In this document: piece after piece, positions 1 through 64,000 of the stretch
Layout: each line of letters opens with the position of its first letter
Position numbering within the stretch: position 1 is the stretch's first letter
NCBI GenBank assembly: GCA_021018995.1
Contig: CM037585.1
Span: 68,636,646-68,700,645, forward strand
Reading direction: 5' to 3'
DNA: 64,000 nucleotides
Source: Chloranthus sessilifolius
Lineage: Eukaryota > Streptophyta > Magnoliopsida > Chloranthales > Chloranthaceae
The notes under the pieces: model-generated
The model's database searches: none
Told to the model about the DNA's origin: nothing
What the model saw: only the letters and a program-made list of their open reading frames with translations
Position numbers and translations under genes: made by a program

Positions 1-1123
1 CTAATCCCACTAGGAGTCTAATTAATTTAAACGTTTTAATCTTATTAGAGCTCTAATTAATTTAGTTTCTTAATCCTATTAGAAGTCTAATTAATATTAG
101 TCCCCTAATTATACTAGGAATACAACCGTTCTTAATTATGTGATAACTGATTAGAATTGTATTGATTTGAATAAAAGTCTAACTAAATTAAATATGTCAA
201 TTCTATGAAAATTCTGATTTTAAATAAGCATGCTAGTTTTATTGAAATAAAATTAAACGAAATAAATAAACGAAAAAAAGGGGGTGTGGCCAGTTATGCT
301 AAGGAGGATTGACCTCATTCCCGAGTACCCTCCGTAATCTCCCTTAGGCAAATTGGATGGCTGAAAATTGAAAAGACTGAATTTGAATTATAAAGTAGTA
401 TTTTTTTTATAGATTGAGAGATTGATGATTGGGTATTTAAGGGCTAAGATTTTAAGGCTAAAAGAAAAGAAGAATTAAGAACCGTAACTATAAAGCAAAT
501 TTTAGAATTTAGAATTATGAGAAATTAAGATTAGAGCTAAAATCTAAGGACCATAATCGGGGTCAAAATTAGGAGAATTTGGACCATGAGATTAAGGACC
601 GATTCTAAAACCTAAGGACTAGAATTAGAAAATTAGAAATTTAAATTAAGACCTAAGATCTAGAATTTATGAACTAGAGGTCTAGAACAAAAATCTAGAA
701 CTAGAATATAAAAAAGGGAAACTAGTTCTAGAAGCTAAGAACTAGAATCATAAAATTAAGGATTAAGGAGTTACCTGTAGAAATCGTCTTAATTGTGCAA
801 AGGAAAATTATATAGAGGGAAATTGTGTAAAGGGAAATTGTATAAGGAAAGATTGTATAGAGGAGAATTGTATAGAGGAAATTATGTAGAGGAAATTATG
901 TAGAGGAGAATTGGATAGGAGGTAAAGGTCTTATTTATAAGCTTTTATCATAAATCCTATTTTATAAAATAATATAATAAAGATACTAATCCTAATTCAA
1001 CTAGGGGTTTTCAAAAATATCACTTTTTATGCAGCGGCCAAAACTAACCATAACTTCTTTTATACATGTCAGAATTGTGCGTTTTTTAGCTCGTTGGAAA
1101 GCTACTTCGATAAGCTTTCCAAC
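1..1123. other. Decayed LTR-like noncoding DNA left of the CACTA element
   Basis: No coding region is visible. The first 150 bases repeat a short ctaatt/tattag theme. Positions 440-780 are a low-complexity purine-rich tract built from variants of ctaaagactagaa. Positions 780-930 repeat a roughly 15-base gaaattgtatagag unit. The purine-rich tract resembles the DNA on the other side of the CACTA (12180-12620). Both tracts end at a similar ttacct boundary that on the minus strand reads as a splice donor (AGGTAA). I infer an old LTR-type element on the minus strand into which the CACTA inserted, but no LTR end can be fixed. Confidence 0.4.
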
Positions 1124-1405
1124 CACTACAAAAAAAATGATTTTTGGAGACGATTATTAGAGACGGCTTTTCGAAGCCGTCAATAATAATCATTTATTAA
1201 AGACGGTCATTCAAAAGCCGTCTTGGATGCTTTTATTAGAGACCGCTAAAGCCGTCTTCCTACATAAAATAATATATAGAGACTGTCATGATCGTCTTCA
1301 TAAGTTCACTTCATGTATAAGTAAGTAAAAACTTTAGACACCACATTAAAATCAGTCTCTAAAAGTCCCATTAACACTAATAGAGACGACTTCGAGCCGT
1401 CTCCA
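1124..1405 (+). repeat. CACTA left subterminal repeats
   Basis: Several inverted and direct copies of the GAGACGGCTTT / AAGCCGTCTC motif lie between 1145 and 1405. In CACTA elements such subterminal repeats are the binding sites of the element's TNPA-type protein. Copies are imperfect and spaced about 40-60 bases apart. Confidence 0.75.
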
Positions 1406-1462
1406 TCATTATTGTCATATACGGTACCTCTAGTTTTAGAGGCGAAGCCACTTACCCAATGC

Positions 1463-1470
1463 CTATATAG
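1463..1470 (+). promoter_or_regulatory. Possible TATA box of the captured leader
   Basis: CTATATAG lies about 100 bases before a CT-rich leader and about 750 bases before the ATG of the captured UDP-xylose synthase exon. It may be the promoter of the captured gene. No transcript evidence is available, so this is tentative. Confidence 0.3.
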
Positions 1471-1557
1471 CTGCTTTAGCACAACTATTCCATCGCGGCG
1501 CCCAATTTTTTTATTTTTTTCTCTCGTTCTCCCAGACTCGAAGAGTGATTTTTTTCC

Positions 1558-1670
1558 CTCTCGTTTTCCCTCCCTCGCCAACAACCCTAACCTAGGTTGA
1601 GATCAGATCCCCTTCTCTCATTTTCCCTTCCTCGGGCCAACAACCCTAACCTAGGTTGAGATCAGATCGC
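1558..1670 (+). repeat. Tandem duplication of about 57 bp in the captured 5' leader
   Basis: A CT-rich stretch followed by ccaacaaccctaacctaggt and ttgagatcagatc occurs twice in a row with only a few differences. It sits in what looks like a 5' untranslated leader upstream of the UXS exon. Confidence 0.7.
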
Positions 1671-2218
1671 CAACCATCAATTGCAAATCGACGAATTGAT
1701 TCTCAATCTCAGATCGGTGAACTCGGGGCTCTGATCTCCAGATTTCTCAATCATGGATCGTGAACTGGTTCCCAATCTCCAGATTTCTCAGTTGGAGTTA
1801 TGATTTAGGCGTTTTTGGAGTCAAAACTGCGTATTAAAAAGGTAGATCTATGATTTTTTTTTATTCGAAGCATTATTGAAGCTGTTTTTAAAGATCTTTG
1901 TTCGTTTCATGTGTATTTTTGGGTATTTTCTGCTTTTTTTGTAGTGAGAAGTTTGAGATTTAAGTGCATTTGTAGTTGAAGACTCTAGGGTTTTAGATTT
2001 TGTTGGTTTATGTGTTTTTAATTTTTTTTTGAGGTGTTACTAAAGAAGTTTATTTTACTATATATATGTTAAAATAATGCAATGTAAGTAAAGGTATTTC
2101 ATCAGCCGCTATTTTTTTTTTTTTTTTGGGCAAATGAGCTGATTTAAAGAGTATTTGGATGAATTTTAAGAAATTTGGTTTATTTGATTAAATGCTTACG
2201 TTGGCGAAATTGTTGCAG

Positions 2219-2330
2219 GTAGCTTGTTGGAGAAGACACCTGAACAATGGCTAAGGAATCTTCTAATGGAGATCATGTAGCAAAGCCACCTCTGACTCCA
2301 TCTCCTTTAAAAAATTTCAAATTTTTTCAG
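2219..2330 (+). pseudogene. Captured first coding exon of a UDP-glucuronate decarboxylase (UXS)
   Basis: A pyrimidine-rich acceptor (ttgttgcag) precedes position 2219 and a GTAATG donor follows 2330. The ATG at 2247 opens 28 codons, ending PPLTPSPLKNFKFFQ. This matches the N-terminal segment of plant cytosolic UDP-xylose synthases (UXS3/5/6 type), where TKPPPxPSPLRxSKF precedes the Rossmann domain. The intact enzyme converts UDP-glucuronate to UDP-xylose for cell-wall and glycan synthesis. None of the NAD-binding or catalytic exons follow, so this is a captured fragment. It supplies a start codon and, with the DNA from 1440 on, perhaps a promoter and a 5'-UTR intron. Identification is from a short peptide. 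Confidence 0.7.
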
Positions 2331-2374
2331 GTAATGCATTCTATTTTCTCTAGATCCCCTTTGTGATGGTGTAG

Positions 2375-2376
<2 letters not shown>

Positions 2377-2417
<41 letters not shown>
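2377..2417. repeat. (TA)n microsatellite
   Basis: An uninterrupted run of about 20 TA dinucleotides inside the CACTA element, just after the UXS exon. Confidence 0.95.
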
Positions 2418-2419
<2 letters not shown>

Positions 2420-2894
2420 TATCTTAATAATCCTAAAGTGCAGCTCGTTCTGGAATACTGAGTGGAGAATATGTGTATGAGAATACGTGACAACTCCAAA
2501 CTTAGACTTGTATCACACTCACTTAAAAATAAACAAACAAATATGTTGAATTTGGTTGACAATGTGAAAGCTTGGGGGTGTTTGGATGTACCCTCAATTC
2601 ATGCTTCAGTGAGAGCAGTAATGAGAGAAATTTATGTATCTGTAGAATTTATCCGTTTCTTACAGGGGAATATGGGACCAAATTTTTTAATCCCAGTGCT
2701 GGTATCATTCTTAGTCGGTATCACATAAAGATTCATTTGTACTCACAAAGACAATGGTATATACCCTTTCAGGGTTTATACCAACTTGCATTAATCCTTT
2801 TGGGGTTTATATAGCCTTGGTCCAGTAGCGAAATGCACGGGGCGATACAATCCAGTACCAATTGATATTCAAACCCATGGATGGGGGATACAAA

Positions 2895-3080
2895 TTAAAT
2901 GCTTGTCTGGCAACACTTCAAACATGCCAGTGGTGTCAATTCATGAATGATGTAGTCAGGTAGGATAAATATCTTTCCATTCACAAATTCGCAGCCATCC
3001 CTATAGTTCCTAAAGATCTCAGCGCGAATAAATAATGTAGGACCATCTTCTACTGGACAAATATTACCTGTAATTCTCAT
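2895..3080 (-). other. Unrecognised open segment, possible captured exon
   Basis: A 61-codon minus-strand open frame with a protein-like composition (for example VEDGPTLFIRAEIF and LPDYIIHELTPLACLKCC). I do not recognise the family. It lies inside the CACTA element, among fragments of other host genes, so it may be a fifth captured exon on the opposite strand. No clear splice sites bound it. The rest of 2420-3880 shows no feature I can support. Confidence 0.25.
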
Positions 3081-3889
3081 TCTTCTGCTGCCAGCTATGC
3101 CTGGAGAAAGGATTGTCTTTAACTTTCATTCTTCTACTACCTACCATGCATCTGCCACCCAGTGAGTCATAAGATCTTTGACGCTCTTCATAAATAATGT
3201 CTGAAAATTTCTCTATTAGTGTCACTTTTAGCAATTTATGATTGTTATTATAATTTTTATATCGATTAACGGTCTATCACCAACTTTAATAGTTTATATC
3301 CATTGACATCGATCTCTCACGGTGATCAGAGGCTGATGTTTACATATGTGAAGAGCCCTGCTAGCTGTAAATGTCAAATGCTGACATGTATAACCTATGA
3401 AAGGCCAGTGTTTTTTTTTAATATGATAATGCAATTGATGGGATCCGGACTCTATTTATATATATAAATATAATTTTATTACAAAGGCATTTTGATTATT
3501 ATTATCCAAATGCTGCATTTCTCTCATTAGTCCCTTCCTGCAAATTCATTTTTTTTGTGAATTATGAAGGACCCATTTTAACATCCTTTAATTACTTTTA
3601 TTGAATTTTTGTAATATATGTTTCCAAGCTAGTGTTTTTCAAGCCAAGAACATTAAATCTTATCCTCTGTGGCATCATGGTTTGTCTATTAACACTACCA
3701 AAATTTAAGATGATGATAGTGTGCCGTTTATGTCCTTTATCTAGATATTTGATAGTGTATTCCCATCTTTTTTCAGTTTCTTAATTTATGAAAAAAAAAA
3801 TTCGTAGAAAACATGCTTAGAATGACATTTTGATAGCCTGAAATATAAAATATATCCTCCATTTTCATCCTGGTTTTTCTATCAACACT

Positions 3890-5080
3890 GTCAAAATTTA
3901 AAGTGTCGATCATGTGACAAAAGTTTGACAAGTATGACAGTCTGATTTGTGATTGATCTGGTAGCATAAACTTCGGCCAAAACTTCTAATAAGTCATCTT
4001 TTATAATTGGCCAAAAAAATTTAAAGAAGGCAAATGTGAATCCATCTGATGGATCTGGAGATTTGTCACCATTGACTGTGATAATAGCATAAAATATTTC
4101 TTTCTCGAAAGGCCGCTCTAAAAAAATTCTATCATCATTTGAAATGCTGGGAAAAATAAGCCCATGGAGAACTGAACGCATGGGTTCTTCACTGTATAAA
4201 TTTTTGAAAAATTGCAAGACCACTTCTTCGATAAGCTTGGCGTCTTCAATGGCTGTACCGTTGACAACAAGAGAAGAAATTCCATTTTTTCTTCGTCTTT
4301 CCGAGCCCACTGAATAGAAAAAAAAAGGGTTTGTTATAATTTTTTCTTCATTAAACTATTAATAGTCATAAGTTTGTTATTTATCTCCATCCAAGTAATA
4401 CAACTTCGTTTTGAAATCGCCATCTTGTGCCGTATAAAATCTGTCCACTCCACTTAGGATTCACAAGTAAAATAGACATCTGAGCATATTTAAAAGAAAA
4501 TTTTCTTGAGTCTATCTTTGATAGCCAATAAAGGAAGTTGAACACATGGGATCCTAGACCATACACGCTCCTTTTTTCGAGTTGTGGGAAGGGAAATTTC
4601 ATGGATGACTCAATGTAACATCCATATCGGTGTCGGTTTGAAGAACAAATCTTCTTCCCCATTGGGATACAAGAGTTTCATCATTTCACCAAGGGTCCTT
4701 TACAAGTTTGATTCTATTGCCATCTCCAATAATAAACTTACTGAATTTTCAAGCGTCTTCTCGAACTTGCATGATCTTTTTCCAAGCCCATGAACTACAT
4801 CAAGGTAGTCTTCATGAGCATATGTCACTAATTCAAAATTATTTGGCTACCACCCACCCAATTTGCTCAAAGAGACTGCAGATTGTGTACCAAAATCCAG
4901 CAGAGTTTCATCAAACCCACATTATTCCAATGCTTCATTCTACGCACTCCAAGACCCCCTTCTTTATGGGTTTGGAAACTTTTTTTTTGACTATGGGTAC
5001 ATGGTGTAGGTCATTCCTGCGGGACATTAGAAAGGATGGATTCGATTTTCCTAAGAAAGCAAAAGGCTGACGACCAATAA
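3890..5080 (-). pseudogene. LINE retrotransposon remnants (RT N-terminal and C-terminal regions)
   Basis: On the minus strand, 4310-3960 encodes the segment between endonuclease and reverse transcriptase of plant L1-type LINEs: RRRKNGISSLVVNG, then a conserved FFKNLYSEE and GDKSPDP-DGFTFAFFKFFW. A second block, 5080-4380, encodes pieces of the LINE C-terminal region (GGLGVRRMKHWN, GDGN-like and KDPW-like remnants), in several frames. In an intact LINE the RT segment precedes the C-terminal part. Here the C-terminal block lies upstream on the same strand, so the copy is rearranged or two copies are fused. Frames are broken and no endonuclease or full RT remains. Confidence 0.6.
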
Positions 5081-5312
5081 ATTTGGTAGGTATTTAGCAC
5101 AATAATTCTGAGTTTTAAATTACTTGGATCATAATTTTTACCATGCAACATCCAATTCTACTCAGAAAGGATTATCCAAGTCACCAAAGGCAGCTCTTAC
5201 TTCTCCTTGCGAAGACGTAATTGCCTCACTTCCAATTCCTATACATTAAAATTTAAATGTGCTTCATCTAGAAGTCCCATACTCCTTGCTCTACTTAATG
5301 TCACTTCCAGTT

Positions 5313-5460
5313 GTGCCTGTAGCTCAACTGGAAGGTGCATGATGATGCAACCTTGAGGTCTCAGGTTCAATCCCAGCTTAACTAACAAAAATTAATGATA
5401 AAAAGATGTTGCTGGAGCTAAACTTTGCATGCTCCTTTGAAGTAAAAACTATGGATTTAA
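5313..5460 (+). mobile_element. tRNA-derived SINE
   Basis: A pol III A box (TAGCTCAACTGG, 5320-5331) and B box (GGTTCAATCCC, 5364-5374) are 32 bases apart, as in tRNA-derived plant SINEs. A short tRNA-unrelated tail follows. The 3' end is not sharply defined. Tail length and target duplications were not resolved. Confidence 0.6.
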
Positions 5461-6393
5461 TTTAACTAGGTAAGTGCTTTTTAAATTTGTCTAATCATTT
5501 CCTTTTCAGTTTTTCCAATCAATCTCGAATTAGAGTATGCATATTTTAATTAATTATTATTGGTATTTTGTTGATGAATCAAATTTTTTATAGTTTATTT
5601 AGTTATGTTACTGGTCATGTTGTTTATGAGAGGCATTTGGGTGCCAAAAGCTCTTATTTGTTTTATATAAAAGTTGAGGAATGTCGGTAATGCTCCCTCT
5701 GTTAGGCTTGTAGGCCTGACATCTCAAGTTAGACGTATTTGCAGTCCGTATGTCGGTGATCGAGCTAACCAGTCAGCTCATTGGGGTTGCAAGGGGGTAA
5801 TGTGCCCCTTGTCCTAGGAATTCAAGGGGGGGGGGGGGTTGCCCCCGAAGAAAATTTTATAGTTGGGTCTTTTGGAAATGAGATTTCTCTCAGTGGACGG
5901 CTTAGATTATGTCTTAGGAGGCATGTTTAATTCTTGTCTTGTATTATTTATTAGTATCTAATAATTTTTATGCAAATCAGATTACTATTTGGCTTAGGTA
6001 TGATAACTTCTTCTCATTGATCACAATCTCTACAGGTACCTACTATATGTAATGTTCATGGGTTTACATATTTTGAGTTTTGGAAGTAATGCAAAGGTGA
6101 CCTTTAATTTGTTTGCTACCGACTTCTATTTTGAGCTTGAGATTCTATATCAAGATGATCACTAGTTTACTATGTTGATTCTGTTTACCCATTACCACAT
6201 TGGTTTGATTAAGGATCAAACCACCAAGTACCTCTACAAGTGTCCTATCATGGGAACAACAGAGGTTGACGTTGGCCGATTGGGGCTAAAAGCACTTTTC
6301 AATATTATTAGTTCTTAAATTTCAATGGCCATGATAGAACTACAAGTGTCCTATCATGGCGCACATGTCATAACTCTTAATTGTGCCAAACAG
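5460..6393. other. CACTA interior with no recognisable gene
   Basis: No coding feature is supported. A run of 13 G residues occurs at 5826-5838, next to a partly complementary ccccttgtcc / caagggg segment. The rest is AT-rich. Confidence 0.5.
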
Positions 6394-6708
6394 GTCATGG
6401 CACTGATTGCATATTTGATGGAGTTTAAAGGGAACTATGGTCCACATCTTATAATTGTTCCAAATGCCGTATTGGTCAATTGGAAGGTCATTTCCTTCTT
6501 ATTATTTAAAAGCTTCACATCTATTGATTTTCATATTCTTGGAAGGTCATTTCCTTCATATTATGTAAAAGCTTCACATCTATTGATTTTCAGATTCTTC
6601 TTGCTAACATCTTTATTTTTCCAGAGTGAGCTGCATAATTGGTTGTCATCTGCATCATGCATATATTATGTTGGTACAAAGGATCAGCGATCAAAGTTGT
6701 TTTCTTAG
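6394..6708 (+). pseudogene. BRM: Captured exons of the SWI/SNF ATPase BRAHMA (BRM)
   Basis: Exon 6394-6486 (after acceptor caaacag, before donor GTCATT) encodes 31 residues, VMALIAYLMEF through AVLVNWK. Exon 6625-6708 (after acceptor ttttccag, before donor GTAAG) encodes SELHNWL through DQRSKLFS. Together they match the SNF2 helicase region just after motif I of plant BRM, the ATPase of SWI/SNF chromatin remodelling complexes. The last codon before the donor is TAG where BRM has Gln, so the captured copy is already stopped. Intron position and phase are preserved, so genomic DNA was captured, not cDNA. Only about 60 residues of a protein of roughly 2,200 are present. Confidence 0.85.
6482..6599 (+). 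repeat. 59-bp tandem duplication across the BRM splice donor
   Basis: The unit starting ggaaggtcatttccttc occurs at 6482-6540 and again at 6541-6599 with few mismatches. The first copy begins inside the last codons of the BRM exon, so the second copy repeats the exon edge and donor within the intron. Confidence 0.85.
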
Positions 6709-7057
6709 GTAAGGTAAGCTAAGACATGTCTTAATTCGGCTGAGTAGGGGATCATAAAGGGCCGAGTAGGGGATTCGGCTTTGTATTCTTTTCTGATCCA
6801 AACAAAGCAAAGAAAGTTGTCACCTCACTCCACGGTAAACTAAGACATGTCTTAATTCTATTTGTCACGCTTAATTGGAGTTGAAAATATTACTTAATTG
6901 AGTTATTTGAGGGGAACACCTACATGTTTATAGAGGAACCATGTGCCATGGCAAGCCTCTCTATGTGTATTTCGCCTGTCACAAGGAAGTTCGATCTGAT
7001 GTGTTGCAGCAGCATCGTAGGGTGCCATCATTCTCCTTTGATGACAGTGGCTTTGTA

Positions 7058-7115
7058 CACTACAAAACAAGGGGCTTACGCCGACGGCTATTATTGGTAG
7101 CCGTTGGCGCAGGAT
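7058..7115 (+). repeat. Second CACTA-like terminus (solitary)
   Basis: CACTACAAAACAAGG begins at 7058 and is followed by inverted copies of a GCCGACGGCT / AGCCGTTGGCG motif, the same arrangement as a CACTA end with subterminal repeats but with a different motif from the outer element. No matching right end is evident, so it may be a truncated nested CACTA. The segment 6709-7057 shows no supported gene. Confidence 0.4.
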
Positions 7116-7188
7116 CAGGTAATACCCTCCCCCTCCCCCCTAATCGTGTATTTTATTTTTTTTGACTTGATGCTTCTGGTTTGTACAG

Positions 7189-7531
7189 TCAGAACTTGAA
7201 ATAGAACCACGATACCCATTATTTGGAGTTTGGAAATCCACCTTCATCATTGGTTATGGTCTTCCCCTGCAAGATTTTCTCTTTGGGAAATCTGATGGCA
7301 GCCGTTACCTTAACTTAAGTTTCGGATGCCCTTTAGCTGAGACAACAGTTAACAAGTTCACCATTAAAGTAAGTTCTCTATTCAGATTTGGAGCCATATA
7401 AGCATATAGTCATGTAAACTGTTGTCTAATATTTTGATGTGGTGCATAAACTGTTGTTTCAGGTAGTGCTGCCAGAGGGATCTAAAGACCCTTCTGTTGT
7501 GGTTCCTTTCCAAGTGGAGCAACAGTTGGAG
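7189..7531 (+). pseudogene. Captured exons of ribophorin I (OST subunit 1)
   Basis: Exon 7189-7368 (60 codons) and exon 7463-7531 (23 codons) have clean AG/GT borders. They encode EPRYPLFGVWKSTF, IGYGLPLQDFLF and VVLPEGSKD-S. These match the luminal region of dolichyl-diphosphooligosaccharide-protein glycosyltransferase subunit 1 (ribophorin I), an ER membrane subunit of the N-glycosylation complex. Both exons are open and in matching phase. The membrane segment and all other exons are missing. It is a captured genomic fragment in the same orientation as the UXS, BRM and kinase fragments. Confidence 0.85.
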
Positions 7532-7539
7532 GTAAGTCA

Positions 7540-8595
7540 GTGATTTTTAATATAGTCTATGCCAACTTCCATCTTGTTCCTTCTTGTTTTTCAGAAAGTG
7601 CTCTAGACCAGAAATCATAGCAAGGAGAATGAGATTACTATGGTTCAACACTGATTGCATCAAGGATTTGACAATTAACACCCTGCTAAGTTTTTTTAGC
7701 TTTTTTCATTTCTTCTAAACTAGAAAACTAAAGTGTTTTTTGAAGTTGTAAACTAAAGTTATTCCTTGGGAGATTGGATCAAAGAGATCTTTGGCCTTAT
7801 ATTTGAATATTAAAAGGGTTGTGGGGGATATCATACCATCCCTTGATGCTGTAGGGGAATCTAGACCCTTGTGTAAAGTCGGGTTGGCTAAGGGGATTGT
7901 AATAACGCTGATTTTACTAAACATTATTGCCTAAGGGGGATTGTAATTACAATGATTTTACTAAACACTAATGCAACAAAAGTCAAGATGTTCATTTGGA
8001 TGGTGTGTCTTTATAAAATAAAGATCCGTGACAAGTTAGAAGTTGTACTTCCACTTGGTTAATGTGCAAAAAAGAGGCATAGAAATGATGAACCACTTGT
8101 TTAGCCATTGCTTGATCATGTTTGTGGAGCTAATTTCATGGGATTTCAGTTTAGGATTTATTAAGAAACTGGTGAGTAGTGATAGATTGAGGAAAATGGT
8201 GAAGATATATGTTTTGAGTTGGAAAACACCTCTTGTATCCCCCTTCTGCTGAATTGGAGAACCCTGAACTTGTGGTGTGGTCTGAATCAGTTGCTGAGTT
8301 GCTCGATTTGGATCCTAGGGAGTGAGTGGCTCTATTTGTGCATCCTTGTTATTTAGGTGTTTTTGGTTTATTGCATTTTGGAACTCAGTATAATGAAACT
8401 TCTTTGACTGAAACTGCCTATCATGGGTCCACAAGTTGGGTAGAATCTCCATGAAATTTTTATTTCCCAGAGCTCTATAAATAGCCCAATAACCATCAGT
8501 TCACCTTTGTAGAAGACGAGGCATTTACAAAGAATACTAAATCTAATATCCTACTAGCAAGAACCTTACATAAATAATAGACTAAATCTAATATG
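7540..8595. other. CACTA interior, no recognisable gene
   Basis: AT-rich DNA. An imperfect inverted match (agggg-ttgtaat) recurs around 7800-7960. No coding, RNA or TE-terminal signal that I can support. Confidence 0.45.
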
Positions 8596-8599
8596 CTCT

Positions 8600-8960
8600 T
8601 AGCAAGAACATTACATAAATTATAGAATAAATCTGGACAGAGGATCCTCATTGGAACAATTACAAATGTTTATCAGAGCAAGATAACCAAACAAATTCTG
8701 TAGAGAAGTTAAACTTCAAAAGTCTTCATATAGTTCACCATCTGAGAACCACATGGAAAAAAGGAAAATAAAAATAAATAAGATTAAATTTTAATTTTCC
8801 TTTTTGCCATGTGGTTCTTAGATAGTGGACTATTTGGAGGCTTGAAGTTTATCTGCTCTATGGAATTTGTTGGATTATCACACTGTTATAAATTAGTAAT
8901 TGTTCCAATGTTGATCATACATCCAGATTTAATCTATTACTTACATAATGTTCTTGCTAG
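8600..8960. repeat. Foldback element: two arms of about 175 bp around a short AT-rich loop
   Basis: 8600-8775 (from agcaagaacattacataaat to accacatgg and an A-rich end) is matched as reverse complement by 8785-8960 (ccatgtggttcttag to atgttcttgcta), at roughly 80-85% identity by eye. The centre is AT-rich. The structure resembles a foldback MITE or a young hairpin locus. A transcript would form a long imperfect hairpin. Confidence 0.75.
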
Positions 8961-9102
8961 TTGCATGTTCAATCTCTTTTTCTTAACGCACTAGTTCAGG
9001 TTGTTTGAATTAGAGAGGTCTCAGATCTTAATTGCTGCTTGCAGTGTTGGAAATTCCAGTTTATAGGTGATACAACCATTCTTTTGATATTTCTGATCTA
9101 TA

Positions 9103-9486
9103 TTACTTAATTCGCAATTCACTTGATTCATTTTCGAGTTCGCAATTCGCTAATCTCATGCGAACCCGATTCGCCAACGGTAGGATGATCTGTTATTTAT
9201 ATTTAATGTTTTTTATAAGCTAACAATAAGATGGAATATATTAAATAATATTAACTTTTTAAAATAAAACAGTTGTAAGCATAGTTGGTTTCCGAAGTGA
9301 TTGCTTCGGTTGTTGGTTGTATAGGTTGTGTGTTCGATTCTCCCCACCTGCATTTCCTATTTAAAGTATTTTCGTAACTAAATACCCTAGTTCGCCCATT
9401 CGGGTCGAATTGGACTGAATCAAACTACAAATTGGGTCACTCTGACCCAATTCGCAATTCACTTAGTGGAGTGGCGAATTAAGTAA
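9103..9486. repeat. Possible MITE-like insertion with TTACTTAATTCGC termini
   Basis: TTACTTAATTCGC at 9103-9115 is matched inverted by GCGAATTAAGTAA at 9474-9486. Both ends carry further copies of an ATTCGCAATTC motif. A B-box-like TGTTCGATTC lies at about 9330. No target duplication was resolved. Confidence 0.35.
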
Positions 9487-9651
9487 CATTGTTTTTTATT
9501 ACTTCCCTAAATGTTAAATTTGTGTTCTAAAGTTCTTCACAATAGCTCTCTACTATTTCCCATGTGTTAGGAATTTGTAGGCGAATGAACTTGAATCTAA
9601 ATACTTTCGTGGTACATATATATCATGACTTGTAAAAAACCTTAATGCAAG

Positions 9652-11148
9652 TATGCCATGACTGGTCAGTTGATCCAGAAAAGCGATGTGTATAGCTTCG
9701 GTGTCATTCTTTTGGAGCTTTTGACTGGCAGGAAACCGGTGGATCATACAATGTCCCGAGGACAGCAGAGTCTTGTTACTTGGGTAAGCTTCTACTGATA
9801 TTGCTACTTATTTATCTTTGATTATTGAGATGGATAACATATTTCAGTAGCAAATGCTTATCTAAGACTCTTTTTGTAGGCCACTCCAAGGCTTAGTGAA
9901 GATAAAGTAAAACAATGTATAGATCCAAAGTTAACGGGAGAATATCCTCCAAAAGGCATTGCTAAGGTCTCTCTCTCTCTCTCGCTCTCTCTCTCTCTCT
10001 ACACACATGAATACATCAATTGTACTTGGGGATGCTTTTTATAACGGGGTATCCAGCCTCTTAGAGCACCCGACTAAGTCCACAGATACGTGCAACACCC
10101 ACGCATCGCACGTACCAGTCAATAGGGATAAATCCCTTGAGTGGCGAACAAGGGGTGGGATTCGAACTCAGAATCTCCAGCTATGGTCCTGGCCACTGTG
10201 CCAACACCCCATTGGTTTATAAGTGGGGATGTTTGAAAACCTAATTACGGATATGCATTGTGGAAGCTTTGTAAGTTGGAAAATTGGAATTTGAAAATGA
10301 GATAACTGGTCTACATAGATAATACATATATTGGGATGGTTGAAAATGAAAACAGGTAGTACACATTTTTTTTCTTTTCAAACATGATAGGTGCAAATAA
10401 ATGCTGTATAGAAAGAATTCCATCAAGCATCGAAACATTATATTGTGGAGTAGACTCTGTTTTCTCAAGATGGAGCCTAGCTACAAAAGGTATGATTTAT
10501 TGGGTAATGGGCCTGCTTTCTTCCAACGGGGAAATTGTCGCTAAACTACAGTACGGTTTTTTGGTGCTTTGTGAAATATTTCCTCATCGTTGTGTCTATT
10601 TATGGGTTATCTAATCTGAGTTCTCACTCAGTCATCAGAATCCCTAATGTTAAATATTTATGTCAACATTGGTATCCACTTATATATGTTCAACACATAG
10701 TTAATGTTACGAAAACGTGAGGAATTTCTTTTTTCTTATGGCTTTTTTTTCAAACGCCAAAATCAGTAAGCCATTGTGTACTAAATACACTTAATTCAAC
10801 TCAATCAAGGCTTTGACTCATTTTCTGAAAACCTAAAAAAGAGTTCGATCAGATGCTACTATAGCAAATCCAAACTCAAAAAAATCTATGAAACTGCTTG
10901 ACTTTACGAGTCTCCGTTTCAAATTTTTGAATTTAGAGTGAGTATTTTCTGGCGCTCACCCGTATTAGGTATACTTCGCTCAGTTTGCTAACTTGGTGTA
11001 ATATTTGTTCTTGCAGCTGGCTGCTATTGTAGCATTATGTGTGCAGTACGAATCCGAATTCCGCCCAAACATGAGCGTTGTTGTCAAGGCACTCCTACCT
11101 CTTCTCACACAGAAGCCCCCTGCTCCAGCTCCTGATCCCGATAGTTAA
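9652..11148 (+). pseudogene. Captured C-terminal exons of a PTI1-like protein kinase
   Basis: Three exons with canonical borders: 9652-9783 (44 codons, YAMTGQL then [16 protein letters not shown]), 9880-9966 (29 codons, [16 protein letters not shown]) and 11017-11148 (43 codons to a TAA stop, with [15 protein letters not shown]). They match kinase subdomains IX-XI and the C terminus of PTI1-like receptor-like cytoplasmic kinases, which act in defence and oxidative signalling. The N-lobe, ATP site and HRD/DFG motifs are absent. The second intron is enlarged by a SINE. The exons are open and supply a genuine 3' end to the captured series. Confidence 0.88.
10035..10210 (-). mobile_element. tRNA-derived SINE inside the PTI1-like intron
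   Basis: On the minus strand the sequence begins ggggtgttggcacagtgg. A box-like TGGCACAGTGG lies at about 10192-10204 and B box GTTCGAATCCC at about 10157-10167. This arrangement resembles plant Au-type SINEs. A CT microsatellite (9967-10000) lies just upstream on the plus strand. Confidence 0.65.
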
Positions 11149-11764
11149 AAATATACATCAACGGCGGATTTTTTCTGTTACTTTTCTCATGTCAGATTTC
11201 AATTTTTGCAGGTTTTAGGTCTAGTTTTATTGCTTAGAGATATGATGTGGGAATTAATAGGGCCCTTCATTTGAATTCTTCTTTCTCTAATTGTGTTTAT
11301 ATTTGGTTTCGGCTCCGGTGCCGGAATCACAATGCAGCTACGTGATGTTGGTGTCCACAAAGCCATGTATCATACAGAGTGGATATGAACTGAAATTTTG
11401 TTTGCACAGAAATTTGTTGTTTCCTTCCGCGTTTTTTTTTTTTAAAATCTTTTTTTTATATATATATTTTATTATTAATAATGGTTTTGAGTTTGGCACT
11501 TGTTTTCTGATTTATCAGGTTGTATGTATTCTGACCAACGCTCTGAACATAATTAAACATTAGAGCCTGTGACGTTCATTCGGTTAATATATTAATATGT
11601 TTATGCTAATGTGAATGAAAATGTGAGTATGTAAATGCAGGCTATGAATTTTCATAAAAATAAAAAAAAAAATGCAGGTTATAAATTGTACTTCTAGGCA
11701 ATATGGTTCTTGTCTTCTTAGAGTAAAAAAAATTAAATAGTATTAAAAAAAAAATTATTCAACA

Positions 11765-12058
11765 GGAGATCACTTATTGGAGACGGCTTTAAGCCATCTC
11801 CAATAACATCATATCACTTATTGGAGACGGCCAAAAGCCGTCTCCAATAATAAGAGATGACTTATTAGAGACGGCTTTAAGGTGTCTCCAATATATCTTT
11901 GGAGATGGCTTATGGTCGTCTCCAATAACCTTGACTATTAGAGACGGCTCTCATTTGGTCTTCAAAGACAATGGAGACGGGACTATTTGAGACTACATGG
12001 AAACCGTCTCCAATACTATTGGAGACGGCCATCTCCAATCAACACATTTTTTGTAGTG
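11765..12058 (+). repeat. CACTA right subterminal repeats
   Basis: At least nine copies, in both orientations, of ggagacggctttaagc-like motifs, spaced 25-50 bases apart, ending at TTTTTTGTAGTG. They mirror the left end and define the element's right terminus. Confidence 0.85.
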
Positions 12059-13330
12059 AACGTGACCAATTTCGCCTCAATCCGACTTTGTTTGATACCT
12101 CAAAATAAGACAAATATAAAACTGATGGGATTGACAATTGAGAACAGGTTGGGGAGACCTAATTGGCTCTAAAATAAGGATTTGGGCAGGGATTTCCTAA
12201 GGGCTGAATTCTAAAACTTAAGAATTAAGGATTAGAATCTAAAGACTAGAACTATAAAAAATTAGAGATTAAAATTAAAGGCTAAAAAGAAATCTAAAGA
12301 CTAAAATCGGAGTCGAAATTAGAAAAATCAAACCGTACGATTAAAGACTAGTTCTGAACTCTAAGAGTTAGAACCAAAGATTGATGATAGGACTGTAAAT
12401 TGAGATTTTAAAATAGAATTAGGCCTTAAGGATCGGTGAATTAGACCGTCAGATTAAAGACTGGTTCCGGGCTTTGAGGACTGGAACCAGATATAGAGAT
12501 TACGGTCTAAAAAAAAGGGGGTGCTACGGTCTAAGACTGAAAATTAAGACTGATAATTAAAACTAAGAAAAACCCTAAATCTAAAAACTAGAAGCTACGG
12601 TCGGAAACTAGAAATTAAATTCTTACCTACGATCGGGGCTGCGGAGAGAAATCTCGGAGTTTGAATCTCAAAATCATGGCTAATTTGCTTTAGGGAGTTC
12701 ACTCTCGGAACTCTCTGATTTTGGAATTTACGGTCTCTCCTTTCTAAATTTCGCAACCTCTCTCTCTCTCTTCGAGAAAAAGAGTTTTTATAGGTTTTCC
12801 TTCAATTACACGCCTGTTTTCGAGCGTTTAATTGAATTACGCATCAGTTTTCTAGCGCTTAATTGCTTTGAATTGGTCATCAACTCAGTGAGCGATCGGC
12901 TAAATTACTCAGCGGGTTTCCTAGTCCTAACAAAATTAGGGCTAATTGCGCGCGTGATGGGATATGCGTAATCTAATTAAGCGTGTTACCTGAAGCGCTT
13001 AATTGAGGAAACGTAGGGGTCAAGGGTAGGAGACTAGGTCGGGCGTAGGCCAATTGCGCGTTAGTGGTGTAGCGCTCAATCTGATTCCAGGCGCGTAATC
13101 GAGTCTCAAAACGGTCTATGAAAGGGAGTTTGATCTGAAAGGGGATTGATCGCGCGCTTGTGGTTCTGTGTGTGATCAAATTACGCGCGAGTTTTCAGGT
13201 GCTTAATTCAGGATTGTCCGGGTATGGTCTCAAGAATGGAATACAGGACTATATTTCAGTCTACGTCCCTACTATATATTATTGCTTAGTATATAGCCTC
13301 CCTATGTTGGGATCTGAGCCATAAAGCTAT
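12059..13330 (-). other. LTR-like DNA right of the CACTA, with minus-strand promoter architecture
   Basis: On the minus strand, in order: an array of GCGC-containing motifs (13215 to 12800), a TATA-like TATAAAAA (12792-12785), a GA-rich leader, and a splice-donor-like GTAGGTAAG at about 12630, followed by the purine-rich low-complexity tract seen also at 440-780. I interpret this as the promoter and leader half of an old LTR. No LTR terminus or target duplication is resolved. Confidence 0.4.
12800..13215 (-). repeat. Dispersed array of AAGCGCTTAATT / GCGCGTAATT motifs
   Basis: About ten variants of GCGCTTAATT and its inverse occur irregularly, for example gaagcgcttaattg near 12990, aattgcgcgttag near 13052 and attacgcgcgag near 13180. 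The core AAGCGCTT is palindromic. The motif is not found at this density elsewhere in the window. Confidence 0.6.
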
Positions 13331-13435
13331 TGTTTTAACTTGTGTTCAGCTATGTACTGTTGCATGGTCCCATGTCGAGGGTTAAAAAGGTCGAGGGCTG
13401 ACCAAACTAATTTGTGTACTCCGAGAGGGCGAAAT

Positions 13436-13507
13436 GAGGCTATCTACAATTACCTGCAAGATAACAGTGCAGAGGCTATCTACAATTACCTTCAAGATAA
13501 CAGTGCA
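13436..13507 (+). repeat. 36-bp tandem duplication
   Basis: Two adjacent 36-base units starting gaggctatctacaattacct differ at one base (tgc/ttc). The length is a multiple of three, but no gene is recognised around them. Confidence 0.9.
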
Positions 13508-13581
13508 GCTGTAAATATTGTAATGTTATACAGCCTTTCCCTCTCAGCTATTCCCCAGTTCCTCTGTGCTTTGGCCACGCA

Positions 13582-14190
13582 CTACAGAAAGTGTTTGTAA
13601 GTGTCGGCGCCCCATTGATATTGGTTGAAATTGGGGAGATTATCAATGAGCTTCAGGTAGGGCTCGTCGAGGGTGTATTTTATATTTGGGAAGAGGACGA
13701 TGGTAAGGGCGAAGAACAAAAAGAGTTTCAGAAAGTCCTCATCAGCATCCTGCTCAACGCTGTTAATGGTAGCGTGGATGTGTTCCCTCTTTACAGGGTT
13801 AAGGCCCCTGAAAAACCTATCTTTAATGGTTTGTTCTTTGGAAAGGGGCTTGGAGGGAGGGTAACGAGGGGGGTCATTCAAAGACCAATTATTAAGCCAA
13901 AATCAAGGGACCTAAATCTGATAGAGGCCTTTTCAAAATTTTAAATATTTTTCTTAGCCCAGAACTTCATGATTGCGTCCAGAAGGCCGTTGACGCTTTT
14001 CACATCCTTCAATGCCAAAAAAAATGCCCAGAAGATGGACTGCGAAAGGAGATTTTTCCTCTATTCAAATGCCTCCTCATATATCGCCCGACACTTCCTA
14101 ATGGTGCATTTAGTTGCAGGAGTCTTGAGAACCATCTTGAAATATGTGAATCAAAAAAAGGAGAAGTTTAGTGAAGAAAAAATCAAATAG
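13582..14190 (-). pseudogene. Remnant of a DUF1985-type Mutator accessory gene
   Basis: On the minus strand the block reads, in order, LKDVKSVNGLLDAIMKFW (about 14030-13975), SLDFGLIIGL (about 13905-13875) and INSVEQDADEDFLKLFLFFA followed by NLPNFNQYQWG (13760-13600). The same order and similar words occur in the plus-strand gene of the complete Mutator element (VVDAILTFW; ESDEDFLKL; DVETFNRTPW). This pattern fits the DUF1985 region of plant Mutator-encoded ULP-like proteins. Frames are interrupted and no protease domain follows. The two copies are clearly diverged, so this is a different family member. Confidence 0.6.
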
Positions 14191-14194
14191 GAGC

Positions 14195-15480
14195 GTCATC
14201 GCATTGAACTTGAGGCGCCCGCGCCTCAGGTTAAATGCGTCGACACTTCATAGTCCTTGTGCGCGGAGGTGTCAGTACTCCTATAAGGAAGCGCAAAGGC
14301 GCTTACCCTTCTGACAAGAAAGGGATACGCCTCTATTTGGTGGCATATTTGAAACTAAATGAAAATAAAAGGACACTCACCTTCTTAATAGATGCAAGAA
14401 AATGATTTCGTTGTTTTGATATTTCTTGCTGCGCTCTGAGAAGATAAAAATTAGGAGGGCAAAGATGAAAAGTAATTTATGAATTTTGAATTCACAAATT
14501 TGTCGTGTTAAATAATTTTTTGGGATGGAAATGATGGTCATTGCAAACCATGATGTCACGCGCCGTAATCCCATCTGCCTTACCCTACTTCTCATCTAAT
14601 GTTCTGACAATGATAATAAATGACATAAGGTCAGGCGTCGCTTCGTACAAAATGGTGCTATGTGTCAACATTTTGGGGCGCTTCGTGTCATATATAAAGT
14701 GCTTCCCTTCCTTGACGAAACGCTAGCGCTTCATGATAGTCGCGCTAGCGTACACTCATGAAAGTTTTTGCGCTCCTTAATGGAGCACTAATGCTTTGCA
14801 CGAAGAGCTAAGCTCCTCTGACAGAAGCGTCATTAATGTTAAATATTCGAGCAATAAATTTTAAATATTCGGCCAATACTGGTCTCCCCGAAGGGGTGCC
14901 TCAAATAGTCATTCAAATAGTAATGATTATTATTGAAATCACGAAGTCATGCCCCGCTTCTCATTTAATGTTCTAGCGTTGATAATAAATGAAATAAGTT
15001 CGGACGTCGTTTCCCTAATGGAGCGCTAACGCTTCGACATAGTCACGCTAACGCCCTGTAAAGAACAGGATTGTGTATCTTATACGAAGCGCAAGCGCTT
15101 CTTACCGAAGCACTAGCTCTTCTTTCCCAAGCTTCGTTAATGCAAAACATTCGGCCAATGATTGATCTTCCCGAAGAGCCACTTCAAATAGTCATTTCGA
15201 GTGACAATAATAGCCATTAAAAATAATGATATCATGTGCCGCTTCTCATTTAATATTCTAACGACGGTAATAAATGATATTACGCAAGGCATCGCTTCCC
15301 ACAAAAAAATATTAGGTGACGCAAGATAGGTGCTACGTGTCTTTTTTTGGGCACTAACAAAAGTGCTACGCTTCATGATAAAGGCGCTAGCGCGTCATAT
15401 AGGAAGCGCAACCGCTTCCTTTATAAAAGCATAAGCACTTTGAAGTCGGTGCAGAATATAAAGTTGGGATAATAATGGTC
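14195..15480. repeat. Degenerate tandem repeats of 300-400 bp rich in GAAGCGCTAGCGCTTC motifs
   Basis: A block containing ccgcttctcatttaatgttct-type sequence followed by gataataaatgaaataag recurs near 14580, 14955, 15240 and, more weakly, 15500. Between these lie clusters of variants of the perfect palindrome GAAGCGCTAGCGCTTC (for example near 14720, 15030, 15090, 15390-15420). A sub-block with attcggccaat and cttcccgaag recurs near 14870 and 15150. No coding region is supported. Confidence 0.6.
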
Positions 15481-15834
15481 TTTTCGAATATCAAAAACGT
15501 ATCCCCTGCGCTTCGCACCGCCTTGCCTTTCTAATTCTGTCAGTGATAATCATAGTTAAAGCGGGGTTAAATGAAGAAATGGGGGGAATGTCACATCAAC
15601 TAAAGAGACACTACGTGTCAAGCTCCTATCAATAAGCGTAGAGACTTCTCTACGCCTGGGCGCATATCCCCGACCCTCATATATCTTTTATGGAGCTATC
15701 AAAAATGGTCTTATATAATCTTCAAGCACTTCAATGATGACTGCACCAATGCCGTAATAAATCTCGCCAAGTAGGTCAAATTTGATTACTCATGGGCCCA
15801 ATAACTTTGGTGGACCAAAAATTGTCAAAAGAAT
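15480..15834. other. Noncoding flank of the Mutator element
   Basis: No gene or repeat that I can support, apart from the 9-bp target copy CAAAAGAAT at 15826-15834. Confidence 0.5.
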
Positions 15835-15917
15835 GGGAAATTTACCTGATCGGCCCTGTCAGATACGCCTTTTACGTCAGAAGCCCTAAAGTTTCACTTT
15901 TACCCAGACAAACCCGC
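15835..15917 (+). repeat. MULE left terminal inverted repeat
   Basis: Matches the reverse complement of 25561-25643 at all but a handful of positions for about 83 bases, beginning at GGGAAATTTACCTGA. Confidence 0.9.
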
Positions 15918-16200
15918 TGCGCGCCGAGCTGAGGCACGCCTGTAGGAAATACCCAAACTACCCCCACAGTAATAAATAGCCGCCCTCTTTTCAAATCATT
16001 TACTGTTTTGAATTTACTTTTTCGTTCGAAGTCGGTGGAGAGTCGTTTACGCTTCGTGGACGATCGCGTTCAAAACTACAACCTTCAAGCTACCAAATCT
16101 GTAAGTTAGAATTAAAATTAGCTTCTATCGCTATAGATTTTTTATTTCTCCTCTCTTTGTTGCATATTTTGACATAATTTTTTTAGGTTTTCCCATATGT

Positions 16201-16402
16201 AATCGATATCGATTATATATGTAATCGATATCAATCCTATATATAATCGTTAACGATTACATATTTAGTCGCTATCGATTACATTACATCAAGATCGTTA
16301 TCGATTACATTTAGAGTCGATAACGATTATATATGTAGTCGTAATCGACTATATAAACTGTGGATGACGAATCTATAACAAATCGATATCGACTCTCTAT
16401 GA
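16201..16402. repeat. 22-bp palindromic repeat array 1 of the MULE
   Basis: Units of 22 bp consist of a 14-bp core, consensus AATCGATATCGATT with a variable centre (GNTANC), and an 8-bp AT-rich spacer such as atatatgt or acatattt. The array lies between the left terminus and the first small ORF. Confidence 0.9.
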
Positions 16403-16670
16403 ATATAATTAATACCCATCATTTGAAATAATTTTCCTATAGTTATTACCCTCGATGCCATAATAAATCATACGAGGTTTTATATTTATCTCAGCCGACG
16501 TTCAATTTATTGCCAACTACCCTTTTGTAAAACCATTATGGCAAGTTAGGTTGGAAGAATGAGAAAATTTAATACAACGATTCGTATTCCACAATCTAGG
16601 AGCTTTAAATACAGGTTTAGTTCGTCCTTAGCAAACCACCTATCATCCCTACCAGCCCATATTTTTCCCA

Positions 16671-16844
16671 ATGTCTGACGACGAAGAAAAAACCTTCTAT
16701 AACCCAATAAAGTTCGATCCTGTATGGGAGGACCCACCACCACCACCAGAACCAGATCCTCTTGGAGATTTTGGCGAAGGAAGAAAAGAAGAAGAGGAAG
16801 GAAGAAAAGAAAAAGAAGAAGGAAGAAAAAAAAAAGAAACTTAA
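16671..16844 (+). CDS. Small ORF of 57 codons, acidic then Lys/Glu-rich
   Basis: ATG at 16671 opens MSDDEEKTFYNPIKFDPVWE, then a proline stretch (DPPPPPEPDP) and a Glu/Lys/Arg-rich repeat tail ending at TAA 16842-16844. No family is recognised. It lies between palindrome arrays, upstream of the DUF1985/Ulp1 exons, on the same strand, and could be its first exon or a separate small protein. The repetitive GAAGAAGGAAGAAAAG tail recurs in part at 17203-17250. Function unknown. Confidence 0.35.
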   Translation: MSDDEEKTFYNPIKFDPVWEDPPPPPEPDPLGDFGEGRKEEEEGRKEKEEGRKKKET

Positions 16845-16959
16845 GACGGAACCACCCGGCTCTCCACCCCATCCACCACCTGCTCTTCATCCTTCTTCCT
16901 AACTTTTCTTTTCTTTTTTAATTATAAGTGAAAAAATTTGAATGTAATTGAAATATTTT

Positions 16960-17700
16960 GCAAGTAAATGAAACAACTTTTTGATGCAATGGCGACTTCA
17001 TGAAATCTTTTGAGTCCGTAAATTAAATATTTTCTATTTAAATAAGGGAAAATTTCCTGACAGGTAAATTAAACATTTTGAGATCAATGTAGACTTATAT
17101 TTAATTGATGGCGATTTCATAAGTAATCGAGATCGATTACATTGAGAGTCGGTAGCGATTACATATAGGAACGATATCGATTATATATGTAATCGATGTA
17201 GGTAAAGAAGAAGGAAGAAAAGAAATAGAACAAAAGAAAGAAAAAGAAACTTAAGAGTCAGTAAATTAAGTAATTTCTATATAAATAAACATTTTGAGGT
17301 CATTGCGAATTTATATTGAGTCGTTGGCGATTTCATAGGTAATCGATATTGATTACATATAGAGTCGTTAAGCGCTTACATATGTAATCATTATCGATTA
17401 TATGTAGACATGCAATCGATTATATATGCAAGTAAATGAAACATTTTGATTCAATGGCGACTTCATGAAATCTTTTGAGTTAGTAAATTAAATATTTTCT
17501 ATATAAATAAACATTTTGAGGTCATTACGACCTTATATTCAGTCGATGGCGATTTCATCTATAATCGATATCGATTACATCTAGACTCGATATCGATTAC
17601 ATATAGAATCGGATTACATCTAGAGTCGGTATCGATTACCTATGTAATCGATAACGACTCTATATGTAATCGTCTGTTTTATATACATTTCATCAACATT
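16960..17700. repeat. Palindromic repeat array 2, nested in larger tandem duplications
   Basis: A block with gtaaattaaatattttctat, ggcgatttcat and a cluster of AATCGATATCGATT-type 22-bp units is repeated about three times (from about 16960, 17250 and 17435). The AT-rich parts are well conserved and the palindromes vary more. It lies immediately upstream of the first DUF1985-like exon. Confidence 0.8.
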
Positions 17701-17836
17701 TTAACTATCCTTGTTTGTATGGTGCTCATCCTTTCTTTTTATTACAGTTCATTTCAAAAGATCCAAGATGGTTGTACACCGAAATTTGCCAAGGTTAAGT
17801 GTTCGCCTTGAATCTCTCTGAAAGTGCTACCCAGAT

Positions 17837-18238
17837 CGGAAGAAGTTCTTGAGAGATTCGGTTTTTGGTGGAATATTTCAAATGTCAAGGTGTGGGATTT
17901 CTTTCCGATGTGGTGGATGCGATCTTGACATTTTGGGTTGATAAAACCACTTCCTAATTGAAGACTGATGTCTATCTTCTAAGATAGACATTGTATTGAT
18001 CGGGCCTTGCCGAAGTTGGCCCGTAAAAGTATACCCCGGAAGAAGTTAATGAGATTCGCTTTTGGTGGAATATTTCAAATGCCGAAGGGTGTGGGATTTC
18101 TTTCCGATGTGGTGGATGCGATCTTGACATTTTGGGTTGATAAAACCACTTCCGAATTGAAGACCGATGTCTATCTTCTAAGATAGACATTGCATTGATA
18201 TCGGCCTTGCCGTAGTTGGCCCGTAAAAGTATACCCCA
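17837..18238 (+). repeat. 200-bp tandem duplication in the DUF1985 exon
   Basis: The unit beginning agaagtt at 17841 and containing ggtggaatatttcaaatg, gtggtggatgcgatcttgac and ctaagatagacattg is repeated from 18041 with high identity. The 200-bp period is not a multiple of three, so it shifts the reading frame. Confidence 0.88.
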
Positions 18239-18749
18239 TCCCGAAAACCATCGGTAGAACAAACCATTAGATACAAATACTTTTGGAACGCCTCCTAAAA
18301 ATTCTCCTGGTCTCATATAGATGCTTGCAATTTATAGAGCGGAAAGTGATGAGGACTTCTTAAAGTTGTCCTTCTGCTTGTGTTGTGCATATTTCTCTTC
18401 CCGGTCCCACCATCAGATTTGGAAGACCACATCGACCTCGATGATGTGGAGACCTTTAACCGAACTCCGTGGTGCGGAGTATATAATAAAGGCGCGGCGA
18501 ATAGAAAAAACCGAGAGCTAGATAAAGCCCGAAGGCGTACAACACATATGGATGCATATGTGTACTTCAATGGTGGGCTTATGAGATCCTCGCCGATATA
18601 TCGCCATCCCTAGGCCTCAAGGACCCTTTCCACTCTTTGAAATGGTGACAGTATGCGATCCGTGATCAAAGGTTACACTCGCGGGCAGATGTTAGACAGC
18701 AAGGTATGAGGTCTATTGCCTATTCAAAAAAAAAGCAACTTACCGATTC

Positions 18750-18965
18750 ACTCTAGAATCGATACCGATTCATTACGTAATCGCTACATCGATTCATTTA
18801 TTAATCGATAACGATTCTTAATAATCGATATTACTTACCTTAATAAGTAGTCGCTAACGATTCATTACCTAATCGATAGTGATTTGTTAAGGAATCGATA
18901 ACGATTTATTAAATAGTCGGACCGATTCTTTACATAATCGAGTGATTTATTATATATATAACGAT
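18750..18965. repeat. Palindromic repeat array 3 of the MULE
   Basis: About ten degenerate AATCGATAACGATT-type cores at roughly 22-bp spacing. The array fills the gap before the acceptor (ttctttcaaag) of the coiled-coil exon at about 19001. Confidence 0.85.
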
Positions 18966-19616
18966 TATTTTATTACATTTGTTTCATTTTCTTTCAAAGG
19001 TTCGCGCTCCCCTCATGCCTCGTGGCTTTGAATTAGAGATACCCGTGGTAAGAGAATATCTACGGGTTCAAAAGGAGGTTGGGGAAGAGGAAAGAACCGT
19101 CAAGAAAGTCAGGAAGAGATTCGGCCAAGAAGAAAAGAAATTACATTCCTACGAGAATATTGGAGAGGGAGAGGAAGAATGGGATGACGATCGACGTCAA
19201 GAAGAACCCCTCTCGAAAAGGGCCCGTGCATGTGGGAGAGGGTCGCCAAGAACTAGGGGGCCGCCAAGGAGAGCTGGCGACAAAGATAGCCCAGCTAAAG
19301 CGTCTACCTCCAATGATTCTTTGTTGAGGAGGGTCGATCATTTGACGCTGGATAACTTGAAGCTCACCCAAAGAGTGAGCGATTTGGAGGGAGAGAATAA
19401 GGCCCTGGCTAAACGTTGCGCTTCTTTAGAGAAACTATGCAACTCCTTCAATGAGAGGCTGAATTCAAGGGATGCGGAGTGGCAGAAGTTAAATCACTAC
19501 AACTATTTAGTCGAAGGGCCGGTGATCGATATAAAAGAACTCCTTGAAAATTTATTGGAGGCGAGACCTAAGGTATGTGTTGAAATCTAGTTTTAGATGT
19601 TCAATTTTGTTAACAT

Positions 19617-19800
19617 AAATCGATATTGATTATATATAGAGGCGATACCGATCATATATACAATCGTTATCGATTATATATGAAATCGATGTCGATTCTA
19701 TTTACAATCAATAACGACTATCTATATAATCGATAACGATCATATATAAAATTGATAGCAACTATATATGTAATCGGTAACGATTGTATATATGATCGAT
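19617..19800. repeat. Palindromic repeat array 4 of the MULE
   Basis: About eight 22-bp units (AATCGTTATCGATT-like cores with tatatat spacers). The array fills the intron between the coiled-coil exon and the Pro/Ala-rich exon. Confidence 0.88.
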
Positions 19801-20499
19801 TTGGACTTTTTAAAATGTGGACTAAAAATTAATTCTTATTTTGCATCATTATTACGATGTACAGGATGTGGCTATGGAGGAGCTGATATCGAAGGTGTGC
19901 GACACAGCCTTCGGTGAGGAACCATCAGCTCCTGCTCATCAGGTTCCTCCTCCTCCTCCCGTTGATGAGGTGAAGGCAGCTGCTGACAAGCAGCCTGAGA
20001 CCCAAACTGATAAGGGTCCTGCTGGTGAAGAGGAAACCTCTTCCCAATTGCCTCACCAACAAGCTGAGCTTCGCTTAAGACCTAGGCAAGCGAAAGCCAG
20101 CAAAGTAATTGCCATCAAACCTAAGGCCCAGCGAAGGGTAGCGGTTGAAAAGAAGCCTACCGCGAAGGCCAGCGAAGGACCAACTGCTGAGCCTGGACCG
20201 GTGGCAGTCATTACCGCTGGTCCTGGGTCTACTGATGAAGATGCTCCTGCTGAGCTAACAGCGGAGCAAAAATATATGCTAGACATATGGAACAAGCCTC
20301 TGAAGGAGGACGAGTAAGTAGAATTACCCTGAATACTTAACTTTATTATTATATATTTATCGTGAAGATTAGTTAAGTTGGCCATTTTTTATGCAGAGAA
20401 TATGTTAGCACTGTCGGCAAGTATAAGCTGGTGGTGCAATCCTTCAGATGTCTGGCGGGAACCCAGTACCTGGATAACTTTGTAAGTTTAACATACTGT

Positions 20500-20780
20500 A
20501 GGCAAAATCGTTATCGATGGCTTATGGAATCGGTATCGATGGCTTATGGAATCGGTATCGATGGCTTATGGAATCGGTATCGATGGCTTTTAGAGTCGCT
20601 AACGATGGCGTATGTAATCGTTAGCGACTCTTACGCCATCGTTAGCGACTCTGTACATCATCGAAATCGATTCATTAGCGAGTCGATAACTATTTCGACG
20701 ACTTAAATAATCGTTACCGACTCTAAAATGAATCGATATCGATGATGTACAGAGTCGCTAACGATTATGTATTTAACTCT
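20500..20780. repeat. Palindromic repeat array 5 of the MULE
   Basis: About twelve units. Here the spacer is ggcttatgg, and the first units (AATCGGTATCGATGGC) are nearly identical tandem copies, pointing to recent local expansion. It fills the intron between exons 20397-20481 and 20816-21100. Confidence 0.88.
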
Positions 20781-21829
20781 CACTGCATATTTTAATCTAA
20801 CTGCATTGGTTTCAGGTTATGGGCGCCTACCTGAGACATTTGGAAGTTATTGATGATAAAATTCATCCTGAGAAAGATGACAAAAACTTCCTAATGGACC
20901 CTGCCACACTGACGTACATGGGCTATGAACTGAGAGATTTCAACAGGTTCCTGCTTGCTGAAAAATTGTACGACCAGTCGATCGAGGTTCAAGTTCACAG
21001 GTGGGCTGCCTATAGACAAAGAGAGACCGGAGGGAAGAAGCTGATGGAAACTTTCTTCTTCAATGAGCTTCGGAATCTGTGGGCTCACGAATGCAACATA
21101 GTATGCTTTTATCCTCTTTATAATTATTCTTTTTAATTTTTTCTATCATACCCTTTGAGATTATATTACTTTTTTGTAGATATTTATGCCAATACATTCT
21201 GAACAATCACTACCTTTGGGCGCTATGATCGTAAGAAGGTAGTCGAGCGATCGATAATGATCGACCCTAAATTTAATAGGCCCTCTAAGGAAAGATATGT
21301 GTCCCAATTGCAGGCGCTGGTAAGATATTTTGCTTAGCATATCTTTTATCATTGTTAGCTTAACATATCTGACACTTCTCTCTATTATTTCGAAACAGAC
21401 CCAATACCTTCCCGTGATCTTATATTCGTACGGTGACTCCGCTGCACTAATGAATAAGAACTATCCTTGGTCATCTACTGACTGCCGGATCAAAGCCGTC
21501 CCCCGACAAACCAACTCCTGTGATTGTGGAGTGTTTGTCGTGAAGTATGTCGAATACTTTATGATGGGGAAGAAATTTGACTTCGCGCAATCAGATATAG
21601 AGAGGATCGAGTAAATTGGCCATATCAGGCTACATACACGAGCGATGATGGCGAATCTGGCGAAGGAAGACAAAAAGGAGGGGGAGCAGCAGTAGTGTGG
21701 TTGTATTTGAATATTTTTGTAATAGTGTGGTTGTATTTGAATATTTTTGTAATTGTAAATTAAATTATTTTGAATAGAATTGCACTATTTTTATGTACTT
21801 GTAGTTTAAAAGTAGAATAGCATCCATTA

Positions 21830-22085
21830 GCGACTACATATATAGTCGTCATCGACTATATAAATAATCGGTGACGACTCTGTATGTAATCGCTCCCGAC
21901 TATATACATAATCGTCATCGATTGTATAAATAATCGATATCGACTATATATGTAGTCGTCATTGACGATATCCATAATCGATGCCGATTCTTAAATGAAT
22001 CGATATCGACGTTATACATAGTCGATGGCGACTCTATATAGAATCGATATCGATTAGTTATACAATCGATAACGACTCTATGATA
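21830..22085. repeat. Palindromic repeat array 6 of the MULE, between the convergent genes
   Basis: About eleven 22-bp units with cores such as AGTCGTCATCGACT and AATCGATATCGATT. It sits exactly between the 3' ends of the plus-strand DUF1985/Ulp1 gene and the minus-strand transposase gene. Confidence 0.9.
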
Positions 22086-22175
22086 CATCAGTAAAGTCTA
22101 TATTACAGTGTAAAAAAATATGAATTCTGAATTTCTCATTTACATTCAGTCTATCATTATTAAAAATATACACTG

Positions 22176-24845
22176 TTAGCCCATCGGTCCCACTGCCTTG
22201 CAGCTCCTGCGGTTGTGACCATATTTATTGCACCTGCTACACTGTAGTGCCCTAACCTCACCCTTAGACCTTATCCTTCTCTTCCTCGGACGGCTTGCTT
22301 TCAATAATAGGGTGGTCTCACTTTCATATTTTTCGTGGAGTTGCTTTGGAACTCCCATTGACTTTTATCGAGGGTGGGAACCCATTGCTCGTCATATGTT
22401 TGTCTAAAGCAAGCGGTGAAAATCAGTTCTCACAAAATTTATGGTAGTCGTAACTTCTTGATTGATGGCATACGGCATGGGAGCAAGGCAAAGCCATAAA
22501 TGTGCCAACGGCGGCCACTTCAGGTCTTATGTTCCAAGTCGACGTGATGAATGTAATTTCCGAAATTGACTTGGAATTGATCGCGCCCGTATGGTTGAGC
22601 TCTCTTTCTACCGGCCCATTGCAACACCTACTTCATGTGAGCGTCGCTTTGGGCGGAGAAGGTGGTCCATTTATCGAGATATCTCTGCGTTTTGAAAATG
22701 ATCGTGACTTTCTCTCTAGTAGTTACGATTAAGTCAATAATTGGTCTCTCTCGAGCTATCTTTAGCACTGCTTTAAACTTTCGACAATATTCGTAGATGG
22801 GGACTCGTCGCCTTCCTTCCATATGCGCGTGCCCAATGCTTTGGATCTATTTTCAAAATATATTCTACGAGAATCAGGATCTTTCTTCATTTCGTTAATA
22901 AAATAATCAAATTTCTCTTTCGAATATGCCTTGGCACTCTACCATAGACCCTTCACATTGTTCACAGGATACTTGTCTTTGCCAAATTTTGTGTCATATG
23001 CATCGATAGTTGTGATATCGTTAGGAAGATCGTTTCACCGCATTTATTAAACCCTTGACTGTCCGTGATAATTACGAGATCTTCGTTAAACCCACCGATC
23101 ACGAACGCACCTACCCGTTCAAGAAACCACATCCACGTATCCTCTTCTTCTAACTCGACCAGGGCAAATGCTAACGGTAATATATGACCATTACCGTCTT
23201 GCGAGGAAGCGATAAGAGGATCCTTGAAGCGTCCTCGTGGTGTAGTCTACAAGCAATATCGACGAAGTGTATTGCGGTAACCCAAATGCATGGGCCAAAA
23301 CTCCAAAAAAATCTTTGAAACTTACCGTCAAGAGTAAGTTGAAAGGATGTTTGTACATTAGGATCTACCCTTTCCATCTCCTTCACGTAGGCTGGTAGAT
23401 CAACAAATTGTCCTTCCCAACTTCCTCTAATATCATTAAGGGCAAGCTCTTTTCCTCTCCAAGCTTTTGCATATGAGATTTGCACATTATAAGCTTTTGC
23501 AATATCAAACATTATCGACGCCGGTGTGTAGTCGAATCCTTCCATAAGTTTATCCCGTACATAATTCGCTACGAAGGAGATTGTTGCATTACGGTGACCA
23601 TGCGGTCCGATCTTAGCGGCTCCGCATGTGTGAGTACTATTGAATGTCTTGATTTGGAAAGAATCGAGCCCAGTCAATTTAGAAGCATGTATTCGCCACG
23701 AACAATCGGGTTCGTAGCATCCGGTCATCCTTTCGATAACTAGCGGTCCTCAAAGGCCGAATTTGAAAGTTTTTCTCCACCGCGTATTCTTTCAATGCTC
23801 TTTGAAATGTTTGTTTGTCTCTGAAGATCTCTCCAAATTTAAACGTCCAATTCCGATATTCAGTTTTCACCTCTTCATCGGAGGAATCGCCCGATGTCTC
23901 TGACATTTCGTAATCTCCGTCTACTAGGGGATTGTCAATATCTCTCACAAAAATTTTCGGGTCCTCTTTGATAAACCCATCTGGTTCGCCTTCATATTCT
24001 TCTTCTAAGGTATCTTCATGCATGGCGGTGTTCTCGGGTGGTTGACTAGATCCTTCACCGAAGGGGTTCTGATGTGATTGACCGGATCCTTCACAGAATG
24101 GATAATGGCGTGGTTGGCTAGGCCCTTCACCGAAGGGGTGCTCATATGTATGGACATGGGGTTGAGTTACTCCGGTAATTCCCATCGATGGCATGGTAGA
24201 ACATAAGTCTTGAGTAAACCAAGTTGTCCATCCACCGGGGAAGATATGACTGAAATCGTTGGTATCCACCACCCTTTCTGAAGTATAGTCTAACCATTGA
24301 CTACATTGTTGTGACCCATGCATGTATTTTACTGGGTCATCATACGATTCAATCGGAGCATCGTTTAAATCAAATGTTGCTTTCCCTCTGCCATCGTTCG
24401 CCGCAATATAACCGTCATCGCCTAACGGGACGGTATCGTATACAATTTCATCCTCAAACTTACATGGCTGAAATGAATGAGACACAAAATCAGTCCCGCC
24501 GAGATTTACTTGTTCAGCTTCAACTGGGAAGGATGACGGTTCCTTAATGATGAATACTTTTATAACGTCCACTCCGGATTTATAAAACGTAAATAATGTA
24601 GCCAAATCATCAGAGTCCAAAATGTCGGCAACCACAGGCGTATTCACTATCTTCATATGAAACTTTGTGGAAACTGTTTCATCCGCCTTCGCAAAACTGA
24701 CAGCAGACATTCGCCTTATGAATTGTTCATAAGAAATTTCAATTGAAATGTTAATAAGCCTCCGGCGGCCACCTTCATACAAGCCATCATCGTTTACAAG
24801 AAGGCCATCATAGTGACAAAGAAGAGGAATCCTCACGCCCGTCAT
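22176..24845 (-). pseudogene. mudrA-type MULE transposase, broken by frameshifts
   Basis: Minus strand, N to C: start at 24845 with a globular N-terminal segment (VRIPLLCHYDGLLV); acidic linker with repeated HPFGEGPSQP-like peptides (24150-24020); MuDR-type DNA-binding region (FKFGEIFRDKQTFQRALKEY; then TGCYEPDCSWRIHASK); the helix region IMFDIAKAYNVQISYAKAWRGKE; the MULE catalytic core (DGNGHILPLAFALVELEEE; WMWFLERV; IITDSQGFN, about 23200-23040); a SWIM-like PCSHAVCHQ (about 22490); and a CCHC knuckle CSRCNKYGHNRRSC (about 22240-22195). Frames change near 23720, 23240 and 23170, with further stops between 23040 and 22400. The order matches plant mudrA transposases, which cut and reinsert the element. 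Confidence 0.85.
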
Positions 24846-24914
24846 CGTCTGTTTAAGAATGAGAAGGAAGGGTCATAAGACTGATGAAACAAAAGAGAAA
24901 AGACGACTATAACT

Positions 24915-25190
24915 CTTAGTCGATTGCAAATACAATCGATATCGACTCTATTTGAAATCGATATTGATTGTTTATACAATCGATATCGATTGTTTATACA
25001 ATCGATATCGACTCTATATACAATCGGCATCGACTCTATTTGAAATCGATATCGATTGTATAAACAATCGATATCGATTTCAAATAGAGTCGTAATCGGC
25101 TCTATACACAATCGATATCGATTGTATACACAATCGTCATCGACTCTATTTGGAGTCGGCGATTATTGTATCAAATCAATATCGGATGTG
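24915..25190. repeat. Palindromic repeat array 7 of the MULE, upstream of the transposase
   Basis: About twelve 22-bp units, many with the full palindrome AATCGATATCGATT and spacer gtttatac or tctatttg. It lies between the transposase start and the right terminus, in promoter position for the minus-strand gene. Confidence 0.9.
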
Positions 25191-25199
25191 TATGGAGCC

Positions 25200-25560
25200 G
25201 ATGACGAAATACAGGGCCTTCTTCTTCTAAGAGATACTGCATCACTACATAACACTAATAAACTGAAAATAGGGTTAAGTATGATACCTCTAGTCGCAAG
25301 GACAAAGTTCAGGGTCTTTTTGCCACAATGAAGAAATGCAGGGCCTTCTTCTTCCAAGCCTCTGTTTTCTTCTTCGACATAGCAGATCGGAGCAGATCAG
25401 AGCAGATCAGACTAAGTAAGGACACTCCGTCTAGGGTTTTACACCTCTAACTTTTTTGCAGGTTAAAATGAGGAAGAAGACGATGCTTTGTTGGTTAAAG
25501 AAGGTCTTAGAAGGGGGTAATTTGGACCTTTTACTCTCCTTAGGGTCGGCTAGGCTTGGA
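25200..25560. other. MULE right subterminal noncoding region
   Basis: A segment with gaaatacagggccttcttct is repeated at 25207 and, slightly changed, near 25335. No gene is supported. Confidence 0.45.
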
Positions 25561-25643
25561 GCTGGTTTGTCTGGGTAAAAGTGAAACTATAGGGCTTCTG
25601 ACGTAAAAGGCGTACCTGACAGGGCCGGTCAGGTAAATTTCCC
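25561..25643 (-). repeat. MULE right terminal inverted repeat
   Basis: Reverse complement of the left repeat. The last bases, TCAGGTAAATTTCCC, are followed by the duplicated target CAAAAGAAT (25644-25652). Confidence 0.9.
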
Positions 25644-25652
25644 CAAAAGAAT

Positions 25653-26074
25653 ACCAAGTTCCATAACGGTGACTTTCCAAACATGTATGAGCCCAAAGTT
25701 TGCGGATATTAATAGGACGATTCCGGCCATCCAATAGGCATGAAGGAAAGCTCGTGTTTGATCATCATGTGAATTATAAAATGGATGGGTCAGATCATCC
25801 TAATCCTCATCATTTGGATAGCCATATCTAAATTAGATGATTGTATTCTGCATGATTGTCCCGTTCCATGACATGTCCCGTACATGTTAGATCGATCCAA
25901 GTAGTTCAACGGGCGGTCCATCGTAAGTCTCTTCGCCTCACGTAGGGAATTGAATCTGAAATCAAGGCTGTGGAATTATAATTGGATATCAAAATCTTTG
26001 AAACCTTAACATTGATTTGTAATGCAAACTTGAAAGCATTCCTTTAAAATATAGCATATAGATACCTCTGATTT
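25653..26074. other. Noncoding DNA between the MULE and the old LTR
   Basis: No coding region, repeat or transposon end that I can support. Confidence 0.5.
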
Positions 26075-28252
26075 TAAAAATCTAATTTTGTGGTATTAGA
26101 TGTGTTGTGCACCGTGTATATTGTCAATGCTCCATATCAGATCCTAACCTATTTGACAAGAACTGATACAAACAACTCTTTTACTCTTCTTTTTTTAAGA
26201 AAAACTCTAGCCGTCTTTTTTTTTTATTCTTCTTAAAACCTTAGCCGTCACCACTTCTTCTCCACCCATGCCGTGAGTTATTTTTTGCCATTAAATTTGA
26301 GGAGAAAGAAGACAGTGTAATCATGGACGGATCATCGCGTAGAAAGTTGATCATCGATCTCATCACCATAATCGCCGTTGTTTTATCAATCACGTTTCAA
26401 GAAGTGAGTACCCGTCAATCCATCTCGTACTTCTCAAATCCCGTCGCATAAAATACGTTCGATCGCGTATCGACGAGCTAAATAAATGAACTCGTATATT
26501 TTATAATATATATTAATATATTAAATAATGAAATTATTAACCCCTAGCCATAAATTTTATTACAATTGTCTTTCTTTTTTCTTGAGTATATTTTATTTAT
26601 TTAATTACCTTCCTTTAGATCTATTCCGCTCTTAGTATACTTTATTCATCTAATGTGCTTCTTTTAAGATCTATTTTGGAACCGCATCTGCAATCCTTGA
26701 AAATTCACTTGCATTTTTTTAATTTCTCAAGTAACAAAGGAAATCACCAGTATATATACCAGATGTCCTTCCTCACATGATTAATATTCAAATCATTTTG
26801 TTTGCCTCATTTAGCGTGACATTTACTAATTTACTTTGTTTAATGTGGGTTCTCTTTCGTCTAAGCTATTGATGCCACTGGCACCGATAAAAGTATTAAA
26901 TCTAAGATGCCCTCAAACTAGGCTGCTTACACAATAATTGATCCTTTGTACACATATCATAATAATTACCCTATTTAAGAGTAGTGCCCACAGATTGTGT
27001 TCAAGGCTATCTTGCATTATATTGGATTATAGAAATGATGTGCAAAATGTCATTTTGGCACCATTCCTTTTCTGTTTTGCATTATTTCCATCATCTTTTA
27101 TTTATTCTTTTCTTTCTTTTTCTTTTTTTATCCTCTTTCCTAACTAATGTATCCTTTGCTTTAAGGAGTCAGACTTGGTAGCACATTTTTCATTTTCATT
27201 TGGATCGGGGTCCATTAATCGGAGTTATTTAGCATGGGTGGGTGATGGCTCATACTTTTGCTTGGGTGTTGTCCTCTTGGTTGACTCATCTGATGTTAGA
27301 CCTTAACACATCTGATGTTGGACGATAACTAATCTGATTCAGTACCGCAAAAGAAATTATCTGTTAATCGATTAATGCAACTTACTTGAAGGTATAATGA
27401 TTACTTTATATTTTAATACTATTATAATAATAATTACCTTATATTTTAATGCTATTATGAAATCTAAGGTACACTTAGTTATATTATATTATATTTAAGG
27501 TAATAATTTGTTTTAACCTATACTAATAAACTTTTTAAATAATATATATTATATAAGTATTATATTATTATATAAAACAAGGTACTTAAGTATCCTATTA
27601 GTTAATAATATAAATTACTTGTTAAGGTTGGGTATGCAAACACTGTCCCGAATTCTTTTATCCTTTTTAATATCGATCGATTGATTCTAAGCAGAACCGA
27701 ACCATAGTTTATTAAATTGCTTAAAAGTTCGATCGATCGACTCCGAGACCGATCGATCGACTCTGACCCAAATTTAATAATTTATATAATATATTTTATA
27801 CGATTGATCAATTTCAAAACCGATCAATCGATCTTCGTCTGAACAGACGACCTTAACTACATTATAATTCCACTTTTGCACGACCAAAACTTAGTACACA
27901 TTAATCACGTGTAAGTTTCGATCGATGGTGGTGATTTACTCATACTCTTTTAATGTCTTTTAATTGGACAGTTAATTATATTAGTTTATATATATAACTT
28001 TTAGTGTTTCAATACGACCACTTCGATAACACGCAGTGTTAGAATTCAATACGTCGTGAAAATCGAACTCTGACCTTTAAGCCATCGAAATCACACTTAT
28101 AACTACCATATTTTATATTGTATTGGGATGAAGTGTAAATAAATATATTTATAAACATAATAAAATTTGATGTAAATTTTTCTGTGCCCATGATATTTTT
28201 GTATTTTCATTTTGATCATATTATATGAGTTATAAATAAGTTAGGTCATATG
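26075..28252 (+). mobile_element. Old solo LTR, left part (split by the gypsy element)
   Basis: About 26075-28252 joined to 40546-42050 aligns along its length with the reverse complement of the solo LTR at 44766-48194. Shared landmarks are the start region with ttttgtggtrttagatgtgt, aaacyctagccgtc, the donor-like GTGAGTACCCGTC (26403), and ttaggtcatatgtac, which the gypsy insertion interrupts. The 5' end is eroded, so position 26075 is approximate. A short open frame at 26323-26453 (MDGSSRRKLIIDLI, with a hydrophobic stretch) runs across the donor-like site. Confidence 0.75.
27669..27930. repeat. ATCGATCGATCG motif cluster in the old LTR
   Basis: About seven copies of TCGATCGATCG-type words (near 27676, 27730, 27753, 27820, 27917). 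The same kind of cluster lies at the equivalent place in the solo LTR at 46758-47560. Confidence 0.7.
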
Positions 28253-28854
28253 TGTAACGTCTTGAAAAATTTTGACCTTTGAACAGTGCGCCTCGGTGTA
28301 CGTGTCTATCGAGTCACATGCCCGACTTTGTAGAGAGACAATTGGTAAGTTAAAATTAGATTATGTGTTAAGTGAATCAAGAATAATGGAGAGTTGTATA
28401 AACCTTTGAATGAGTGTAGATACACCTAGTTGTGGTGTATATGCTTGACACCTAAACCTAAAACTAGATATAAGGGAATTAAACTAAAAGAGAATTTATT
28501 TCTCTTATGAAGTGGGTTGTTGAGAGAGTTATTAAGAGAGAGAGGAGAGGGAAGAGCAATCAATAAGGTATGGTGAGTGTGCACATGAGGAGAAATCGAT
28601 AAGGGATATTAATTGCGAGATTGGATCGCGTGAAATTCAAAGCTTTGAGCTACGAAGCCCTAGCTGTGCGTGAGAATCGGAATCGAGGAATCGATAGATT
28701 AAAAAGTAAGATTTTATATAAATGCTGTAAGAAATAAATGAGTAAATTAGTTATGTATGTGAGTGGGAAAATTAAAGAAGAAATGGATAAGAATTGAAGG
28801 AAAAATAAGAAGAAAAAGTTAAATCAGAGTTGGGTGAAAACTGACAAAACCGAT

Positions 28855-29170
28855 CGATCAATTTTCAAATTGACCGATCGATTATATCAAGAGTGATGAG
28901 TTTGTGGGTTTCTGAACGAAACCGATCGGTCGACTTTGAAAACCGACCAATCGAAATGAAACCGACCGGTCGATTCCCTCAAAACAGAGAATATGAAAAA
29001 TTAGTTATGGGAAATTCGACCAGTCGATTTTAGATCGACCGGTCAATTTTGGAAACCGACCGATCGATTTGGGAAATCAACTGATCGGTTTTCGTGTGAA
29101 AGAAAATGTATGGTTTTCTTAAGGAAAACCGACTGGTCGAAATGAATTCGACCGATCGATTTTGGCTGTT
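28855..29170. repeat. Palindromic motif array in the 5' LTR
   Basis: Units of 19-21 bp with consensus near AAACCGACCGGTCGATTTT and palindromic core CGACCGGTCG or CGATCGATCG. About ten copies are split into two clusters by a short unrelated segment. It lies between the donor-like and acceptor-like sites of the LTR. Confidence 0.85.
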
Positions 29171-30132
29171 CCAAAGTCTGGTTTCTGTTTGAAGTGGGAA
29201 CTTTTGGGAGATATCGTGTCTTCTTGTTTTACGTCATTTTTTACGTTTATTATAACTTCACGTATATTTCGTTTGAGCGTGAACCCTGGGGCTAGAAGCG
29301 CTAACATGAACTAAGAAGTTAGGTGTGACTTCGTGTGAGGTAGGGAAATCTCTATACCATGTGCATTTGATACAACTAGCATGTGAATTATGATATGATG
29401 TGGCTTGTTATCAATCACCATTGAGTTTCTGTAAGCTTTTGAAAATATGAATGTGTAAGCATGTGTGTGTGTTTTAGAAATTGTGTTCATGATGTGAGAA
29501 TCTTTCAACATTCATTCCGATAAATGTGTGTGAAAGAGGGTGTTTAAACATTCAATTTAGATATAATTATCAAACTACATGGCGATAAGTTATATGTATG
29601 CATGATGATTTAAGGTTGAATATGTGAATACCCGACCGACGCAGTGATATAACCGCAACCGATGCGGCGAGATATCCGTGACCGGTACGGCAGGATATCC
29701 ATATGACCCTTTGTGATCTTTGTGATCTTGTGAATTCTATCGACCAACGGTAAATGTGTTCGGCACAAGTGTCCATCATTATTAGGACCTTGGGCACCAT
29801 GTGAAAATAGTTCATATGAACGACGATGGTGGGTATTCCACCGAGGGCTCGATGCTATATGCTCGAGGGACTATTTAAGTGATCAATTTAAGTTTTGCTT
29901 TGGCTATGAGAATCAGTTTTGAAAATCATGTGTTTAAACGTTAGAAAATTGTATTTAATCTCAGTTTCGCTTTAAGTCAAATACCTTTAAATTGTGCATC
30001 TTCGTATAAGAAAAGAAATCATATTTTGTTTATGTCATAAGATATATGTGTGATGTTAAGAATCTGCATGCTATTAGTATTTCCCTACTGAGCTTTTGTT
30101 GTTAGCTCATCCCTTGACTATACGTCACAGGT

Positions 30133-30249
30133 ACAGGAGCTGAGGTTGACTTAGAGGATCCCGCATTGGTGGAGGATCCTAATTTCTCTCTTGGGGAGGA
30201 CTCAGAGCCTCATCCGGAGAATTGTTTTATCTGCTCCAAGCACGGGTAG
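30133..30249 (+). other. Conserved acidic micro-ORF at the 3' side of the 5' LTR
   Basis: Immediately after an acceptor-like CAG, an open frame of 38 codons reads EVDLEDPALVEDPNFS and ends CFICSKHG before a TAG. The 3' LTR copy (40069-40187) keeps the frame and nearly all residues despite LTR divergence. An unrelated acidic peptide sits at the same place in the solo-LTR family (41608-41757). It could be the last exon of an LTR-driven transcript. No function is known to me. Confidence 0.45.
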
Positions 30250-30611
30250 GTCCAACTTTGGATTGATAGGTTATAGTATAGTTTTTGGTGATGTAAAGAA
30301 CATAAATGGTTGAATCATAATTGTAATATTCTTTTTTGAACCATGTTTCGATGATGGTCGACCATCACTGGTGATTCTCCTCGGTTCTCCTGCCCATGAG
30401 CTTTTACATGGGATTAGAACCGTTACTTTATCTTTTTGAGATATAGAATTGGAGATTTCCTTTTTACCTATGATGATCTATCTGTTTAGTTAAATTTTCT
30501 GCTTTGTTTCCGCTTTGCGTGTGGATGTGTCAAGCGTTCTGTTCGGGGATCGGCCTTAGCGTCGATCCGTCAATCCGAGTTTCGCGATTAGAAAATTCGG
30601 GCTGTCACAGT

Positions 30612-30629
30612 TGGTATCGAAGCATAGGC
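30612..30629 (+). other. Primer binding site (tRNA-iMet type)
   Basis: TGGTATCGAAGC begins two bases after the 5' LTR end. It resembles the initiator-Met primer site TGGTATCAGAGC with a small change. Confidence 0.8.
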
Positions 30630-30737
30630 TTTAGAAAATTTCTGACAAGCCTTAGATTAGACTAAATGTTTAAGATTTTGTTGGAAGTATAAGGATCTTC
30701 TATTAATGGAACTGTTGTTTCATTGTAACAGATTGAG

Positions 30738-31975
30738 ATGTACTCGAGAGGTAGAGGACAACCTAGAAGCGATCGCGATAGAAATTTGAGGAGTGGGGAT
30801 GAGATCCCTATGGGTTCTAGTATTAAGCAAAGAAACCCTCCTGATGAGAGAGATCAGAGGGATGAGGCAACTGTTAGGATGGCACAGGCCATGGAAGCTG
30901 TGACTGCCGCCATGGCTCAACAGGCTTCTACCATGGCTCAACAGACGAGATTGCTGGCTGCAAATAATATGAACCATCAACAGCCACCACCACCACCTCC
31001 GGCATTATTGCCCTCATCATTTGTTTGACCGTAAGAGATTGAGACATCCTAGTTTCTATGGGCAGACGGATCCGCTTGAGGCGGAGAAATGGTTAAATCA
31101 AATTGAAAAGCTTCTACAAAGACTTCAGAGTACTGAGGACGAGAAGGTGGGCTGGGCTTCTTCCAGCTTGAGGGTGATGCCGATCTGTGGTGGAAATCGG
31201 TACTAGAAAGAGAGAGGTTGAAAATCCTCAAGATCAGTGGAATTTGTTGAGGTGTTCAATAAAGAATACTTTCCCAAGCAAGTGAGGAATCAGATGAAGA
31301 AAGACTTTGCTAACTTGGAGCAAAGAAGTATGGTCGTATGAGAGTATGATCGAATTGATGAAGGCAAGTAAATTTGAAGAAGGCCTAAGGCCAAACGTGC
31401 GAGATAAGATTTCGGTGTTCGAGCTCAAGACCTACGTGGAAGTAATAGAAAAAGCAATTGTGGCCGAAAGAGATATAAACAATATGTATAAAAGGCAAGA
31501 TCAACAGAACAAGAACAAGGCGAGCCAAGGGAGAGCAAGTGACTACGACTCGGGGAACAAAAGGCTGAGATTTACAACACCATCTCTAGTGTCGAGACAA
31601 CCTGCCTACACAAATTATCCCAGCCCACCAGTATCTACCCCTGTGAGACCTTTCCGTATAGAAGGCCCTGCTCAGAGTCAGTCTAAAGGAGCAACATTTA
31701 CTCAGGGATTCTCTAAAGCAGCGTCGTCGAGTCCCCAGATCACGTGTGCCCGTTGTGGCAAATCTCATAAAACTTCTGATTGTAAACATGGCACGGGGGG
31801 ATGTTTTAAATGCGGAAAGATGGGCCATATGATCAGAGATTGCCCAAAACTGAGAAAGGAAGGTACGGTTTCAACTGCTACTTTGCAAAGGCCTATATAA
31901 CCTACGAGACCTACCATACAAGGTCGTGCTTTTACAGTGACTGCCGAAGATGCTCGGGCAAGTAACGATGTGATC
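30738..31975 (+). pseudogene. gag of the gypsy element
   Basis: ATG at 30738 starts MYSRGRGQPRSDRDRNLRSG, with a Met/Ala/Gln-rich stretch (MAQAMEAVTAAMAQQ) and a proline run. The capsid region follows from 31021 (HPSFYGQTDPLEAEKWL), then breaks of frame, then 31307-31900. Two zinc knuckles end it: CARCGKSHKTSDC and CFKCGKMGHMIRDC, which bind the genomic RNA in retroelement particles. Stops and at least two frameshifts are present; the TAA at 31898 replaces a probable Gln codon. The frame then runs on to 31993. Confidence 0.85.
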
Positions 31976-31978
31976 CAA

Positions 31979-32126
31979 GATATAATCGTCTAGTTATATT
32001 TAATTTAGTTTAATTGCATTTTAAATGAAGAAGGTGCATAGATAAGAATGATCTACTAGGTCTCTATTTTTATGAGTGTTTAACCTTGTCATGCATGAAT
32101 AATTATCTAGTATACGTATTAACATA
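31979..32126 (+). other. 148-bp noncoding insert between gag and protease
   Basis: The gag-pol reading is interrupted between ASNDVIQ (ending 31978) and GTLQLYQ (from 32127) by AT-rich DNA with stops in all frames. Plant chromoviruses of this kind usually have a continuous gag-pol. The borders are not GT..AG and no duplication is obvious, so its origin is unclear. Confidence 0.5.
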
Positions 32127-32560
32127 GGTACCTTACAACTATATCAAGAAAACGACAGTGATCGTTGTGAGGCACGAGTTCTGATAAACCCAGGGTCTAC
32201 CCACTCGTTTATGACTCCGGACTTCGCGAGAAGATTAAAGATCATTCTCGAAGCGTTGGAGTTATTTTTGGACGTGTCAGTTCCTACGGGAAGTTCAGTG
32301 ACTACAGACACGTGTTGTCGATCTGTTATCGTACGAGTTGAAGATCGCGAGATGATGATGAATTTTATTTTGTTGAAGATGCAAGGATTTGATGTACTCC
32401 TTGGTATGAATTGGCTATCTGCTTATCATGCGAGCGTTGACTGCCTACGAAAAGTCGTCACATTTCGTCCACCGAAGCAAAAGTATTTTCGATTTGTCGA
32501 TGACAAGGGTAAGATTATACCAATCATCTCCGCGGTACGAGCTGAGCGGATGGTGAGGAA
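32127..32560 (+). pseudogene. Retropepsin-type protease domain of the gypsy element
   Basis: The active-site loop reads [10 protein letters not shown] at about 32182-32211, where active plant gypsy proteases have LIDSG(S/A)THSF. Asn therefore stands in place of the catalytic Asp. The rest of the fold is recognisable to [19 protein letters not shown] (about 32390-32446), the conserved end of the domain. The protease would cleave the Gag-Pol polyprotein in the particle. The open frame continues into the RT. Confidence 0.85.
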
Positions 32561-32619
32561 TGGGTGCGGTGGATACCTAGCATTTTTACAAGCGCAACGA
32601 GAAGCGAAGAGCGTTATCA

Positions 32620-33960
32620 CCGATATTCCGATTGCTTGCGAGTTTTCGGACGTGTTTCCCGATGACTTACCAAGGTTACCACTGGATCAAGAGATTGAAT
32701 TCGCAATCGACTTAGCACCAGGCACAGAGCCAATATCTAAAGCGTTATACCGAATGGCTCATGCCGAGTTGAAAGAGTTGAAGGAACAACTACAAGAATT
32801 GTTGGACAAAGGCTTCATAAGACCTAGTGTGTCTCCTTGGGGAGCACCGATCTTGTTTGTCAAGAAGAAGGACGGGCCGATGAGACTCTGCATCAACTAT
32901 TGTCAGTTAAATAAGCTAACGACCAAGAACAAGTACCCCTTACCCAAGATTGATGACCTCTTTGATCAGTTGCAAGGGGCAAAGTTTTTTACAAAGATTG
33001 ACTTGAGATCGAGGTATCATTAGTTGAAAGTGAAGGCCGAAGATGTTCAGAAAGTTGCATTCATAACCAGATATGGGCATTACGAGTTTCTAGTGATGCC
33101 TTTCGGCTTAACAAACGCACCAGCTTCATTTATGAATCTTATGAACAGGTTGTTTAAACCACATCTTGATACATGCGTGGTTGCGTTTATAGATGATATT
33201 CTTATTTACTCAAAGTCCAGAGAAGAATACGAGCAACACTTACGCATTGCACTACAGACACTACGTGAACATCAGTTATACGCCAAACTCAGCAAGTGTG
33301 AGTTCTGGTTAGAGCGAGTGAGCTTTCTGAGCCACGTAGTCTTAGAAGCAGGTGTGACAATTGATCCAGCAAAGATTGAGGTCGTAGTAGACTGGGAACA
33401 ACCAAAGACTGTGACTGAGATTCGTAATTTCCTCGGTCTGGCTGGGTACTACAGAAGATTTGTAAAGGGATTTTCCAAGATTTCGGGACCACTCACCCGA
33501 CTTACGAGAAAAGATGTCAAATTTGAGTGGACTAGTGAATGTGAAGAGAATTTCTAAGAACTTAAGAAATGGCTTACCTCCGCTCCAGTACTAGCTATTC
33601 TATCAGGCAGTGGAGGATTCGCTATTTATAGTGATGCGTCATACAGTGACTTAGGCTGTGCACTCAATCAGAATAGAAAGGTCATTGCTTATGGGTCGAG
33701 ACAGCTTAAGGACCATGAGAAGAACTATCCGACGCATGATCTTGAGTTAGCCGCGGTGATCTTTGCACTTAAGATCTGGAGACATTATCTGTATGGAGAG
33801 ACCTTCGACATCTTCATGGACCACAAAACCTCAAGTACTTATTTATGCAGAAGGAATTGAATATGAGGCAACGGAGATGAATTAAATTTCTCAAGGACTA
33901 CGATTGCTCTATTCAGTATCACCCAGGTAAAGCAAACGTCGTGGCAGATGCGTTGAGTCG
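32620..33960 (+). pseudogene. Reverse transcriptase and RNase H of the gypsy element
   Basis: The RT begins near [13 protein letters not shown] (32643) and continues [13 protein letters not shown] and [11 protein letters not shown] to KIDLRSRYH, then TAG at 33021 where a Gln codon is expected. It resumes at 33024 with [19 protein letters not shown] and the catalytic [10 protein letters not shown] (33184-33213), the YxDD-equivalent box. A TAA at 33555 again replaces a likely Gln. RNase H follows ([34 protein letters not shown]) to about 33850, broken by TGA in the RRWIKFL-like segment. The pair copies element RNA to DNA and removes the RNA strand. Confidence 0.9.
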
Positions 33961-34269
33961 GAAGAATTTGGCTCAGTTGGCTAGTCTTGTTATGCGACTC
34001 CGTCGATGAAAATTGTTGAAAAACCTTTCTTTGTATGATAAGAATATTGAGGTCAGAGTTTCAGGTGCCTTTTTGGCTAACATCACAATCAGACCAACAA
34101 TTTTTTATCGCATCTATGAGCTTTAGATGAAAGATGCAGAGCTCTTAAAGATTTGACAGTGTGTGACAGACGGCACTAGAGTAGACTTTTCTACTAAGGA
34201 AGATGGATCGTTACTATTAAGAGGACGTCTATGCATACCGATTGATGCTGATCTGCGGCAAACTATATT

Positions 34270-35489
34270 AGATGAGGCTCATAAGTCCAAGTATGCTATT
34301 CATCCTTATGGTATCAAGATGTACTAAGATTTGAGGATGAACTATTGAAAGATATTGCCGAGTACATGTCTAAATGCTTGGTGTGTCAGCAAGTAAAGGT
34401 AGATCATAGACATCCAGCAGATTTATTGCAACCTCTACCAATATCGGAGTGGAAATTGGAGTCGATCTCCATGGATTTCATTATAGGATTATCAAGGACG
34501 ACGAAGCGTTATAATGCTATTTGGGTGGTAGTAGATTGCCTAACAAAATCAGCACATTTCCTGCCCTACAACACAACATATACGACAAGCAAATTAGCAA
34601 AATTGTATACGAAAGAAATCGTCTGCTTACATGGTATTCCGACGAGCATTGTCTGATCGTGACCCGTTATATACTTCAATATTTTGGCAGAGATTCCAAG
34701 AAGGCATGGGCACGGGGTTAGATTTTAGTTCAGCATTCCATCAACAAACCGATGGCCAAACTGAGAGAGTTAATCAAATCATTAAAGATATGCTTAGAGC
34801 ATGTATGATCGACGTTCAAGGATCATGGGATCAGCATTTACCGTTGATTGAGTTTGCGTACAAGAACAATTTTTAGCAGAGCACTGGGATGGCTCCGTAT
34901 GAAGCGTTTTATGGGCGGAGATGTCGATCTCCAATCAATTGGGAAGAAATCGGTAAAAAATTTACATTGGGTCCGAAAGTGGTAGAGAAAAATGCAGAAA
35001 GTCGTTCGTATGATTTGGGAAAGGATTAAGATAGCTTAGAGTCGGCAGAAGAGTTATGCCAATATCAAGAGGACCAACGTGGATTTCCAAGTTGGAGACC
35101 ATGTATTCGTTAAGATTTCACCGATGAAAGGTGTAATACGCTTTAGAAAGCGGGGGAAGCCAAGCCCCCGCCACATTAGACCTTTTGAAGTATTAGGGAG
35201 AGTCAGCGAAGTTGCATATAAGGTCGCTTTACTCCCAAAACTTGACTGAGTGCACAATGTCTTTCACATCTCAATGCTACGACGGTATGTTAAGGACCCA
35301 ATGCACGTGCTAGATTACCAACCGATTGAAATTCAAGAAGATTTAATCATCAAGGAAGAGCCAGTGCAAATACTTAATCGGAAGGAGCACATTTTGCGTA
35401 CGAAGCGCATTCCGTTAGTGCTTGTCAAGCCAAAGAAGCTACTTGGGAGCGTGAGGCAGAAATTAAGGAGCTTGTTTGAAGAGAGTTGA
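34270..35489 (+). pseudogene. Integrase and C-terminal domain of the gypsy element
   Basis: The HHCC zinc region is recognisable (H in HKSKYAIH; CLVC near 34380). Catalytic core: first Asp in SISMDFIIGLS (about 34470), second Asp in the SDRDPLY segment reached by a frame change near 34655, Glu in QTERVNQIIKDML (34757-34795). The C-terminal part has VHNVFHISMLRRYVKDP, then EEPVQIL and LRTKRIP (35355-35420), the remnant of the chromodomain-like tail. Stops replace likely Gln, Trp and Arg codons (34326, 34347, 34876, 35248). Integrase joins element DNA to the host chromosome; chromodomains bias targeting to heterochromatin. Confidence 0.88.
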
Positions 35490-35685
35490 GCTGAAATTAT
35501 ACTTGTAATTCTATTTGGAATGTAAAAGTTCATATATGAACTAAGGTTTGAGTTATGAAAAGAATTTAGAGTATTGAATGCCTGAGTGTAAAGTAACAAA
35601 ATGGTGAAGAATCAAATACCATTAAAGCATGAAGTGGCAGATTGAATAAAGAGAAAGAAAAGATTGTTTTGGAGTCAATCTGTGA

Positions 35686-35972
35686 AAACAGATCGGTCAA
35701 TTTTCACAAAACAGAGAATAATTTTTCCATGATGGGACAGCTTACCAAAACCGACCGATCGATTTTAAAAACCGACCAGTCGAAGTGAGTTTGACTGATC
35801 AATTTCGAAAACTGGCCGGCCGATTTTAGGATCAACCAGTCGATTTTCTTATGAGCATTAAAGACAATTGGAATTTGACCAGTCGATATCAAACCGACCG
35901 ATCGAATTCTCTAGCTGGGGCTTTTAGGTATCAAACCGACCGATCGATTTTGAGTTCAACCGATCGATTTTC
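35686..35972. repeat. Palindromic motif array upstream of the accessory ORF
   Basis: About ten copies of the element's own ACCGACCGATCGATTTT motif, the same as in its LTRs. They end 6 bases before a TATA-like sequence. Nothing similar lies in the coding parts (30738-35489). Confidence 0.88.
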
Positions 35973-35977
35973 ACGCA

Positions 35978-35992
35978 TTTATATATATATAA
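35978..35992 (+). promoter_or_regulatory. TATA box of the accessory ORF promoter
   Basis: TTTATATATATATAAG directly follows the motif array. A pyrimidine-rich start region (about 36045-36065) and a donor-like AGGTAAATC (about 36142) follow, then the accessory ATG at 36228. This looks like an internal promoter separate from the LTR. Confidence 0.5.
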
Positions 35993-36227
35993 GGGCATTT
36001 TTTTGTGGATTCGAAATATCAGATATCCTTCTTATTGGTTAGGGCTTTCTTTTGTTTCCCTCTTAGAGCTCGTTGGGGAAAAGAGTTTCAAACATTTTAG
36101 CTCGAATTCGTGCGGAATCGGATTCAAATCACGCCACAAGAGGTAAATCTAGTTCCTAAGCTTTTGGTGGTTGGATTTGCATTCTGTTTTGACCCTTAGT
36201 TTGGGATTATCTTAAAAAACCCTAGGA

Positions 36228-37601
36228 ATGCCGCCCAAAACACGACAAACTTCGAAGCCTACGACTTCGAAACTACCTTTAAGACGTCCTAGTGCGTCGA
36301 GACCACCTCCGACACCAACACCACCAGAATCCCCATCTCCACCACAATCACCAACACCATCTTCATCATCCTCACACCATTCTTCACCACCACATTTAGA
36401 ACAGCCCAATGAGTGGTGGGCTAGTAAGGATTTCGAAGATGAATATATCATTGACGAGGCCTTGTTTTAAGAACAGGATGTCCAGAGAAATACAGTGTGG
36501 GCTAAGGATTATATCGTCAAGGCTGGTTTAGGGAATATCCTTAAACCATTGCATGAGTATTATTACCCTCGTCTAGTGAGGTTGTTTTACCAGAACATGA
36601 GTGACATTAAAAATCCGAGTTTAATTAAGACCAAGATTGACGGTCGTGAGTATTGGTTCACTCTGAACCACGCTTGTAAAGCCCTAGAATACTATGATTC
36701 GTATGGTCGAGGAATCGAGTTGTTACCCCCATTCTCGAAACCCATGGACTACTTGGAGATTAGATGGCAGATGACCCAGCGATTACATGGGTCAGGTACG
36801 ACGATTAGGAGGATCAATTTGCCTCCTCATTTGTGGATGTTGCATACGATCATCAAGTGCAACATTTACCCACTGTGCCACAACACTGAGAGGGTAGGGA
36901 AAGTACAATGAGCCTTGTATTCAGTGTTTAGGGGCCGATGGTTTCGTGCGACCCAGATGATTTTTGAGGGGATAAAGTGCATATAAGGGAAATTGATGAA
37001 GGGCGAAGCAAAACCAAAAGATCACATTCCATATGCTCGCATGTTATCAAGTATGATTGAGGACTACTAAGATGAGGAAGCGTATCAAATTTCTAAGGAG
37101 GAACCGAGAGCAAATGACCACGTGGAATTGTACACTTTCTCGGATTGGAATCGAACCTATAACCAACTAAAAAAGGTTCTTCTTCCTGGTGAGAAAGTAC
37201 CACCACCCATACCCGAAGCCCCATTAGAACAAGGACCACAAAAACATGGACCAGAACAAGAATAGCCCATTTCACCTGTTCATGCACCACCAACTCAGCA
37301 ACAAGAACAATTTCATGTACCTCCTGCGCAGCATGCACCTGTTACATTTGACGATGTCCTCGCTCACATGGTTAGATTGGAAGAGAGCAACCGTTTGTTG
37401 CATCGTCGGATAGACTATCATGAGTACGTGTTTACACGCTTGATGCAGCATGCCTACCCCACCGATTATATGACACAGCTCGCATATGCTCACACTGCAG
37501 TACCAGACCCATGGTACTTTACCACTGGAGCATCTACGTCTGGTGAGGTTGTTGGAGATGAGACAGCTGGGGAGGCGGAAGCAGGACCTACTGATGAGTA
37601 G
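36228..37601 (+). pseudogene. Accessory ORF between integrase and 3' LTR (putative plant transposon protein domain)
   Basis: A single frame runs 36228-37601 (457 codons) with only a few in-frame stops (36468, 36909, and others near 36987, 37069, 37264), each explicable as a C-to-T or G-to-A change. N terminus: basic, then Ser/Pro/Thr-rich (about residues 1-60). Middle: YYYPRLVRLFYQNMSD, IDGREYWFTL, RWQMTQRLHGSG, LPPHLWMLHTIIKCNIYP, the pattern of the putative plant transposon protein domain (Pfam Transposase_32, by recollection). C terminus: Pro/Gln-rich then a His/Asp/Glu-rich tail. The same domain occurs in the Athila-like element at 62004. Function unknown; it occupies the usual env-like position but shows no membrane segment. 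Confidence 0.7.
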
Positions 37602-38080
37602 TCGGGAGACGCGACAGCATGAGCAGGGATTATGGAGTATGAGTATATATTTTGGTATATGCAAGAATATTTTTCTTTTTGAAATTTTTTATAATTAATA
37701 TAGGGTATGATTTATAACTATTTAAAACTATCGTGGTATGATTGTCACCTTTACTTTGTTAATTTGGTGTGGATGTCGTAAAGAAATTGTAAGATTGCAT
37801 GCTTCATATGTATATGTCTTTCATTTTGTGAATGAATGGCATAGTAATCACCTTGTTTACTATTATGAACAAATTTTCATATAGGGTGTGGATGTGTTAT
37901 CTATGCATATGGTTGGATAGGTCTGTGGATGTGTTCAGTATGAGAGGTGTTAAATATGATATCTCTTTTCCGTCCGTATTAAGATACGTCGAACCTGACT
38001 CGAGATGTGTAGGAATTACCCTTTCAGACGCGATTTAGAAGTGAAAACCTATAGATACATTTTCGAGGACGAAAATTCTT

Positions 38081-38093
38081 AAGGTGGGGAGAA
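38081..38093 (+). other. Polypurine tract
   Basis: AAGGTGGGGAGAA directly abuts the 3' LTR start, as the plus-strand primer site of an LTR retrotransposon. Confidence 0.88.
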
Positions 38094-40545
38094 TGTAACG
38101 TCCTGAAAAATTTTGACCTTTAAACAGTGTGCCTCGGTATGCGTGTCTATCGGGTCACGTGCCCGACTTTGTGGAGAGAATTGGTAAATTGGGATTACAT
38201 TATGTGTTAAGTGAATCAAGAATAATGGAGAGTTGTATGAACCTTTGAATGAGTGTAGATACACCTAGTTGTGGTGTATATGCTTAACACCTAAACCTAA
38301 AACTAGATATAAGAGAATTAAACTAAAAGAGAATTTATTTCTCTTTTGAAGTGGGCTGTTGAGAGAGAGTTATTAAGAGAGAGAGAGGAGAGGGAAAAGC
38401 AATCAATACGGTATGGTGAGTGTGCACATGAAGAGAAATCGATAAGGGGTATTAATTGCGATATTGGATCGCGTGGAATTCAAAGCTTCGAGCTACGAAG
38501 CCCTAGCTGTGCGTGAAAATCAGGATCGAGGAATCGATCGATTAAAAGGTAAGATTTTATATAAATGTTGTAAGAAATAAATTAGTAAATTAGTTATGTA
38601 TGTGAGTGGGAAAATCGAAGAAGAAACGAATAAGAATTAAAGGAAAAATGATAAGAAAAAGTTAAATCAGAGTTGGGTGAAAACTGACAAAACCGACCGG
38701 TCGATTTTCAAATCGATCGATCGATTTTGTCAAGAGTGATGAATTTGTGGGTTTCTAAATGAAACCGGCTGGTCGAATGAAAACCGACCGGTCGAATGAA
38801 AACCGACCAGTCGACTTTGAAAACCGACCGGTCGAATGAAAACCGACCAGTCGACTTTGAAAACCGACCGATCAAAATGAAACCGACCCGTCGATTCCCA
38901 CAAAACAGAGAATATGAAAAATTAGTTCTGAAAAATTTGACCAGTCGATTTAGATCGACTAGTTGATTTTAGATCGACCGGTCGATTTTGGAAACCAACC
39001 GGTCGATTTGGGAAATCGATTGATCGATTTTCGTGTGAAAGAAAAGGTTTGATTTTCTTAAGGAAAACCGATCGGTCGAAATTAATTCGATCGATCGATT
39101 TCGAAAACCGACCAATCGATTTTGGTTGTTTCAGAGTTTGGTTTCTGTTTGAAGTGGAAACTTTTGGGAGACATCATATCTTTTTGTTTTACGTTATTTT
39201 TGACGTTTATTATAACTTCATATATATTAGGTGTGAGCGAGAGCCTTGGGGCTAGAAGCGCTAACATGAACTAAGAAGTTAGGTGTGACTTCGTGTGAGA
39301 TAAGGAAATCTCTATACCATGTGCATTTGATATGACTAGCATGTGAATTATAGTAGGATGTGTCTTGTTATCAATCACCATTGAGTTTTCATAAGCTTTT
39401 GAAAATGTGAATGTGTAAGCATATATGTGTGTTTTAGAAATTGTATTCATGATGTGAGAATCTTTCAAAATTCATTCCGATAAATGTGTGTGAAAGAGAG
39501 TTTAAACATTCAATTTAGATATAATTATCAAACTACACGACGATAAGCTATATGTATACATGATGATTTAAGGTTAAATATGTGAATACCCGACCGATGC
39601 GGCGGGATATCCGTAGCCGGTACGGCGAGATATCTATACAACCCTTTGTGATCTTTGTGATCTTGTGAATTCTATTTGAAAACGATAAATGTGTTCGGCA
39701 TAAGTGTCCATCATTATTGGGACCTTCGACACTATGTGAAAATGATTCATATGAATGACGATGGCAGGTATTGCATCGAGAGCTCGATGCTATATGCTCG
39801 AAGGACTATTTAAGTGATCAATTTAAGTTTTACTTTGATTATGAGAATCAGTTTTAGAAATCATGTGTTTAAACGTTGAAAATTTGTATTTGATCTCAGT
39901 TTCACTTTAAGTCAAATACTTTTCAATTGTGCATCTTCATATAAGAAAAGAAATCATATTTTTTTTATGTCATAAGATATATGTGTGATGTTAAGAATCT
40001 ACATGCTAATAGTATTTCCCTACTGAGCTTATGTTGTTAGCTCATCCCTTGATTATACATTACATGTACAGGAGCTAAGGTTGACTTGGAGGATCCCGCA
40101 TTGGTAGAGGATCCTAATTTCTCTCCTAGGGAGGAGGACTCAGAACCTCATCCGGAGAATTGTTTTATCTGCTCCAAGCACGGGTAGGTCCAACTTTGGA
40201 TTGATGGGTTATGGTATAGTTTTTGGTAATATAAAGAACATAAATGGTTTGATCATAATTGTAATATTCTTTTGTGAACAATGTTTCGGTGATGGTCGGC
40301 CATCACCGGTGGTTCTCTTCGGTTCTAGTCCCATGAGCTTTTACATGGGACTAGAACCATTATTTATCTTTTTGAGATATAGAATTAGATATTTCCTTTT
40401 TGCCTATGATGATCTATCAATTTAGTTATATTTTCTGCTTTATTTTCGTTTTGCGTGTGGATGTACCAAGTGTTCCGTTAGAAGATCGACTTTAGCGTCG
40501 ATCCGACGGTCTGAATTTCGCAATTAAGAAATCTGGGCTTTCACA
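38094..40545 (+). repeat. 3' LTR of the gypsy element
   Basis: 2452 bp, about 95 bp longer than the 5' LTR, mainly because its motif array (38690-39125) has more units. The same landmarks are present, including the acceptor-like site and the micro-ORF (40069-40187). It ends TTTCACA before the ATATG duplication. Confidence 0.92.
38690..39125. repeat. Expanded palindromic motif array in the 3' LTR
   Basis: Around 38765-38900 seven nearly head-to-tail units (AAAACCGACCGGTCGAATG and AAAACCGACCAGTCGACTTTG alternating) stand where the 5' LTR has three. A second cluster, 38940-39125, also has an additional unit. Confidence 0.88.
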
Positions 40546-42050
40546 ATATGTACTCGATTGTATGAGATCATGCCTACACTTAGGCATGATGTTTCGCTGA
40601 GATGGTATCAAAGTAAGGAATGCATTGTATTCATGTCTTACAACTCATGGTGGTATGAAACATCATAATGAGTAGGGTAAATGTGAATTCAGTATTTTCT
40701 CGTATATGGTGACATATACGGTAACCCTATTACTCATCGAGTTCTAATATGATAGGATAAGATATAAATTAAACTACGAGGTTTAGACCTTTAGGCCATA
40801 GTCATTGTGGGATTTCTTTCACTGTCACGTGAAACTCGAAATGTAGACGTCCATATACGGATGCAACACGTCTATGGTTGTATGGGCTGCCACACGAAAT
40901 ACATCTAGGTTACTACGGAACCTGTCCCTTGGGAAGCATGGTTTATGAAGTTTATTGCACCATTTTTCGTTGTGAATTTATGTCTTAGATGTATGATAAG
41001 ATATGTTACGATTTTGATAATAAGATACCGTTGTGTAGGCCAACAAAAGATTAAGAACTTAAGTCTATGTATGTGTCTTTCCTTGCATAGCTATCGTAAG
41101 GGCAACAACGTCTCTAGTCAATACGGGCCTCTGAGAGACAGTATGAATTATGAGTCGCCAGCAGCCCCTGTGACTGAATGGGGTGTATGATATAAGCATG
41201 ATATGGAGGGTGTTATGATTTAGTAGTTTGATACTATGATAATCCTCACATGGTAGCTCGAGCATTGACTCTGGCACAGGTCGTTTAAAATTTTATAAGT
41301 GTTAGTTACACTCATACGATGTACAGACGTATGTGTGAGAATAATGATAAAATATAGTATGTTACGAGTTATGATAAGGTACGTTAGAATACGAGTATCT
41401 AGATCATGATCCTACATTTATGTTATGATATGATTTTTACATTATGCACATGTTTTGATTATATTCTCTCGGTTGCTTTGAGATATTATGTTTATCACTC
41501 GCATGATACACCCACAATGCACCTGAGTAGTACGAGATAGATTGGTAGTATATCTATTGAGTTTACATAACTGAGTAAACTCAACTCATGACAATCTAAC
41601 AGTTGCAGGTGATTACGTTAGCGGAGTAGACAACAGCTATCCAAATTCTGCCGACGTCAATTTCATTGATTCCGCGGACGTTGAGTACCAGGAGGCTTGG
41701 GAGGGCAACGCCACAGAGTACCACGGTGTTGATTTTGATCTGGCCACCGATTATTGACATTTTAGACTCGATATTGTGTTTGTTTGATATTATTATTGAC
41801 TCTATACTTTCTTATATTGAATTTGTCTCCAATTTTTATTACTATTTCATTTGTAGATTTTTTAACTTCATTACTTTTATTCAGTTATTTATGACTGCTT
41901 ATTATTTCACTTTTATTTGTGAGCTTTCACGGATTTTGTGAAACCATTATTGCACGAGAACTCTGATTATGTATATAGCCGCTTAGCGTGTCTAGGATGC
42001 GTGCGAGTCATAACTCAAAATTCAAGGCCCACGAAATTAGGCCATGTAAA
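40546..42050 (+). mobile_element. Old solo LTR, right part
   Basis: Continues the alignment with the reverse complement of 44766-46340, from ATATGTACTCG to the eroded end near 42050 (gtgcgagtcataactc). It contains a conserved open frame at 41608-41757, after an acceptor-like GTTGCAG, ending GVDFDLATDY before TGA; the sister LTR keeps an equivalent peptide. ORF-like stretches at 41780-41940 are AT-rich and not coding. Confidence 0.75.
41608..41757 (+). other. Conserved acidic micro-ORF in the old LTR
   Basis: After GTTGCAG the frame encodes an acidic peptide of about 49 residues including VEYQEAWEGNA. The reverse-strand sister LTR (45235-45079) has VEYQEP and ADFNPSAD in the same order, with one stop. 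Position and acidity match the micro-ORF in the gypsy LTR, though the sequences differ. Confidence 0.4.
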
Positions 42051-42545
42051 AAACTTGTTTTGTGTTAAAAAGAAAAAAAAAGAAACTTGTTGAAAGGTGA
42101 AAGAGTGATCTCAGTCTGTAAACCCCAAAACTTGTAAGTGAAGATGCTTAGTATTTGCCTGAACTTATATTTGATTTCAAACTTGGTATTTTCCTACCAC
42201 TTGTATTTGAATTCGAACCCAGTATTTGACTAAACTTGTATTTGAACTCTAAATCTGATATTTGACTGAAATGGTACTTAAATTGGACTTTCTATATAAA
42301 CTGAATCTCGTATTCAAACTGGACTATGTTGAGCATTAAGTTTAATAGTTGTGATGTTTAATTAGACAAAGCCTATTAGAAAGTAGAATTTTTAACAATA
42401 TAATTTAGGGAGCTAAAACTTCTAAACCTTGCACGCTGAGATTTGTACTGTGGCACATTTATATCGGGCTGCGTAAAGTTTTTGAAAACTACAGTTTTTG
42501 TTTCAGAAGCATTTTAAACGGAACAGATACTGTCGAATTGGTTTT
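42050..42545. other. Noncoding DNA with repeated gtatttga motif
   Basis: Between 42150 and 42330 the words cttgtatttgaa / gtatttgactgaa recur six or more times in imperfect 28-33 base units. No gene is supported. Confidence 0.45.
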
Positions 42546-42635
42546 AAAAATAAATTAAAAATATATATCCGAGTAGCGTGAACTGTCTCCTAGCTCCAGT
42601 CACGCTACTCGAATATATATTTTTAATTTATTTTT
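42546..42635. repeat. Near-perfect inverted repeat, 38-bp arms, 14-base loop
   Basis: 42546-42583 and 42598-42635 are reverse complements with about two differences. The arms contain GAGTAGCGTGA and its inverse and end in AT-rich aaataaattaaaaatatata. This could be a tiny MITE or a structured terminator-like hairpin. Confidence 0.88.
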
Positions 42636-43091
42636 TTGTCTTGATTCCATTTTCATCTCTTCCCGTCGTTTGGTTTTTTGCCACTTGTCGTACAAAATCC
42701 CTTACTCCGATATTCTCGTACTCTCTTTTTTTTGGCCTTTTTCTGAATATTTTCCTTGTGCCTTATTCCCTTGCTCGGTCTTGATACCTATGTCCTAGCC
42801 AACCTGACAAATCCCATACACGTACCCCAAGGACAAGAAGCCCAAAAGCCAGAGAAGATGGGAAGATTTGGGAGGGGAACAGCCAAAATGAAATAGAATT
42901 TAGATGAGATAGGATTCAGAGGACAAATATCGACAAGAACAAAGTTTTATAGATCGAAAGGAACTGAAGAAAGAAAACCAAAAAAGTAGTAGTCGAACTG
43001 ATCTGCTCTAGTCTGTCCAAGAATGATTGTGAGCACTGTTCAAAATTCCCGATGAAACCGATACGTATCCAATAAGTGTCGATTTCGGAGA

Positions 43092-43123
43092 TCACTGGCA
43101 CGATACTTTGAATGTATCGACCA

Positions 43124-43176
<53 letters not shown>

Positions 43177-43500
43177 TATGTATCGTATGATACAAACCAA
43201 TGCATCCAAACCAAAATGTATTCGGTGTTGGAGATAGGATACGTACCCAAAAACCGGTATTCATCACTGAAGTCTGTAGCAAGATCAACAGCTGGCATAG
43301 CCACTTTCTCTCCTTCGCGAGCCACATTGAGTGAATCCGGAGTACGTTGAACAACTATCACCACTACTAGACTAGTGCATTCCAAATCCTCAAGAGTGTC
43401 ATCAAACTCTTTGAGCAGCACCTCATGAGATTTGCTTGGAAATAGATCCGACACCAACAATTGAATGGTCATGATTCCAGAGGGGGGTCTTGGCCTTCGC
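43092..43500 (-). other. Unrecognised exon-like minus-strand segment
   Basis: 43500-43255 on the minus strand is open and protein-like (MTIQLLVSDLFPSKSHEVLL; VVQRTPDSLNVAREG; VDLATDFSDEYRFLG), followed by a donor-like GGTACGTATC. The frame then runs into the TA microsatellite and is not coding there. I do not recognise the family. It may be a host-gene fragment; no neighbouring exon was found. Confidence 0.3.
43121..43172. repeat. (TA)n microsatellite
   Basis: Uninterrupted run of about 25 TA units. It is flanked by a short inverted pair: tgtatcgaccaatacata on the left and tattggtatgtatcgtatga on the right. Confidence 0.95.
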
Positions 43501-43619
43501 TCTTTTAAAGATTGGATATCGAACTTCTCTAATGAAGCTTGTGTGGAAACTCTGCATGAATCCAGGCATCTTCGAATTCCGTCATCTTCTCCTTCCGGAT
43601 TGTATTTATGAGGTTGGTA

Positions 43620-44340
43620 ATGGCTGTAGTAGATAAACTTCTGGACTAATCCATGGGTGCCTAACGCTAGGCTTTTGGACCGCTTTGGGAGCCTAGCTGT
43701 CTATAACCTTGGACTCGGCCTTGACATCTCTGTTTCCTTTCATCATTGGTGATTCGTGGAGCTTCCCACCTGTTACGAGGACCAATGCTGCCCTCAGCGA
43801 AACTTGGAATCTCATCTCTTGCATGGTGCCCATCCACAGCAGCCATGAGGATCGGTTACTTTGGACTCCGTATCCTAAGGGCTATTTCACCTTCAATTCA
43901 GCTTGGGAAGTCACTCAAAAATTGGTTGCACCACCAGGAAAGCTGCCCTCCAAAAGCACTTGACTCATGATCTCGTCAAGGCTCGTGGCTGCATCATTAT
44001 GTCTAGATGCGCTCTTTGCCACACTGATAAAGAGTCACATGCATCTCATCTTCAACTGCTCTTACAACTCTTGGATTTGGAGGTCTGTTTTGGCGAAATT
44101 GGGGATTCAAAGACCTCTTTTCGCAGCCTTCTCCAGAAATTGGACATCTTTATATCTCGGCTTCATGATTCTAGCCAACTCACTGCAGCTGCCTACATTT
44201 CTGCAACTGGTTTCTTCATTTGGAAGGAAAGAAATGTTCGATCCTTCCCCACTGTTGGAACTCACAAGAACCTCTCAAGATGTCTCTACAATAGTATACA
44301 AATTACATGCCCAAACTGTACTTTGTGATTATTTTAGGCC
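43620..44340 (+). pseudogene. LINE 3' fragment (C-terminal region)
   Basis: Encodes words typical of the C-terminal zf-RVT region of plant L1 LINEs: HEDRLLWTPYPKGYFTFNSAW (43830-43905), then CALCHTDKESH and HLIFNCSYNSWIWRSVL (about 44010-44090), spread over three frames. Endonuclease and RT are absent, as in a 5'-truncated insertion. No poly-A tail is clear. Confidence 0.65.
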
Positions 44341-44606
44341 TTTTTTTTTGGTAGGGCCCTGTTTGTAAGGAAGCTTTGCTTACCGAGCAAACAAAAAGTA
44401 GTTGAACAGATAGAAGAAAAAGGAGAAAGAAATGATTATTACTTTTATTGGCGAGGTAGAAGGTAACACGCAATATACAATGTCATGGGATAGGGTCACA
44501 CAAATGTACTATCAAGTTTCAACTAACAAAATGTCTTTTGATATCTAACATTCAACCAACAAAGAAGTCTACTTCGTCCCATTTTCTTCTGTACATATCG
44601 ATTGGA

Positions 44607-44666
44607 AAATAATAATAATAATAATAATAAATTAATAAAATAAATAATAATAATAAATTAATAAAA

Positions 44667-44697
<31 letters not shown>

Positions 44698-44700
44698 TTT
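44607..44700. repeat. (AAT)n / (AAAT)n microsatellite
   Basis: Interrupted runs of aataataat and aaataaat over about 90 bases. Confidence 0.9.
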
Positions 44701-45078
44701 TGCACATCTTCAAGTTTTGCAAGAAATCATTCACAATCTGTGCCACACTCACATAGGTGACTAAATGTCACGACCTGAAATTCTAGCCCATCCCGAGGGC
44801 CTAGAATTCCGAGTTATGACTCGCACGCATCTCAGATACGCAAACAGATATACACATAATCAAAGTTTTCGGGTTAATTTGGTTCTACGAAATCCGTGAA
44901 AACCGACAAATAAAGGTGTAATATCAAAACAATCATAAATAACCGAATAAGTGCGATAAAATCCAGGTAAACCACCAATAAAAGGGATATAAAAGTCAGA
45001 GACAAATCTGATACAAGGAATCATAGAGTCAACAATAATAATATTAAACGAAACTCAGTACCGAGTCTACAACTGTCA

Positions 45079-45235
45079 TTAATCGGCGCTTGGATTAAAA
45101 TCAGCACCGAAGTCCTTCTGATAACCAGCTACGTCGCCCTCCTAAGGCTCCTGGTACTCGACATCCACGAGGTCAACGAAATCAATACCAATCGGATCAG
45201 AATAGCTAACGTTCACTCCGTCTATATAATCACCT
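45079..45235 (-). other. Acidic micro-ORF in the solo LTR
   Basis: Minus-strand frame following CTGCAG, encoding GDYIDGV, VDVEYQEP and ADFNPSAD before TAA, with one internal TAG. It is the counterpart of 41608-41757. Confidence 0.4.
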
Positions 45236-46757
45236 GCAGCTGTTAGATTTCGTGGGATGAGTTTACTCAGTCACATAAATTCAATGGATACACCACCAAT
45301 CCATCTCATTCTACTTAGGTGCATTGTCGGTGGATCACATAAATGATAATAATATTATCTCAATGAAATCAGAAAGAGAAAGACAAAATCATATGCTATC
45401 AAAGAGCTCATATAATAACATAAATGCAAGACTATGATCTAGACACTCATATCCTAACGTACCTCATCATATCTTATAGCATATCATATTTTATTATTCT
45501 CGCACATACGTCTATACATCGCATTGGCATACCTAACATACTCATAAATCCAAAACAACCTGTGCCAGAGTCGCTGCTCGAACCTACCATGTGAGGGTCA
45601 CCATAGTAGCTTACCACCATATTATAACGCCCTCTATAACATACTCATACTCTTCACCCAGACTAATGGGGAGACATGACCAAACGTAACTCATAATATA
45701 CTCATATTGTCTCCTAGAGACCCGTCTTGGCTTTAAAACGTTGTTGTCTCTTACGGTGGCTACACAAGGAACGACACGTACAAACTTAAGTTCTTAATCT
45801 TCTACTGGCCTACACAGCAATGTCTTATTATCATACGCATAACTTATCTTATCTTATAATACTCATATTATATCCTCTTACAACTTACATCTAGGATGAG
45901 CTATAGTGGAATAACTTTACTAAATCACGCTTTCCGAGGAAAGGGTTCCGTAGTAACCTGAATATACTCCGTATGACAATAAAGAGACCTCTCTACCATA
46001 GAGGTTCCATACTACCACAGAGAGGTTGAATCCGTACATGAGCGCCTACATTCCGAATTTTACTTGACCGTAAAGAGATCTCACTACAATTAAGGCCTGA
46101 GGGCCGAATCTCATATGATAACTCATATCATATCCTATCATATTAAAACTCGGGGTGATAGGGTCACTGTAAATGTCACCGTATAGAAGGTTACACTAAA
46201 TTCGCACTCACCCTACTCGTAATGATGTCTCACACCACCATGAATTGTAGGGTATGTGAATACGATGTATTCCTCGCTTTGACACTATCTCAGCGAATCA
46301 CCATGCCTAAGCGTAGGCATACACTCGCGTACATATGACCTAACATGTCTAGAACTCATATATCATGATCAAAATGGAAGCGTAAAACTATCATACTTAC
46401 AGAAAAGATTTACATCCAGGTTTCTCTATGTTTATACATATATAATTATTTACATATCATCTCAATACAAATATAAAATATGGTAGTTATTAGTATAATT
46501 TCAATAACTTGAAGGTCAGAGTTCGATCATATCAAGGGATCGAAGTTTTAACTTTTCGTGTTATCGTAGAGTCGCGTTGAAGCGATAAAAATGATATATA
46601 TAGTTTACTATAATTAAATGCTCAAAGTGAAAGGTGCATCAATTCTAAATTAGATAAATCACGGCCATCAATCAAAATATTTAAGTAATTAATGTGTATT
46701 AAGTTTTGGTCATACTAAAGTGAAATTATAAGGTAAATAAAGTTGTTTGTTCAGATG

Positions 46758-47560
46758 AGGATCGATCGATCAGTATATAATATATAAAATATTCAATTTG
46801 GGTTAACATCGATCGATCGGAAGTTGAAATCGATCGATCGACAATAAATATAAGTATCATTGGCTCTGTCCAGACTCGATCGATCGGTCATAAAAGTCGA
46901 TCAATCGGTATATTAAAAAAACTACTGAATTTGGAGCAGGGTTTATGTGTCCAACCTTTAGTGCAAAGTAAGTTATATTATTAAAATAATATGGTACTTG
47001 AGTACTATTATTATATGCAAAGTAAGTTATATTATTAAAATAATATGGTACTTGAGTACCATTGTGTTTTTATAAGAATATAATACTTATATATAATATT
47101 TCATAGGCTTTATAATATAAGTTACAAGGAACCTGTACTTTAAATATAATATAATAATAACACAAGTGTACTTTGAATTTTATAAGAGCATATAATATAA
47201 ATGTAATCATTACACTTGCAAGCACAACAAAGTGATTGATGGGTTGAAGGCCAAGTTCGATCCATCAAGCAGGGCCGGTCGATCGATCAAGCAAAATGGA
47301 TCGACCGATTGATATTAATGAGACAGAGACAAACAAGATTAGGTAAAAGTTGTTCGGTTAATAACCAATCGATCGGGTTGAAGAAATTGATCGATCAACT
47401 GTTAACAATAAAGGTGTAAAGTCAAATCTGTCCAGAATCGATCAATCGAAAAATGGAAATCGATCAATCGACTGAGTAAAGAAAATATAATCTTACTGCT
47501 CGGCTTGAAATCGATTGATCCGAATAGGAAATCAATCGATCAATTTCAAAAATTCCCGAG
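46758..47560. repeat. ATCGATCGATCG motif arrays in the solo LTR
   Basis: Clusters at 46758-46910 and 47270-47545 hold about sixteen TCGATCGATCG, TCGATCAATCG or TCAATCGATC words in pairs about 20 bases apart. Between them, 46975-47030 contains a direct duplication of about 57 bp (gcaaagtaagttatattatt). The arrays lie between the donor-like and acceptor-like sites of the LTR. Confidence 0.8.
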
Positions 47561-48194
47561 CCTCTACGGTTCCGAAATAAGATCCGAAAATAGGGATAAA
47601 TAAATACAACACAATTAAAAGCAATCACATCTAGGGTCAGCTACATTACTCAATTTAGAATAATATTTTAAAAAATATAAAATAAGATTCATTTTATTTA
47701 GCCAGTTGATACGCGATCGAACGTACCCTACGCGACGAGATTTGAGAAGAACAAAATGGATTGACGGGTACTCACCTCTTAAAGTGTGATCGATAGATCT
47801 ACGGCGATTAGGTGAAAGATCGACGTCCCACGCGATGGCCCATCCAAGATATCTCTTTCTTCTTCCTCCTTGATCTTGACGGGCGAATAGATCACGGTGG
47901 TTCTTTGTGGAAGAACACACAAAAGTTTGAAAGAAGAGATTAAGGAGTTTGAGAAGAGATGGGTTGAAGAAGAAAGGTTGTGTCGACTAGGGTTTTTTTA
48001 GAAAAGAAAAAAATAAGAATAAGAGACGGCTAGGGTTTCTTATGAAGAAGAAAAGTAAAAAGAGGTTTGCGTAACTTAAATTTAAATAAGGTTTTCTCAA
48101 ATAGGATAGGTTCCGGTGTGGAGAGATACTACCAAGTATAGTGCAAACACACATCTAACACCACAAAAGATTTAAGAAAATCTAGGTCGTTACA

Positions 48195-48425
48195 CTAAAC
48201 TCCAAACTGCACCAGCTGATCAAGTTCCTGGTAAAAATTAAAGAAGCAGCCTACCCCGATATGAGGTAATGATGATGAAATAGGTACCTGTAATCCATAT
48301 GGGAAAACAGAACGACCTCCTTGATCTATGGTAAAGACATCATGCAGATATTTGTGCTCACCCTCCTTTTGTCGCCGGGTAATAGGTTGAGTTGGTCCAG
48401 GGAGCCTCTCCAACTCGGGTATATT
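48195..48425 (-). other. Exon-like segment interrupted by the solo LTR
   Basis: The minus strand is open from about 48425 to a TAG at 48197-48195: LERLPGPTQPITRRQKEGEH, HDVFTIDQGGRSVFPYGLQ and GCFFNFYQELDQLVQFGV. The composition is protein-like but I do not recognise the family. The solo LTR target (CTAAA) includes this stop codon, so the LTR sits at the predicted 3' end. No upstream exon could be confirmed in 48430-50290. Confidence 0.35.
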
Positions 48426-48429
48426 GTTA

Positions 48430-50291
48430 GAACAAGAACCAAAGGAGATATTTGTGCTTCAGAACGAGAGCCTTTACACGAACAGGGAGATGATTTTGCC
48501 TCCTGCAGTATGAAAACTCTGCTACTTCAAAGAATGAAAATGGAAATGCTCTTCAATCATGCAAGGAAGTGCTCCAACCCAATCACCAAAAAGGCATATG
48601 CTAAATTGCTAAAATAAATCATGAGTTCATAAACCTTCACCAAATTCTCTGAACCTGCATAGAAAATTAAATCAACAAACTCTCACCGAATTCTCCATTG
48701 CATGGTTAATTTACAACTTACTATCAATTGAGATCTAGAATGAAGCACGATACAATGGAATAAAGGTCGGCATGATAGTTACACTGACAGCAGAAGAACC
48801 TTTCTATCTTTTCTGGGTTGTTGAAGTGCGGTGCCTTAGATTTAATCCTGCAACAAATGATATATGCAGGACAGATCTACATGAACTCCTTTTCTCTATG
48901 GTGGCAAGGTTTATGTTTTAATGAGATTTAAAGAAAATCGAGATCCTTAGCATTAAAATTACTGCTCCCAACATAAAAAAAACAGTCAAAAGTTACGGAT
49001 AAAAAAAAAAGAAACATACATAAAAAGTATGAAGTTCACCAAGAAAGTGGATCTGGCCGGTTGTGAAGGTTCTTTCAAATTACTCTGTTCCACTTTGTCT
49101 TGAAAGATTAATAACATGTTTCATTTACACCAATGCATACCACTTCTTCCCCTAGTTTCGAATCTGAGACTGCATTTTAAGAGTATTTCCATCTATATGC
49201 TGAGAAGGTGGGGATAATTTTCAAGAACTATATTCCATCAGTACTTGAAAAAATGTTGAAAATAAAAACCAGGTGAGAAGAAAGATAAATTTTGCAGATT
49301 TGAATGATATTTCGTTATTAGTAATGTGACAAGATAAAATACGCATATGCCAACAAGAAGATGGAATTCATCACCAAACATGCATATCAAGGAGAGACAA
49401 GTAGGCAGGTAGAAAACTTTCTCCTGACTACAACTGATCCTGCATTTTCCTCTTTAAACTGCATTTATTTGGGGGTTTCCAATTTCCAATGATTTGGCTG
49501 CAACAGCTTGTAATAACGAACCCTTAATCCATCCAAGTATTGTTATTCATGTTTGTCGTGTCATGAATAATGAGGCACCCCACCAAACAAAACTATTAAA
49601 CCTTAGTCCATAATCAGAAGTCAGGAGGCAGGTGAATATATAACCCGTAATATTATAAGATTCATTTCATGATCAACAGATAGAAGAATATGTCTTAACA
49701 GGTAGGAACAAATTTACAAACAGAATTGATTCATAACGTGTTATATCAACTATAAGAAATAACTCCAGTGTTGAACAGTTCAAACTTTAAACAGAAGATA
49801 CTACATTTGAATTTAAAATGGAGCCTATTCCTATGAATGATCAAGGGATTGGTAACCTTGGTGCTTTTGATATCAATTTTCCTCCATTTCATCAATGTCT
49901 TCCTCTCCCGAAAGATCCCGAAATCCCTTTTTATTCAATTCTTTTTTATGATAAGATCAGACGATATAGAATGACATTTATTATGTAAACACCTAAACGT
50001 CTTTTTCAATGCCACTACCCCTAAAGCAGCAACTTCCTACGTGTTTCTCATTTTAATACTTGGCAAAAATATCTTCATCTAGATAGAACGAGCAAGTTTA
50101 GCAACTCCTAAACTTGTTCAATTCCCCAAATATCTAAAAAACCACAAAGAATGAAGCTAGAACCACAAACATCACAAACTGATTTCAATAAGTTATTCAA
50201 TTTAGTAATTTACAAAAGCAACGTTGTGAAGTTGGAAACATGAACATACTGGCAAAGAATCAAACAACTAAGCACAAATGATCAATCACCA
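48430..50291. other. Noncoding DNA 3' of the GH81 gene
   Basis: AT-rich DNA without a supported gene, RNA or repeat. It may contain the GH81 3' UTR and introns of the uncertain minus-strand gene ending at 48195. Confidence 0.45.
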
Positions 50292-52490
50292 TCAATGACA
50301 ATAGTGGCCAAACCAGCAGTATCTCCCTCCTCCCGAACCTCCCCCGACATATTCCTCATCGCCTCTACTGTAAATCCACCACAACAAATTCGACAGCGAA
50401 TTCCCATCATCAAACCCGGTCAAGCTCCTAGTATTCTGCAAAGCCGTCTCCTTATCGTATATTCCTTCCATCGCATAAAGGAATCCCTTCCATCCTTCTC
50501 CAACCCCTTCCCTTTCCAAAGCTGGTAAAGTCCAATTGACCAACTCCCTCACAAACCCAACATCCTGAAACAAAACCTCTGTAATGGGCAATAAAGGAAG
50601 CACTTGGATTCCCGTCCTACACTCTCTCCACTCAGGAGGCGCAAACCAAAGCCCACTATCTCTTTTATTAGCCCACAAAACACCCACCACCCTATTCTCC
50701 CTAGTGAATTCCTCCTCATACATTGTCCCTCCCTCTCTCACGTGCCACCACATCTGGGCCGCTAGCATCTCCAGCGCCGCCAACGTTGATCCAATGGCTA
50801 CGAGATGTGTATCACCGTAGCTCAAACCCATAAGCGCAGCAGAATAATATGCATTCACGGCTTCACTCGTACTCTCCTGATTCCTCCCATCGGCAAATTC
50901 AGTCAACCCACCAGCCCATGAATGCAATTTCCACAAATCAAAATTCCTTAGACGAGGATAATTCAAATGTGAACGTCGGCCCAGAGTCATGAAATCCGCC
51001 ATCATAGAATATGCTTGAGGCTTATACTTCCTTCCCCAAGCTGGATCAATCTTGGAGAGAACCGAAATGGCATACAAAAAATAACCTAAATGATAATGGT
51101 GATCATTATAAATTCCAAAACCGAAATCTGCCCCGGAGTCAGTTGACCCAAGTCTAGTGATAATTCCACCCCATTTCTTATCATACAAAAAAGCATTTCC
51201 ATTGAACTCACCATCTAACCAGGGCGTGACCCACTCCACTAAAAATTTCCGAATCAAAGGAATCACATTGGGTAATGAAACCTCCTCTGCAATCAAAGCC
51301 AATCGGGCGGCTCTAGCAATTGCCTTTCCATAGAAGTAAGACGAAGAAGTCGCTATAGTTGTCCGAGTAAGGTCATCGACATCTTTCTCAAGGGCAGTTA
51401 TGATTTCGGGACACGAATCTTCACTTAGGCCGCCCCTCAACGAGTGCCAAGTGACAGAAATTGGGTCTGTTTTCAATATCCAAGAGTCCCCAACGACTCC
51501 GACGAGATCCCCATCAATGCTTTTGTACTTGAATCCATCCAAAACAGACACATCGCAATCATCTGTAGACAAAAGTTGGAGATGTAGAGGGTGGGCAAGT
51601 ATTAGCAAATCTCCCCACCCTTTCTTCTCCCATTTGTATTCCAGACAGAAAGGTTTGGTGAATGTGGCCTCACCGGAGACCGGGTAACACGAGCTGAACC
51701 GATCAAGGACGACTTCGTAATGCTCGTCAGAATCCGGCAACACTGCCAACCGAATGATGCCGGAGAAACCACCGGAGGTGAGGACAGATGTCGAGTGTGT
51801 CAAATTCAATGGTGATGACGAGTAGATCAGCCAGGTTTGGGTATTGTTGAGTTTGATGGTGTGTTTAGTGAGTGAAGGGTTGGATGAGAGGGAGAGAATG
51901 GCGTGGACGGTTGAGATGGAGAGTTGGGTGGTGGGGGTGGTGGTAGCGCAGGTTAGAAAAGGGCTGCCACGTACTAAAAAGAAGCGCAGGTTAGGGGGGA
52001 GATCTAAAGTTACGCTGAGGTCGTTGAATGAAGAGATTATATGGTTGGTGGTGGGGGTGGGGGAGGGGGAGGAGGAGATGGTGAGATCAGGTGTGAAGAC
52101 TTGATAGATAAAAGCTGGTGTGAAGAAGCGTGAAGGGTAAGAAATGGAGAGAGATGAAGAAGAGGATTTGATGAGATAAGGGTGTATGTATTCAGGTTGG
52201 TCACCTTGGTTCAATACAAAGTTTTGGAAGAAGGAGTTTGTGGGAAGAGGAGCTGAGAGGAGGTTTGGGGAGAAGAAGAGTGATGGGTCTGGTAGAACTG
52301 AAGATTGGGCTTGTGGGAAGAGAAAAGGTGCGGTATCAGATTTGGTTGGCAGCATGATTGTTGGTTCTGGACCTTCTGTTACTGTGGGAATAAGAGGGTT
52401 TTGTTCTGGTGGGATATGAGAGGTTTTGGGGCGTTTTTTGAAGGGTTTGGTTATAATGGTTTTGAGTCTTCTGAGCTTCTTTTTCAACAT
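50292..52490 (-). CDS. Endo-1,3-beta-glucanase, glycoside hydrolase family 81, intact
   Basis: A single intronless frame of 732 codons. It matches plant GH81 endo-beta-1,3-glucanases, which hydrolyse laminarin, callose-like and oomycete or fungal beta-1,3-glucans; the soybean glucan-elicitor-binding protein is a member. Residues 1-45 are a basic, Pro-rich leader without a hydrophobic signal peptide. The N-terminal beta-sandwich begins near FPQAQSSVLPDPSLFFSPNL (about 58) with PLPTNSFFQNFVL (81-93). The catalytic (alpha/alpha)6 domain has YNDHHYHLGYFLYA (461-474) and GGLTEFADGRNQESTSEAVN (527-546), with conserved acidic residues Asp463, Glu539 and Glu543. Length and motifs are complete. The upstream ATG is the first in frame. 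Lack of a signal peptide suggests a cytosolic or unconventionally exported protein. Confidence 0.96.
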   Translation of the reverse strand: MLKKKLRRLKTIITKPFKKRPKTSHIPPEQNPLIPTVTEGPEPTIMLPTKSDTAPFLFPQAQSSVLPDPSLFFSPNLLSAPLPTNSFFQNFVLNQGDQPEYIHPYLIKSSSSSLSISYPSRFFTPAFIYQVFTPDLTISSSPSPTPTTNHIISSFNDLSVTLDLPPNLRFFLVRGSPFLTCATTTPTTQLSISTVHAILSLSSNPSLTKHTIKLNNTQTWLIYSSSPLNLTHSTSVLTSGGFSGIIRLAVLPDSDEHYEVVLDRFSSCYPVSGEATFTKPFCLEYKWEKKGWGDLLILAHPLHLQLLSTDDCDVSVLDGFKYKSIDGDLVGVVGDSWILKTDPISVTWHSLRGGLSEDSCPEIITALEKDVDDLTRTTIATSSSYFYGKAIARAARLALIAEEVSLPNVIPLIRKFLVEWVTPWLDGEFNGNAFLYDKKWGGIITRLGSTDSGADFGFGIYNDHHYHLGYFLYAISVLSKIDPAWGRKYKPQAYSMMADFMTLGRRSHLNYPRLRNFDLWKLHSWAGGLTEFADGRNQESTSEAVNAYYSAALMGLSYGDTHLVAIGSTLAALEMLAAQMWWHVREGGTMYEEEFTRENRVVGVLWANKRDSGLWFAPPEWRECRTGIQVLPLLPITEVLFQDVGFVRELVNWTLPALEREGVGEGWKGFLYAMEGIYDKETALQNTRSLTGFDDGNSLSNLLWWIYSRGDEEYVGGGSGGGRYCWFGHYCH

Positions 52491-53120
52491 CTTTCTTTGG
52501 GGTTGTTATTAAATGCGGTGGGGTTGGTTGTGATTTGGTCAGATGCTCAGGGGGGATGAAGGTGCATTCTGTTGACTTTATGCATGATAGATGGTTATTT
52601 TAATTTGGGGGAAGTCCAGAATGTGTGGGTTTAGAGTTTGGCATGTGGATGTGCCAAGAAAGAGCTGGTATTTGGTGTTTGAGATAGAGGATCAAAGATG
52701 GTGTTCGGGTTATCTGTACCATAGATTGTTAATTAGGAAGACCAACAATCATCATGTTAATTTGGGTGAACTCCTCATTTTGGATTGTTTGGGCTGTTGT
52801 TGATTTTGATCAATACAGATGGTGCACTTTCTAATGGATGATCAGGATTGATTTACAGAGATGTCATATATATTGTATATATTGCTTGAACGCTATCTTT
52901 GGTGCTTGAGCTAAAGCACTTAATACAAACTCTCATAGGATATACTTGGCATGGGGAGAACGTGTTGAGTGAAGGGAAGGATTGAGATATTGAGTGGGAT
53001 TATGTAGAGGGCAAGGGATTGAATCATTGAAGGTTAGTTGGGGGCTTAATGGGAGAAGTTGCGTGTAGGTTTAAATTTTGACCTTGGTTAAGTTGCGTGC
53101 ATTTGTTGTATAGACGTGCT
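52491..53120. other. Upstream region of the GH81 gene
   Basis: Noncoding DNA. Presumably it holds the GH81 promoter on the minus strand, but no clear TATA box or leader intron can be assigned. Confidence 0.4.
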
Positions 53121-53124
53121 AAGC

Positions 53125-53350
53125 ACTTGGGGAGAGAGGTGCGGGGGAGAATAGATACCTTTATTTTTAATCCGAGATTCTTTCCTTTTTCGAGGTGCGA
53201 GGGAGAAGCCTTTACTTTTAACCCAAGATTCTTTTTTCTTCTCAACTCCGTTTTACCCGTGAGGAGAGAGGTGCGATGGAGACTGGATACCTTTATTTTA
53301 AATCCAAGATTCTTTCTTCTCAACTTCCCTTTTTCATGAGAGCGGTGAGA
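53125..53350. repeat. Three imperfect tandem copies of a 65-80 bp unit
   Basis: Units with gagaggtgcg.gggaga, atacctttatttttaa and tccgagattctttcc recur at about 53130, 53195 and 53262. A minus-strand frame through them gives repeated NLGLKIKVS peptides, a by-product of the repeats. Confidence 0.75.
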
Positions 53351-54493
53351 GAGAGAATCAAAGATTTTCATGTGTGATTAAATTATTGACTCTTTTGAAT
53401 CAAACCATAGAAATCATTTTTGTCTCAATCTTCGCCAAATAAATCTTGAGATCAGGGTCCTACCATTATAGGGTCAAGTTAAAATTTCATATCCGAAAAG
53501 TGATTTGAGAATCATATTTGATGTACACTTATAATCATGTTCATTTTTTGAGATATGTGCCTATGGAATCAAAATCTGACCTTCTAATGGTAGGTCATGA
53601 TCGCAAGATCTATTGTATTAAAGATTGAGATGAAAATTAGTCTCCATTCTCTGCTTCAAAGTAGTCAGCGATTTAAGCACATTAAACTTGAGTTGAAAAG
53701 GATTAAAAATAGATGTCCCTCCTTAAAATTTACCAAACCAAATTTAACAAATGAAAATCTAATATTTTTTCCCCTTATCTCATGTCGGCCCTTCTCTCAT
53801 TATAATAATAGGAAAGATATTCTTATCAAAAATAAAAAATATAAAAAATGTAGGAGACTTGGATATAAAATAATGTCACTCATGTCTCAAAATTGTTCCA
53901 TGTTAGGCAAATGGACTTTTACAAGCATCTCATCAAACTTATAAAATTACCATTCCCTTATTAACCGTTTGAATTAATCATATCCCTTCGTCCAATCAAT
54001 TTAATTGTCCTTAACCGTCCAATGCTTTGTTGAATGATAAAAAAAATTATATTCTTTCCGTCTTATATTAAAATTTCATGTTTAAATAATATGAAAGCCT
54101 ACAACCGTTTTTAAAGCCTGCATAAATCTTTTAAAGCCTTAAAGCACACTGATTGCTTTCAGAATAACCATATTAACTTATAATTATTAGTAAAATATGT
54201 TATTATCACGACCCAGAATTCTAGCCGATTTCAAGGACTTAGAATTTTGTGGTATTTTAGGTCCTAGATTAACATATATTGATCTCGGTCCTTAGTTCTT
54301 ACCTACACTTTGATGGATATTGGATCCTAGAGCCACCACTAAGGTAAAGTCCTAACTTGGTTTATTTTATAGTTTTGATTTTAAATTTTGCTTGATTTTC
54401 TTGCATTGATTTGATTTGAGTTTGATGATCGAAATCATGTTAGTATGATGATAGGGCTATTATTTGATCTATATTTGATGAAAAGTTTTGCAT

Positions 54494-54571
<78 letters not shown>

Positions 54572-56066
54572 TCAAATGGGTGGTTAAGAATTTGGTCCGG
54601 CCATCTTTCAAAATGACGGAAATATCTTTATTTTGATTAATGCATTCAATAGATTCTAAGTCGGTAATGGTTGAAAATTAGAAATTAAATGTGTTCTATT
54701 ATGACATTGGCTCCATTTTCCTCTTCAATTTCTAAAATAAAATAAGTGATAGTTTTTTAACCATTTATATGGTGTGTATAATTTACTACAGTACATTCTT
54801 AATTTTTTAATCACACTCTTTTTTTATGTCTTCAAAGTGTAGATTTCTCATTTATTTAATAATATGATACAACTTCTAGTGTTGTTAGCAAATATATGAT
54901 ATATATCTTGTAATCATTACAAAATTTAATATAAAATATTGACTAAAGTTGCTTTAGATAATTCGCGTGTGCACGTTAGCCGAAAAGTAACTTTAAAAAG
55001 ATTGGAGGTTTTAAGAAATGATACGGTGTATATCTTTTAGAGTGAGTTACTATGTACCTTGAGTCATAACAATTCCTTAAGCTTTGAAAAAGTGTAATCT
55101 ACTAAAAAACTGTGAGAAGAATTTTCTAATATAGTGGAACAAAGCATGCATAGAGAATATTCTTATCATCATTAAGATAGTGTGTACAATTTTGAGTGGG
55201 ACGAAAATGCCCTTCATGATTAGTTAATCTTTTATGGCATTGATATTTCACAATATAGATTTGGTTATAGAGCACAACATTTATAAAACATATCACTTAT
55301 ATCAATTCATCATTACTAAATCTAATATAAAATTTGAGTCGCTTGGTGTTAGAAGGACCTAGACAAAAGCAACTAACACATCTGAAATTATAAGGCGTAT
55401 TTGAAAATAGAGATGGATATCGGTATTAGCAGCCGATTGATTTCTACAGTTAGATTCGTTGACTTCCTTCAATCAGACGATGGAGATCTGTTTTCATCCC
55501 CTTCCACATAATAGATCTCAAGATCATGCTACACCTATCAGACGGTCACATATTTATTTATGTGACCGTGGTCATGGTCTACCATGAAGAGTGTTTTGAT
55601 ACCCAAATCAAGTGCAAATCAATCATTCTACACCAAAATGGTCAATCCCCAACATGCGTGAATAGCTTTGCACATGAAATATGTGGTGGACCCACTTCAA
55701 TAATTTTTGTCTTATAAGATTGACCAATACGGTGTTTAAGCTCTACACCTAAAACCAACTCAAACTAAAGTTATATGTGTTTAAAGGTCCACTGATACAC
55801 ATAACACATATATAGTAACAACCCAAAATTTCCAAAACCTTAATACATTAATTAAATACAGGTGGTTAACAAGGTATACACCACATGCCACAAAATTTTT
55901 TCAAAACTTTATGTTGAAAATAGATACCTTAATTCAAATTACTCACATATATAATTGTGTGAACAAATACACAAGCTCCGTGAGAGCACCAATGGTAAGG
56001 GACGTGAATTCTAAACAAGAGGTTTAGGGATTAAACCTTGTGAGTGGACTATAAACTCTAATTTTG
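53351..56066. other. AT-rich noncoding DNA
   Basis: No gene is supported. 54207-54260 (tcacgacccagaattctagcc and acttagaatt) resembles the terminal 50 bases of the solo-LTR family in minus orientation, so a small LTR fragment may be present. Short frames here lack protein-like composition. Confidence 0.45.
54496..54567. repeat. (AT)n microsatellite
   Basis: Uninterrupted run of about 35 AT units. Confidence 0.96.
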
Positions 56067-56136
56067 GGCTTTGAAGCAAAAGCCTATACACCTATGTTGA
56101 ATGCTTTGAAGCAAAGGCCTATACACCTATGCTGGA
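56067..56136 (+). repeat. 35-bp tandem duplication
   Basis: gctttgaagcaaaagcctat followed by acacctatgttgaat is repeated directly from 56102 with three changes. It lies close to the probable start of the Athila-like LTR. Confidence 0.85.
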
Positions 56137-56423
56137 TGTACAAACCTAATGTTAAGTAGTGAAAAATGCCAGTTTTCACCCCTTAATCTGACCTTTGATG
56201 GACCTGTGAGCACACTAATAAACACCTGTTGAGTCTGTTTTGTAGATAGCAATAAAAGACAGGAATAGTGTAGAAAATCACTCAAAAATGTTGCATAAAG
56301 AAGTCCATCTCTCAGCACAGTGCAGACCCAGCAATGGCACACAGAGGGCTGCACACCATTGAGCCCTTGGGGCGCGTGGCAACAGCAGGGCAAGGCAAAG
56401 GAAGTGAAAACAGGCTGAAAGCA

Positions 56424-56938
56424 TCCTATCGAGAAATTATATGAAGACTTTGATAGGAGCTGAGAGCTAAAAAGGGAGGAATTCATGCAGTTGGAAAGGT
56501 TTCGATAGGATTTGAAGGTAGAGAAAGGATGGATTCGTGTGGATTGAGGAGTTCGATAGGATCTAAGAACCTATCGAGTAGCTGAAAGAAAGGAAGAAAC
56601 CATCCTATCGAAAGCCTGTCTGAGGTGTAAGGGGAACCTATCGAATGGTTTCCTGAACCTATCGAAATGGAGACGTTGGAACAGAACTTACCGAAGGGTG
56701 CTTGAGCCTTTCGATAGGAGTGAGAGCAATCATATCAGAATGATGACATGTAGAGCTGGACCTATCGAAATGGTCCTCCAACCTGTCGAATGCTCCAGGC
56801 AAAGGGCTGAGAATGCTGAAGCTTTAAGAGAAGGCTCATCCTATCAGAACCTATGAAGAGATCTGAGAACCTAGCGAAATGACCAAAAAGCTCCCTTTAA
56901 ACTTGTCGGAAGCTTCCTCAACCTGTCGAAATCGTGTG
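56424..56938. repeat. CCTATCGAAA motif array in the Athila-like LTR
   Basis: About eighteen copies of CCTATCGAAA, TTTCGATAGG or one-base variants (CCTGTCGAA, CCTAGCGAA), in both orientations, 20-40 bases apart, upstream of the LTR TATA box. Confidence 0.85.
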
Positions 56939-57140
56939 AAGAACTTCTCAGAAAGTAGGTTGTTCACATGCTGCAACTTGGTGACCTGTTGCACACAAAC
57001 TGAGGCACATTGGTGACCGGCACGATGATCTAAAAGATGCCCTAGGAAACCCTAACCAACCCACATGCTCTGACAAAACTCTAACAAACTCTGAGGACCT
57101 TCTAGAAGGGAATATTGGCGGAAAAAATAAGAGAGAAAGC

Positions 57141-57148
57141 TATATATT
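57141..57148 (+). promoter_or_regulatory. LTR TATA box
   Basis: TATATATT about 200 bases downstream of the CCTATCGAAA array and followed by a purine-rich leader. It is the likely core promoter of the Athila-like LTR. Confidence 0.5.
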
Positions 57149-57610
57149 GAGATCCCCAATTGCAATTGGTGGAGATCGAGATTTGGATCAAATTCTGGAG
57201 ATCAGAGCTTACAGCGAAATTCTATTTTCCCTCTTTTAGCTCAACTATGGTTGGCTAATTCCCTAGGAGCAGCGAGGAGAGAGGTTAGATCTGTAATTGG
57301 GTAAGGTTGAGAGTGTTATTGTGGGTTAATTGCTACACAGACTACAGATCTGAGAGCATTTCATTGTAGAGCGAGTTTCATTGCAGTGTAAATGTTATTT
57401 TTACTGTTTTATTTTCAATCTATAGTACCTTTGGTTTCATTTGGTGCTCGATTGGATTTGTGTAGAGGAGTCTGTTGATCAGCTCACCCAGTTAACTGGT
57501 AGACCTCTTGGATACCATTTGATCTCCCTAGATCTGATATCCCTGCAATTTCTTGTGTCTGTGCCCTGAAAATTACAACATCTGTAGTGGTTTTAATGCT
57601 CTGGTTGAAA

Positions 57611-57835
57611 CCTTTGGTTTGAAAGAATTCCCTAGGATGATCTGTGACCATTAGAGTGGACAGATCATAGCCTTAAGATCAGTCCAATCTCTGGTTTCAA
57701 TTAGATTCTTCTACCATAAACCTTTAGATTGGATGAAGTATATAGGATGGTTTGTGACCATTGAAGTGGACAGACCATAGCCTTAAGATCAGTTAAATCC
57801 TTTGGTTTAGAGTGGAATCTTCTACCCTGCAGCTG
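57611..57835 (+). repeat. Tandem duplication of about 110 bp in the LTR
   Basis: A unit with cctttggtttgaaagaattc, gtgaccattagagtggaca and agccttaagatcag is repeated once, with roughly 80% identity by eye. Confidence 0.8.
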
Positions 57836-58271
57836 TGTTTGTAGCCAATTGAGGGATTTGCGTGCTTTGAACCCCTGTAACATGATCAGCTCAACCTGAT
57901 TGCAGTAAGACCAATCGCCAAGTTGCTCTTCTCCATTTTCTGTTTTTAAACCCTCACACTTGCAAGATCTAGATCTCTGGACTCGGTCTCAGTTAGTTTG
58001 CATTTCAAGTGTAGTTTAGTTCAAGTGACAACCCTTTTAACCTCTCCCCTTTCTTTTAGCTAACCTAGTATTAGATAGGGTGCCAGATCTCTTACAGATC
58101 TGGAGATTTACCATATTTGGAACTCATCTCCCTGTGGACATTCCCTTACTTACTCTTTTAAAACTTGCTACAATAGGCCCTGAATACTTGCAGGTCTGTG
58201 TGTGTGATCTGCCTTGAATTGAGTGAATTTAAACCCCTTTTTGTAGGCAAGGCAATTTGCCAATAAGTTTT

Positions 58272-58289
58272 TGGCGCCGCTGCTGGGGA
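58272..58289 (+). other. Primer binding site (tRNA-Asp type)
   Basis: TGGCGCCGCTGCTGGGGA closely matches the tRNA-Asp primer site TGGCGCCGTTGCCGGGGA used by Athila/Tat-group plant retrotransposons. Confidence 0.9.
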
Positions 58290-58640
58290 GGTGTTTTTGA
58301 AATTGGTAGATCTAAGTTTGATTTAGTTTAGAGCATAGATCTGCAGTAGTTTGTTTGATATTTTCACTAACTCTGTTTATAAGTTTTGTTATTTTCCAGT
58401 ATTTTGTTTGTATTTCATCAGATCTGAAGCTGCTGCGAAAGAGGAGCATTGTGCTAGAGGCTGCTCTTGAGTTTGCATCCCTCTACTCCCCTTTATTTTC
58501 AGATCTGTTAATTTATAGATTCAGTAGTCATTTATTTTTGTTCCTGTTTGTTGTGTTTGAAGATTTGCTCTGCATTAGATCTTGAGTGGTGTATGTTTGG
58601 GAGAAGAACTCTCCAACCTTAGATTGTCCCATTAAATCCA

Positions 58641-60182
58641 ATGGTTGAAAGGCTTCTCAGATTTAGACAAACTCTACTCACATCTGTTGCAGCTGCATTT
58701 TCTGAAATGGGTGAGCAACAACAGCCTAGATCCCTCAAGGAATTTAATGCACCAGGGGTTTATAATTCCCCCTTCTGCATTCAATTCCCAGCTTCTCAAG
58801 TAAATTATGAAATAAAGTCTTCCATAATCCAGATGCTACCCTCATTTTATGGTCTGACCAAAGAGGATCCTTATAAGCTTATTGATGAATTCTTAGGACT
58901 CTGCACCACTTTCAACATCATAGGTTTGGGGGAGGAGGCAACCAGGATGAGACTCTTTCCTTTTTCATTGAAGGATAGAGCCAGGACCTGGTTGTCAATG
59001 CTTCCACCCAACAGCATTCAATCCTGGAGTGACCTTCAATGTCAGTTTTTGGTCAAATTCTTTCCCATGTCTAAAACAAGCCAGTTGAGGAAGGGCATCA
59101 TCTCATTTGCCCAAGATCTAACTGAGGATTTTCACCAAGCTTAGGAGAGATTCAAGGAACTCTTAAAGAAATGCCCCCACCATCAAATCCCTGAATGGCA
59201 ATTAGTTCAAAGTTTTTATCAAGGGATTGATTCGAAAAGCAGAGACATGGTAGATACTTCTTGTGGTGGCACCTACCTCCATAAAACTGTTGAGGAGGCC
59301 TGGGAGTTGTTTGATATCATTAGTGAGAACTCCATATAGAGGGAGACCTTGTCTAGAGACTTAGATCCTCCTAGATTGGTGCAAGAGAATACCATCAGAT
59401 GGAAGATGTTTGAGGTAAATGTGCAAAGTGATTTGGAGAGGAAAGTGGACAGCTTGACACTGAAATTTGATAAGCTCATAGGAGCAATGCAATCACCCAT
59501 GGCTGTTAGGGTGGAGGAGGCATGTGCTATATGCCAGTCTCCTACCCACCCCATTGAAGAATGCCCATCAGCTGTCCAGTTTCCAGATTTTGTTACAGAG
59601 CATGTGGCTGCCACTCAGTCCTATGGGCAACAACCTGCTACTGGGTACCAATGGAGGAACCACCCCAACTTGAGGTGGAGACAAGATGCCTACCCAAACC
59701 ACCAGCAGCAGCAACAGCAGCCCATGCCCTACAAAAATGCTCAACCCTACCACCAAAGTTATGTTTTAAAGCCTCATTACCAGCAGCCCATGACCCAGCC
59801 TGTGGGCCAGCCTGTGCAGCAACCTGCACCCCCTTCAGCTGTGAGATCACCTTCTTTCGAGGAACAAGTTCTGACCTTACTGCAGAATTTGGGTCCCTTA
59901 ACTCAAACTGTGCACTCTCACTGCCAAAGCATTAAAAAGATAGAAGACCGTCTTGGTCAGCTGTCTAATGCTTTGACTAAGAGAGAGGAAGGGAGGCTAC
60001 CTAGCCAACTACTGGATAACCCAAGGCGACAATATGTAGTGGGTGAAGTTTCCTCCACCTATGAGGAAGCCAAATCCATTACTACATTAAGAAGTGGAAG
60101 GCTGGTGGATAACCAAGTTGGCTGTGAGACTTTGAGAAATTTTGAAAAAGGCAAAGAGGTGATTTTCGAAAGGACACAATAA
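58641..60182 (+). pseudogene. gag of the Athila-like element
   Basis: The frame from ATG 58641 starts MVERLLRFRQTLL. The capsid domain includes FPASQVNYEIKSSIIQMLP, then DRARTWLSMLPPNSIQSW, LVKFFPMSK and FKELLKKCPHHQIPEWQLVQ, with a TAG at 59142 and another at 59337 interrupting one frame. The C-terminal part has the zinc knuckle CAICQSPTHPIEEC (about 59521-59562), a Gln/Pro-rich stretch (59695-59830) and ITTLRSGRLVDN (about 60079), a word typical of Athila gag. Gag packages element RNA in virus-like particles. The two stops and the terminal TAA at 60180 make it a pseudogene, though otherwise well preserved. Confidence 0.88.
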
Positions 60183-60549
60183 GGGCCACCAGTGGTGGAC
60201 ATGAAGGGGCGACCAAATGAGAAGAAAGAGGATAATGATGATCCTTAAGAAAAGATAAAAATAAAAAAGAAAGATGACCAATTGGCTAAGGCTGCAAATG
60301 AGGGAGCAATCCCACATTTGCCATTTCTTAAAGCATTGCAAACACCACCCCTTTCAATAAAGGGCAAGGTAAAATAGAGGAAATGATGGAAACTTTTAAG
60401 CAAGTAAAGATCAACTTGCCTTTACTTTATGCAATTAAATAAGTTCGAGCCTATGCTAAGTTTCTGAAGGAGTTATGCACTCATAAAAGATAATCTAGGA
60501 TACACTTATCCAAGAAGGTTTTTTCAGCAGAAAAGGTAAAGCAAATTCT

Positions 60550-61054
60550 GTCTATTGCTACCCCCACAAAACTTCAAGACCCTGGAGTGCCCACTATCCC
60601 CTGCATCATTGGGGATCATAAAATTGAGAATGCCTTATTGAATCTGGGAGCTAGTGTGAATTTACTGTCATATACAGTATATGAGAAGCTGGGCTTAGGA
60701 GAGTTGAAGCCCACACATGTGGTCTTGCAATTGACTGACAGATTTGAAAGGAAGCCTCTAGGGGTCATTAAAGATGTCCTGGTGGGAGTTGACAAGTTCT
60801 TTTACCCTGCTGACTTTTTGGTCCTAGACATGGAGCCAAGCAAATGTGTTTCTTCCATACCTGTGATTCTAGGCAGGCTCTTTTTGGCCACTGCTAATTC
60901 CTATATACAATGCAGGTCAGGTGTCATGGAAGTCTCCTTTGGCAACATGAAAGTAAAGCTGAATGTGTACAACATAGCTCATCAACCCCCTCTAGATGAG
61001 GCCTGTTTTTCCATTGATGTACTAGAGGAGGCTATGCATGAAAATCCGCATTAG
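60550..61054 (+). pseudogene. Protease domain of the Athila-like element
   Basis: Encodes PGVPTIPCIIGDHKIENALL, then NLGASVNLLSYTVYEKLGLG, where Athila proteases have DLGAS; Asn replaces the catalytic Asp (codon AAT at about 60640). The domain ends normally near VILGRLFLATANSYI (about 60868-60912). It is separated from gag by stops (60180, 60246, 60377, 60440, 60491). No reverse transcriptase, RNase H or integrase follows: by 61200 the sequence becomes noncoding, then the accessory-ORF promoter begins. The element is therefore internally deleted. Confidence 0.85.
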
Positions 61055-61471
61055 CTGATGCAGGGCAATGTTTGGTTCACAAATACAAAACAACAGCTAG
61101 GGAATGGACATTTGCTGCAGAAAAGATCCATGAAAGGTACCAAGTTTGATGAGCCTGAGGAGACCATGGACCTTCAAGATCCTCTAGATTAGCCCCTGAA
61201 GTTCAGTATGTATCATATGTACCATACTTTGCTTTTGTTTTAGGTGTTTACTTTGTTGTTGATCGATTTTTTATTTTTTTCTGTAATAAAAACTGCCATG
61301 CTAAATACTAGGCCATCATTTCAATATTACCAGCTATCCTGAGATAATGGTAGCTTGTCCACAAGAGAAACAAACTGTAGAGCGACCACGATGAAGAAAT
61401 CTGCGAGTCTTTGAAATTTGAGAGTGCCCATGACCTTATGTGGGTTTTAGGAGCTCTCAATAAGTCAAGTT

Positions 61472-61697
61472 CACCTTTCGTTAGGTCACATGGTGATTTC
61501 GACAGGATATATGATGGTTTCGATAGACACTGAGGCCTATCGGAAGGATGGTTCCACCTATCAGGATCCTATCGAATCATCCCTTTTGAAAGCTTTGTCA
61601 GCTAAGCTTTCGACAGGACGCATGAACCTATTGAAAACATCCTATTCATCCTATCGAAATCGTATTTCATCCCTTATATACCTATCGATAGGTCATT
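61472..61697. repeat. CCTATCGAAA motif array upstream of the second accessory ORF
   Basis: About ten copies of the LTR motif (TTTCGACAGG, TTTCGATAGA, CCTATCGGAA, CCTATCGAAA) and one perfect palindrome, CCTATCGATAGG (61681-61692), surround a TATA-like sequence at 61675. It is the same motif as in this element's LTR. Confidence 0.87.
61675..61681 (+). promoter_or_regulatory. TATA box of the second accessory ORF
   Basis: TATATAC lies within the array. It is followed by a CT-rich leader (61725-61770) and a possible donor, GGGGTAAGTTG (about 61908), before the ATG at 62004. This looks like an internal promoter separate from the LTR. Confidence 0.5.
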
Positions 61698-62003
61698 TGT
61701 GCCTCATTCCCTACCCTCTGCAAAACCCAAGCTCTCTTCTTCTCTCTTTCGCCTCCCTCTTTCTCCACTAAATCCTCGCAGAACCTTCAGCTATTCAGTC
61801 TGCCATTTCGTAAGTGCATTGAGCTTGCGCAGAGGAGCATTTTGCATTTGATTTTGGAGAAATTGGAGTTGTGCATTGCGATATTTGTTAAACCCTAGGA
61901 ATTTTGGGGTAAGTTGCCTTCCCACCACCAATCTGTTGTTGTTCTAATTGTTAAACTCTATATTCCATTACAAGTTGGTGAGTGAGCAATCCCTGAGAGC
62001 AAA

Positions 62004-64000
62004 ATGGCTGAGCTTGAGGAAACCCTAGCAAACCTACTCCGGAGACCAGCTGCTTCTACCCCCAAATCTTTTAAAAAATCGAAGCCAGCTTCCAAACCAC
62101 CTGTTAAGAGGAAGCTCTCTGAAGAGACACCCAAGAAGGCCCCTAAAGTCAAGAAAGCCAAAGCTGTCAAAATTCAGGAGCCTGAGGTGGAAACACCCTT
62201 AGAGGGAGTTTCTCCCATTGCGGAAACACCTTTGCCCACCCGTGACAGACCACCTACAATAGAGCTTCCAGCTGGGTTAACTACCCCCAATGAGTTTGTA
62301 GAGAATTTGAGTCTTGTCCTTGAGACAGACTTTGATCTGACATACTTTGCCAACATTGGGGAGTGCCAGGAGACATTGGAATATTTGAAGAAAGAAGGTT
62401 TGTTGCCCCTGCTTTCACCCTTGAAGGAAAATGTGTACCCTAGGTTGGTGAAATTATGGTACCAGAACTTGACAAAGAAGGTGGTGCTTGGGGCTGAGGA
62501 TGTACTAGAAATCTTGATTGATGACTGGAGGCTAATTGTCGATTGCAGAGACATTGGGATGGCTTTGGGAGTCCCATATCAATTTGACTCCACCAGAGCT
62601 GAGGGAGCACCTATAGGGGCTACATTTAGGGAAATGGCTAAACAGATTACTAATGGAATAGTGGGCTCTGGTGAATCCCTGATGAGAAGAGACCTCCATC
62701 CTACCCTAAGACTCATTGATACCATTTTGAGGAAAAATGTCTATGTCACTGGGCATTGCAAGAGAGAAGGGCTCCATTAGTGGATGTCCTATACTACTGT
62801 TCAAAGGGGCAATTTGTGAATGCACCTAAGCTGATTTTTGAAATAATGGTGGACATCAATGACAAGGTACTGAAGAGACGAGCTTTTGTTAAGGGAGGAG
62901 GTCTGCCCTTCTGCAAACTCATCACATGTCTGCTCAAGACTCGAAAGTATGTGATCAAGAGAAATGAGCCAATGGAAAAGCTGAACACAAAAATATATGG
63001 AAAGCAGGAATGGTCCACCAGCCTCACCTTGATTAAGAAGAGTAAGCCAGCTGGAATGGAGGAGGCTGAGAAGGTACCCACTACCGTGGCAACAGATCTT
63101 CCTACCGAGATACCCTCATCCATCCCTTCACCTACCATACTTGTCCCATTACCTACACCTCCACCCACATTGCCTTTTCCCTTTGTATCAGTCCCCCCTC
63201 CAACAAACCCCTTTCCACCCACCTTTGAACCAGTTTTACCTTCACTCGCCACTCAGGTCTTCCAACCTGAAGTTCTTGAACCTCCCACATTCTTCGAGCT
63301 TACCCCTACCATGTCTTCTCCACCCATTAACCAACCCATTTCTGATTTCCCCCCTCCGAAACCCCCTCTGCATACACAGGGTGTGGATTAGTTCACCACT
63401 ACTGGGTTCACTGCCCTCATGACTTCAATTGTGGAGGATGTTGCTCATGAGTACACTCCACTTCCTGACTCCCCACGCCCCACTCCTCATTTTAACCATG
63501 CACCCTCCTCTCCTTTCCATCCCATTCCAACACCTGTCCCCTCTACCCCCACCATGCCTGACACTTTCACCCAAATTCTCTCACTCCTATAGTCCATTCA
63601 ATCTCAATTGACCATAAACACCGACAACCAAGCCATCATGAGCTCTTGCCTCAAATCAATTCAATCCACCCTTACCCCATCCTCTTCAGCTCCTCAACCC
63701 CCTCCCACTTCCCCTCTTTCACCTATCCACGTACCCATCCATTTATCTCCTCCTTCACCCATAGCTTCACCACCCCTTGCTGCTACCCAGTCTGAAGAGG
63801 TTATAGCCCCATCTCTCCCCATACCTTCCTCAGCACCATCTATTCTCCCTTCATCACCAGCTATAATTGCTTCTACAGTGGCTACATCTCCTATCACCTA
63901 CTCCCCCCTCGCTCTCCACCTGTTTTCAAAGATGCCTCCACCCAAATTGATCCATGGGAGGATCTTGTTCTCTCGACCCCCTCCTCTTCATCCACTACAC
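62004..64000 (+). pseudogene. Accessory ORF of the Athila-like element (runs off the window)
   Basis: ATG 62004 starts MAELEETLANLLRRPAAS. A Lys-rich, bipartite nuclear-localisation-like stretch follows (PPVKRKLSEETPKKAPKVKK, about residues 32-55). The middle domain (LKENVYPRLVKLWYQNL; RLIVDCRDIGMALGVPY; DLHPTLRLIDTILRKNVYVT) corresponds to the domain in the gypsy accessory ORF at 36228. A frameshift near 62760 moves the reading to the 62756-63391 frame (LKRRAFVKGGGLPFCKLIT), and a long Pro/Ser/Thr-rich tail continues with stops at 63389 and 63590 to the window end. Likely a nuclear protein from its charge; function unknown. Confidence 0.7.

What the first reader, a model, noticed from the sequence alone, without database searches (positions are those of the whole stretch)
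12800..61697. Six unrelated element families each carry a private array of CG-containing palindromes in noncoding DNA
Seen directly: AATCGATATCGATT (MULE, 16201-25190), CGACCGGTCG (gypsy, 28855-39125), CGATCGATCG (solo-LTR family, 27669-27930 and 46758-47560), CCTATCGATAGG (Athila-like, 56424-56938 and 61472-61697), GAAGCGCTAGCGCTTC (DUF1985 remnant, 14195-15480), AAGCGCTTAATT (12800-13215). Each core is palindromic, contains CG, differs between families, and avoids coding DNA. One explanation is repeated evolution of element-specific dimeric protein sites. The precedent I know is Arabidopsis VANDAL MULEs, whose VANC proteins bind short motifs clustered in the element's noncoding DNA and remove methylation. 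Finding this across MULEs and two kinds of LTR retrotransposon would be new to me.
Basis: partly seen in the sequence, partly recalled or inferred. Interest (0 to 1): 0.88.

Follow-up and report, generated by a model that had tools for sequence, protein, structure and literature searches.

The report
Jumping genes with private palindrome switches
Several kinds of plant jumping gene appear each to carry an accessory protein gene of their own together with a private array of short, mostly palindromic DNA sites beside their promoters, which looks like a self-activation switch.

Summary
The arrays are real, but they are not six unrelated palindromes. Symmetric arrays sit in a MULE (22-bp spacing, 0 of 62 sites in putative coding DNA), a gypsy element and a 3.5-kb repeat; a degenerate one lies by a DUF1985 remnant. 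The Athila-like motif is asymmetric (CCTATCGAAA), and the 12.8-13.2 kb motif is weak and asymmetric.

The MULE resembles the known VANC/KIU type: its accessory gene has Ulp1, and a relative has DUF1985 plus Ulp1.

The main result is new to the finding. Both LTR elements carry one array in the LTR and another just before a TATA-like box and an accessory ORF downstream of the gag-pol or gag-protease region. The two ORFs are homologous (E 3e-13). Searching the host genome by protein family PF20167 alone gave 30 loci: 29 had an unseen private palindrome (ACGGACGTCCGT) upstream of the ORF, and the one element followed is Ty1/copia. Ten of 10 further loci and 6 of 6 relatives of the gypsy ORF had arrays, some degenerate. 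Motif class follows protein clade, and half-sites change symmetrically between relatives.

I infer that PF20167 proteins bind their own element's sites and switch on its internal and LTR promoters, like foamy-virus Tas or VANC. Binding is untested.

The parts
15835..25643 (.). MULE with 98-bp TIRs and 9-bp target-site duplication CAAAAGAAT (15826-15834 and 25644-25652)
   Evidence: TIR 15835-15932 vs 25643-25546, 90.8%; TSD copies at 15826 and 25644; MULE transposase domain PF10551, E 3e-5, 24.8 bits, below the curated cut-off 27.6
16195..16400 (.). MULE site array (5' end side)
   Evidence: tandem repeat period 22; sequence; CpG o/e 3.68
17097..17680 (.). MULE site arrays before the accessory gene
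18741..18960 (.). MULE site array in a noncoding gap (intron inferred)
19618..19810 (.). MULE site array in a noncoding gap (intron inferred)
20506..20775 (.). MULE site array in a noncoding gap (intron inferred)
21831..22085 (.). MULE site array between the two convergent genes
24920..25200 (.). MULE site array upstream of the transposase gene
17770..21696 (+). MULE accessory gene, broken in this copy: DUF1985-like region, coiled region, Ulp1 peptidase
   Evidence: Peptidase_C48 E 1.4e-8, 35.3 bits, above cut-off; tblastn of the L005 DUF1985 region E 3e-18 with stops
22150..24845 (-). MULE transposase gene, broken in this copy
   Evidence: PF10551 and PF03108 weak matches; ORFs
13520..14298 (-). 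DUF1985 remnant
   Evidence: PF09331 E 5.2e-6, 26.9 bits, below cut-off 35.1; tblastn E 1e-10 to the L005 DUF1985 region
14195..15480 (.). degenerate palindrome array GAAGCGC-NN-GCGCTTC
   Evidence: 8 sites with <=3 mismatches, none elsewhere in the window
12800..13215 (.). weak asymmetric array GCGCTTAATT
   Evidence: 6 sites with <=1 mismatch
26090..28252 (+). 3.5-kb repeat copy A, first part, with CGATYRATCG array at 27669-27930
40551..42040 (+). 3.5-kb repeat copy A, second part (split by the gypsy insertion)
44790..48120 (-). 3.5-kb repeat copy B, inverted, with arrays at 46756-46905 and 47240-47545
   Evidence: about 71% identity to copy A
28253..30609 (+). gypsy 5' LTR, palindrome array about 28850-29160
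   Evidence: 85.2% identical to the 3' LTR; TSD ATATG; 11 sites
38094..40545 (+). gypsy 3' LTR, palindrome array about 38692-39128
   Evidence: 17 sites
35745..35975 (+). gypsy internal array, followed about 13 bp later by TATATATATATAAGG (inferred internal promoter)
   Evidence: 7 sites; sequence
36228..37559 (+). gypsy accessory ORF, PF20167-like, stops in this copy
   Evidence: PF20167 E 4.1e-7, 30.5 bits, below the curated cut-off 45; BLASTP to the Athila ORF E 3e-13
56150..58271 (+). Athila-like 5' LTR with CCTATCGAAA array at 56425-56930; PBS-like TGGCGCCGCTGC at 58272
   Evidence: 86.9% over 1160 bp to the 3' LTR part downstream of the window, which has 13 sites; the fetched part ends there; PBS-like word
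61470..61697 (+). Athila-like internal array with TATATA inside it (inferred internal promoter)
   Evidence: 10 sites; sequence
62004..63391 (+). Athila-like accessory ORF, frame broken near 62760; homolog of the gypsy one, with a basic N-terminal stretch
   Evidence: BLASTP E 3e-13, 27% over 169 aa; translation; no Pfam match at E<=10

Best explanation
The arrays are operator-like site arrays for a DNA-binding protein that each element encodes itself. In the MULE this is a DUF1985-Ulp1 protein of the VANC/KIU type, whose sites lie in its noncoding gaps and probably serve sequence-specific anti-silencing. In the LTR retrotransposons (gypsy, Athila-like and, elsewhere in the genome, Ty1/copia) it is a PF20167-type accessory protein made from an internal promoter. 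It binds, mostly as a symmetric dimer on helically phased sites, beside the TATA-like boxes of its own promoter and of the LTR, giving a self-feeding switch that turns on the element and leaves the rest of the genome alone. Shown: arrays, their positions, homology of the two ORFs, motif class following protein clade, symmetric half-site change between relatives. Inferred: that the protein binds, that it is a dimer, and whether it activates, removes silencing, or both.
For: Both LTR elements in the window have an array in the LTR and one before a TATA-like box and the accessory ORF, and the ORFs are homologous. Out-of-sample test by protein family alone: 29 of 30 loci have 3-12 copies of a new palindrome upstream of the ORF and 0 of 30 have one between ATG and domain end; in 24 of 29 the best TATA-like word starts 10-13 bp after the last site. 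10 of 10 loci chosen for different profile coordinates have arrays in four motif classes that match protein clades. 6 of 6 relatives of the gypsy ORF (57-65% identity) have sites upstream. Inner bases of CGA-N4-TCG sites are complementary in 107 and 98 of 160 cases vs 68.6 and 57.9 in shuffles. Spacing is 19-23 bp in 97 and 39-45 bp in 45 of 148 distances under 70 bp, and 22 bp in 40 of 61 in the MULE. MULE: 9 of 9 motif-dense loci are relatives with arrays, and a relative has DUF1985 plus Ulp1.
Against: No binding, expression or methylation data. The 30 loci are mostly one family. L014 has no upstream array. Arrays also occur in random stretches of this genome (clear in L063, asymmetric in L057 and L062, weaker in L054). 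The dyad permutation test is not specific: 6 of 10 random loci also reach P<0.01, two of them with only 2-3 sites. The Athila motif is not symmetric. Within single elements mirror positions do not covary, except one pair in the gypsy arrays. No lower CpG decay in the gypsy LTR array. No detectable homology between PF20167 and DUF1985. In three loci of the GTCGATTAATCGAC class the nearest TATA-like word is 42 bp away, and in L044-L046 and L050 none scores well.
Confidence: 0.65

Rival explanations
1. Host transcription factors bind the arrays: each family captured and multiplied enhancer sites for some host factor, and the accessory ORF is only a gene driven by the same enhancer.
For: The site-TATA-ORF layout fits any activator. 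ONSEN is driven by host heat-shock factors (PMC12859917, passage).
Against: Motif class tracks the clade of the accessory protein. Relatives of one ORF show matched half-site changes, which fits a co-evolving partner better than a conserved host factor. Arrays recur beside PF20167 ORFs in a copia and a gypsy element.
Confidence: 0.2
2. The accessory protein binds the sites but mainly represses: a self-limiting autoregulator that keeps copy number low.
For: The last site lies 10-13 bp from the TATA-like word in 24 of 29 loci, where a bound protein could block the promoter.
Against: The nearest working precedents, VANC and foamy-virus Tas, activate (PMC5735166; PMC3185757, passages).
Confidence: 0.08
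3. The arrays are neutral tandem repeats grown by slippage or unequal crossing-over, with no function.
For: Tandem Repeats Finder reports many of them as arrays. Similar arrays occur in random stretches.
Against: The palindrome is kept while the spacers differ; positions recur upstream of ORFs and in LTRs; motif agrees across proteins 59-84% identical; 0 of 62 MULE sites in putative coding DNA.
Confidence: 0.04
4. The sites serve transposition itself: transposase or integrase binding, DNA cruciforms, or packaging signals.
For: MULE arrays include ones near both ends.
Against: MULE sites also fill internal gaps, and LTR-element sites sit before an internal promoter.
Confidence: 0.03

Closest known systems
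VANC anti-silencing system of VANDAL MULEs, including Ulp1-bearing VANC genes (KIU)
   Same: MULE; accessory gene with DUF1985 (relative L005) and Ulp1; family-private short motif in arrays in noncoding DNA including gaps of the accessory gene (PMC5735166 parts 1-3 of 6; PMC13317346 passages)
   Different: Site is a CG-containing palindrome with 22-bp spacing; VANC21 motifs are arrayed in one orientation; this MULE has 98-bp TIRs while VANDALs are described with degenerate TIRs (PMC10398659, passages). LTR elements use PF20167, with no detectable homology to DUF1985
Foamy virus Tas with internal promoter
   Same: Internal promoter drives an accessory gene; sites lie before the internal promoter and in the LTR (PMC3185757, passages)
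   Different: Retrovirus of animals; the sequence relation of Tas to PF20167 was not tested; activation by PF20167 is inferred only
Additional ORFs of plant LTR retrotransposons (Athila PF20167 aORF, Grande gene23, Retand TRP28)
   Same: A sunflower Athila 3' aORF matches PF20167 and has a predicted nuclear signal (PMC11728184, passages); Grande gene23 has its own promoter and a nuclear product (PMC7264820, passages); Retand has antisense ORFs with predicted DNA binding, and tandem repeats in about half (PMC11963269, passages)
   Different: The passages seen do not link an ORF to a private site array in LTR and internal promoter; a PF20167 ORF in a copia element was not met in them

Membership tests
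VANC/KIU-type MULE (15835-25643) | MULE transposase | tested here: inconclusive
   PF10551 E 3e-5 and PF03108 E 9.6e-4, both below curated cut-offs, in a broken copy; TIR and 9-bp TSD fit
VANC/KIU-type MULE (15835-25643) | Accessory gene with DUF1985 | tested here: inconclusive
   Relative L005: PF09331 E 1.5e-5, 25.4 bits, below cut-off 35.1; window copy only by similarity to L005, with stops
VANC/KIU-type MULE (15835-25643) | Ulp1 domain in the accessory gene (KIU form) | tested here: met
   Peptidase_C48 35.3 bits and 35.6 bits in L005, above cut-off 20.7
VANC/KIU-type MULE (15835-25643) | Family-private motif arrays in noncoding DNA | tested here: met
VANC/KIU-type MULE (15835-25643) | Degenerate TIRs as described for VANDALs | tested here: not met
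   98-bp TIR at 90.8%; it is therefore not filed as a VANDAL
VANC/KIU-type MULE (15835-25643) | Protein binds motif and removes methylation | not testable with these tools
   no binding or methylation data
PF20167 (Transposase_32) accessory ORF | Profile match over the curated cut-off | tested here: inconclusive
   150 of 150 scored genome loci over cut-off; L036 63.4 bits; window gypsy ORF 30.5 bits, below 45; Athila ORF no match at E<=10 but BLASTP E 3e-13 to the gypsy one
Foamy-virus-Tas-like circuit | Sites before an internal accessory promoter and in the LTR | tested here: met
   window gypsy and Athila-like, copia element of L036; promoter function itself inferred
Foamy-virus-Tas-like circuit | Protein activates both promoters | not testable with these tools
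   no expression data

The most novel reading that the evidence does not exclude
PF20167 proteins are a large, so far unrecognised class of retrotransposon-encoded, sequence-specific DNA-binding regulators in plants. One gene-plus-operator module (accessory ORF, internal promoter and a private array of mostly palindromic, helically phased sites, repeated in the LTR) is shared among Ty1/copia, chromovirus-type gypsy and Athila-like elements. Each lineage evolves its own lock and key by matched changes in both half-sites, so that it can switch on or de-silence itself alone. This would be an origin of targeted self-activation separate from VANC.
Probability: 0.55. Interest if true: 0.93.

Novelty: new variant of a known kind. 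Interest (0 to 1): 0.86.

Why it matters
Functions of most additional ORFs of plant LTR retrotransposons are unknown (passages of PMC7264820 and PMC11728184). A private site array beside the ORF gives a direct, testable function for a very common family (13,855 first-look candidates in this one genome, of which 150 were scored). It would extend element-specific self-activation from MULEs to LTR retrotransposons. The protein-motif pairs also form a natural data set for learning the recognition code.

Tried and rejected
Mirror-position covariation inside single elements: no excess in the MULE or the 3.5-kb repeat, and 1 of 5 pairs in the gypsy arrays (P 0.005, with sites of the two LTR copies both counted). 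MULE spacers: 1 of 10 copies below P 0.05 (L008). Lower CpG decay in the gypsy LTR array: not seen. PF20167 vs DUF1985 homology: not seen (hhalign probability at most 0.25%). Protein database searches with the two accessory ORFs: no hit at E<=0.001, though plant proteins are in that database. PDB sequence searches: nothing significant. A Fisher test of CpG in Athila motifs was dropped because the motif itself contains CG. The genome-wide count of CACGGACGTCCGTG was asked for 12 times and never answered; the genome search with the Athila ORF did not complete. Structure prediction never ran. Sasaki et al. 2022 (EMBO J), probably the key paper on VANC diversity, is not held. Its statement on helical periodicity is recalled, not seen. 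Searches that showed me no report of private arrays tied to LTR accessory ORFs: (listings; open-licence papers only).
Full report
What was claimed and what is there. Exact counts are low, but degenerate forms are far above shuffles for all six (motifs chosen from the same sequence). Three arrays are strong and symmetric: the MULE (AATCGATATCGATT), the gypsy element (CGACCGGTCG and variants) and a repeat of about 3.5 kb in two inverted copies (CGATCGATCG). One is degenerate (DUF1985 remnant). The Athila-like array is strong, but its site is asymmetric, CCTATCGAAA, in both orientations (15 and 9 sites). The 12.8-13.2 kb motif is weak and not a palindrome, and may belong with the DUF1985 remnant beside it (inference).

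The MULE. It spans 15835-25643 with 98-bp TIRs and the 9-bp duplication CAAAAGAAT. None of 62 sites lies in the coding intervals that I drew by hand from ORFs, and 40 of 61 adjacent distances are 22 bp. The motif occurs 4988 times exactly in the 2.17-Gb host genome, against 7 for its reversed control. Nine motif-dense loci from the listed first places were fetched: 9 of 9 are relatives (aligned pieces 64-88% identical), with 5 to 9 array clusters each. The consensus site is the same in all ten copies; the base flanking it is most often G/C in L005, L010, L012 and L013 and mostly A/T in several others, that is, changed on both sides, although within single copies the two sides do not covary. 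The accessory gene has an Ulp1 domain; relative L005 has DUF1985 (below the curated cut-off) plus Ulp1. Ulp1-bearing VANC genes that act on their own motifs are described (PMC13317346, passages). This part is a new member of a known kind.

The LTR elements. The gypsy element (28253-40545, TSD ATATG) has reverse transcriptase, RNase H and Tf2-1-like SH3 domains (the lineage name Tekay is my inference) and, after pol, an ORF that matches PF20167 below its curated cut-off. The Athila-like element has the same plan: array in the LTR, gag-protease, array with TATATA, ORF. Part of its 3' LTR, just outside the window, repeats the array (13 sites; 86.9% over 1160 bp). The two accessory ORFs are homologous (E 3e-13, 27% over 169 aa). 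In the Athila-like LTR the array ends roughly 200 bp before the nearest TATATA, and in the gypsy LTRs about 100 bp before a TATA-like word, so tight spacing holds for the internal promoters, not for these LTRs.

Out-of-sample test. I searched the host genome with the PF20167 profile alone: 150 loci were scored of 13,855 candidates, all 150 over the cut-off, and the 30 best were cut out. Twenty-nine of 30 have 3 to 12 copies (<=1 mismatch) of a palindrome not seen in the window, CGGACGTCCG, upstream of the ORF, and 0 of 30 have it between ATG and domain end. L014 is the miss. In 24 of 29 the best TATA-like word starts 10-13 bp after the last palindrome, though in many it is TTTAAAAA. One element, that of L036, was followed: copia gag, integrase and RVT_2, LTR copies 99.4% alike over 617 bp, and four sites (<=2 mismatches) in the LTR shortly before CATATAAAT. 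The 30 are mostly one family, so I fetched 10 more, chosen for different profile coordinates: 10 of 10 have arrays, in four classes (ACGGACGTCCGT in 3, GCGGACGTCCGC in 1, GTCGATTAATCGAC in 3, CCTCGCGAGG in 3). A tree of 21 domains (9 of the first 30, these 10, and the two window ORFs) groups each class together. Proteins 59-84% identical share one motif, and L046, about 40% away, has a one-step symmetric change. Element types of the other classes were not determined.

Relatives of the window's gypsy ORF. Of 150 scored matches (57-100% identity; 36,573 candidates) I took 0.9 kb upstream of 6, at 57-65% identity and with open frames: 6 of 6 have sites before the ORF, 1 to 5 exact CGAYYRRTCG each, strongest in L071 and degenerate in L066, L067 and L070 (no shuffles were run on these six). 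The outer CGA/TCG stays and the inner four bases change in matched pairs (CCGG in L071, TTAA in L070, mixtures elsewhere). Over 160 sites (window LTR5 left out, the 3.5-kb repeat included) the inner pairs are complementary in 107 and 98 cases, against 68.6 and 57.9 in shuffles; over the 119 sites without window LTRs and repeat, 74 and 73 against 47.8 and 40.7. Most of this signal lies between families, and sites within an array are not independent. The 3.5-kb repeat has the same kind of site and may be an LTR of such a relative (inference).

Controls. Of ten arbitrary 2.7-kb stretches, L063 has a clear palindrome array (TCAATCGATTGA), L057 and L062 asymmetric ones and L054 a weaker one; the other six show little. 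PF20167 loci score higher: P 0.0009 on the best CG-containing 8-mer; P 0.04 if only palindromic CG 8-mers count, a measure that misses the GATTAATC class. The dyad permutation test does not separate well (6 of 10 random loci below 0.01). Arrays of this kind are common in this genome, as they would be if such elements fill it.

CpG. The Athila-like body is strongly CpG-poor (o/e 0.07-0.23), while its arrays keep CpG (0.70, 1.04). This fits selection on the site or protection, and does not tell which. In the gypsy LTR pair, decay inside the array was no lower than outside (12 of 33 vs 20 of 75).

How it most likely works. The accessory protein binds its own element's sites near the promoter of its own gene and in the LTR, giving positive feedback and specificity by motif and density. 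Foamy-virus Tas has this circuit (PMC3185757, passages), and VANC has the private-motif logic (PMC5735166, parts 1-3 of 6). Whether PF20167 proteins recruit transcription, remove silencing marks or both is open. Transposase_32 is a database label; nothing seen here speaks for transposase activity.

Limits. One genome of an unnamed host (its GH81 protein is at most 77% identical to the 120 listed relatives). No structure, binding, expression or methylation result was obtained.

Noticed in passing
11761-11960: Tandem CG-containing inverted repeats around GGAGACGGCTTTAAGCCGTCTCC; possibly another element's site array.
   Followed up: no
L063: A random control stretch carries a strong TCAATCGATTGA array with sites about 20 or 40 bp apart; its element was not identified.
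   Followed up: partly
L057: A random control stretch carries 18 sites of an asymmetric motif near ATCCTCTCGA about 30 bp apart, recalling the Athila-like motif.
   Followed up: no
L046: Besides GCGGACGTCCGC this PF20167 locus has three CCACGTGG palindromes and ACGTCTGC-type variants.
   Followed up: no
50292-52490: Uninterrupted GH81 endo-beta-1,3-glucanase gene on the minus strand, probably a host gene.
   Followed up: partly
17837-18237: A 200-bp direct duplication inside the broken accessory gene of the window MULE, 91.7% alike.
   Followed up: no
55600-64000: The Athila-like element is strongly CpG-poor outside its arrays, unlike the MULE and the gypsy element.
   Followed up: partly
43912-44043: Weak zf-RVT match (E 0.011), possibly a LINE remnant.
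   Followed up: no
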